A program made the position numbers and the translations under genes. This document shows positions 1 to 64,000 of a stretch of DNA of 64,000 bases, one piece after another (position 1 is the stretch's first letter; every line of letters starts with the position of its first letter). The stretch is from Utricularia gibba. Lineage: Eukaryota; Streptophyta; Magnoliopsida; Lamiales; Lentibulariaceae. The notes under the pieces were generated by a model that made no database searches, was not told where the DNA came from, and was given only the letters and a program-made list of their open reading frames with translations. The DNA is taken from the NCBI GenBank assembly GCA_002189035.1, contig NEEC01000034.1, forward strand, positions 1 through 64,000, in the 5' to 3' direction.

Positions 1-2804
1 TTTTAACAAATCCGGTGCACGTGTGATTTTTCGGCTGCATCCGAATGGTGATGCGCAATGAAATGACTATGTCGCACATCCTGGTCCACGAAGCACCTCT
101 TCGAAAACATGTAGAGCCTTACTCTTCATAGCACACCATTGGGAAGCTTTATTCGTGCTCCAAGTAATATCATATGGAGTTACGTTTTTCCGATAACTGT
201 GGACATATTAAAAACAACCTCAACGAAAAGTGTCTTCCGTGTCCTTCCTTGGTGGCTGCGTCTAAGAATGTGCTTCTCGTTCTCGACATTGATGCAAATG
301 GGATACACGGCAAAAGAATCAAATAGCCACTAGAGACATGGTGTATGGGAATGGTGCATCAAGAATCAGAAGTATCATAGCAACTAATTGAATCAATCAA
401 CAGCCAAAACATATGGTGTCAAACTTCATCGGATATGCGATCAAGATGGAAAAAAGTCACATGTTACATCATGAATTTCGTGGCATCACTTATCCCAACA
501 CTGTTGTATACTCAGGATATGCGTAAATATTTATTTTTAACAAATCCGGTGCACGTGTGATTTTTCGGCTGCATCCCGAATGGTGATGCGCAATGAAATG
601 ACTATGTCGCACATCCTGGTCCACGAAGCACCTCTTCGAAACATGTAGAGCTTACTCTTCATAGCACACCATTGGGAAGCTTTATTCGTGCTCCAAGTAA
701 TATCATATGGAGTTACGTTTTTCCGATAACTGTGGACATATTAAAAACAACCACAACGAAAAGTGTCTTCCGTGTCCTTCCTTGGTGGCTGCGTCTAAAA
801 TGTGCTTCTCGTTCTCGACATTGATGCAAATGGGATACACGGCAAAGAATCAAATAGCCACTAGAGACATGGTGTATGGGAATGGTGCATCAAGAATCAG
901 AAGTATCATAGCAACTAATTTGAATCAATCAACAGCCAAAACATATGGTGTCAAACTTCATCGGATATGCGATCAAGATGGAAAAAAGTCACATGTTACA
1001 TCATGAATTTCGTGGCATCACTTATCCCAACACTGTTGTATACTCAGGATATGCGTAAATATTTTTTTAACAAATCCGGTGCACGTGTGATTTTTCGGCT
1101 GCATCCCGAATGGTGATGCGCAATGAAATGACTATGTCGCACATCCTGGTCCACGAAGCACCTCTTCGAAAACATGTAGAGCCTTACTCTTCATAGCACA
1201 CCATTGGGAAGCTTTATTCGTGCTCCAAGTAATATCATATGGAGTTACGTTTTTCCGATAACTGTGGACATATTAAAAACAAACCACAACGAAAAGTGTC
1301 TTCCGTGTCCTTCCTTGGTGGCTGCGTCTAAGAATGTGCTTCTCGTTCTCGACATTGATGCAAATGGGATACACGGCAAAAGAATCAAATAGCCACTAGA
1401 GACATGGTGTATGGGAATGGTGCATCAAGAATCAGAAGTATCATAGCAACTAATTGAATCAATCAACAGCCAAAACATATGGTGTCAAACTTCATCGGAT
1501 ATGCGATCAAGATGGAAAAAAGTCACATGTTACATCATGAATTTCGTGGCATCACTTATCCCAACACTGTTGTATACTCAGGATATGCGTAAATATTTAT
1601 TTTTAACAAATCCGGTGCACGTGTGATTTTTCGGCTGCATCCCGAATGGTGATGCGCAATGAAATGACTATGTCGCACATCCTGGTCCACGAAGCACCTC
1701 TTCGAAAACATGTAGAGCCTTACTCTTCATAGCACACCATTGGGAAGCTTTATTCGTGCTCCAAGTAATATCATATGGAGTTACGTTTTTCCGATAACTG
1801 TGGACATATTAAAAACAACCTCAACGAAAAGTGTCTTCCGTGTCCTTCCTTGGTGGCTGCGTCTAAGAATGTGCTTCTCGTTCTCGACATTGATGCAAAT
1901 GGGATACACGGCAAAAGAATCAAATAGCACTAGAGACATGGTGTATGGGAATGGTGCATCAAGAATCAGAAGTATCATAGCAACTAATTGAATCAATCAA
2001 CAGCCAAAACATATGGTGTCAAACTTCATCGGATATGCGATCAAGATGGAAAAAAGTCACATGTTACATCATGAATTTCGTGGCATCACTTATCCAACAC
2101 TGTTGTATACTCAGGATATGCGTAAATATTTATTTTTAACAAATCCGGTGCACGTGTGATTTTTCGGCTGCATCCCGAATGGTGATGCGCAATGAAATGA
2201 CTATGTCGCACATCCTGGTCCACGAAGCACCTCTTCGAAACATGTAGAGCCTTACTCTTCATAGCACACCATTGGGAAGCTTTATTCGTGCTCCAAGTAA
2301 TATCATATGGAGTTACGTTTTCCGATAACTGTGGACATATTAAAAACAACCTCAACGAAAAGTGTCTTCCGTGTCCTTCCTTGGTGGCTGCGTCTAAGAA
2401 TGTGCTTCTCGTTCTCGACATTGATGCAAATGGATACACGGCAAAAGAATCAAATAGCCACTAGAGACATGGTGTATGGGAATGGTGCATCAAGAATCAG
2501 AAGTATCATAGCAACTAATTGAATCAATCAACAGCCAAAACATATGGTGTCAAACTTCATCGGATATGCGATCAAGATGGAAAAAAGTCACATGTTACAT
2601 CATGAATTTCGTGGCATCACTTATCCCAACACTGTTGTATACTCAGGATATGCGTAAATATTTATTTTTAACAAATCCGGTGCACGTGTGATTTTTCGGC
2701 TGCATCCCGAATGGTGATGCGCAATGAAATGACTATGTCGCACATCCTGGTCCACGAAGCACCTCTTCGAAAACATGTAGAGCCTTACTCTTCATAGCAC
2801 ACCA
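1..2804. repeat. Left-edge satellite units with scattered single-base differences
   Basis: The window opens in mid-monomer, followed by unit starts at 139, 672, 1204, 1740 and 2272, with spacings of 533, 532, 536, 532 and 533. Differences seen against the canonical unit: loss of one C in the CCC near 40; one C lost in AGAGCTTA near 650; a T-to-A change shared by the units near 753 and 1286; a lost G near 799; one A lost in GGCAAAGAAT near 844; an extra T near 920; a lost A and T in the AT-rich stretch near 1062; an extra A near 1282; one C lost near 1927 and again near 2094; one G lost near 2432. Together with the A- and T-run alleles these explain each spacing exactly. Such a density of unique one-base changes is not seen in later clean blocks. 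They may be array-edge divergence or lower consensus quality. Confidence 0.93.
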
Positions 2805-2999
2805 TTGGGAAGCTTTATTCGTGCTCCAAGTAATATCATATGGAGTTACGTTTTTCCGATAACTGTGGACATATTAAAAACAACCTCAACGAAAAGTGTC
2901 TTCCGTGTCCTTCCTTGGTGGCTGCGTCTAAGAATGTGCTTCTCGTTCTCGACATTGATGCAAATGGGATACACGGCAAAAGAATCAAATAGCCACTAG
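2805..2999 (+). other. Recurrent 64-codon open frame, judged non-coding
   Basis: The same open frame recurs in every canonical unit. It begins with TTG, not ATG, and its only in-frame ATGs are close to its end. It has no signal peptide, domain or motif I recognise. On the opposite strand, units with both the short A-run and the short T-run have a 121-codon frame (6364-6729, 9572-9937, 17056-17421), also starting at TTG; in canonical units that frame is shifted. A frame that appears and disappears with homopolymer length is not under coding selection. It is listed only to explain why it is not annotated as a gene. Confidence 0.9.
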
Positions 3000-3214
3000 A
3001 GACATGGTGTATGGGAATGGTGCATCAAGAATCAGAAGTATCATAGCAACTAATTGAATCAATCAACAGCCAAAACATATGGTGTCAAACTTCATCGGAT
3101 ATGCGATCAAGATGGAAAAAAGTCACATGTTACATCATGAATTTCGTGGCATCACTTATCCCAACACTGTTGTATACTCAGGATATGCGTAAATATTTAT
3201 TTTTAACAAATCCG

Positions 3215-3223
3215 GTGCACGTG
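3215..3223. other. Overlapping GTGCAC / CACGTG palindromes in each monomer
   Basis: The monomer contains GTGCACGTG, two overlapping six-base palindromes, next to AT-rich sequence upstream and a T5 run downstream. CACGTG is the core of the E-box/G-box bound by bHLH and bZIP proteins in eukaryotes (known biology). Whether any protein binds here is unknown. It recurs once per unit in clean blocks, and in the deleted unit near 54.7 kb it lies at a deletion junction. I report it as a landmark, not as a proven regulatory site. Confidence 0.35.
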
Positions 3224-6200
3224 TGATTTTTCGGCTGCATCCCGAATGGTGATGCGCAATGAAATGACTATGTCGCACATCCTGGTCCACGAAGCACCTC
3301 TTCGAAAACATGTAGAGCCTTACTCTTCATAGCACACCATTGGGAAGCTTTATTCGTGCTCCAAGTAATATCATATGGAGTTACGTTTTTCCGATAACTG
3401 TGGACATATTAAAAACAACCTCAACGAAAAGTGTCTTCCGTGTCCTTCCTTGGTGGCTGCGTCTAAGAATGTGCTTCTCGTTCTCGACATTGATGCAAAT
3501 GGGATACACGGCAAAAGAATCAAATAGCCACTAGAGACATGGTGTATGGGAATGGTGCATCAAGAATCAGAAGTATCATAGCAACTAATTGAATCAATCA
3601 ACAGCCAAAACATATGGTGTCAAACTTCATCGGATATGCGATCAAGATGGAAAAAAGTCACATGTTACATCATGAATTTCGTGGCATCACTTATCCCAAC
3701 ACTGTTGTATACTCAGGATATGCGTAAATATTTATTTTTAACAAATCCGGTGCACGTGTGATTTTTCGGCTGCATCCCGAATGGTGATGCGCAATGAAAT
3801 GACTATGTCGCACATCCTGGTCCACGAAGCACCTCTTCGAAACATGTAGAGCCTTACTCTTCATAGCACACCATTGGGAAGCTTTATTCGTGCTCCAAGT
3901 AATATCATATGGAGTTACGTTTTTCCGATAACTGTGGACATATTAAAAACAACCTCAACGAAAAGTGTCTTCCGTGTCCTTCCTTGGTGGCTGCGTCTAA
4001 GAATGTGCTTCTCGTTCTCGACATTGATGCAAATGGGATACACGGCAAAAGAATCAAATAGCCACTAGAGACATGGTGTATGGGAATGGTGCATCAAGAA
4101 TCAGAAGTATCATAGCAACTAATTGAATCAATCAACAGCCAAAACATATGGTGTCAAACTTCATCGGATATGCGATCAAGATGGAAAAAAGTCACATGTT
4201 ACATCATGAATTTCGTGGCATCACTTATCCCAACACTGTTGTATACTCAGGATATGCGTAAATATTTATTTTTAACAAATCCGGTGCACGTGTGATTTTT
4301 CGGCTGCATCCCGAATGGTGATGCGCAATGAAATGACTATGTCGCACATCCTGGTCCACGAAGCACCTCTTCGAAAACATGTAGAGCCTTACTCTTCATA
4401 GCACACCATTGGGAAGCTTTATTCGTGCTCCAAGTAATATCATATGGAGTTACGTTTTTCCGATAACTGTGGACATATTAAAAACAACCTCAACGAAAAG
4501 TGTCTTCCGTGTCCTTCCTTGGTGGCTGCGTCTAAGAATGTGCTTCTCGTTCTCGACATTGATGCAAATGGGATACACGGCAAAAGAATCAAATAGCCAC
4601 TAGAGACATGGTGTATGGGAATGGTGCATCAAGAATCAGAAGTATCATAGCAACTAATTGAATCAATCAACAGCCAAAACATATGGTGTCAAACTTCATC
4701 GGATATGCGATCAAGATGGAAAAAAGTCACATGTTACATCATGAATTTCGTGGCATCACTTATCCCAACACTGTTGTATACTCAGGATATGCGTAAATAT
4801 TTATTTTTAACAAATCCGGTGCACGTGTGATTTTTCGGCTGCATCCCGAATGGTGATGCGCAATGAAATGACTATGTCGCACATCCTGGTCCACGAAGCA
4901 CCTCTTCGAAAACATGTAGAGCCTTACTCTTCATAGCACACCATTGGGAAGCTTTATTCGTGCTCCAAGTAATATCATATGGAGTTACGTTTTTCCGATA
5001 ACTGTGGACATATTAAAAACAACCTCAACGAAAAGTGTCTTCCGTGTCCTTCCTTGGTGGCTGCGTCTAAGAATGTGCTTCTCGTTCTCGACATTGATGC
5101 AAATGGGATACACGGCAAAAGAATCAAATAGCCACTAGAGACATGGTGTATGGGAATGGTGCATCAAGAATCAGAAGTATCATAGCAACTAATTGAATCA
5201 ATCAACAGCCAAAACATATGGTGTCAAACTTCATCGGATATGCGATCAAGATGGAAAAAAGTCACATGTTACATCATGAATTTCGTGGCATCACTTATCC
5301 CAACACTGTTGTATACTCAGGATATGCGTAAATATTTATTTTTAACAAATCCGGTGCACGTGTGATTTTTCGGCTGCATCCCGAATGGTGATGCGCAATG
5401 AAATGACTATGTCGCACATCCTGGTCCACGAAGCACCTCTTCGAAACATGTAGAGCCTTACTCTTCATAGCACACCATTGGGAAGCTTTATTCGTGCTCC
5501 AAGTAATATCATATGGAGTTACGTTTTTCCGATAACTGTGGACATATTAAAAACAACCTCAACGAAAAGTGTCTTCCGTGTCCTTCCTTGGTGGCTGCGT
5601 CTAAGAATGTGCTTCTCGTTCTCGACATTGATGCAAATGGGATACACGGCAAAAGAATCAAATAGCCACTAGAGACATGGTGTATGGGAATGGTGCATCA
5701 AGAATCAGAAGTATCATAGCAACTAATTGAATCAATCAACAGCCAAAACATATGGTGTCAAACTTCATCGGATATGCGATCAAGATGGAAAAAAGTCACA
5801 TGTTACATCATGAATTTCGTGGCATCACTTATCCCAACACTGTTGTATACTCAGGATATGCGTAAATATTTATTTTTAACAAATCCGGTGCACGTGTGAT
5901 TTTTCGGCTGCATCCCGAATGGTGATGCGCAATGAAATGACTATGTCGCACATCCTGGTCCACGAAGCACCTCTTCGAAAACATGTAGAGCCTTACTCTT
6001 CATAGCACACCATTGGGAAGCTTTATTCGTGCTCCAAGTAATATCATATGGAGTTACGTTTTTCCGATAACTGTGGACATATTAAAAACAACCTCAACGA
6101 AAAGTGTCTTCCGTGTCCTTCCTTGGTGGCTGCGTCTAAGAATGTGCTTCTCGTTCTCGACATTGATGCAAATGGGATACACGGCAAAAGAATCAAATAG

Positions 6201-9200
6201 CCACTAGAGACATGGTGTATGGGAATGGTGCATCAAGAATCAGAAGTATCATAGCAACTAATTGAATCAATCAACAGCCAAAACATATGGTGTCAAACTT
6301 CATCGGATATGCGATCAAGATGGAAAAAAGTCACATGTTACATCATGAATTTCGTGGCATCACTTATCCCAACACTGTTGTATACTCAGGATATGCGTAA
6401 ATATTTATTTTTAACAAATCCGGTGCACGTGTGATTTTTCGGCTGCATCCCGAATGGTGATGCGCAATGAAATGACTATGTCGCACATCCTGGTCCACGA
6501 AGCACCTCTTCGAAACATGTAGAGCCTTACTCTTCATAGCACACCATTGGGAAGCTTTATTCGTGCTCCAAGTAATATCATATGGAGTTACGTTTTCCGA
6601 TAACTGTGGACATATTAAAAACAACCTCAACGAAAAGTGTCTTCCGTGTCCTTCCTTGGTGGCTGCGTCTAAGAATGTGCTTCTCGTTCTCGACATTGAT
6701 GCAAATGGGATACACGGCAAAAGAATCAAATAGCCACTAGAGACATGGTGTATGGGAATGGTGCATCAAGAATCAGAAGTATCATAGCAACTAATTGAAT
6801 CAATCAACAGCCAAAACATATGGTGTCAAACTTCATCGGATATGCGATCAAGATGGAAAAAAGTCACATGTTACATCATGAATTTCGTGGCATCACTTAT
6901 CCCAACACTGTTGTATACTCAGGATATGCGTAAATATTTATTTTTAACAAATCCGGTGCACGTGTGATTTTTCGGCTGCATCCCGAATGGTGATGCGCAA
7001 TGAAATGACTATGTCGCACATCCTGGTCCACGAAGCACCTCTTCGAAAACATGTAGAGCCTTACTCTTCATAGCACACCATTGGGAAGCTTTATTCGTGC
7101 TCCAAGTAATATCATATGGAGTTACGTTTTTCCGATAACTGTGGACATATTAAAAACAACCTCAACGAAAAGTGTCTTCCGTGTCCTTCCTTGGTGGCTG
7201 CGTCTAAGAATGTGCTTCTCGTTCTCGACATTGATGCAAATGGGATACACGGCAAAAGAATCAAATAGCCACTAGAGACATGGTGTATGGGAATGGTGCA
7301 TCAAGAATCAGAAGTATCATAGCAACTAATTGAATCAATCAACAGCCAAAACATATGGTGTCAAACTTCATCGGATATGCGATCAAGATGGAAAAAAGTC
7401 ACATGTTACATCATGAATTTCGTGGCATCACTTATCCCAACACTGTTGTATACTCAGGATATGCGTAAATATTTATTTTTAACAAATCCGGTGCACGTGT
7501 GATTTTTCGGCTGCATCCCGAATGGTGATGCGCAATGAAATGACTATGTCGCACATCCTGGTCCACGAAGCACCTCTTCGAAAACATGTAGAGCCTTACT
7601 CTTCATAGCACACCATTGGGAAGCTTTATTCGTGCTCCAAGTAATATCATATGGAGTTACGTTTTTCCGATAACTGTGGACATATTAAAAACAACCTCAA
7701 CGAAAAGTGTCTTCCGTGTCCTTCCTTGGTGGCTGCGTCTAAGAATGTGCTTCTCGTTCTCGACATTGATGCAAATGGGATACACGGCAAAAGAATCAAA
7801 TAGCCACTAGAGACATGGTGTATGGGAATGGTGCATCAAGAATCAGAAGTATCATAGCAACTAATTGAATCAATCAACAGCCAAAACATATGGTGTCAAA
7901 CTTCATCGGATATGCGATCAAGATGGAAAAAAGTCACATGTTACATCATGAATTTCGTGGCATCACTTATCCCAACACTGTTGTATACTCAGGATATGCG
8001 TAAATATTTATTTTTAACAAATCCGGTGCACGTGTGATTTTTCGGCTGCATCCCGAATGGTGATGCGCAATGAAATGACTATGTCGCACATCCTGGTCCA
8101 CGAAGCACCTCTTCGAAAACATGTAGAGCCTTACTCTTCATAGCACACCATTGGGAAGCTTTATTCGTGCTCCAAGTAATATCATATGGAGTTACGTTTT
8201 TCCGATAACTGTGGACATATTAAAAACAACCTCAACGAAAAGTGTCTTCCGTGTCCTTCCTTGGTGGCTGCGTCTAAGAATGTGCTTCTCGTTCTCGACA
8301 TTGATGCAAATGGGATACACGGCAAAAGAATCAAATAGCCACTAGAGACATGGTGTATGGGAATGGTGCATCAAGAATCAGAAGTATCATAGCAACTAAT
8401 TGAATCAATCAACAGCCAAAACATATGGTGTCAAACTTCATCGGATATGCGATCAAGATGGAAAAAAGTCACATGTTACATCATGAATTTCGTGGCATCA
8501 CTTATCCCAACACTGTTGTATACTCAGGATATGCGTAAATATTTATTTTTAACAAATCCGGTGCACGTGTGATTTTTCGGCTGCATCCCGAATGGTGATG
8601 CGCAATGAAATGACTATGTCGCACATCCTGGTCCACGAAGCACCTCTTCGAAAACATGTAGAGCCTTACTCTTCATAGCACACCATTGGGAAGCTTTATT
8701 CGTGCTCCAAGTAATATCATATGGAGTTACGTTTTTCCGATAACTGTGGACATATTAAAAACAACCTCAACGAAAAGTGTCTTCCGTGTCCTTCCTTGGT
8801 GGCTGCGTCTAAGAATGTGCTTCTCGTTCTCGACATTGATGCAAATGGGATACACGGCAAAAGAATCAAATAGCCACTAGAGACATGGTGTATGGGAATG
8901 GTGCATCAAGAATCAGAAGTATCATAGCAACTAATTGAATCAATCAACAGCCAAAACATATGGTGTCAAACTTCATCGGATATGCGATCAAGATGGAAAA
9001 AAGTCACATGTTACATCATGAATTTCGTGGCATCACTTATCCCAACACTGTTGTATACTCAGGATATGCGTAAATATTTATTTTTAACAAATCCGGTGCA
9101 CGTGTGATTTTTCGGCTGCATCCCGAATGGTGATGCGCAATGAAATGACTATGTCGCACATCCTGGTCCACGAAGCACCTCTTCGAAAACATGTAGAGCC

Positions 9201-12200
9201 TTACTCTTCATAGCACACCATTGGGAAGCTTTATTCGTGCTCCAAGTAATATCATATGGAGTTACGTTTTTCCGATAACTGTGGACATATTAAAAACAAC
9301 CTCAACGAAAAGTGTCTTCCGTGTCCTTCCTTGGTGGCTGCGTCTAAGAATGTGCTTCTCGTTCTCGACATTGATGCAAATGGGATACACGGCAAAAGAA
9401 TCAAATAGCCACTAGAGACATGGTGTATGGGAATGGTGCATCAAGAATCAGAAGTATCATAGCAACTAATTGAATCAATCAACAGCCAAAACATATGGTG
9501 TCAAACTTCATCGGATATGCGATCAAGATGGAAAAAAGTCACATGTTACATCATGAATTTCGTGGCATCACTTATCCCAACACTGTTGTATACTCAGGAT
9601 ATGCGTAAATATTTATTTTTAACAAATCCGGTGCACGTGTGATTTTTCGGCTGCATCCCGAATGGTGATGCGCAATGAAATGACTATGTCGCACATCCTG
9701 GTCCACGAAGCACCTCTTCGAAACATGTAGAGCCTTACTCTTCATAGCACACCATTGGGAAGCTTTATTCGTGCTCCAAGTAATATCATATGGAGTTACG
9801 TTTTCCGATAACTGTGGACATATTAAAAACAACCTCAACGAAAAGTGTCTTCCGTGTCCTTCCTTGGTGGCTGCGTCTAAGAATGTGCTTCTCGTTCTCG
9901 ACATTGATGCAAATGGGATACACGGCAAAAGAATCAAATAGCCACTAGAGACATGGTGTATGGGAATGGTGCATCAAGAATCAGAAGTATCATAGCAACT
10001 AATTGAATCAATCAACAGCCAAAACATATGGTGTCAAACTTCATCGGATATGCGATCAAGATGGAAAAAAGTCACATGTTACATCATGAATTTCGTGGCA
10101 TCACTTATCCCAACACTGTTGTATACTCAGGATATGCGTAAATATTTATTTTTAACAAATCCGGTGCACGTGTGATTTTTCGGCTGCATCCCGAATGGTG
10201 ATGCGCAATGAAATGACTATGTCGCACATCCTGGTCCACGAAGCACCTCTTCGAAAACATGTAGAGCCTTACTCTTCATAGCACACCATTGGGAAGCTTT
10301 ATTCGTGCTCCAAGTAATATCATATGGAGTTACGTTTTTCCGATAACTGTGGACATATTAAAAACAACCTCAACGAAAAGTGTCTTCCGTGTCCTTCCTT
10401 GGTGGCTGCGTCTAAGAATGTGCTTCTCGTTCTCGACATTGATGCAAATGGGATACACGGCAAAAGAATCAAATAGCCACTAGAGACATGGTGTATGGGA
10501 ATGGTGCATCAAGAATCAGAAGTATCATAGCAACTAATTGAATCAATCAACAGCCAAAACATATGGTGTCAAACTTCATCGGATATGCGATCAAGATGGA
10601 AAAAAGTCACATGTTACATCATGAATTTCGTGGCATCACTTATCCCAACACTGTTGTATACTCAGGATATGCGTAAATATTTATTTTTAACAAATCCGGT
10701 GCACGTGTGATTTTTCGGCTGCATCCCGAATGGTGATGCGCAATGAAATGACTATGTCGCACATCCTGGTCCACGAAGCACCTCTTCGAAAACATGTAGA
10801 GCCTTACTCTTCATAGCACACCATTGGGAAGCTTTATTCGTGCTCCAAGTAATATCATATGGAGTTACGTTTTTCCGATAACTGTGGACATATTAAAAAC
10901 AACCTCAACGAAAAGTGTCTTCCGTGTCCTTCCTTGGTGGCTGCGTCTAAGAATGTGCTTCTCGTTCTCGACATTGATGCAAATGGGATACACGGCAAAA
11001 GAATCAAATAGCCACTAGAGACATGGTGTATGGGAATGGTGCATCAAGAATCAGAAGTATCATAGCAACTAATTGAATCAATCAACAGCCAAAACATATG
11101 GTGTCAAACTTCATCGGATATGCGATCAAGATGGAAAAAAGTCACATGTTACATCATGAATTTCGTGGCATCACTTATCCCAACACTGTTGTATACTCAG
11201 GATATGCGTAAATATTTATTTTTAACAAATCCGGTGCACGTGTGATTTTTCGGCTGCATCCCGAATGGTGATGCGCAATGAAATGACTATGTCGCACATC
11301 CTGGTCCACGAAGCACCTCTTCGAAAACATGTAGAGCCTTACTCTTCATAGCACACCATTGGGAAGCTTTATTCGTGCTCCAAGTAATATCATATGGAGT
11401 TACGTTTTTCCGATAACTGTGGACATATTAAAAACAACCTCAACGAAAAGTGTCTTCCGTGTCCTTCCTTGGTGGCTGCGTCTAAGAATGTGCTTCTCGT
11501 TCTCGACATTGATGCAAATGGGATACACGGCAAAAGAATCAAATAGCCACTAGAGACATGGTGTATGGGAATGGTGCATCAAGAATCAGAAGTATCATAG
11601 CAACTAATTGAATCAATCAACAGCCAAAACATATGGTGTCAAACTTCATCGGATATGCGATCAAGATGGAAAAAAGTCACATGTTACATCATGAATTTCG
11701 TGGCATCACTTATCCCAACACTGTTGTATACTCAGGATATGCGTAAATATTTATTTTTAACAAATCCGGTGCACGTGTGATTTTTCGGCTGCATCCCGAA
11801 TGGTGATGCGCAATGAAATGACTATGTCGCACATCCTGGTCCACGAAGCACCTCTTCGAAACATGTAGAGCCTTACTCTTCATAGCACACCATTGGGAAG
11901 CTTTATTCGTGCTCCAAGTAATATCATATGGAGTTACGTTTTTCCGATAACTGTGGACATATTAAAAACAACCTCAACGAAAAGTGTCTTCCGTGTCCTT
12001 CCTTGGTGGCTGCGTCTAAGAATGTGCTTCTCGTTCTCGACATTGATGCAAATGGGATACACGGCAAAAGAATCAAATAGCCACTAGAGACATGGTGTAT
12101 GGGAATGGTGCATCAAGAATCAGAAGTATCATAGCAACTAATTGAATCAATCAACAGCCAAAACATATGGTGTCAAACTTCATCGGATATGCGATCAAGA

Positions 12201-15200
12201 TGGAAAAAAGTCACATGTTACATCATGAATTTCGTGGCATCACTTATCCCAACACTGTTGTATACTCAGGATATGCGTAAATATTTATTTTTAACAAATC
12301 CGGTGCACGTGTGATTTTTCGGCTGCATCCCGAATGGTGATGCGCAATGAAATGACTATGTCGCACATCCTGGTCCACGAAGCACCTCTTCGAAACATGT
12401 AGAGCCTTACTCTTCATAGCACACCATTGGGAAGCTTTATTCGTGCTCCAAGTAATATCATATGGAGTTACGTTTTTCCGATAACTGTGGACATATTAAA
12501 AACAACCTCAACGAAAAGTGTCTTCCGTGTCCTTCCTTGGTGGCTGCGTCTAAGAATGTGCTTCTCGTTCTCGACATTGATGCAAATGGGATACACGGCA
12601 AAAGAATCAAATAGCCACTAGAGACATGGTGTATGGGAATGGTGCATCAAGAATCAGAAGTATCATAGCAACTAATTGAATCAATCAACAGCCAAAACAT
12701 ATGGTGTCAAACTTCATCGGATATGCGATCAAGATGGAAAAAAGTCACATGTTACATCATGAATTTCGTGGCATCACTTATCCCAACACTGTTGTATACT
12801 CAGGATATGCGTAAATATTTATTTTTAACAAATCCGGTGCACGTGTGATTTTTCGGCTGCATCCCGAATGGTGATGCGCAATGAAATGACTATGTCGCAC
12901 ATCCTGGTCCACGAAGCACCTCTTCGAAAACATGTAGAGCCTTACTCTTCATAGCACACCATTGGGAAGCTTTATTCGTGCTCCAAGTAATATCATATGG
13001 AGTTACGTTTTTCCGATAACTGTGGACATATTAAAAACAACCTCAACGAAAAGTGTCTTCCGTGTCCTTCCTTGGTGGCTGCGTCTAAGAATGTGCTTCT
13101 CGTTCTCGACATTGATGCAAATGGGATACACGGCAAAAGAATCAAATAGCCACTAGAGACATGGTGTATGGGAATGGTGCATCAAGAATCAGAAGTATCA
13201 TAGCAACTAATTGAATCAATCAACAGCCAAAACATATGGTGTCAAACTTCATCGGATATGCGATCAAGATGGAAAAAAGTCACATGTTACATCATGAATT
13301 TCGTGGCATCACTTATCCCAACACTGTTGTATACTCAGGATATGCGTAAATATTTATTTTTAACAAATCCGGTGCACGTGTGATTTTTCGGCTGCATCCC
13401 GAATGGTGATGCGCAATGAAATGACTATGTCGCACATCCTGGTCCACGAAGCACCTCTTCGAAAACATGTAGAGCCTTACTCTTCATAGCACACCATTGG
13501 GAAGCTTTATTCGTGCTCCAAGTAATATCATATGGAGTTACGTTTTTCCGATAACTGTGGACATATTAAAAACAACCTCAACGAAAAGTGTCTTCCGTGT
13601 CCTTCCTTGGTGGCTGCGTCTAAGAATGTGCTTCTCGTTCTCGACATTGATGCAAATGGGATACACGGCAAAAGAATCAAATAGCCACTAGAGACATGGT
13701 GTATGGGAATGGTGCATCAAGAATCAGAAGTATCATAGCAACTAATTGAATCAATCAACAGCCAAAACATATGGTGTCAAACTTCATCGGATATGCGATC
13801 AAGATGGAAAAAAGTCACATGTTACATCATGAATTTCGTGGCATCACTTATCCCAACACTGTTGTATACTCAGGATATGCGTAAATATTTATTTTTAACA
13901 AATCCGGTGCACGTGTGATTTTTCGGCTGCATCCCGAATGGTGATGCGCAATGAAATGACTATGTCGCACATCCTGGTCCACGAAGCACCTCTTCGAAAA
14001 CATGTAGAGCCTTACTCTTCATAGCACACCATTGGGAAGCTTTATTCGTGCTCCAAGTAATATCATATGGAGTTACGTTTTTCCGATAACTGTGGACATA
14101 TTAAAAACAACCTCAACGAAAAGTGTCTTCCGTGTCCTTCCTTGGTGGCTGCGTCTAAGAATGTGCTTCTCGTTCTCGACATTGATGCAAATGGGATACA
14201 CGGCAAAAGAATCAAATAGCCACTAGAGACATGGTGTATGGGAATGGTGCATCAAGAATCAGAAGTATCATAGCAACTAATTGAATCAATCAACAGCCAA
14301 AACATATGGTGTCAAACTTCATCGGATATGCGATCAAGATGGAAAAAAGTCACATGTTACATCATGAATTTCGTGGCATCACTTATCCCAACACTGTTGT
14401 ATACTCAGGATATGCGTAAATATTTATTTTTAACAAATCCGGTGCACGTGTGATTTTTCGGCTGCATCCCGAATGGTGATGCGCAATGAAATGACTATGT
14501 CGCACATCCTGGTCCACGAAGCACCTCTTCGAAAACATGTAGAGCCTTACTCTTCATAGCACACCATTGGGAAGCTTTATTCGTGCTCCAAGTAATATCA
14601 TATGGAGTTACGTTTTTCCGATAACTGTGGACATATTAAAAACAACCTCAACGAAAAGTGTCTTCCGTGTCCTTCCTTGGTGGCTGCGTCTAAGAATGTG
14701 CTTCTCGTTCTCGACATTGATGCAAATGGGATACACGGCAAAAGAATCAAATAGCCACTAGAGACATGGTGTATGGGAATGGTGCATCAAGAATCAGAAG
14801 TATCATAGCAACTAATTGAATCAATCAACAGCCAAAACATATGGTGTCAAACTTCATCGGATATGCGATCAAGATGGAAAAAAGTCACATGTTACATCAT
14901 GAATTTCGTGGCATCACTTATCCCAACACTGTTGTATACTCAGGATATGCGTAAATATTTATTTTTAACAAATCCGGTGCACGTGTGATTTTTCGGCTGC
15001 ATCCCGAATGGTGATGCGCAATGAAATGACTATGTCGCACATCCTGGTCCACGAAGCACCTCTTCGAAACATGTAGAGCCTTACTCTTCATAGCACACCA
15101 TTGGGAAGCTTTATTCGTGCTCCAAGTAATATCATATGGAGTTACGTTTTTCCGATAACTGTGGACATATTAAAAACAACCTCAACGAAAAGTGTCTTCC

Positions 15201-18200
15201 GTGTCCTTCCTTGGTGGCTGCGTCTAAGAATGTGCTTCTCGTTCTCGACATTGATGCAAATGGGATACACGGCAAAAGAATCAAATAGCCACTAGAGACA
15301 TGGTGTATGGGAATGGTGCATCAAGAATCAGAAGTATCATAGCAACTAATTGAATCAATCAACAGCCAAAACATATGGTGTCAAACTTCATCGGATATGC
15401 GATCAAGATGGAAAAAAGTCACATGTTACATCATGAATTTCGTGGCATCACTTATCCCAACACTGTTGTATACTCAGGATATGCGTAAATATTTATTTTT
15501 AACAAATCCGGTGCACGTGTGATTTTTCGGCTGCATCCCGAATGGTGATGCGCAATGAAATGACTATGTCGCACATCCTGGTCCACGAAGCACCTCTTCG
15601 AAAACATGTAGAGCCTTACTCTTCATAGCACACCATTGGGAAGCTTTATTCGTGCTCCAAGTAATATCATATGGAGTTACGTTTTTCCGATAACTGTGGA
15701 CATATTAAAAACAACCTCAACGAAAAGTGTCTTCCGTGTCCTTCCTTGGTGGCTGCGTCTAAGAATGTGCTTCTCGTTCTCGACATTGATGCAAATGGGA
15801 TACACGGCAAAAGAATCAAATAGCCACTAGAGACATGGTGTATGGGAATGGTGCATCAAGAATCAGAAGTATCATAGCAACTAATTGAATCAATCAACAG
15901 CCAAAACATATGGTGTCAAACTTCATCGGATATGCGATCAAGATGGAAAAAAGTCACATGTTACATCATGAATTTCGTGGCATCACTTATCCCAACACTG
16001 TTGTATACTCAGGATATGCGTAAATATTTATTTTTAACAAATCCGGTGCACGTGTGATTTTTCGGCTGCATCCCGAATGGTGATGCGCAATGAAATGACT
16101 ATGTCGCACATCCTGGTCCACGAAGCACCTCTTCGAAACATGTAGAGCCTTACTCTTCATAGCACACCATTGGGAAGCTTTATTCGTGCTCCAAGTAATA
16201 TCATATGGAGTTACGTTTTTCCGATAACTGTGGACATATTAAAAACAACCTCAACGAAAAGTGTCTTCCGTGTCCTTCCTTGGTGGCTGCGTCTAAGAAT
16301 GTGCTTCTCGTTCTCGACATTGATGCAAATGGGATACACGGCAAAAGAATCAAATAGCCACTAGAGACATGGTGTATGGGAATGGTGCATCAAGAATCAG
16401 AAGTATCATAGCAACTAATTGAATCAATCAACAGCCAAAACATATGGTGTCAAACTTCATCGGATATGCGATCAAGATGGAAAAAAGTCACATGTTACAT
16501 CATGAATTTCGTGGCATCACTTATCCCAACACTGTTGTATACTCAGGATATGCGTAAATATTTATTTTTAACAAATCCGGTGCACGTGTGATTTTTCGGC
16601 TGCATCCCGAATGGTGATGCGCAATGAAATGACTATGTCGCACATCCTGGTCCACGAAGCACCTCTTCGAAAACATGTAGAGCCTTACTCTTCATAGCAC
16701 ACCATTGGGAAGCTTTATTCGTGCTCCAAGTAATATCATATGGAGTTACGTTTTTCCGATAACTGTGGACATATTAAAAACAACCTCAACGAAAAGTGTC
16801 TTCCGTGTCCTTCCTTGGTGGCTGCGTCTAAGAATGTGCTTCTCGTTCTCGACATTGATGCAAATGGGATACACGGCAAAAGAATCAAATAGCCACTAGA
16901 GACATGGTGTATGGGAATGGTGCATCAAGAATCAGAAGTATCATAGCAACTAATTGAATCAATCAACAGCCAAAACATATGGTGTCAAACTTCATCGGAT
17001 ATGCGATCAAGATGGAAAAAAGTCACATGTTACATCATGAATTTCGTGGCATCACTTATCCCAACACTGTTGTATACTCAGGATATGCGTAAATATTTAT
17101 TTTTAACAAATCCGGTGCACGTGTGATTTTTCGGCTGCATCCCGAATGGTGATGCGCAATGAAATGACTATGTCGCACATCCTGGTCCACGAAGCACCTC
17201 TTCGAAACATGTAGAGCCTTACTCTTCATAGCACACCATTGGGAAGCTTTATTCGTGCTCCAAGTAATATCATATGGAGTTACGTTTTCCGATAACTGTG
17301 GACATATTAAAAACAACCTCAACGAAAAGTGTCTTCCGTGTCCTTCCTTGGTGGCTGCGTCTAAGAATGTGCTTCTCGTTCTCGACATTGATGCAAATGG
17401 GATACACGGCAAAAGAATCAAATAGCCACTAGAGACATGGTGTATGGGAATGGTGCATCAAGAATCAGAAGTATCATAGCAACTAATTGAATCAATCAAC
17501 AGCCAAAACATATGGTGTCAAACTTCATCGGATATGCGATCAAGATGGAAAAAAGTCACATGTTACATCATGAATTTCGTGGCATCACTTATCCCAACAC
17601 TGTTGTATACTCAGGATATGCGTAAATATTTATTTTTAACAAATCCGGTGCACGTGTGATTTTTCGGCTGCATCCCGAATGGTGATGCGCAATGAAATGA
17701 CTATGTCGCACATCCTGGTCCACGAAGCACCTCTTCGAAAACATGTAGAGCCTTACTCTTCATAGCACACCATTGGGAAGCTTTATTCGTGCTCCAAGTA
17801 ATATCATATGGAGTTACGTTTTTCCGATAACTGTGGACATATTAAAAACAACCTCAACGAAAAGTGTCTTCCGTGTCCTTCCTTGGTGGCTGCGTCTAAG
17901 AATGTGCTTCTCGTTCTCGACATTGATGCAAATGGGATACACGGCAAAAGAATCAAATAGCCACTAGAGACATGGTGTATGGGAATGGTGCATCAAGAAT
18001 CAGAAGTATCATAGCAACTAATTGAATCAATCAACAGCCAAAACATATGGTGTCAAACTTCATCGGATATGCGATCAAGATGGAAAAAAGTCACATGTTA
18101 CATCATGAATTTCGTGGCATCACTTATCCCAACACTGTTGTATACTCAGGATATGCGTAAATATTTATTTTTAACAAATCCGGTGCACGTGTGATTTTTC

Positions 18201-21200
18201 GGCTGCATCCCGAATGGTGATGCGCAATGAAATGACTATGTCGCACATCCTGGTCCACGAAGCACCTCTTCGAAACATGTAGAGCCTTACTCTTCATAGC
18301 ACACCATTGGGAAGCTTTATTCGTGCTCCAAGTAATATCATATGGAGTTACGTTTTTCCGATAACTGTGGACATATTAAAAACAACCTCAACGAAAAGTG
18401 TCTTCCGTGTCCTTCCTTGGTGGCTGCGTCTAAGAATGTGCTTCTCGTTCTCGACATTGATGCAAATGGGATACACGGCAAAAGAATCAAATAGCCACTA
18501 GAGACATGGTGTATGGGAATGGTGCATCAAGAATCAGAAGTATCATAGCAACTAATTGAATCAATCAACAGCCAAAACATATGGTGTCAAACTTCATCGG
18601 ATATGCGATCAAGATGGAAAAAAGTCACATGTTACATCATGAATTTCGTGGCATCACTTATCCCAACACTGTTGTATACTCAGGATATGCGTAAATATTT
18701 ATTTTTAACAAATCCGGTGCACGTGTGATTTTTCGGCTGCATCCCGAATGGTGATGCGCAATGAAATGACTATGTCGCACATCCTGGTCCACGAAGCACC
18801 TCTTCGAAAACATGTAGAGCCTTACTCTTCATAGCACACCATTGGGAAGCTTTATTCGTGCTCCAAGTAATATCATATGGAGTTACGTTTTTCCGATAAC
18901 TGTGGACATATTAAAAACAACCTCAACGAAAAGTGTCTTCCGTGTCCTTCCTTGGTGGCTGCGTCTAAGAATGTGCTTCTCGTTCTCGACATTGATGCAA
19001 ATGGGATACACGGCAAAAGAATCAAATAGCCACTAGAGACATGGTGTATGGGAATGGTGCATCAAGAATCAGAAGTATCATAGCAACTAATTGAATCAAT
19101 CAACAGCCAAAACATATGGTGTCAAACTTCATCGGATATGCGATCAAGATGGAAAAAAGTCACATGTTACATCATGAATTTCGTGGCATCACTTATCCCA
19201 ACACTGTTGTATACTCAGGATATGCGTAAATATTTATTTTTAACAAATCCGGTGCACGTGTGATTTTTCGGCTGCATCCCGAATGGTGATGCGCAATGAA
19301 ATGACTATGTCGCACATCCTGGTCCACGAAGCACCTCTTCGAAAACATGTAGAGCCTTACTCTTCATAGCACACCATTGGGAAGCTTTATTCGTGCTCCA
19401 AGTAATATCATATGGAGTTACGTTTTTCCGATAACTGTGGACATATTAAAAACAACCTCAACGAAAAGTGTCTTCCGTGTCCTTCCTTGGTGGCTGCGTC
19501 TAAGAATGTGCTTCTCGTTCTCGACATTGATGCAAATGGGATACACGGCAAAAGAATCAAATAGCCACTAGAGACATGGTGTATGGGAATGGTGCATCAA
19601 GAATCAGAAGTATCATAGCAACTAATTGAATCAATCAACAGCCAAAACATATGGTGTCAAACTTCATCGGATATGCGATCAAGATGGAAAAAAGTCACAT
19701 GTTACATCATGAATTTCGTGGCATCACTTATCCCAACACTGTTGTATACTCAGGATATGCGTAAATATTTATTTTTAACAAATCCGGTGCACGTGTGATT
19801 TTTCGGCTGCATCCCGAATGGTGATGCGCAATGAAATGACTATGTCGCACATCCTGGTCCACGAAGCACCTCTTCGAAACATGTAGAGCCTTACTCTTCA
19901 TAGCACACCATTGGGAAGCTTTATTCGTGCTCCAAGTAATATCATATGGAGTTACGTTTTTCCGATAACTGTGGACATATTAAAAACAACCTCAACGAAA
20001 AGTGTCTTCCGTGTCCTTCCTTGGTGGCTGCGTCTAAGAATGTGCTTCTCGTTCTCGACATTGATGCAAATGGGATACACGGCAAAAGAATCAAATAGCC
20101 ACTAGAGACATGGTGTATGGGAATGGTGCATCAAGAATCAGAAGTATCATAGCAACTAATTGAATCAATCAACAGCCAAAACATATGGTGTCAAACTTCA
20201 TCGGATATGCGATCAAGATGGAAAAAAGTCACATGTTACATCATGAATTTCGTGGCATCACTTATCCCAACACTGTTGTATACTCAGGATATGCGTAAAT
20301 ATTTATTTTTAACAAATCCGGTGCACGTGTGATTTTTCGGCTGCATCCCGAATGGTGATGCGCAATGAAATGACTATGTCGCACATCCTGGTCCACGAAG
20401 CACCTCTTCGAAAACATGTAGAGCCTTACTCTTCATAGCACACCATTGGGAAGCTTTATTCGTGCTCCAAGTAATATCATATGGAGTTACGTTTTTCCGA
20501 TAACTGTGGACATATTAAAAACAACCTCAACGAAAAGTGTCTTCCGTGTCCTTCCTTGGTGGCTGCGTCTAAGAATGTGCTTCTCGTTCTCGACATTGAT
20601 GCAAATGGGATACACGGCAAAAGAATCAAATAGCCACTAGAGACATGGTGTATGGGAATGGTGCATCAAGAATCAGAAGTATCATAGCAACTAATTGAAT
20701 CAATCAACAGCCAAAACATATGGTGTCAAACTTCATCGGATATGCGATCAAGATGGAAAAAAGTCACATGTTACATCATGAATTTCGTGGCATCACTTAT
20801 CCCAACACTGTTGTATACTCAGGATATGCGTAAATATTTATTTTTAACAAATCCGGTGCACGTGTGATTTTTCGGCTGCATCCCGAATGGTGATGCGCAA
20901 TGAAATGACTATGTCGCACATCCTGGTCCACGAAGCACCTCTTCGAAACATGTAGAGCCTTACTCTTCATAGCACACCATTGGGAAGCTTTATTCGTGCT
21001 CCAAGTAATATCATATGGAGTTACGTTTTTCCGATAACTGTGGACATATTAAAAACAACCTCAACGAAAAGTGTCTTCCGTGTCCTTCCTTGGTGGCTGC
21101 GTCTAAGAATGTGCTTCTCGTTCTCGACATTGATGCAAATGGGATACACGGCAAAAGAATCAAATAGCCACTAGAGACATGGTGTATGGGAATGGTGCAT

Positions 21201-22048
21201 CAAGAATCAGAAGTATCATAGCAACTAATTGAATCAATCAACAGCCAAAACATATGGTGTCAAACTTCATCGGATATGCGATCAAGATGGAAAAAAGTCA
21301 CATGTTACATCATGAATTTCGTGGCATCACTTATCCCAACACTGTTGTATACTCAGGATATGCGTAAATATTTATTTTTAACAAATCCGGTGCACGTGTG
21401 ATTTTTCGGCTGCATCCCGAATGGTGATGCGCAATGAAATGACTATGTCGCACATCCTGGTCCACGAAGCACCTCTTCGAAAACATGTAGAGCCTTACTC
21501 TTCATAGCACACCATTGGGAAGCTTTATTCGTGCTCCAAGTAATATCATATGGAGTTACGTTTTTCCGATAACTGTGGACATATTAAAAACAACCTCAAC
21601 GAAAAGTGTCTTCCGTGTCCTTCCTTGGTGGCTGCGTCTAAGAATGTGCTTCTCGTTCTCGACATTGATGCAAATGGGATACACGGCAAAAGAATCAAAT
21701 AGCCACTAGAGACATGGTGTATGGGAATGGTGCATCAAGAATCAGAAGTATCATAGCAACTAATTGAATCAATCAACAGCCAAAACATATGGTGTCAAAC
21801 TTCATCGGATATGCGATCAAGATGGAAAAAAGTCACATGTTACATCATGAATTTCGTGGCATCACTTATCCCAACACTGTTGTATACTCAGGATATGCGT
21901 AAATATTTATTTTTAACAAATCCGGTGCACGTGTGATTTTTCGGCTGCATCCCGAATGGTGATGCGCAATGAAATGACTATGTCGCACATCCTGGTCCAC
22001 GAAGCACCTCTTCGAAACATGTAGAGCCTTACTCTTCATAGCACACCA

Positions 22049-22622
22049 TTGGGAAGCTTTATTCGTGCTCCAAGTAATATCATATGGAGTTACGTTTTTC
22101 CGATAACTGTGGACATATTAAAAACAACCTCAACGAAAAGTGTCTTCCGTGTCCTTCCTTGGTGGCTGCGTCTAAGAATGTGCTTCTCGTTCTCGACATT
22201 GATGCAAATGGGATCACACTAGAGACAATGGGAATGGTGCATCAAGAATCAGAAGTATCATAGCAACTAATTGAATCAATCAACAGCCAAAACACATGGT
22301 GTCCCATGGGCATCACTGCTCAGCGTAAATCAAATACGTGTGAAAATTGTGTCAATGACCGTGGGTGTCAAACTTCATCGGATATGCGATCAAGATGGAA
22401 AAAAGTCACATGTTACATCATGAATTTCGTGGCATCACTTATCCCAACACTGTTGTATACTCAGGATATGCGTAAATATTTATTTTTAACAAATCCGGTG
22501 CACGTGTGATTTTTCGGCTGCATCCCGAATGGTGATGCGCAATGAAATGACTATGTCGCACATCCTGGTCCACGAAGCACCTCTTCGAAAACATGTAGAG
22601 CCTTACTCTTCATAGCACACCA
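22049..22622. repeat. Rearranged unit: 27 bp net loss and 66 bp net insertion
   Basis: This unit is 574 bp long. Near 22215-22230 about 27 bp are missing between GGGAT and AATGGGAATGG. From about 22294 to 22365 there is a net insertion of about 66 bp between ACACATGGTGTC and GGTGTCAAACTTC. The insert is not obviously foreign: it contains GGCATCACT, GCGTAAAT, CAAAT and ACGTGTGA in the order in which they occur later in the monomer, with the bases between them missing, so it looks like a compressed second copy of the monomer's 3' part. An open frame with an ATG at 22306 (67 codons) runs through the insert into ordinary repeat; I do not regard it as a gene. Confidence 0.85.
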
Positions 22623-23331
22623 TTGGGAAGCTTTATTCGTGCTCCAAGTAATATCATATGGAGTTACGTTTTCCGATAACTGTGGACATATTAAAAACAA
22701 CCTCAACGAAAAGTGTCTTCCGTGTCCTTCCTTGGTGGCTGCGTCTTCTCGTTCTCGACATTGATGCAAATGGGATACACGGCAAAAGAATCAAATAGCC
22801 ACTAGAGACATGGTGTATGGGAATGGTGCATCAAGAATCAGAAGTATCATAGCAACTAATTGAATCAATCAACAGCCAAAACATATGGTGTCAAACTTCA
22901 TCGGATATGCGATCAAGCGTGAAAAAAGCACTTCTCGTTCTCGACATTGATGCAAATGGGATACACGGCAAAAGAATCAAATAGCCACTAGAGACATGGT
23001 GTATGGGAATGGTGCATCAAGAATCAGAAGTATCATAGCAACTAATTGAATCAATCAACAGCCAAAACATATGGTGTCAAACTTCATCGGATATGCGATC
23101 AAGATGGAAAAAAGTCACATGTTACATCATGAATTTCGTGGCATCACTTATCCCAACACTGTTGTATACTCAGGATATGCGTAAATATTTATTTTTAACA
23201 AATCCGGTGCACGTGTGATTTTTCGGCTGCATCCCGAATGGTGATGCGCAATGAAATGACTATGTCGCACATCCTGGTCCACGAAGCACCTCTTCGAAAA
23301 CATGTAGAGCCTTACTCTTCATAGCACACCA
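22623..23331. repeat. Unit with 186 bp partial tandem duplication
   Basis: The spacing is 709 bp. GCGTC joins directly to TTCTCG near 22745, with loss of 11 bp, and the T-run near 22670 has four T. After GATCAAG (about 22918) the sequence reads CGTGAAAAAAGCA and then restarts at CTTCTCGTTCTCG at 22931, repeating the segment that began at 22745. The offset of 186 bp, minus 11 and 1, accounts for the full length. The restart point falls in the same CTTCTCG stretch at which many other units are broken. Confidence 0.88.
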
Positions 23332-26005
23332 TTGGGAAGCTTTATTCGTGCTCCAAGTAATATCATATGGAGTTACGTTTTTCCGATAACTGTGGACATA
23401 TTAAAAACAACCTCAACGAAAAGTGTCTTCCGTGTCCTTCCTTGGTGGCTGCGTCTAAGAATGTGCTTCTCGTTCTCGACATTGATGCAAATGGGATACA
23501 CGGCAAAAGAATCAAATAGCCACTAGAGACATGGTGTATGGGAATGGTGCATCAAGAATCAGAAGTATCATAGCAACTAATTGAATCAATCAACAGCCAA
23601 AACATATGGTGTCAAACTTCATCGGATATGCGATCAAGATGGAAAAAAGTCACATGTTACATCATGAATTTCGTGGCATCACTTATCCCAACACTGTTGT
23701 ATACTCAGGATATGCGTAAATATTTATTTTTAACAAATCCGGTGCACGTGTGATTTTTCGGCTGCATCCCGAATGGTGATGCGCAATGAAATGACTATGT
23801 CGCACATCCTGGTCCACGAAGCACCTCTTCGAAACATGTAGAGCCTTACTCTTCATAGCACACCATTGGGAAGCTTTATTCGTGCTCCAAGTAATATCAT
23901 ATGGAGTTACGTTTTTCCGATAACTGTGGACATATTAAAAACAACCTCAACGAAAAGTGTCTTCCGTGTCCTTCCTTGGTGGCTGCGTCTAAGAATGTGC
24001 TTCTCGTTCTCGACATTGATGCAAATGGGATACACGGCAAAAGAATCAAATAGCCACTAGAGACATGGTGTATGGGAATGGTGCATCAAGAATCAGAAGT
24101 ATCATAGCAACTAATTGAATCAATCAACAGCCAAAACATATGGTGTCAAACTTCATCGGATATGCGATCAAGATGGAAAAAAGTCACATGTTACATCATG
24201 AATTTCGTGGCATCACTTATCCCAACACTGTTGTATACTCAGGATATGCGTAAATATTTATTTTTAACAAATCCGGTGCACGTGTGATTTTTCGGCTGCA
24301 TCCCGAATGGTGATGCGCAATGAAATGACTATGTCGCACATCCTGGTCCACGAAGCACCTCTTCGAAAACATGTAGAGCCTTACTCTTCATAGCACACCA
24401 TTGGGAAGCTTTATTCGTGCTCCAAGTAATATCATATGGAGTTACGTTTTTCCGATAACTGTGGACATATTAAAAACAACCTCAACGAAAAGTGTCTTCC
24501 GTGTCCTTCCTTGGTGGCTGCGTCTAAGAATGTGCTTCTCGTTCTCGACATTGATGCAAATGGGATACACGGCAAAAGAATCAAATAGCCACTAGAGACA
24601 TGGTGTATGGGAATGGTGCATCAAGAATCAGAAGTATCATAGCAACTAATTGAATCAATCAACAGCCAAAACATATGGTGTCAAACTTCATCGGATATGC
24701 GATCAAGATGGAAAAAAGTCACATGTTACATCATGAATTTCGTGGCATCACTTATCCCAACACTGTTGTATACTCAGGATATGCGTAAATATTTATTTTT
24801 AACAAATCCGGTGCACGTGTGATTTTTCGGCTGCATCCCGAATGGTGATGCGCAATGAAATGACTATGTCGCACATCCTGGTCCACGAAGCACCTCTTCG
24901 AAAACATGTAGAGCCTTACTCTTCATAGCACACCATTGGGAAGCTTTATTCGTGCTCCAAGTAATATCATATGGAGTTACGTTTTTCCGATAACTGTGGA
25001 CATATTAAAAACAACCTCAACGAAAAGTGTCTTCCGTGTCCTTCCTTGGTGGCTGCGTCTAAGAATGTGCTTCTCGTTCTCGACATTGATGCAAATGGGA
25101 TACACGGCAAAAGAATCAAATAGCCACTAGAGACATGGTGTATGGGAATGGTGCATCAAGAATCAGAAGTATCATAGCAACTAATTGAATCAATCAACAG
25201 CCAAAACATATGGTGTCAAACTTCATCGGATATGCGATCAAGATGGAAAAAAGTCACATGTTACATCATGAATTTCGTGGCATCACTTATCCCAACACTG
25301 TTGTATACTCAGGATATGCGTAAATATTTATTTTTAACAAATCCGGTGCACGTGTGATTTTTCGGCTGCATCCCGAATGGTGATGCGCAATGAAATGACT
25401 ATGTCGCACATCCTGGTCCACGAAGCACCTCTTCGAAAACATGTAGAGCCTTACTCTTCATAGCACACCATTGGGAAGCTTTATTCGTGCTCCAAGTAAT
25501 ATCATATGGAGTTACGTTTTTCCGATAACTGTGGACATATTAAAAACAACCTCAACGAAAAGTGTCTTCCGTGTCCTTCCTTGGTGGCTGCGTCTAAGAA
25601 TGTGCTTCTCGTTCTCGACATTGATGCAAATGGGATACACGGCAAAAGAATCAAATAGCCACTAGAGACATGGTGTATGGGAATGGTGCATCAAGAATCA
25701 GAAGTATCATAGCAACTAATTGAATCAATCAACAGCCAAAACATATGGTGTCAAACTTCATCGGATATGCGATCAAGATGGAAAAAAGTCACATGTTACA
25801 TCATGAATTTCGTGGCATCACTTATCCCAACACTGTTGTATACTCAGGATATGCGTAAATATTTATTTTTAACAAATCCGGTGCACGTGTGATTTTTCGG
25901 CTGCATCCCGAATGGTGATGCGCAATGAAATGACTATGTCGCACATCCTGGTCCACGAAGCACCTCTTCGAAAACATGTAGAGCCTTACTCTTCATAGCA
26001 CACCA
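23332..26005. repeat. Clean satellite block, 5 units
   Basis: Unit starts are 23332, 23866, 24401, 24936 and 25471. Only the boundary before 23866 carries the three-A allele. No gene or other element is visible. Confidence 0.95.
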
Positions 26006-26582
26006 TTGGGAAGCTTTATTCGTGCTCCAAGTAATATCATATGGAGTTACGTTTTTCCGATAACTGTGGACATATTAAAAACAACCTCAACGAAAAGTGT
26101 CTTCCGTGTCCTTCCTTGGTGGCTGCGTTAAAATGTGCTTCTCGTTCTCGACATGTGATGCAAATGGGATACACGGCATAAAGAATGTCAAGATACATTG
26201 ATGCAAATGGGATACACGGCAAAAGAATCAAATAGCCACTAGAGACATGGTGTATGGGAATGGTGCATCAAGAATCAGAAGTATCATAGCAACTAATTGA
26301 ATCAATCAACAGCCAAAACATATGGTGTCAAACTTCATCGGATATGCGATCAAGATGGAAAAAAGTCACATGTTACATCATGAATTTCGTGGCATCACTT
26401 ATCCCAACACTGTTGTATACTCAGGATATGCGTAAATATTTATTTTTAACAAATCCGGTGCACGTGTGATTTTTCGGCTGCATCCCGAATGGTGATGCGC
26501 AATGAAATGACTATGTCGCACATCCTGGTCCACGAAGCACCTCTTCGAAAACATGTAGAGCCTTACTCTTCATAGCACACCA
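26006..26582. repeat. Unit with 43 bp partial tandem duplication
   Basis: The unit is 577 bp. The segment GATGCAAATGGGATACACGG occurs at 26157 and again at 26200. Between the copies lies an altered run containing ATAAAGAATGTCAAGATACA. Just upstream, near 26128, GCGTCTAAGAATG is changed to GCGTTAAAATG (two bases lost) and one extra G follows ACAT near 26155. These changes add up to the observed length. The same GCGTTAAAATG form reappears near 55383. Confidence 0.88.
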
Positions 26583-29500
26583 TTGGGAAGCTTTATTCGT
26601 GCTCCAAGTAATATCATATGGAGTTACGTTTTTCCGATAACTGTGGACATATTAAAAACAACCTCAACGAAAAGTGTCTTCCGTGTCCTTCCTTGGTGGC
26701 TGCGTCTAAGAATGTGCTTCTCGTTCTCGACATTGATGCAAATGGGATACACGGCAAAAGAATCAAATAGCCACTAGAGACATGGTGTATGGGAATGGTG
26801 CATCAAGAATCAGAAGTATCATAGCAACTAATTGAATCAATCAACAGCCAAAACATATGGTGTCAAACTTCATCGGATATGCGATCAAGATGGAAAAAAG
26901 TCACATGTTACATCATGAATTTCGTGGCATCACTTATCCCAACACTGTTGTATACTCAGGATATGCGTAAATATTTATTTTTAACAAATCCGGTGCACGT
27001 GTGATTTTTCGGCTGCATCCCGAATGGTGATGCGCAATGAAATGACTATGTCGCACATCCTGGTCCACGAAGCACCTCTTCGAAAACATGTAGAGCCTTA
27101 CTCTTCATAGCACACCATTGGGAAGCTTTATTCGTGCTCCAAGTAATATCATATGGAGTTACGTTTTTCCGATAACTGTGGACATATTAAAAACAACCTC
27201 AACGAAAAGTGTCTTCCGTGTCCTTCCTTGGTGGCTGCGTCTAAGAATGTGCTTCTCGTTCTCGACATTGATGCAAATGGGATACACGGCAAAAGAATCA
27301 AATAGCCACTAGAGACATGGTGTATGGGAATGGTGCATCAAGAATCAGAAGTATCATAGCAACTAATTGAATCAATCAACAGCCAAAACATATGGTGTCA
27401 AACTTCATCGGATATGCGATCAAGATGGAAAAAAGTCACATGTTACATCATGAATTTCGTGGCATCACTTATCCCAACACTGTTGTATACTCAGGATATG
27501 CGTAAATATTTATTTTTAACAAATCCGGTGCACGTGTGATTTTTCGGCTGCATCCCGAATGGTGATGCGCAATGAAATGACTATGTCGCACATCCTGGTC
27601 CACGAAGCACCTCTTCGAAAACATGTAGAGCCTTACTCTTCATAGCACACCATTGGGAAGCTTTATTCGTGCTCCAAGTAATATCATATGGAGTTACGTT
27701 TTTCCGATAACTGTGGACATATTAAAAACAACCTCAACGAAAAGTGTCTTCCGTGTCCTTCCTTGGTGGCTGCGTCTAAGAATGTGCTTCTCGTTCTCGA
27801 CATTGATGCAAATGGGATACACGGCAAAAGAATCAAATAGCCACTAGAGACATGGTGTATGGGAATGGTGCATCAAGAATCAGAAGTATCATAGCAACTA
27901 ATTGAATCAATCAACAGCCAAAACATATGGTGTCAAACTTCATCGGATATGCGATCAAGATGGAAAAAAGTCACATGTTACATCATGAATTTCGTGGCAT
28001 CACTTATCCCAACACTGTTGTATACTCAGGATATGCGTAAATATTTATTTTTAACAAATCCGGTGCACGTGTGATTTTTCGGCTGCATCCCGAATGGTGA
28101 TGCGCAATGAAATGACTATGTCGCACATCCTGGTCCACGAAGCACCTCTTCGAAAACATGTAGAGCCTTACTCTTCATAGCACACCATTGGGAAGCTTTA
28201 TTCGTGCTCCAAGTAATATCATATGGAGTTACGTTTTTCCGATAACTGTGGACATATTAAAAACAACCTCAACGAAAAGTGTCTTCCGTGTCCTTCCTTG
28301 GTGGCTGCGTCTAAGAATGTGCTTCTCGTTCTCGACATTGATGCAAATGGGATACACGGCAAAAGAATCAAATAGCCACTAGAGACATGGTGTATGGGAA
28401 TGGTGCATCAAGAATCAGAAGTATCATAGCAACTAATTGAATCAATCAACAGCCAAAACATATGGTGTCAAACTTCATCGGATATGCGATCAAGATGGAA
28501 AAAAGTCACATGTTACATCATGAATTTCGTGGCATCACTTATCCCAACACTGTTGTATACTCAGGATATGCGTAAATATTTATTTTTAACAAATCCGGTG
28601 CACGTGTGATTTTTCGGCTGCATCCCGAATGGTGATGCGCAATGAAATGACTATGTCGCACATCCTGGTCCACGAAGCACCTCTTCGAAAACATGTAGAG
28701 CCTTACTCTTCATAGCACACCATTGGGAAGCTTTATTCGTGCTCCAAGTAATATCATATGGAGTTACGTTTTTCCGATAACTGTGGACATATTAAAAACA
28801 ACCTCAACGAAAAGTGTCTTCCGTGTCCTTCCTTGGTGGCTGCGTCTAAGAATGTGCTTCTCGTTCTCGACATTGATGCAAATGGGATACACGGCAAAAG
28901 AATCAAATAGCCACTAGAGACATGGTGTATGGGAATGGTGCATCAAGAATCAGAAGTATCATAGCAACTAATTGAATCAATCAACAGCCAAAACATATGG
29001 TGTCAAACTTCATCGGATATGCGATCAAGATGGAAAAAAGTCACATGTTACATCATGAATTTCGTGGCATCACTTATCCCAACACTGTTGTATACTCAGG
29101 ATATGCGTAAATATTTATTTTTAACAAATCCGGTGCACGTGTGATTTTTCGGCTGCATCCCGAATGGTGATGCGCAATGAAATGACTATGTCGCACATCC
29201 TGGTCCACGAAGCACCTCTTCGAAAATGTAGAGCCTTACTCTTCATAGCACACCATTGGGAAGCTTTATTCGTGCTCCAAGTAATATCATATGGAGTTAC
29301 GTTTTTCCGATAACTGTGGACATATTAAAAACAACCTCAACGAAAAGTGTCTTCCGTGTCCTTCCTTGGTGGCTGCGTCTAAGAATGTGCTTCTCGTTCT
29401 CGACATTGATGCAAATGGGATACACGGCAAAAGAATCAAATAGCCACTAGAGACATGGTGTATGGGAATGGTGCATCAAGAATCAGAAGTATCATAGCAA

Positions 29501-30851
29501 CTAATTGAATCAATCAACAGCCAAAACATATGGTGTCAAACTTCATCGGATATGCGATCAAGATGGAAAAAAGTCACATGTTACATCATGAATTTCGTGG
29601 CATCACTTATCCCAACACTGTTGTATACTCAGGATATGCGTAAATATTTATTTTTAACAAATCCGGTGCACGTGTGATTTTTCGGCTGCATCCCGAATGG
29701 TGATGCGCAATGAAATGACTATGTCGCACATCCTGGTCCACGAAGCACCTCTTCGAAAACATGTAGAGCCTTACTCTTCATAGCACACCATTGGGAAGCT
29801 TTATTCGTGCTCCAAGTAATATCATATGGAGTTACGTTTTTCCGATAACTGTGGACATATTAAAAACAACCTCAACGAAAAGTGTCTTCCGTGTCCTTCC
29901 TTGGTGGCTGCGTCTAAGAATGTGCTTCTCGTTCTCGACATTGATGCAAATGGGATACACGGCAAAAGAATCAAATAGCCACTAGAGACATGGTGTATGG
30001 GAATGGTGCATCAAGAATCAGAAGTATCATAGCAACTAATTGAATCAATCAACAGCCAAAACATATGGTGTCAAACTTCATCGGATATGCGATCAAGATG
30101 GAAAAAAGTCACATGTTACATCATGAATTTCGTGGCATCACTTATCCCAACACTGTTGTATACTCAGGATATGCGTAAATATTTATTTTTAACAAATCCG
30201 GTGCACGTGTGATTTTTCGGCTGCATCCCGAATGGTGATGCGCAATGAAATGACTATGTCGCACATCCTGGTCCACGAAGCACCTCTTCGAAAACATGTA
30301 GAGCCTTACTCTTCATAGCACACCATTGGGAAGCTTTATTCGTGCTCCAAGTAATATCATATGGAGTTACGTTTTTCCGATAACTGTGGACATATTAAAA
30401 ACAACCTCAACGAAAAGTGTCTTCCGTGTCCTTCCTTGGTGGCTGCGTCTAAGAATGTGCTTCTCGTTCTCGACATTGATGCAAATGGGATACACGGCAA
30501 AAGAATCAAATAGCCACTAGAGACATGGTGTATGGGAATGGTGCATCAAGAATCAGAAGTATCATAGCAACTAATTGAATCAATCAACAGCCAAAACATA
30601 TGGTGTCAAACTTCATCGGATATGCGATCAAGATGGAAAAAAGTCACATGTTACATCATGAATTTCGTGGCATCACTTATCCCAACACTGTTGTATACTC
30701 AGGATATGCGTAAATATTTATTTTTAACAAATCCGGTGCACGTGTGATTTTTCGGCTGCATCCCGAATGGTGATGCGCAATGAAATGACTATGTCGCACA
30801 TCCTGGTCCACGAAGCACCTCTTCGAAACATGTAGAGCCTTACTCTTCATA
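26583..30851. repeat. Clean satellite block, 8 units
   Basis: Unit starts are 26583, 27118, 27653, 28188, 28723, 29256, 29791 and 30326. The only length change is before 29256, where CGAAAACATG has become CGAAAATG (two bases lost, near 29222). The block ends at the scrambled segment starting near 30852; the boundary before it has the three-A allele. Confidence 0.95.
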
Positions 30852-31452
30852 GATGCACACCATTAGGGACATGCATTTATCATCGAATGCTCCAAGTCAA
30901 TATCATACATGGAGTTACGTTTTTCCGGTGCATAACTGTGGACATACATCCTACGAAGCACCTCTTCGACATGTAGAGCCTTACATAGCGAAAAATATCA
31001 TATGTGTCTTCCGAAAAGTGTCCTTCCTTGGTGGCTGCGTCTAAGAATGTGCTTCTCGTTCTCGACATTGATGCAAATGGGATACACGGCAAAAGAATCA
31101 AATAGCCACTAGAGACATGGTGTATGGGAATGGTGCATCAAGAATCAGAAGTATCATAGCAACTAATTGAATCAATCAACAGCCAAAACATATGGTGTCA
31201 AACTTCATCGGATATGCGATCAAGATGGAAAAAAGTCACATGTTACATCATGAATTTCGTGGCATCACTTATCCCAACACTGTTGTATACTCAGGATATG
31301 CGTAAATATTTATTTTTAACAAATCCGGTGCACGTGTGATTTTTCGGCTGCATCCCGAATGGTGATGCGCAATGAAATGACTATGTCGCACATCCTGGTC
31401 CACGAAGCACCTCTTCGAAAACATGTAGAGCCTTACTCTTCATAGCACACCA
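30852..31452. repeat. Scrambled satellite unit
   Basis: In 30852-31020 the monomer is recognisable but broken into short pieces. Extra GCAT- and ACAT-type words are inserted in ATAGATGCACACC, ATTAGGGACATGCAT and TTCCGGTGCATAACTG. A misplaced copy of CGAAGCACCTCTTCGACATG, a segment that normally lies about 180 bp upstream, follows GTGGACATACATCCTA. CTTAC, ATAGC and CATATG fragments then lead back into GTCCTTCCTTGG at 31020. The TTGGGAAGC landmark and the HindIII site are lost. Net gain over two units (30326 to 31453) is about 58 bp after allowing for one short A-run. The remainder of the unit is canonical. Open frames on both strands here are accidental. Confidence 0.8.
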
Positions 31453-31967
31453 TTGGGAAGCTTTATTCGTGCTCCAAGTAATATCATATGGAGTTACGTT
31501 TTTCCGATAACTGTGGACATATTAAAAACAACCTCAACGAAAAGTGTCTTCCGTGTCCTTCCTTGGTGGCTGCGTCTAACTTCTCGTTCTCGACATTGAT
31601 GCAGGCAAAAGAATCAAATAGCCACTAGAGACATGGTGTATGGGAATGGTGCATCAAGAATCAGAAGTATCATAGCAACTAATTGAATCAATCAACAGCC
31701 AAAACATATGGTGTCAAACTTCATCGGATATGCGATCAAGATGGAAAAAAGTCACATGTTACATCATGAATTTCGTGGCATCACTTATCCCAACACTGTT
31801 GTATACTCAGGATATGCGTAAATATTTATTTTTAACAAATCCGGTGCACGTGTGATTTTTCGGCTGCATCCCGAATGGTGATGCGCAATGAAATGACTAT
31901 GTCGCACATCCTGGTCCACGAAGCACCTCTTCGAAACATGTAGAGCCTTACTCTTCATAGCACACCA
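31453..31967. repeat. Short unit, 515 bp, two small deletions
   Basis: Seven bases are missing in GTCTAACTTCTCG near 31580 and twelve in GATGCAGGCAAAAG near 31602. The boundary before 31968 has the three-A allele. Together these give the 20 bp shortfall exactly. Confidence 0.9.
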
Positions 31968-33003
31968 TTGGGAAGCTTTATTCGTGCTCCAAGTAATATC
32001 ATATGGAGTTACGTTTTTCCGATAACTGTGGACATATTAAAAACAACCTCAACGAAAAGTGTCTTCCGTGTCCTTCCTTGGTGGCTGCGTCTAAGAATGT
32101 GCTTCTCGTTCTCGACATTGATGCAAATGGGATACACGGCAAAAGAATCAAATAGCCACTAGAGACATGGTGTATGGGAATGGTGCATCAAGAATCAGAA
32201 GTATCATAGCAACTAATTGAATCAATCAACAGCCAAAACATATGGTGTCAAACTTCATCGGATATGCGATCAAGATGGAAAAAAGTCACATGTTACATCA
32301 TGAATTTCGTGGCATCACTTATCCCAACACTGTTGTATACTCAGGATATGCGTAAATATTTATTTTTAACAAATCCGGTGCACGTGTGATTTTTCGGCTG
32401 CATCCCGAATGGTGATGCGCAATGAAATGACTATGTCGCACATCCTGGTCCACGAAGCACCTCTTCGAAAACATGTAGAGCCTTACTCTTCATAGCACAC
32501 CATTGGGAAGCTTTATTCGTGCTCCAAGTAATATCATATGGAGTTACGTTTTCCGATAACTGTGGACATATTAAAAACAACCTCAACGAAAAGTGTCTTC
32601 CGTGTCCTTCCTTGGTGGCTGCGTCTAAGAATGTGCTTCTCGTTCTCGACATTGATGCAAATGGGATACACGGCAAAAGAATCAAATAGCCACTAGAGAC
32701 ATGGTGTATGGGAATGGTGCATCAAGAATCAGAAGTATCATAGCAACTAATTGAATCAATCAACAGCCAAAACATATGGTGTCAAACTTCATCGGATATG
32801 CGATCAAGATGGAAAAAAGTCACATGTTACATCATGAATTTCGTGGCATCACTTATCCCAACACTGTTGTATACTCAGGATATGCGTAAATATTTATTTT
32901 TAACAAATCCGGTGCACGTGTGATTTTTCGGCTGCATCCCGAATGGTGATGCGCAATGAAATGACTATGTCGCACATCCTGGTCCACGAAGCACCTCTTC
33001 GAA
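31968..33003. repeat. Two canonical satellite units
   Basis: Units start at 31968 and 32503. The second has the four-T allele near 32549. No gene is visible. Confidence 0.94.
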
Positions 33004-33563
33004 ACACCTTACTGTAAGCTTTCTTCTAGCACACCATTGGGAAGCTGTTCCAAGTAATATCATATGGAGTTACGTTTTTCCGATAACTGTGGACATATTA
33101 AAAACAACCTCAACGAAAAGTGTCTTCCGTGTCCTTCCTTGGTGGCTGCGTCTAAGAATGTGCTTCTCGTTCTCGACATTGATGCAAATGGGATACACGG
33201 CAAAAGAATCAAATAGCCACTAGAGACATGGTGTATGGGAATGGTGCATCAAGAATCAGAAGTATCATAGCAACTAATTGAATCAATCAACAGCCAAAAC
33301 ATATGGTGTCAAACTTCATCGGATATGCGATCAAGATGGAAAAAAGTCACATGTTACATCATGAATTTCGTGGCATCACTTATCCCAACACTGTTGTATA
33401 CTCAGGATATGCGTAAATATTTATTTTTAACAAATCCGGTGCACGTGTGATTTTTCGGCTGCATCCCGAATGGTGATGCGCAATGAAATGACTATGTCGC
33501 ACATCCTGGTCCACGAAGCACCTCTTCGAAAACATGTAGAGCCTTACTCTTCATAGCACACCA
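33004..33563. repeat. Unit with altered 5' boundary region
   Basis: From 33004 to 33052 the usual CGAAAACATGTAGAGCC, TTACTCTTCATAGC and GGAAGCTTTATTCG pieces are replaced by CGAAACACCTTACTGTAAGC followed by TTTCTTCTAGCACACC and GGAAGCTGTTCCAAG. The HindIII site at the usual place is lost and a displaced AAGCTT appears at 33016. The rest of the unit, to 33563, is canonical. Confidence 0.82.
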
Positions 33564-34626
33564 TTGGGAAGCTTTATTCGTGCTCCAAGTAATATCATAT
33601 GGAGTTACGTTTTTCCGATAACTGTGGACATATTAAAAACAACCTCAACGAAAAGTGTCTTCCGTGTCCTTCCTTGGTGGCTGCGTCTAAGAATGTGCTT
33701 CTCGTTCTCGACATTGATGCAAATGGGATACACGGCAAAAGAATCAAATAGCCACTAGAGACATGGTGTATGGGAATGGTGCATCAAGAATCAGAAGTAT
33801 CATAGCAACTAATTGAATCAATCAACAGCCAAAACATATGGTGTCAAACTTCATCGGATATGCGATCAAGATGGAAAAAAGTCACATGTTACATCATGAA
33901 TTTCGTGGCATCACTTATCCCAACACTGTTGTATACTCAGGATATGCGTAAATATTTATTTTTAACAAATCCGGTGCACGTGTGATTTTTCGGCTGCATC
34001 CCGAATGGTGATGCGCAATGAAATGACTATGTCGCACATCCTGGTCCACGAAGCACCTCTTCGAAAACATGTAGAGCCTTACTCTTCATAGCACACCATT
34101 GGGAAGCTTTATTCGTGCTCCAAGTAATATCATATGGAGTTACGTTTTTCCGATAACTGTGGACATATTAAAAACAACCTCAACGAAAAGTGTCTTCCGT
34201 GTCCTTCCTTGGTGGCTGCGTCTAAGAATGTGCTTCTCGTTCTCGACATTGATGCAAATGGGATACACGGCAAAAGAATCAAATAGCCACTAGAGACATG
34301 GTGTATGGGAATGGTGCATCAAGAATCAGAAGTATCATAGCAACTAATTGAATCAATCAACAGCCAAAACATATGGTGTCAAACTTCATCGGATATGCGA
34401 TCAAGATGGAAAAAAGTCACATGTTACATCATGAATTTCGTGGCATCACTTATCCCAACACTGTTGTATACTCAGGATATGCGTAAATATTTATTTTTAA
34501 CAAATCCGGTGCACGTGTGATTTTTCGGCTGCATCCCGAATGGTGATGCGCAATGAAATGACTATGTCGCACATCCTGGTCCACGAAGCACCTCTTCGGT
34601 AGAGCCTTACTCTTCATAGCACACCA
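33564..34626. repeat. Two units, the second 528 bp
   Basis: Units start at 33564 and 34099. Seven bases, including the A-run, are missing at CTCTTCGGTAGAGCC near 34597, at the TTCGAA site. Confidence 0.93.
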
Positions 34627-35004
34627 TTGGGAAGCTTTATTCGTGCTCCAAGCATCAAGACATCAGAAAAGTAAGAATGTGCATATGCAACTCAAATTAG
34701 AGACATCATCAAGAATCAGAAGTATCAGCAACTAAAATCAATCATGGTGTCAAACTTCATCGGATATGCGATCAAGATGGAAAAAAGTCACATGTTACAT
34801 CATGAATTTCGTGGCATCACTTATCCCAACACTGTTGTATACTCAGGATATGCGTAAATATTTATTTTTAACAAATCCGGTGCACGTGTGATTTTTCGGC
34901 TGCATCCCGAATGGTGATGCGCAATGAAATGACTATGTCGCACATCCTGGTCCACGAAGCACCTCTTCGAAAACATGTAGAGCCTTACTCTTCATAGCAC
35001 ACCA
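34627..35004. repeat. Truncated unit, 378 bp, patchy deletions
   Basis: About 157 bp are missing, not in one block but in many gaps between 34651 and about 34748. Pieces such as CATCAAGACATCAGAAAAG, TAAGAATGTGCATATGCAAC, ATTAGAGACATCATC and AGTATCAGCAACTAAAATC keep the monomer order with short stretches skipped. The sequence is normal again from CATGGTGTCAAAC onward. A true deletion usually leaves one junction, so many small gaps are unusual. Confidence 0.85.
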
Positions 35005-36608
35005 TTGGGAAGCTTTATTCGTGCTCCAAGTAATATCATATGGAGTTACGTTTTTCCGATAACTGTGGACATATTAAAAACAACCTCAACGAAAAGTGTC
35101 TTCCGTGTCCTTCCTTGGTGGCTGCGTCTAAGAATGTGCTTCTCGTTCTCGACATTGATGCAAATGGGATACACGGCAAAAGAATCAAATAGCCACTAGA
35201 GACATGGTGTATGGGAATGGTGCATCAAGAATCAGAAGTATCATAGCAACTAATTGAATCAATCAACAGCCAAAACATATGGTGTCAAACTTCATCGGAT
35301 ATGCGATCAAGATGGAAAAAAGTCACATGTTACATCATGAATTTCGTGGCATCACTTATCCCAACACTGTTGTATACTCAGGATATGCGTAAATATTTAT
35401 TTTTAACAAATCCGGTGCACGTGTGATTTTTCGGCTGCATCCCGAATGGTGATGCGCAATGAAATGACTATGTCGCACATCCTGGTCCACGAAGCACCTC
35501 TTCGAAACATGTAGAGCCTTACTCTTCATAGCACACCATTGGGAAGCTTTATTCGTGCTCCAAGTAATATCATATGGAGTTACGTTTTTCCGATAACTGT
35601 GGACATATTAAAAACAACCTCAACGAAAAGTGTCTTCCGTGTCCTTCCTTGGTGGCTGCGTCTAAGAATGTGCTTCTCGTTCTCGACATTGATGCAAATG
35701 GGATACACGGCAAAAGAATCAAATAGCCACTAGAGACATGGTGTATGGGAATGGTGCATCAAGAATCAGAAGTATCATAGCAACTAATTGAATCAATCAA
35801 CAGCCAAAACATATGGTGTCAAACTTCATCGGATATGCGATCAAGATGGAAAAAAGTCACATGTTACATCATGAATTTCGTGGCATCACTTATCCCAACA
35901 CTGTTGTATACTCAGGATATGCGTAAATATTTATTTTTAACAAATCCGGTGCACGTGTGATTTTTCGGCTGCATCCCGAATGGTGATGCGCAATGAAATG
36001 ACTATGTCGCACATCCTGGTCCACGAAGCACCTCTTCGAAAACATGTAGAGCCTTACTCTTCATAGCACACCATTGGGAAGCTTTATTCGTGCTCCAAGT
36101 AATATCATATGGAGTTACGTTTTTCCGATAACTGTGGACATATTAAAAACAACCTCAACGAAAAGTGTCTTCCGTGTCCTTCCTTGGTGGCTGCGTCTAA
36201 GAATGTGCTTCTCGTTCTCGACATTGATGCAAATGGGATACACGGCAAAAGAATCAAATAGCCACTAGAGACATGGTGTATGGGAATGGTGCATCAAGAA
36301 TCAGAAGTATCATAGCAACTAATTGAATCAATCAACAGCCAAAACATATGGTGTCAAACTTCATCGGATATGCGATCAAGATGGAAAAAAGTCACATGTT
36401 ACATCATGAATTTCGTGGCATCACTTATCCCAACACTGTTGTATACTCAGGATATGCGTAAATATTTATTTTTAACAAATCCGGTGCACGTGTGATTTTT
36501 CGGCTGCATCCCGAATGGTGATGCGCAATGAAATGACTATGTCGCACATCCTGGTCCACGAAGCACCTCTTCGAAAACATGTAGAGCCTTACTCTTCATA
36601 GCACACCA
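35005..36608. repeat. Three canonical satellite units
   Basis: Units start at 35005, 35539 and 36074. The boundary before 35539 has the three-A allele. No gene is visible. Confidence 0.95.
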
Positions 36609-37027
36609 TTGGGAAGCTTTATTCGTGCTCCAAGTAATATCATATGGAGTTACGTTTTCCGATAACTGTGGACATATTAAAAACAACCTCAACGAAAAGT
36701 GTCTTCCGTGTCCTTCCTTGGTGGCTGCGTCTAAGTGCTTCTCGTTCTCGATTGATGCAAATACACGGCAAAAGAATCAAATAGCCACTAGAGACATGGT
36801 GTATGGGAATGGTGCATCAAGAATCAGAAGTATCATAGCAACTAATTGAATCAATCAACAGCCAAAACATATGGTGTCAAACTTCATCGGATATGCGATC
36901 AAGATGGAAAAAAGTCACATGTTACATCATGAATACTCAGGATATGCGTAAATATTTATTTTTAACAAATCCGGTGCACGTGTGATTTTTCTCAAGCACG
37001 TAGAGCCTTACTCTTCATAGCACACCA
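36609..37027. repeat. Truncated unit, 419 bp, several deletions
   Basis: The T-run near 36655 has four T. Small losses follow in CTAAGTGCTTCTCG near 36731, CTCGATTGATGC near 36748 and CAAATACACGG near 36758. A loss of about 33 bp joins CATGAA to TACTCAGG near 36934. About 69 bp are lost where GATTTTTC runs through CAAGCACGTAGAGCC near 36991. Together these make up the 116 bp shortfall. Confidence 0.86.
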
Positions 37028-37531
37028 TTGTTTATTCGTGCTCCAAGTAATATCATATGGAGTTACGTTCCGATAACTGTGGACATATGAAAAGTGGTGT
37101 CCTTCCTTGGTGGCTGCGTCTAAGAATGTGCTTCTCGTTCTCGACATTGATGCAAATGGGATACACGGCAAAAGAATCAAATAGCCACTAGAGACATGGT
37201 GTATGGGAATGGTGCATCAAGAATCAGAAGTATCATAGCAACTAATTGAATCAATCAACAGCCAAAACATATGGTGTCAAACTTCATCGGATATGCGATC
37301 AAGATGGAAAAAAGTCACATGTTACATCATGAATTTCGTGGCATCACTTATCCCAACACTGTTGTATACTCAGGATATGCGTAAATATTTATTTTTAACA
37401 AATCCGGTGCACGTGTGATTTTTCGGCTGCATCCCGAATGGTGATGCGCAATGAAATGACTATGTCGCACATCCTGGTCCACGAAGCACCTCTTCGAAAA
37501 CATGTAGAGCCTTACTCTTCATAGCACACCA
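37028..37531. repeat. Short unit, 504 bp, three small deletions
   Basis: TTGGGAAGCTTTATTCG is reduced to TTGTTTATTCG at 37028 (6 bp, removing the HindIII site), the T-run is reduced to ACGTTCCG near 37067 (3 bp), and ACATATGAAAAGTGGTGTCC near 37083 lacks 22 bp. The sum, 31 bp, matches the spacing exactly. Confidence 0.9.
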
Positions 37532-38065
37532 TTGGGAAGCTTTATTCGTGCTCCAAGTAATATCATATGGAGTTACGTTTTTCCGATAACTGTGGACATA
37601 TTAAAAACAACCTCAACGAAAAGTGTCTTCCGTGTCCTTCCTTGGTGGCTGCGTCTAAGAATGTGCTTCTCGTTCTCGACATTGATGCAAATGGGATACA
37701 CGGCAAAAGAATCAAATAGCCACTAGAGACATGGTGTATGGGAATGGTGCATCAAGAATCAGAAGTATCATAGCAACTAATTGAATCAATCAACAGCCAA
37801 AACATATGGTGTCAAACTTCATCGGATATGCGATCAAGATGGAAAAAAGTCACATGTTACATCATGAATTTCGTGGCATCACTTATCCCAACACTGTTGT
37901 ATACTCAGGATATGCGTAAATATTTATTTTTAACAAATCCGGTGCACGTGTGATTTTTCGGCTGCATCCCGAATGGTGATGCGCAATGAAATGACTATGT
38001 CGCACATCCTGGTCCACGAAGCACCTCTTCGAAACATGTAGAGCCTTACTCTTCATAGCACACCA
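37532..38065. repeat. One canonical satellite unit
   Basis: The unit starts at 37532 and is followed by a three-A boundary near 38033. No gene is visible. Confidence 0.95.
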
Positions 38066-38694
38066 TTGGGAAGCTTTATTCGTGCTCCAAGTAATATCAT
38101 ATGGAGTTACGTTTTTCCGATAACTGTGGACATATTAAAAACAACCTCAACGAAAAGTGTCTTCCGTGTCCTTCCTTGAAGCTTCTCGTGCTCCAACTCA
38201 TATGGATGGTTGCGATAACGTGGACATATTAAAAACAACCTCAACGAAAAGTGTCTTCCGTGTCCTTCCTTGGTGGCTGCGTCTAAGAATGTGCTTCTCG
38301 TTCTCGACATTGATGCAAATGGGATACACGGCAAAAGAATCAAATAGCCACTAGAGACATGGTGTATGGGAATGGTGCATCAAGAATCAGAAGTATCATA
38401 GCAACTAATTGAATCAATCAACAGCCAAAACATATGGTGTCAAACTTCATCGGATATGCGATCAAGATGGAAAAAAGTCACATGTTACATCATGAATTTC
38501 GTGGCATCACTTATCCCAACACTGTTGTATACTCAGGATATGCGTAAATATTTATTTTTAACAAATCCGGTGCACGTGTGATTTTTCGGCTGCATCCCGA
38601 ATGGTGATGCGCAATGAAATGACTATGTCGCACATCCTGGTCCACGAAGCACCTCTTCGAAAACATGTAGAGCCTTACTCTTCATAGCACACCA
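38066..38694. repeat. Unit with 94 bp partial internal duplication
   Basis: The unit is 629 bp. After GTCCTTCCTTG near 38178 it returns to GAAGCTTCTCGTGCTCCAAC, a degraded copy of the start of the same unit, passes through CATATGGATGGTTGCGATAACG near 38200-38221, and then repeats GTGGACATATTAAAAAC and onward. The extra copy has several small gaps against the original. The rest of the unit is canonical. Confidence 0.87.
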
Positions 38695-41600
38695 TTGGGA
38701 AGCTTTATTCGTGCTCCAAGTAATATCATATGGAGTTACGTTTTTCCGATAACTGTGGACATATTAAAAACAACCTCAACGAAAAGTGTCTTCCGTGTCC
38801 TTCCTTGGTGGCTGCGTCTAAGAATGTGCTTCTCGTTCTCGACATTGATGCAAATGGGATACACGGCAAAAGAATCAAATAGCCACTAGAGACATGGTGT
38901 ATGGGAATGGTGCATCAAGAATCAGAAGTATCATAGCAACTAATTGAATCAATCAACAGCCAAAACATATGGTGTCAAACTTCATCGGATATGCGATCAA
39001 GATGGAAAAAAGTCACATGTTACATCATGAATTTCGTGGCATCACTTATCCCAACACTGTTGTATACTCAGGATATGCGTAAATATTTATTTTTAACAAA
39101 TCCGGTGCACGTGTGATTTTTCGGCTGCATCCCGAATGGTGATGCGCAATGAAATGACTATGTCGCACATCCTGGTCCACGAAGCACCTCTTCGAAAACA
39201 TGTAGAGCCTTACTCTTCATAGCACACCATTGGGAAGCTTTATTCGTGCTCCAAGTAATATCATATGGAGTTACGTTTTTCCGATAACTGTGGACATATT
39301 AAAAACAACCTCAACGAAAAGTGTCTTCCGTGTCCTTCCTTGGTGGCTGCGTCTAAGAATGTGCTTCTCGTTCTCGACATTGATGCAAATGGGATACACG
39401 GCAAAAGAATCAAATAGCCACTAGAGACATGGTGTATGGGAATGGTGCATCAAGAATCAGAAGTATCATAGCAACTAATTGAATCAATCAACAGCCAAAA
39501 CATATGGTGTCAAACTTCATCGGATATGCGATCAAGATGGAAAAAAGTCACATGTTACATCATGAATTTCGTGGCATCACTTATCCCAACACTGTTGTAT
39601 ACTCAGGATATGCGTAAATATTTATTTTTAACAAATCCGGTGCACGTGTGATTTTTCGGCTGCATCCCGAATGGTGATGCGCAATGAAATGACTATGTCG
39701 CACATCCTGGTCCACGAAGCACCTCTTCGAAAACATGTAGAGCCTTACTCTTCATAGCACACCATTGGGAAGCTTTATTCGTGCTCCAAGTAATATCATA
39801 TGGAGTTACGTTTTTCCGATAACTGTGGACATATTAAAAACAACCTCAACGAAAAGTGTCTTCCGTGTCCTTCCTTGGTGGCTGCGTCTAAGAATGTGCT
39901 TCTCGTTCTCGACATTGATGCAAATGGGATACACGGCAAAAGAATCAAATAGCCACTAGAGACATGGTGTATGGGAATGGTGCATCAAGAATCAGAAGTA
40001 TCATAGCAACTAATTGAATCAATCAACAGCCAAAACATATGGTGTCAAACTTCATCGGATATGCGATCAAGATGGAAAAAAGTCACATGTTACATCATGA
40101 ATTTCGTGGCATCACTTATCCCAACACTGTTGTATACTCAGGATATGCGTAAATATTTATTTTTAACAAATCCGGTGCACGTGTGATTTTTCGGCTGCAT
40201 CCCGAATGGTGATGCGCAATGAAATGACTATGTCGCACATCCTGGTCCACGAAGCACCTCTTCGAAACATGTAGAGCCTTACTCTTCATAGCACACCATT
40301 GGGAAGCTTTATTCGTGCTCCAAGTAATATCATATGGAGTTACGTTTTTCCGATAACTGTGGACATATTAAAAACAACCTCAACGAAAAGTGTCTTCCGT
40401 GTCCTTCCTTGGTGGCTGCGTCTAAGAATGTGCTTCTCGTTCTCGACATTGATGCAAATGGGATACACGGCAAAAGAATCAAATAGCCACTAGAGACATG
40501 GTGTATGGGAATGGTGCATCAAGAATCAGAAGTATCATAGCAACTAATTGAATCAATCAACAGCCAAAACATATGGTGTCAAACTTCATCGGATATGCGA
40601 TCAAGATGGAAAAAAGTCACATGTTACATCATGAATTTCGTGGCATCACTTATCCCAACACTGTTGTATACTCAGGATATGCGTAAATATTTATTTTTAA
40701 CAAATCCGGTGCACGTGTGATTTTTCGGCTGCATCCCGAATGGTGATGCGCAATGAAATGACTATGTCGCACATCCTGGTCCACGAAGCACCTCTTCGAA
40801 AACATGTAGAGCCTTACTCTTCATAGCACACCATTGGGAAGCTTTATTCGTGCTCCAAGTAATATCATATGGAGTTACGTTTTTCCGATAACTGTGGACA
40901 TATTAAAAACAACCTCAACGAAAAGTGTCTTCCGTGTCCTTCCTTGGTGGCTGCGTCTAAGAATGTGCTTCTCGTTCTCGACATTGATGCAAATGGGATA
41001 CACGGCAAAAGAATCAAATAGCCACTAGAGACATGGTGTATGGGAATGGTGCATCAAGAATCAGAAGTATCATAGCAACTAATTGAATCAATCAACAGCC
41101 AAAACATATGGTGTCAAACTTCATCGGATATGCGATCAAGATGGAAAAAAGTCACATGTTACATCATGAATTTCGTGGCATCACTTATCCCAACACTGTT
41201 GTATACTCAGGATATGCGTAAATATTTATTTTTAACAAATCCGGTGCACGTGTGATTTTTCGGCTGCATCCCGAATGGTGATGCGCAATGAAATGACTAT
41301 GTCGCACATCCTGGTCCACGAAGCACCTCTTCGAAAACATGTAGAGCCTTACTCTTCATAGCACACCATTGGGAAGCTTTATTCGTGCTCCAAGTAATAT
41401 CATATGGAGTTACGTTTTTCCGATAACTGTGGACATATTAAAAACAACCTCAACGAAAAGTGTCTTCCGTGTCCTTCCTTGGTGGCTGCGTCTAAGAATG
41501 TGCTTCTCGTTCTCGACATTGATGCAAATGGGATACACGGCAAAAGAATCAAATAGCCACTAGAGACATGGTGTATGGGAATGGTGCATCAAGAATCAGA

Positions 41601-44600
41601 AGTATCATAGCAACTAATTGAATCAATCAACAGCCAAAACATATGGTGTCAAACTTCATCGGATATGCGATCAAGATGGAAAAAAGTCACATGTTACATC
41701 ATGAATTTCGTGGCATCACTTATCCCAACACTGTTGTATACTCAGGATATGCGTAAATATTTATTTTTAACAAATCCGGTGCACGTGTGATTTTTCGGCT
41801 GCATCCCGAATGGTGATGCGCAATGAAATGACTATGTCGCACATCCTGGTCCACGAAGCACCTCTTCGAAACATGTAGAGCCTTACTCTTCATAGCACAC
41901 CATTGGGAAGCTTTATTCGTGCTCCAAGTAATATCATATGGAGTTACGTTTTTCCGATAACTGTGGACATATTAAAAACAACCTCAACGAAAAGTGTCTT
42001 CCGTGTCCTTCCTTGGTGGCTGCGTCTAAGAATGTGCTTCTCGTTCTCGACATTGATGCAAATGGGATACACGGCAAAAGAATCAAATAGCCACTAGAGA
42101 CATGGTGTATGGGAATGGTGCATCAAGAATCAGAAGTATCATAGCAACTAATTGAATCAATCAACAGCCAAAACATATGGTGTCAAACTTCATCGGATAT
42201 GCGATCAAGATGGAAAAAAGTCACATGTTACATCATGAATTTCGTGGCATCACTTATCCCAACACTGTTGTATACTCAGGATATGCGTAAATATTTATTT
42301 TTAACAAATCCGGTGCACGTGTGATTTTTCGGCTGCATCCCGAATGGTGATGCGCAATGAAATGACTATGTCGCACATCCTGGTCCACGAAGCACCTCTT
42401 CGAAAACATGTAGAGCCTTACTCTTCATAGCACACCATTGGGAAGCTTTATTCGTGCTCCAAGTAATATCATATGGAGTTACGTTTTTCCGATAACTGTG
42501 GACATATTAAAAACAACCTCAACGAAAAGTGTCTTCCGTGTCCTTCCTTGGTGGCTGCGTCTAAGAATGTGCTTCTCGTTCTCGACATTGATGCAAATGG
42601 GATACACGGCAAAAGAATCAAATAGCCACTAGAGACATGGTGTATGGGAATGGTGCATCAAGAATCAGAAGTATCATAGCAACTAATTGAATCAATCAAC
42701 AGCCAAAACATATGGTGTCAAACTTCATCGGATATGCGATCAAGATGGAAAAAAGTCACATGTTACATCATGAATTTCGTGGCATCACTTATCCCAACAC
42801 TGTTGTATACTCAGGATATGCGTAAATATTTATTTTTAACAAATCCGGTGCACGTGTGATTTTTCGGCTGCATCCCGAATGGTGATGCGCAATGAAATGA
42901 CTATGTCGCACATCCTGGTCCACGAAGCACCTCTTCGAAAACATGTAGAGCCTTACTCTTCATAGCACACCATTGGGAAGCTTTATTCGTGCTCCAAGTA
43001 ATATCATATGGAGTTACGTTTTTCCGATAACTGTGGACATATTAAAAACAACCTCAACGAAAAGTGTCTTCCGTGTCCTTCCTTGGTGGCTGCGTCTAAG
43101 AATGTGCTTCTCGTTCTCGACATTGATGCAAATGGGATACACGGCAAAAGAATCAAATAGCCACTAGAGACATGGTGTATGGGAATGGTGCATCAAGAAT
43201 CAGAAGTATCATAGCAACTAATTGAATCAATCAACAGCCAAAACATATGGTGTCAAACTTCATCGGATATGCGATCAAGATGGAAAAAAGTCACATGTTA
43301 CATCATGAATTTCGTGGCATCACTTATCCCAACACTGTTGTATACTCAGGATATGCGTAAATATTTATTTTTAACAAATCCGGTGCACGTGTGATTTTTC
43401 GGCTGCATCCCGAATGGTGATGCGCAATGAAATGACTATGTCGCACATCCTGGTCCACGAAGCACCTCTTCGAAAACATGTAGAGCCTTACTCTTCATAG
43501 CACACCATTGGGAAGCTTTATTCGTGCTCCAAGTAATATCATATGGAGTTACGTTTTTCCGATAACTGTGGACATATTAAAAACAACCTCAACGAAAAGT
43601 GTCTTCCGTGTCCTTCCTTGGTGGCTGCGTCTAAGAATGTGCTTCTCGTTCTCGACATTGATGCAAATGGGATACACGGCAAAAGAATCAAATAGCCACT
43701 AGAGACATGGTGTATGGGAATGGTGCATCAAGAATCAGAAGTATCATAGCAACTAATTGAATCAATCAACAGCCAAAACATATGGTGTCAAACTTCATCG
43801 GATATGCGATCAAGATGGAAAAAAGTCACATGTTACATCATGAATTTCGTGGCATCACTTATCCCAACACTGTTGTATACTCAGGATATGCGTAAATATT
43901 TATTTTTAACAAATCCGGTGCACGTGTGATTTTTCGGCTGCATCCCGAATGGTGATGCGCAATGAAATGACTATGTCGCACATCCTGGTCCACGAAGCAC
44001 CTCTTCGAAAACATGTAGAGCCTTACTCTTCATAGCACACCATTGGGAAGCTTTATTCGTGCTCCAAGTAATATCATATGGAGTTACGTTTTTCCGATAA
44101 CTGTGGACATATTAAAAACAACCTCAACGAAAAGTGTCTTCCGTGTCCTTCCTTGGTGGCTGCGTCTAAGAATGTGCTTCTCGTTCTCGACATTGATGCA
44201 AATGGGATACACGGCAAAAGAATCAAATAGCCACTAGAGACATGGTGTATGGGAATGGTGCATCAAGAATCAGAAGTATCATAGCAACTAATTGAATCAA
44301 TCAACAGCCAAAACATATGGTGTCAAACTTCATCGGATATGCGATCAAGATGGAAAAAAGTCACATGTTACATCATGAATTTCGTGGCATCACTTATCCC
44401 AACACTGTTGTATACTCAGGATATGCGTAAATATTTATTTTTAACAAATCCGGTGCACGTGTGATTTTTCGGCTGCATCCCGAATGGTGATGCGCAATGA
44501 AATGACTATGTCGCACATCCTGGTCCACGAAGCACCTCTTCGAAAACATGTAGAGCCTTACTCTTCATAGCACACCATTGGGAAGCTTTATTCGTGCTCC

Positions 44601-47600
44601 AAGTAATATCATATGGAGTTACGTTTTTCCGATAACTGTGGACATATTAAAAACAACCTCAACGAAAAGTGTCTTCCGTGTCCTTCCTTGGTGGCTGCGT
44701 CTAAGAATGTGCTTCTCGTTCTCGACATTGATGCAAATGGGATACACGGCAAAAGAATCAAATAGCCACTAGAGACATGGTGTATGGGAATGGTGCATCA
44801 AGAATCAGAAGTATCATAGCAACTAATTGAATCAATCAACAGCCAAAACATATGGTGTCAAACTTCATCGGATATGCGATCAAGATGGAAAAAAGTCACA
44901 TGTTACATCATGAATTTCGTGGCATCACTTATCCCAACACTGTTGTATACTCAGGATATGCGTAAATATTTATTTTTAACAAATCCGGTGCACGTGTGAT
45001 TTTTCGGCTGCATCCCGAATGGTGATGCGCAATGAAATGACTATGTCGCACATCCTGGTCCACGAAGCACCTCTTCGAAAACATGTAGAGCCTTACTCTT
45101 CATAGCACACCATTGGGAAGCTTTATTCGTGCTCCAAGTAATATCATATGGAGTTACGTTTTTCCGATAACTGTGGACATATTAAAAACAACCTCAACGA
45201 AAAGTGTCTTCCGTGTCCTTCCTTGGTGGCTGCGTCTAAGAATGTGCTTCTCGTTCTCGACATTGATGCAAATGGGATACACGGCAAAAGAATCAAATAG
45301 CCACTAGAGACATGGTGTATGGGAATGGTGCATCAAGAATCAGAAGTATCATAGCAACTAATTGAATCAATCAACAGCCAAAACATATGGTGTCAAACTT
45401 CATCGGATATGCGATCAAGATGGAAAAAAGTCACATGTTACATCATGAATTTCGTGGCATCACTTATCCCAACACTGTTGTATACTCAGGATATGCGTAA
45501 ATATTTATTTTTAACAAATCCGGTGCACGTGTGATTTTTCGGCTGCATCCCGAATGGTGATGCGCAATGAAATGACTATGTCGCACATCCTGGTCCACGA
45601 AGCACCTCTTCGAAAACATGTAGAGCCTTACTCTTCATAGCACACCATTGGGAAGCTTTATTCGTGCTCCAAGTAATATCATATGGAGTTACGTTTTTCC
45701 GATAACTGTGGACATATTAAAAACAACCTCAACGAAAAGTGTCTTCCGTGTCCTTCCTTGGTGGCTGCGTCTAAGAATGTGCTTCTCGTTCTCGACATTG
45801 ATGCAAATGGGATACACGGCAAAAGAATCAAATAGCCACTAGAGACATGGTGTATGGGAATGGTGCATCAAGAATCAGAAGTATCATAGCAACTAATTGA
45901 ATCAATCAACAGCCAAAACATATGGTGTCAAACTTCATCGGATATGCGATCAAGATGGAAAAAAGTCACATGTTACATCATGAATTTCGTGGCATCACTT
46001 ATCCCAACACTGTTGTATACTCAGGATATGCGTAAATATTTATTTTTAACAAATCCGGTGCACGTGTGATTTTTCGGCTGCATCCCGAATGGTGATGCGC
46101 AATGAAATGACTATGTCGCACATCCTGGTCCACGAAGCACCTCTTCGAAAACATGTAGAGCCTTACTCTTCATAGCACACCATTGGGAAGCTTTATTCGT
46201 GCTCCAAGTAATATCATATGGAGTTACGTTTTTCCGATAACTGTGGACATATTAAAAACAACCTCAACGAAAAGTGTCTTCCGTGTCCTTCCTTGGTGGC
46301 TGCGTCTAAGAATGTGCTTCTCGTTCTCGACATTGATGCAAATGGGATACACGGCAAAAGAATCAAATAGCCACTAGAGACATGGTGTATGGGAATGGTG
46401 CATCAAGAATCAGAAGTATCATAGCAACTAATTGAATCAATCAACAGCCAAAACATATGGTGTCAAACTTCATCGGATATGCGATCAAGATGGAAAAAAG
46501 TCACATGTTACATCATGAATTTCGTGGCATCACTTATCCCAACACTGTTGTATACTCAGGATATGCGTAAATATTTATTTTTAACAAATCCGGTGCACGT
46601 GTGATTTTTCGGCTGCATCCCGAATGGTGATGCGCAATGAAATGACTATGTCGCACATCCTGGTCCACGAAGCACCTCTTCGAAAACATGTAGAGCCTTA
46701 CTCTTCATAGCACACCATTGGGAAGCTTTATTCGTGCTCCAAGTAATATCATATGGAGTTACGTTTTTCCGATAACTGTGGACATATTAAAAACAACCTC
46801 AACGAAAAGTGTCTTCCGTGTCCTTCCTTGGTGGCTGCGTCTAAGAATGTGCTTCTCGTTCTCGACATTGATGCAAATGGGATACACGGCAAAAGAATCA
46901 AATAGCCACTAGAGACATGGTGTATGGGAATGGTGCATCAAGAATCAGAAGTATCATAGCAACTAATTGAATCAATCAACAGCCAAAACATATGGTGTCA
47001 AACTTCATCGGATATGCGATCAAGATGGAAAAAAGTCACATGTTACATCATGAATTTCGTGGCATCACTTATCCCAACACTGTTGTATACTCAGGATATG
47101 CGTAAATATTTATTTTTAACAAATCCGGTGCACGTGTGATTTTTCGGCTGCATCCCGAATGGTGATGCGCAATGAAATGACTATGTCGCACATCCTGGTC
47201 CACGAAGCACCTCTTCGAAAACATGTAGAGCCTTACTCTTCATAGCACACCATTGGGAAGCTTTATTCGTGCTCCAAGTAATATCATATGGAGTTACGTT
47301 TTTCCGATAACTGTGGACATATTAAAAACAACCTCAACGAAAAGTGTCTTCCGTGTCCTTCCTTGGTGGCTGCGTCTAAGAATGTGCTTCTCGTTCTCGA
47401 CATTGATGCAAATGGGATACACGGCAAAAGAATCAAATAGCCACTAGAGACATGGTGTATGGGAATGGTGCATCAAGAATCAGAAGTATCATAGCAACTA
47501 ATTGAATCAATCAACAGCCAAAACATATGGTGTCAAACTTCATCGGATATGCGATCAAGATGGAAAAAAGTCACATGTTACATCATGAATTTCGTGGCAT

Positions 47601-47716
47601 CACTTATCCCAACACTGTTGTATACTCAGGATATGCGTAAATATTTATTTTTAACAAATCCGGTGCACGTGTGATTTTTCGGCTGCATCCCGAATGGTGA
47701 TGCGCAATGAAATGAC
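38695..47716. repeat. Clean satellite block, 17 units
   Basis: Unit starts run 38695, 39230, 39765, 40299, 40834, 41369, 41903, 42438 and then every 535 bp to 47253. Only the boundaries before 40299 and 41903 have the three-A allele. From 41903 to 47253 there are ten consecutive spacings of exactly 535 bp, the longest invariant run in the window. The block ends in mid-unit at the deletion near 47717. Confidence 0.96.
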
Positions 47717-48176
47717 ATAACTGTGGACATATTAAAAACAACCTCAACGAAAAGTGTCTTCCGTGTCCTTCCTTGGTGGCTGCGTCTAAGATTGATGCAA
47801 ATGGGATACACGGCAAAAGAATCAAATAGCCACTAGAGACATGGTGTATGGGAATGGTGCATCAAGAATCAGAAGTATCATAGCAACTAATTGAATCAAT
47901 CAACAGCCAAAACATATGGTGTCAAACTTCATCGGATATGCGATCAAGATGGAAAAAAGTCACATGTTACATCATGAATTTCGTGGCATCACTTATCCCA
48001 ACACTGTTGTATACTCAGGATATGCGTAAATATTTATTTTTAACAAATCCGGTGCACGTGTGATTTTTCGGCTGCATCCCGAATGGTGATGCGCAATGAA
48101 ATGACTATGTCGCACATCCTGGTCCACGAAGCACCTCTTCGAAAACATGTAGAGCCTTACTCTTCATAGCACACCA
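47717..48176. repeat. Unit truncated by a 125 bp deletion across the unit boundary
   Basis: GAAATGAC (ending about 47716) joins directly to ATAACTGTGG, removing about 125 bp including the TTGGGAAGC landmark and the HindIII site. A second loss of 21 bp joins GTCTAAG to ATTGATGC near 47791. Together they give the 146 bp shortfall between the unit starts at 47253 and 48177. Both junctions are simple, unlike those near 34.7 kb. Confidence 0.9.
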
Positions 48177-50850
48177 TTGGGAAGCTTTATTCGTGCTCCA
48201 AGTAATATCATATGGAGTTACGTTTTTCCGATAACTGTGGACATATTAAAAACAACCTCAACGAAAAGTGTCTTCCGTGTCCTTCCTTGGTGGCTGCGTC
48301 TAAGAATGTGCTTCTCGTTCTCGACATTGATGCAAATGGGATACACGGCAAAAGAATCAAATAGCCACTAGAGACATGGTGTATGGGAATGGTGCATCAA
48401 GAATCAGAAGTATCATAGCAACTAATTGAATCAATCAACAGCCAAAACATATGGTGTCAAACTTCATCGGATATGCGATCAAGATGGAAAAAAGTCACAT
48501 GTTACATCATGAATTTCGTGGCATCACTTATCCCAACACTGTTGTATACTCAGGATATGCGTAAATATTTATTTTTAACAAATCCGGTGCACGTGTGATT
48601 TTTCGGCTGCATCCCGAATGGTGATGCGCAATGAAATGACTATGTCGCACATCCTGGTCCACGAAGCACCTCTTCGAAAACATGTAGAGCCTTACTCTTC
48701 ATAGCACACCATTGGGAAGCTTTATTCGTGCTCCAAGTAATATCATATGGAGTTACGTTTTTCCGATAACTGTGGACATATTAAAAACAACCTCAACGAA
48801 AAGTGTCTTCCGTGTCCTTCCTTGGTGGCTGCGTCTAAGAATGTGCTTCTCGTTCTCGACATTGATGCAAATGGGATACACGGCAAAAGAATCAAATAGC
48901 CACTAGAGACATGGTGTATGGGAATGGTGCATCAAGAATCAGAAGTATCATAGCAACTAATTGAATCAATCAACAGCCAAAACATATGGTGTCAAACTTC
49001 ATCGGATATGCGATCAAGATGGAAAAAAGTCACATGTTACATCATGAATTTCGTGGCATCACTTATCCCAACACTGTTGTATACTCAGGATATGCGTAAA
49101 TATTTATTTTTAACAAATCCGGTGCACGTGTGATTTTTCGGCTGCATCCCGAATGGTGATGCGCAATGAAATGACTATGTCGCACATCCTGGTCCACGAA
49201 GCACCTCTTCGAAACATGTAGAGCCTTACTCTTCATAGCACACCATTGGGAAGCTTTATTCGTGCTCCAAGTAATATCATATGGAGTTACGTTTTTCCGA
49301 TAACTGTGGACATATTAAAAACAACCTCAACGAAAAGTGTCTTCCGTGTCCTTCCTTGGTGGCTGCGTCTAAGAATGTGCTTCTCGTTCTCGACATTGAT
49401 GCAAATGGGATACACGGCAAAAGAATCAAATAGCCACTAGAGACATGGTGTATGGGAATGGTGCATCAAGAATCAGAAGTATCATAGCAACTAATTGAAT
49501 CAATCAACAGCCAAAACATATGGTGTCAAACTTCATCGGATATGCGATCAAGATGGAAAAAAGTCACATGTTACATCATGAATTTCGTGGCATCACTTAT
49601 CCCAACACTGTTGTATACTCAGGATATGCGTAAATATTTATTTTTAACAAATCCGGTGCACGTGTGATTTTTCGGCTGCATCCCGAATGGTGATGCGCAA
49701 TGAAATGACTATGTCGCACATCCTGGTCCACGAAGCACCTCTTCGAAAACATGTAGAGCCTTACTCTTCATAGCACACCATTGGGAAGCTTTATTCGTGC
49801 TCCAAGTAATATCATATGGAGTTACGTTTTTCCGATAACTGTGGACATATTAAAAACAACCTCAACGAAAAGTGTCTTCCGTGTCCTTCCTTGGTGGCTG
49901 CGTCTAAGAATGTGCTTCTCGTTCTCGACATTGATGCAAATGGGATACACGGCAAAAGAATCAAATAGCCACTAGAGACATGGTGTATGGGAATGGTGCA
50001 TCAAGAATCAGAAGTATCATAGCAACTAATTGAATCAATCAACAGCCAAAACATATGGTGTCAAACTTCATCGGATATGCGATCAAGATGGAAAAAAGTC
50101 ACATGTTACATCATGAATTTCGTGGCATCACTTATCCCAACACTGTTGTATACTCAGGATATGCGTAAATATTTATTTTTAACAAATCCGGTGCACGTGT
50201 GATTTTTCGGCTGCATCCCGAATGGTGATGCGCAATGAAATGACTATGTCGCACATCCTGGTCCACGAAGCACCTCTTCGAAAACATGTAGAGCCTTACT
50301 CTTCATAGCACACCATTGGGAAGCTTTATTCGTGCTCCAAGTAATATCATATGGAGTTACGTTTTTCCGATAACTGTGGACATATTAAAAACAACCTCAA
50401 CGAAAAGTGTCTTCCGTGTCCTTCCTTGGTGGCTGCGTCTAAGAATGTGCTTCTCGTTCTCGACATTGATGCAAATGGGATACACGGCAAAAGAATCAAA
50501 TAGCCACTAGAGACATGGTGTATGGGAATGGTGCATCAAGAATCAGAAGTATCATAGCAACTAATTGAATCAATCAACAGCCAAAACATATGGTGTCAAA
50601 CTTCATCGGATATGCGATCAAGATGGAAAAAAGTCACATGTTACATCATGAATTTCGTGGCATCACTTATCCCAACACTGTTGTATACTCAGGATATGCG
50701 TAAATATTTATTTTTAACAAATCCGGTGCACGTGTGATTTTTCGGCTGCATCCCGAATGGTGATGCGCAATGAAATGACTATGTCGCACATCCTGGTCCA
50801 CGAAGCACCTCTTCGAAAACATGTAGAGCCTTACTCTTCATAGCACACCA
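48177..50850. repeat. Clean satellite block, 5 units
   Basis: Unit starts are 48177, 48712, 49246, 49781 and 50316. The boundary before 49246 has the three-A allele. No gene is visible. Confidence 0.95.
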
Positions 50851-51197
50851 TTGGGAAGCTTTATTCGTGCTCCAAGTAATATCATATGGAGTTACGTTTT
50901 TCCGATAACTGTGGACATATTAAAAACAACCTCAACGAAAAGTGTCTTCCGTGTCCTTCCTTGGTGGCTGCGTCTAAGAATGTCTTCTCGATCAAGATGG
51001 AAAAAAGTCACATGTTACATCATGAATTTCGTGGCATCACTTATCCCAACACTGTTGTATACTCAGGATATGCGTAAATATTTATTTTTAACAAATCCGG
51101 TGCACGTGTGATTTTTCGGCTGCATCCCGAATGGTGATGCGCAATGAAATGACTATGTCGCACATCCTGGTCCACGAAGCACCTCTTCGGCACACCA
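50851..51197. repeat. Truncated unit, 347 bp, two large deletions
   Basis: GAATGTCTTCTCG joins ATCAAGATGG near 50991 with loss of about 161 bp, breaking inside the CTTCTCG stretch. CCTCTTCG then joins GCACACC near 51190 with loss of 27 bp, breaking at the TTCGAA site. Both breaks fall at sites altered in several other units. Confidence 0.9.
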
Positions 51198-51662
51198 TTG
51201 GGAAGCTTTATTCGTGCTCCAAGTAATATCATATGGAGTTACGTTTTTCCGATAACTGTGGACATATTAAAAACAACCTCAACGAAAAGTGTCTTCCGTG
51301 TCAAGAATCAAATAGCCACTAGAGACATGGTGTATGGGAATGGTGCATCAAGAATCAGAAGTATCATAGCAACTAATTGAATCAATCAACAGCCAAAACA
51401 TATGGTGTCAAACTTCATCGGATATGCGATCAAGATGGAAAAAAGTCACATGTTACATCATGAATTTCGTGGCATCACTTATCCCAACACTGTTGTATAC
51501 TCAGGATATGCGTAAATATTTATTTTTAACAAATCCGGTGCACGTGTGATTTTTCGGCTGCATCCCGAATGGTGATGCGCAATGAAATGACTATGTCGCA
51601 CATCCTGGTCCACGAAGCACCTCTTCGAAAACATGTAGAGCCTTACTCTTCATAGCACACCA
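51198..51662. repeat. Truncated unit, 465 bp, single 70 bp deletion
   Basis: CCGTGTC joins AAGAATCAAATAG near 51302. One 70 bp loss explains the whole shortfall. It lies directly after another deleted unit. Confidence 0.92.
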
Positions 51663-54335
51663 TTGGGAAGCTTTATTCGTGCTCCAAGTAATATCATATG
51701 GAGTTACGTTTTTCCGATAACTGTGGACATATTAAAAACAACCTCAACGAAAAGTGTCTTCCGTGTCCTTCCTTGGTGGCTGCGTTAAGAATGTGCTTCT
51801 CGTTCTCGACATTGATGCAAATGGGATACACGGCAAAAGAATCAAATAGCCACTAGAGACATGGTGTATGGGAATGGTGCATCAAGAATCAGAAGTATCA
51901 TAGCAACTAATTGAATCAATCAACAGCCAAAACATATGGTGTCAAACTTCATCGGATATGCGATCAAGATGGAAAAAAGTCACATGTTACATCATGAATT
52001 TCGTGGCATCACTTATCCCAACACTGTTGTATACTCAGGATATGCGTAAATATTTATTTTTAACAAATCCGGTGCACGTGTGATTTTTCGGCTGCATCCC
52101 GAATGGTGATGCGCAATGAAATGACTATGTCGCACATCCTGGTCCACGAAGCACCTCTTCGAAAACATGTAGAGCCTTACTCTTCATAGCACACCATTGG
52201 GAAGCTTTATTCGTGCTCCAAGTAATATCATATGGAGTTACGTTTTTCCGATAACTGTGGACATATTAAAAACAACCTCAACGAAAAGTGTCTTCCGTGT
52301 CCTTCCTTGGTGGCTGCGTCTAAGAATGTGCTTCTCGTTCTCGACATTGATGCAAATGGGATACACGGCAAAAGAATCAAATAGCCACTAGAGACATGGT
52401 GTATGGGAATGGTGCATCAAGAATCAGAAGTATCATAGCAACTAATTGAATCAATCAACAGCCAAAACATATGGTGTCAAACTTCATCGGATATGCGATC
52501 AAGATGGAAAAAAGTCACATGTTACATCATGAATTTCGTGGCATCACTTATCCCAACACTGTTGTATACTCAGGATATGCGTAAATATTTATTTTTAACA
52601 AATCCGGTGCACGTGTGATTTTTCGGCTGCATCCCGAATGGTGATGCGCAATGAAATGACTATGTCGCACATCCTGGTCCACGAAGCACCTCTTCGAAAA
52701 CATGTAGAGCCTTACTCTTCATAGCACACCATTGGGAAGCTTTATTCGTGCTCCAAGTAATATCATATGGAGTTACGTTTTTCCGATAACTGTGGACATA
52801 TTAAAAACAACCTCAACGAAAAGTGTCTTCCGTGTCCTTCCTTGGTGGCTGCGTCTAAGAATGTGCTTCTCGTTCTCGACATTGATGCAAATGGGATACA
52901 CGGCAAAAGAATCAAATAGCCACTAGAGACATGGTGTATGGGAATGGTGCATCAAGAATCAGAAGTATCATAGCAACTAATTGAATCAATCAACAGCCAA
53001 AACATATGGTGTCAAACTTCATCGGATATGCGATCAAGATGGAAAAAAGTCACATGTTACATCATGAATTTCGTGGCATCACTTATCCCAACACTGTTGT
53101 ATACTCAGGATATGCGTAAATATTTATTTTTAACAAATCCGGTGCACGTGTGATTTTTCGGCTGCATCCCGAATGGTGATGCGCAATGAAATGACTATGT
53201 CGCACATCCTGGTCCACGAAGCACCTCTTCGAAAACATGTAGAGCCTTACTCTTCATAGCACACCATTGGGAAGCTTTATTCGTGCTCCAAGTAATATCA
53301 TATGGAGTTACGTTTTTCCGATAACTGTGGACATATTAAAAACAACCTCAACGAAAAGTGTCTTCCGTGTCCTTCCTTGGTGGCTGCGTCTAAGAATGTG
53401 CTTCTCGTTCTCGACATTGATGCAAATGGGATACACGGCAAAAGAATCAAATAGCCACTAGAGACATGGTGTATGGGAATGGTGCATCAAGAATCAGAAG
53501 TATCATAGCAACTAATTGAATCAATCAACAGCCAAAACATATGGTGTCAAACTTCATCGGATATGCGATCAAGATGGAAAAAAGTCACATGTTACATCAT
53601 GAATTTCGTGGCATCACTTATCCCAACACTGTTGTATACTCAGGATATGCGTAAATATTTATTTTTAACAAATCCGGTGCACGTGTGATTTTTCGGCTGC
53701 ATCCCGAATGGTGATGCGCAATGAAATGACTATGTCGCACATCCTGGTCCACGAAGCACCTCTTCGAAACATGTAGAGCCTTACTCTTCATAGCACACCA
53801 TTGGGAAGCTTTATTCGTGCTCCAAGTAATATCATATGGAGTTACGTTTTTCCGATAACTGTGGACATATTAAAAACAACCTCAACGAAAAGTGTCTTCC
53901 GTGTCCTTCCTTGGTGGCTGCGTCTAAGAATGTGCTTCTCGTTCTCGACATTGATGCAAATGGGATACACGGCAAAAGAATCAAATAGCCACTAGAGACA
54001 TGGTGTATGGGAATGGTGCATCAAGAATCAGAAGTATCATAGCAACTAATTGAATCAATCAACAGCCAAAACATATGGTGTCAAACTTCATCGGATATGC
54101 GATCAAGATGGAAAAAAGTCACATGTTACATCATGAATTTCGTGGCATCACTTATCCCAACACTGTTGTATACTCAGGATATGCGTAAATATTTATTTTT
54201 AACAAATCCGGTGCACGTGTGATTTTTCGGCTGCATCCCGAATGGTGATGCGCAATGAAATGACTATGTCGCACATCCTGGTCCACGAAGCACCTCTTCG
54301 AAAACATGTAGAGCCTTACTCTTCATAGCACACCA
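51663..54335. repeat. Clean satellite block, 5 units
   Basis: Unit starts are 51663, 52197, 52732, 53267 and 53801. The first lacks one C in GCGTTAAGAATG near 51785, and the boundary before 53801 has the three-A allele. No gene is visible. Confidence 0.95.
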
Positions 54336-54830
54336 TTGGGAAGCTTTATTCGTGCTCCAAGTAATATCATATGGAGTTACGTTTTTCCGATAACTGTGGA
54401 CATATTAAAAACAACCTCAACGAAAAGTGTCTTCGTGTCCTTCCTTGGTGGCTGCGTCTAAGAATGTGCTTCTCGTTCTCGACATTGATGCAAATGGGAT
54501 ACACGGCAAAAGAATCAAATAGCCACTAGAGACATGGTGTATGGGAATGGTGCATCAAGAATCAGAAGTATCATAGCAACTAATTGAATCAATCAACAGC
54601 CAAAACATATGGTGTCAAACTTCATCGGATATGCGATCAAGATGGAAAAAAGTCACATGTTACATCATGAATTTCGTGGCATCACTTATCCCACTGTTGT
54701 ATACTCACGTGTGCACGTGTGATTTTTCGGCTGCATCCCGAATGGTGATGCGCAATGAAATGACTATGTCGCACATCCTGGTCCACGAAGCACCTCTTCG
54801 ATGTAGAGCCTTACTCTTCATAGCACACCA
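54336..54830. repeat. Truncated unit, 495 bp, several deletions
   Basis: One C is missing near 54434. Three bases are lost in ATCCCACTGTTG near 54690. About 31 bp are lost where TATACTCACGTGTGCACG near 54700-54718 skips the AT-rich stretch. Five bases are lost in TTCGATGTAGAGCC near 54799. The sum is 40 bp. Confidence 0.88.
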
Positions 54831-55262
54831 TTGGGAAGCAAGTATCGGATAACTGTGGACATAGTGTCACTTCTCGTTCTCGACATTGATGCTACACGGC
54901 AAAAGAATCAAATAGCCACTAGAGACATGGTGTATGGGAATGGTGCATCAAGAATCAGAAGTATCATAGCAACTAATTGAATCAATCAACAGCCAAAACA
55001 TATGGTGTCAAACTTCATCGGATATGCGATCAAGATGGAAAAAAGTCACATGTTACATCATGAATTTCGTGGCATCACTTATCCCAACACTGTTGTATAC
55101 TCAGGATATGCGTAAATATTTATTTTTAACAAATCCGGTGCACGTGTGATTTTTCGGCTGCATCCCGAATGGTGATGCGCAATGAAATGACTATGTCGCA
55201 CATCCTGGTCCACGAAGCACCTCTTCGAAAACATGTAGAGCCTTACTCTTCATAGCACACCA
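54831..55262. repeat. Truncated unit, 432 bp, patchy deletions
   Basis: From 54840 to about 54895 only short pieces of the monomer remain in order: GGAAGCAAGTATCGGATAAC, TGTGGACATAGTGTCAC, TTCTCGTTCTCG and GATGCTACACGGC. About 103 bp are missing in several gaps. The rest is canonical. Confidence 0.86.
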
Positions 55263-56330
55263 TTGGGAAGCTTTATTCGTGCTCCAAGTAATATCATATG
55301 GAGTTACGTTTTTCCGATAACTGTGGACATATTAAAAACAACCTCAACGAAAAGTGTCTTCCGTGTCCTTCCTTGGTGGCTGCGTTAAAATGTGCTTCTC
55401 GTTCTCGACATTGATGCAAATGGGATACACGGCAAAAGAATCAAATAGCCACTAGAGACATGGTGTATGGGAATGGTGCATCAAGAATCAGAAGTATCAT
55501 AGCAACTAATTGAATCAATCAACAGCCAAAACATATGGTGTCAAACTTCATCGGATATGCGATCAAGATGGAAAAAAGTCACATGTTACATCATGAATTT
55601 CGTGGCATCACTTATCCCAACACTGTTGTATACTCAGGATATGCGTAAATATTTATTTTTAACAAATCCGGTGCACGTGTGATTTTTCGGCTGCATCCCG
55701 AATGGTGATGCGCAATGAAATGACTATGTCGCACATCCTGGTCCACGAAGCACCTCTTCGAAAACATGTAGAGCCTTACTCTTCATAGCACACCATTGGG
55801 AAGCTTTATTCGTGCTCCAAGTAATATCATATGGAGTTACGTTTTTCCGATAACTGTGGACATATTAAAAACAACCTCAACGAAAAGTGTCTTCCGTGTC
55901 CTTCCTTGGTGGCTGCGTCTAAGAATGTGCTTCTCGTTCTCGACATTGATGCAAATGGGATACACGGCAAAAGAATCAAATAGCCACTAGAGACATGGTG
56001 TATGGGAATGGTGCATCAAGAATCAGAAGTATCATAGCAACTAATTGAATCAATCAACAGCCAAAACATATGGTGTCAAACTTCATCGGATATGCGATCA
56101 AGATGGAAAAAAGTCACATGTTACATCATGAATTTCGTGGCATCACTTATCCCAACACTGTTGTATACTCAGGATATGCGTAAATATTTATTTTTAACAA
56201 ATCCGGTGCACGTGTGATTTTTCGGCTGCATCCCGAATGGTGATGCGCAATGAAATGACTATGTCGCACATCCTGGTCCACGAAGCACCTCTTCGAAAAC
56301 ATGTAGAGCCTTACTCTTCATAGCACACCA
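55263..56330. repeat. Two units, the first 533 bp
   Basis: Units start at 55263 and 55796. The first carries GCGTTAAAATG near 55383, the same two-base-loss form found near 26128. The second is canonical. Confidence 0.94.
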
Positions 56331-57893
56331 TTGGGAAGCTTTATTCGTGCTCCAAGTAATATCATATGGAGTTACGTTTTTCCGATAACTGTGGACATAT
56401 TAAAAACAACCTCAACGAAAAGTGTCTTCCCTTCCTTGGTGGCTGCGTCTAATAATGTGCTTCTCGTTCTCGACATTGATGCAAATGGGATACACGGCAA
56501 AAGAATCAAATAGCCACTAGAGACATGGTGTATGGGAATGGTGCATCAAGAATCAGAAGTATCATAGCAACTAATTGAATCAATCAACAGCCAAAACATA
56601 TGGTGTCAAACTTCATCGGATATGCGATCAAGATGGAAAAAAGTCACATGTTACATCATGAATTTCGTGGCATCACTTATCCCAACACTGTTGTATACTC
56701 AGGATATGCGTAAATATTTATTTTTAACAAATCCGGTGCACGTGTGATTTTTCGGCTGCATCCCGAATGGTGATGCGCAATGAAATGACTATGTCGCACA
56801 TCCTGGTCCACGAAGCACCTCTTCGAAACATGTAGAGCCTTACTCTTCATAGCACACCATTGGGAAGCTTTATTCGTGCTCCAAGTAATATCATATGGAG
56901 TTACGTTTTTCCGATAACTGTGGACATATTAAAAACAACGTCTTCCGTGTCCTTCCTTGGTGGCTGCGTCTAAGAATGTGCTTCTCGTTCTCGACATTGA
57001 TGCAAATGGGATACACGGCAAAAGAATCAAATAGCCACTAGAGACATGGTGTATGGGAATGGTGCATCAAGAATCAGAAGTATCATAGCAACTAATTGAA
57101 TCAATCAACAGCCAAAACATATGGTGTCAAACTTCATCGGATATGCGATCAAGATGGAAAAAAGTCACATGTTACATCATGAATTTCGTGGCATCACTTA
57201 TCCCAACACTGTTGTATACTCAGGATATGCGTAAATATTTATTTTTAACAAATCCGGTGCACGTGTGATTTTTCGGCTGCATCCCGAATGGTGATGCGCA
57301 ATGAAATGACTATGTCGCACATCCTGGTCCACGAAGCACCTCTTCGAAACATGTAGAGCCTTACTCTTCATAGCACACCATTGGGAAGCTTTATTCGTGC
57401 TCAAGTAATATCATATGGAGTTACGTTTTCCGATAACTGTGGACATATTAAAAACAACCTCAACGAAAAGTGTCTTCCGTGTCCTTCCTTGGTGGCTGCG
57501 TCTAAGAATGTGCTTCTCGTTCTCGACATTGATGCAAATGGGATACACGGCAAAAGAATCAAATAGCCACTAGAGACATGGTGTATGGGAATGGTGCATC
57601 AAGAATCAGAAGTATCATAGCAACTAATTGAATCAATCAACAGCCAAAACATATGGTGTCAAACTTCATCGGATATGCGATCAAGATGGAAAAAAGTCAC
57701 ATGTTACATCATGAATTTCGTGGCATCACTTATCCCAACACTGTTGTATACTCAGGATATGCGTAAATATTTATTTTTAACAAATCCGGTGCACGTGTGA
57801 TTTTTCGGCTGCATCCCGAATGGTGATGCGCAATGAAATGACTATGTCGCACATCCTGGTCCACGAAGCACCTCTTCGAAAACATGTAGAGCC
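56331..57893. repeat. Three consecutive mildly deleted units
   Basis: The unit at 56331 (529 bp) lacks five bases in GTCTTCCCTTCC near 56427 and has a G-to-T change in CTAATAATG near 56451. The unit at 56860 (521 bp) lacks 13 bp where AACAACGTCTTCC near 56935 skips the middle. The unit at 57381 lacks one C in GCTCAAG near 57400, has four T near 57427, and ends in AGCCTTGGGGAAG near 57892, having lost most of the TACTCTTCATAGC stretch. The boundaries before 56860 and 57381 have the three-A allele. Confidence 0.88.
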
Positions 57894-60568
57894 TTGGGGA
57901 AGCTTTATTCGTGCTCCAAGTAATATCATATGGAGTTACGTTTTCCGATAACTGTGGACATATTAAAAACAACCTCAACGAAAAGTGTCTTCCGTGTCCT
58001 TCCTTGGTGGCTGCGTCTAAGAATGTGCTTCTCGTTCTCGACATTGATGCAAATGGGATACACGGCAAAAGAATCAAATAGCCACTAGAGACATGGTGTA
58101 TGGGAATGGTGCATCAAGAATCAGAAGTATCATAGCAACTAATTGAATCAATCAACAGCCAAAACATATGGTGTCAAACTTCATCGGATATGCGATCAAG
58201 ATGGAAAAAAGTCACATGTTACATCATGAATTTCGTGGCATCACTTATCCCAACACTGTTGTATACTCAGGATATGCGTAAATATTTATTTTTAACAAAT
58301 CCGGTGCACGTGTGATTTTTCGGCTGCATCCCGAATGGTGATGCGCAATGAAATGACTATGTCGCACATCCTGGTCCACGAAGCACCTCTTCGAAAACAT
58401 GTAGAGCCTTACTCTTCATAGCACACCATTGGGAAGCTTTATTCGTGCTCCAAGTAATATCATATGGAGTTACGTTTTTCCGATAACTGTGGACATATTA
58501 AAAACAACCTCAACGAAAAGTGTCTTCCGTGTCCTTCCTTGGTGGCTGCGTCTAAGAATGTGCTTCTCGTTCTCGACATTGATGCAAATGGGATACACGG
58601 CAAAAGAATCAAATAGCCACTAGAGACATGGTGTATGGGAATGGTGCATCAAGAATCAGAAGTATCATAGCAACTAATTGAATCAATCAACAGCCAAAAC
58701 ATATGGTGTCAAACTTCATCGGATATGCGATCAAGATGGAAAAAAGTCACATGTTACATCATGAATTTCGTGGCATCACTTATCCCAACACTGTTGTATA
58801 CTCAGGATATGCGTAAATATTTATTTTTAACAAATCCGGTGCACGTGTGATTTTTCGGCTGCATCCCGAATGGTGATGCGCAATGAAATGACTATGTCGC
58901 ACATCCTGGTCCACGAAGCACCTCTTCGAAAACATGTAGAGCCTTACTCTTCATAGCACACCATTGGGAAGCTTTATTCGTGCTCCAAGTAATATCATAT
59001 GGAGTTACGTTTTTCCGATAACTGTGGACATATTAAAAACAACCTCAACGAAAAGTGTCTTCCGTGTCCTTCCTTGGTGGCTGCGTCTAAGAATGTGCTT
59101 CTCGTTCTCGACATTGATGCAAATGGGATACACGGCAAAAGAATCAAATAGCCACTAGAGACATGGTGTATGGGAATGGTGCATCAAGAATCAGAAGTAT
59201 CATAGCAACTAATTGAATCAATCAACAGCCAAAACATATGGTGTCAAACTTCATCGGATATGCGATCAAGATGGAAAAAAGTCACATGTTACATCATGAA
59301 TTTCGTGGCATCACTTATCCCAACACTGTTGTATACTCAGGATATGCGTAAATATTTATTTTTAACAAATCCGGTGCACGTGTGATTTTTCGGCTGCATC
59401 CCGAATGGTGATGCGCAATGAAATGACTATGTCGCACATCCTGGTCCACGAAGCACCTCTTCGAAAACATGTAGAGCCTTACTCTTCATAGCACACCATT
59501 GGGAAGCTTTATTCGTGCTCCAAGTAATATCATATGGAGTTACGTTTTTCCGATAACTGTGGACATATTAAAAACAACCTCAACGAAAAGTGTCTTCCGT
59601 GTCCTTCCTTGGTGGCTGCGTCTAAGAATGTGCTTCTCGTTCTCGACATTGATGCAAATGGGATACACGGCAAAAGAATCAAATAGCCACTAGAGACATG
59701 GTGTATGGGAATGGTGCATCAAGAATCAGAAGTATCATAGCAACTAATTGAATCAATCAACAGCCAAAACATATGGTGTCAAACTTCATCGGATATGCGA
59801 TCAAGATGGAAAAAAGTCACATGTTACATCATGAATTTCGTGGCATCACTTATCCCAACACTGTTGTATACTCAGGATATGCGTAAATATTTATTTTTAA
59901 CAAATCCGGTGCACGTGTGATTTTTCGGCTGCATCCCGAATGGTGATGCGCAATGAAATGACTATGTCGCACATCCTGGTCCACGAAGCACCTCTTCGAA
60001 AACATGTAGAGCCTTACTCTTCATAGCACACCATTGGGAAGCTTTATTCGTGCTCCAAGTAATATCATATGGAGTTACGTTTTTCCGATAACTGTGGACA
60101 TATTAAAAACAACCTCAACGAAAAGTGTCTTCCGTGTCCTTCCTTGGTGGCTGCGTCTAAGAATGTGCTTCTCGTTCTCGACATTGATGCAAATGGGATA
60201 CACGGCAAAAGAATCAAATAGCCACTAGAGACATGGTGTATGGGAATGGTGCATCAAGAATCAGAAGTATCATAGCAACTAATTGAATCAATCAACAGCC
60301 AAAACATATGGTGTCAAACTTCATCGGATATGCGATCAAGATGGAAAAAAGTCACATGTTACATCATGAATTTCGTGGCATCACTTATCCCAACACTGTT
60401 GTATACTCAGGATATGCGTAAATATTTATTTTTAACAAATCCGGTGCACGTGTGATTTTTCGGCTGCATCCCGAATGGTGATGCGCAATGAAATGACTAT
60501 GTCGCACATCCTGGTCCACGAAGCACCTCTTCGAAAACATGTAGAGCCTTACTCTTCATAGCACACCA
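57894..60568. repeat. Satellite block, 5 units
   Basis: Unit starts are 57894 (boundary altered), 58429, 58964, 59499 and 60034. The first has the four-T allele near 57943. The others are canonical at 535 bp. No gene is visible. Confidence 0.93.
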
Positions 60569-61538
60569 TTGGGAAGCTTTATTCGTGCTCCAAGTAATAT
60601 CATATGGAGTTACGTTTTTCCGATAACTGTGGACATATTAAAAACAACCTCAACGAAAAGTGTCTTCCGTGTCCTTCCTTGGTGGCTGCGTCTAAGAATG
60701 TGCTTCTCGTTCTCGACATTGATGCAAATGGGATACACGGCAAAAGAATCAAATAGCCACTAGAGACATGGTGTATGGGAATGGTGCATCAAGAATCAGA
60801 AGTATCATAGCAACTAATTGAATCAATCAACAGCCAAAACATATGGTGTCAAACTTCATCGATATGCGATCAAGATGGAAAAAAGTCACATGTTACATCA
60901 TGAATTTCGTGGCATCACTTATCCCAACACTGTTGTATACTCAGGATATGCGTAAATATTTATTTTTAACAAATCCGGTGCACGTGTGATTTTTCGGCTG
61001 CAAATGGTGATGCGCAATGAAATGACTATGTCGCACATCCTGGTCCACGAAGCACCTCTTCGATGTAGAGCCTTACTCTTCATAGCACACCATTGGGAAG
61101 CTTTATTCGTGCTCCAAGTAATATCATATGGAGTTACATAACTGTGGAGAAAAGTGATGCAAATGGGATACACGGCAAAAGAATCAAATAGCCACTAGAG
61201 ACATGGTGTATGGGAATGGTGCATCAAGAATCAGAAGTATCATAGCAACTAATTGAATCAATCAACAGCCAAAACATATGGTGTCAAACTTCATCGGATA
61301 TGCGATCAAGATGGAAAAAAGTCACATGTTACATCATGAATTTCGTGGCATCACTTATCCCAACACTGTTGTATACTCAGGATATGCGTAAATATTTATT
61401 TTTAACAAATCCGGTGCACGTGTGATTTTTCGGCTGCATCCCGAATGGTGATGCGCAATGAAATGACTATGTCGCACATCCTGGTCCACGAAGCACCTCT
61501 TCGAAAACATGTAGAGCCTTACTCTTCATAGCACACCA
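60569..61538. repeat. Two deleted units, 524 and 446 bp
   Basis: The unit at 60569 lacks one G in CATCGATATGCG near 60860, five bases in CTGCAAATGG near 61000 and five in TTCGATGTAGAGCC near 61062, the last identical to the junction near 54799. The next unit (start 61093) loses about 89 bp in two or more gaps between 61137 and 61158 (GTTACATAACTGTGG, then GAGAAAAGTGATGC). Confidence 0.88.
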
Positions 61539-63674
61539 TTGGGAAGCTTTATTCGTGCTCCAAGTAATATCATATGGAGTTACGTTTTTCCGATAACTGT
61601 GGACATATTAAAAACAACCTCAACGAAAAGTGTCTTCCGTGTCCTTCCTTGGTGGCTGCGTCTAAGAATGTGCTTCTCGTTCTCGACATTGATGCAAATG
61701 GGATACACGGCAAAAGAATCAAATAGCCACTAGAGACATGGTGTATGGGAATGGTGCATCAAGAATCAGAAGTATCATAGCAACTAATTGAATCAATCAA
61801 CAGCCAAAACATATGGTGTCAAACTTCATCGGATATGCGATCAAGATGGAAAAAAGTCACATGTTACATCATGAATTTCGTGGCATCACTTATCCCAACA
61901 CTGTTGTATACTCAGGATATGCGTAAATATTTATTTTTAACAAATCCGGTGCACGTGTGATTTTTCGGCTGCATCCCGAATGGTGATGCGCAATGAAATG
62001 ACTATGTCGCACATCCTGGTCCACGAAGCACCTCTTCGAAAACATGTAGAGCCTTACTCTTCATAGCACACCATTGGGAAGCTTTATTCGTGCTCCAAGT
62101 AATATCATATGGAGTTACGTTTTTCCGATAACTGTGGACATATTAAAAACAACCTCAACGAAAAGTGTCTTCCGTGTCCTTCCTTGGTGGCTGCGTCTAA
62201 GAATGTGCTTCTCGTTCTCGACATTGATGCAAATGGGATACACGGCAAAAGAATCAAATAGCCACTAGAGACATGGTGTATGGGAATGGTGCATCAAGAA
62301 TCAGAAGTATCATAGCAACTAATTGAATCAATCAACAGCCAAAACATATGGTGTCAAACTTCATCGGATATGCGATCAAGATGGAAAAAAGTCACATGTT
62401 ACATCATGAATTTCGTGGCATCACTTATCCCAACACTGTTGTATACTCAGGATATGCGTAAATATTTATTTTTAACAAATCCGGTGCACGTGTGATTTTT
62501 CGGCTGCATCCCGAATGGTGATGCGCAATGAAATGACTATGTCGCACATCCTGGTCCACGAAGCACCTCTTCGAAAACATGTAGAGCCTTACTCTTCATA
62601 GCACACCATTGGGAAGCTTTATTCGTGCTCCAAGTAATATCATATGGAGTTACGTTTTCCGATAACTGTGGACATATTAAAAACAACCTCAACGAAAAGT
62701 GTCTTCCGTGTCCTTCCTTGGTGGCTGCGTCTAAGAATGTGCTTCTCGTTCTCGACATTGATGCAAATGGGATACACGGCAAAAGAATCAAATAGCCACT
62801 AGAGACATGGTGTATGGGAATGGTGCATCAAGAATCAGAAGTATCATAGCAACTAATTGAATCAATCAACAGCCAAAACATATGGTGTCAAACTTCATCG
62901 GATATGCGATCAAGATGGAAAAAAGTCACATGTTACATCATGAATTTCGTGGCATCACTTATCCCAACACTGTTGTATACTCAGGATATGCGTAAATATT
63001 TATTTTTAACAAATCCGGTGCACGTGTGATTTTTCGGCTGCATCCCGAATGGTGATGCGCAATGAAATGACTATGTCGCACATCCTGGTCCACGAAGCAC
63101 CTCTTCGAAACATGTAGAGCCTTACTCTTCATAGCACACCATTGGGAAGCTTTATTCGTGCTCCAAGTAATATCATATGGAGTTACGTTTTTCCGATAAC
63201 TGTGGACATATTAAAAACAACCTCAACGAAAAGTGTCTTCCGTGTCCTTCCTTGGTGGCTGCGTCTAAGAATGTGCTTCTCGTTCTCGACATTGATGCAA
63301 ATGGGATACACGGCAAAAGAATCAAATAGCCACTAGAGACATGGTGTATGGGAATGGTGCATCAAGAATCAGAAGTATCATAGCAACTAATTGAATCAAT
63401 CAACAGCCAAAACATATGGTGTCAAACTTCATCGGATATGCGATCAAGATGGAAAAAAGTCACATGTTACATCATGAATTTCGTGGCATCACTTATCCCA
63501 ACACTGTTGTATACTCAGGATATGCGTAAATATTTATTTTTAACAAATCCGGTGCACGTGTGATTTTTCGGCTGCATCCCGAATGGTGATGCGCAATGAA
63601 ATGACTATGTCGCACATCCTGGTCCACGAAGCACCTCTTCGAAAATGTAGAGCCTTACTCTTCATAGCACACCA
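61539..63674. repeat. Satellite block, 4 units
   Basis: Unit starts are 61539, 62074, 62609 and 63142. The unit at 62609 has four T, the boundary before 63142 has three A, and the boundary before 63675 has CGAAAATGTAG (two bases lost), as near 29222. No gene is visible. Confidence 0.94.
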
Positions 63675-64000
63675 TTGGGAAGCTTTATTCGTGCTCCAAG
63701 TAATATCATATGGAGTTACGTTTTTCCGATAACTGTGGACATATTAAAAACAACCTCAACGAAAAGTGTCTTCCGTGTCCTTCCTTGGTGGCTGCGTCTA
63801 AGAGATGCCTCGTTCTCAAGACAGAAATGTGTCAATTCCGTGTCCAACTTCAAAATATTGATGCAAATGGGATACACGGCAAAAGAATCAAATAGCCACT
63901 AGAGACATGGTGTATGGGAATGGTGCATCAAGAATCAGAAGTATCATAGCAACTAATTGAATCAATCAACAGCCAAAACATATGGTGTCAAACTTCATCG
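63675..64000. repeat. Partial last unit with 33 bp net insertion
   Basis: The window ends inside this unit. Between CTAAGA near 63803 and ATTGATGC near 63858 the usual ATGTGCTTCTCG and TTCTCGAC pieces are replaced by a longer segment. It contains GATGCCTCGTTCTCAAGACA and then GTGTCAATTCCGTGTCCAAC, a degraded second copy of the GTGTCTTCCGTGTCCTTCC motif. The remainder to 64000 is canonical, so the array continues past the window. Confidence 0.85.

Follow-up and report, generated by a model that had tools for sequence, protein, structure and literature searches.

A head-to-tail 535-bp satellite array whose near-absence of substitutions is probably in large part a product of assembly

The stretch of DNA analysed here (the window, 64,000 bp) is filled by copies of one unit that are nearly all alike, which raises the question whether this uniformity belongs to the DNA itself or to the way in which the contig was assembled. 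If the homogeneity were real, the array would be a good place to date satellite amplification and to catch it in progress.

Architecture and content of the array

Autocorrelation of the window gave peaks at 535 bp and its multiples, and an exact 21-base anchor was found 120 times, delimiting 119 anchor-to-anchor units. While 69 of these intervals are exactly 535 bp long and letter-for-letter identical, most of the others lack a base at one of two homopolymers or at both; 22 intervals measure 534 bp and 6 measure 533 bp. No reverse-complement 21-mer of the unit was detected in the window, indicating that all copies lie on one strand in a single orientation. Together, these three results bear out the preliminary description, which had counted about 121 same-orientation units of this length. 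The array escaped Tandem Repeats Finder only because the longest period considered by that program is 500. The main features are listed below.

1..64000, + strand: whole array, a single head-to-tail array of about 120 copies of the 535-bp unit, its ends extending past the window on both sides (autocorrelation, 120 exact anchors, no inverted copies)
2670..3204, + strand: reference copy, with zero differences from the consensus; begins AACAAATCCGGTGCACGTGTG
2770..2773, + strand: variable homopolymer 1 (A4) in the reference copy; A3 in 29 units
2851..2855, + strand: variable homopolymer 2 (T5) in the reference copy; T4 in 10 units
2450..22000, + strand: cleanest stretch, 19.5 kb, with 0 events beyond the two homopolymers (cyclic alignment)

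The unit has a G+C content of 41% and a CpG observed/expected ratio of 0.94. It contains no open reading frame above 83 amino acids (longest stop-to-stop frame in the tested stretch), and the Pfam search returned nothing credible, its best E value of 0.29 falling far short of the cut-off. A coding unit or a transposon remnant was rejected on these grounds. Rfam gave no match on either strand with E values up to 1, hence no hammerhead or other ribozyme, and the ARAGORN search of the unit for tRNAs was also empty. Structured RNA, tRNA and rDNA spacer were thus rejected, and the unit does not belong with ribozyme-bearing satellites or retrozymes. Nor is it a CENP-B-box satellite, the motif (NTTCGNNNNANNCGGGN) being absent from both strands of the consensus. 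A shorter internal subrepeat or a telomere motif as the basis of the repeat was rejected as well, since self-alignment of the unit did not exceed that of shuffles and no telomere motif occurs in it. As a long uninterrupted array of one non-coding unit, the window is a satellite DNA array of known kind. An imperfect 22-bp palindrome, CTTCATCGGATATGCGATCAAG, is present at window 3090-3111, with a score inside the shuffled-sequence range.

Uniformity of the units

Exact consensus 31-mers account for 98.7% of the bases in the window. The whole window was also aligned cyclically to the consensus, with jumps permitted. This alignment yielded 53 isolated events and 27 clusters totalling about 990 bases, referred to below as damaged patches. 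Of the isolated events, 34 are losses of one base at the two homopolymers and five are exact internal jumps; the rest are a single insertion, a single substitution and other scattered small deletions. Since that single isolated substitution is the only one in about 63 kb outside the patches, the array is even more uniform than previously described once the patches are set aside. Some scattered one-base losses are present in the first 2.4 kb of the window. Units 2 and 3 (window 539-1604) both carry A instead of T at unit position 217 (CAACCACAACG for CAACCTCAACG), a change seen nowhere else outside the patches and possibly surviving true variation.

The preliminary claim that clean units differ almost solely in two homopolymer lengths was confirmed. 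The first homopolymer, at unit position 101-104, is shortened from A4 to A3, and the second, at unit position 182-186, from T5 to T4; both are preceded by CG. Further homopolymers that are at least as long as these (A6, A5 and two T5) scarcely vary, so that the two variable sites could be true family variants at which the consensus flips; they could also be context-specific miscalls. In the first 22 kb, A3 units occurred at two-unit spacing 6 times, compared with an expectation of 2.8 (P about 0.04, uncorrected for multiple testing), a weak excess that does not make a convincing higher-order repeat pattern. Linkage between the A3 and T4 variants was rejected (P = 0.06).

Damaged patches and their error spectrum

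About 20 units are damaged, with anchor intervals of 371-927 bp, and nearly all of them lie to the right of 22.2 kb, from which point patches recur.

22215..22931, + strand: first group of damaged patches, with a 186-bp local duplication (cyclic alignment, Tandem Repeats Finder)
30853..31017, + strand: damaged patch covering unit positions ~124-207 with 15 insertions, 1 deletion and 0 substitutions, then a jump back to 72-129 with deletions only
34653..34707, + strand: damaged patch with 38 matches, 17 insertions and 0 substitutions relative to the unit
36733..38220, + strand: damaged patches with internal losses and jumps
54690..54893, + strand: damaged patches
63804..63856, + strand: damaged patch with a jump back to unit positions 215-244 and 8 insertions

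When compared with the unit's forward strand, 9 of 12 patches matched at a level close to or exceeding the best of 100 shuffles, 8 of them clearly; the patch at 22295-22363 did not exceed the best shuffle. The patches are badly read copies of the 535-bp unit itself. Within the damaged region, Tandem Repeats Finder reported the 186-bp local tandem duplication at 22745-23114, which is likely a mis-join.

In ten well-aligned patches taken together, 62 insertions and 52 deletions were counted alongside 10 substitutions, of which 7 fall in one patch that did not beat shuffles. The patches are heterogeneous, some consisting almost purely of insertions and several being rich in deletions. At 30853-30943, for example, the alignment to the unit comprises 76 matches, 15 inserted bases, 1 deletion and 0 substitutions. 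Under the same scoring, substitutions outnumbered indels by 757 to 177 in simulated copies carrying 15% substitutions; for a simulated read rich in insertions the counts were 661 insertions, 115 deletions and 74 substitutions. Random sequence was also indel-heavy (1455 indels versus 319 substitutions), which means that the weakest patches carry little information. The differences along the window are bimodal, the sequence being either exact consensus or scrap with few intermediates. The indel excess of the patches is characteristic of individual error-prone long reads. Their insertion-rich stretches recall PacBio continuous long reads, which were presumably the platform used. Most patches and internal deletions fall at unit positions about 100-310 (e.g. 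window 2770-2980) and the remainder of the unit is rarely affected; this clustering suggests a sequence-dependent reading problem.

Possible sources of the uniformity

The alternation of perfect consensus with raw-read scrap indicates that the contig was most likely corrected using reads of many repeat copies. We therefore favor, as the probable explanation, a non-coding satellite array lying in a contig built from error-prone long reads, in which the absence of substitutions was largely created by pooled correction or polishing. Reads from many copies would have been pooled at this step, each position would then show the family consensus, real variation being erased, and raw read sequence would have been retained as patches wherever correction failed. 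Under pooled correction, the lack of substitutions is not a measure of biological homogeneity. Polishing with long reads is known to be degraded in large repeats by ambiguous read placement (PMC7484160). More generally, uniform satellite arrays in error-prone long-read assemblies should be read with caution, as they can reflect a pooled consensus, which is betrayed by residual errors that are indels and not substitutions. Hence, the satellite-type array of the preliminary description stands, but its statement that the homogeneity implies recent amplification or very active homogenisation is weakened, indel-dominated scrap between runs of perfect consensus, with almost no substitutions, being what read correction or polishing with pooled repeat copies would leave. 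The satellite itself may be quite uniform, like many satellites, and the technical signature is no proof of diversity either. The near-constancy of A6, A5 and the two T5 speaks against a pooled consensus in that uniform read error does not predict it, and the two variable sites may accordingly be true polymorphisms.

Real homogeneity, with sequencing faults confined to the patches, would require a recent amplification burst (e.g. rolling-circle copying of one unit followed by integration) or extreme conversion. The 69 identical units, the 19.5 kb that are unchanged apart from two homopolymers, the constancy of long homopolymers such as A6 and the substitution shared by neighbouring units at the left end of the window are all consistent with it. 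However, the patches left by failed correction reveal noisy source reads, so that the contig cannot report true unit-to-unit variation, and a divergence of 1%, which is low for a satellite, predicts about 630 substitutions versus the one found outside the patches. We consider real homogeneity unlikely on balance. The more specific proposal of an undescribed satellite family with truly identical neighbouring units over tens of kilobases, produced by a burst in the very recent past or by homogenisation of exceptional strength, is harder still to credit.

A non-chromosomal array, either a concatemer of a small circular DNA of 535 bp or a rolling-circle amplification product, would also present identical units in one orientation and no flanking sequence in the window. 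We regard this as very improbable: the unit has no replication gene, open reading frame or ribozyme, nothing in phages, plasmids, IMG/VR or prokaryote genomes matches it, and a 64-kb satellite array without flanks is ordinary. The same searches led us to reject a phage, plasmid, viral or prokaryotic origin, and the array is most likely nuclear and eukaryotic. Damaged units that are real biology, i.e. rearrangement hot spots or diverged satellite subunits, would fit the preference of the breaks for unit positions about 100-310, several of these breaks being clean internal deletions or jumps. The patches, however, are full of indels of one to three bases and nearly devoid of substitutions, which is unlike diverged DNA and makes this reading scarcely plausible.

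Satellites in general are formed and homogenised by unequal crossing-over, gene conversion or rolling-circle re-insertion. The same mechanisms would account for the origin and uniformity of the array described here, and its role would be that of generic packaged heterochromatin, whether centromeric, subtelomeric or knob. In text searches of the literature by monomer length and sequence letters, no named satellite of 535 bp came up, nor any published portion of the unit, and the family may be undescribed, as the preliminary description proposed. Where "535" appeared in the satellite papers examined, it belonged either to the wheat probe pTa-535 or to the pagination of a reference such as Smith 1976. 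Like plant and animal satellites generally (e.g. those of Lathyrus in nanopore reads, PMC7004042), the array is a long one-orientation series of a non-coding unit without genes, but it is almost without variation and its residual flaws look technical. Likened by length alone, the khipu satellite in the subtelomeric knobs of Phaseolus vulgaris is a comparable non-coding head-to-tail array, with a unit of 528 bp (PMC3797529). Its units fall into clades sharing 72 to more than 85% identity (PMC3797529), whereas those of the window are essentially identical.
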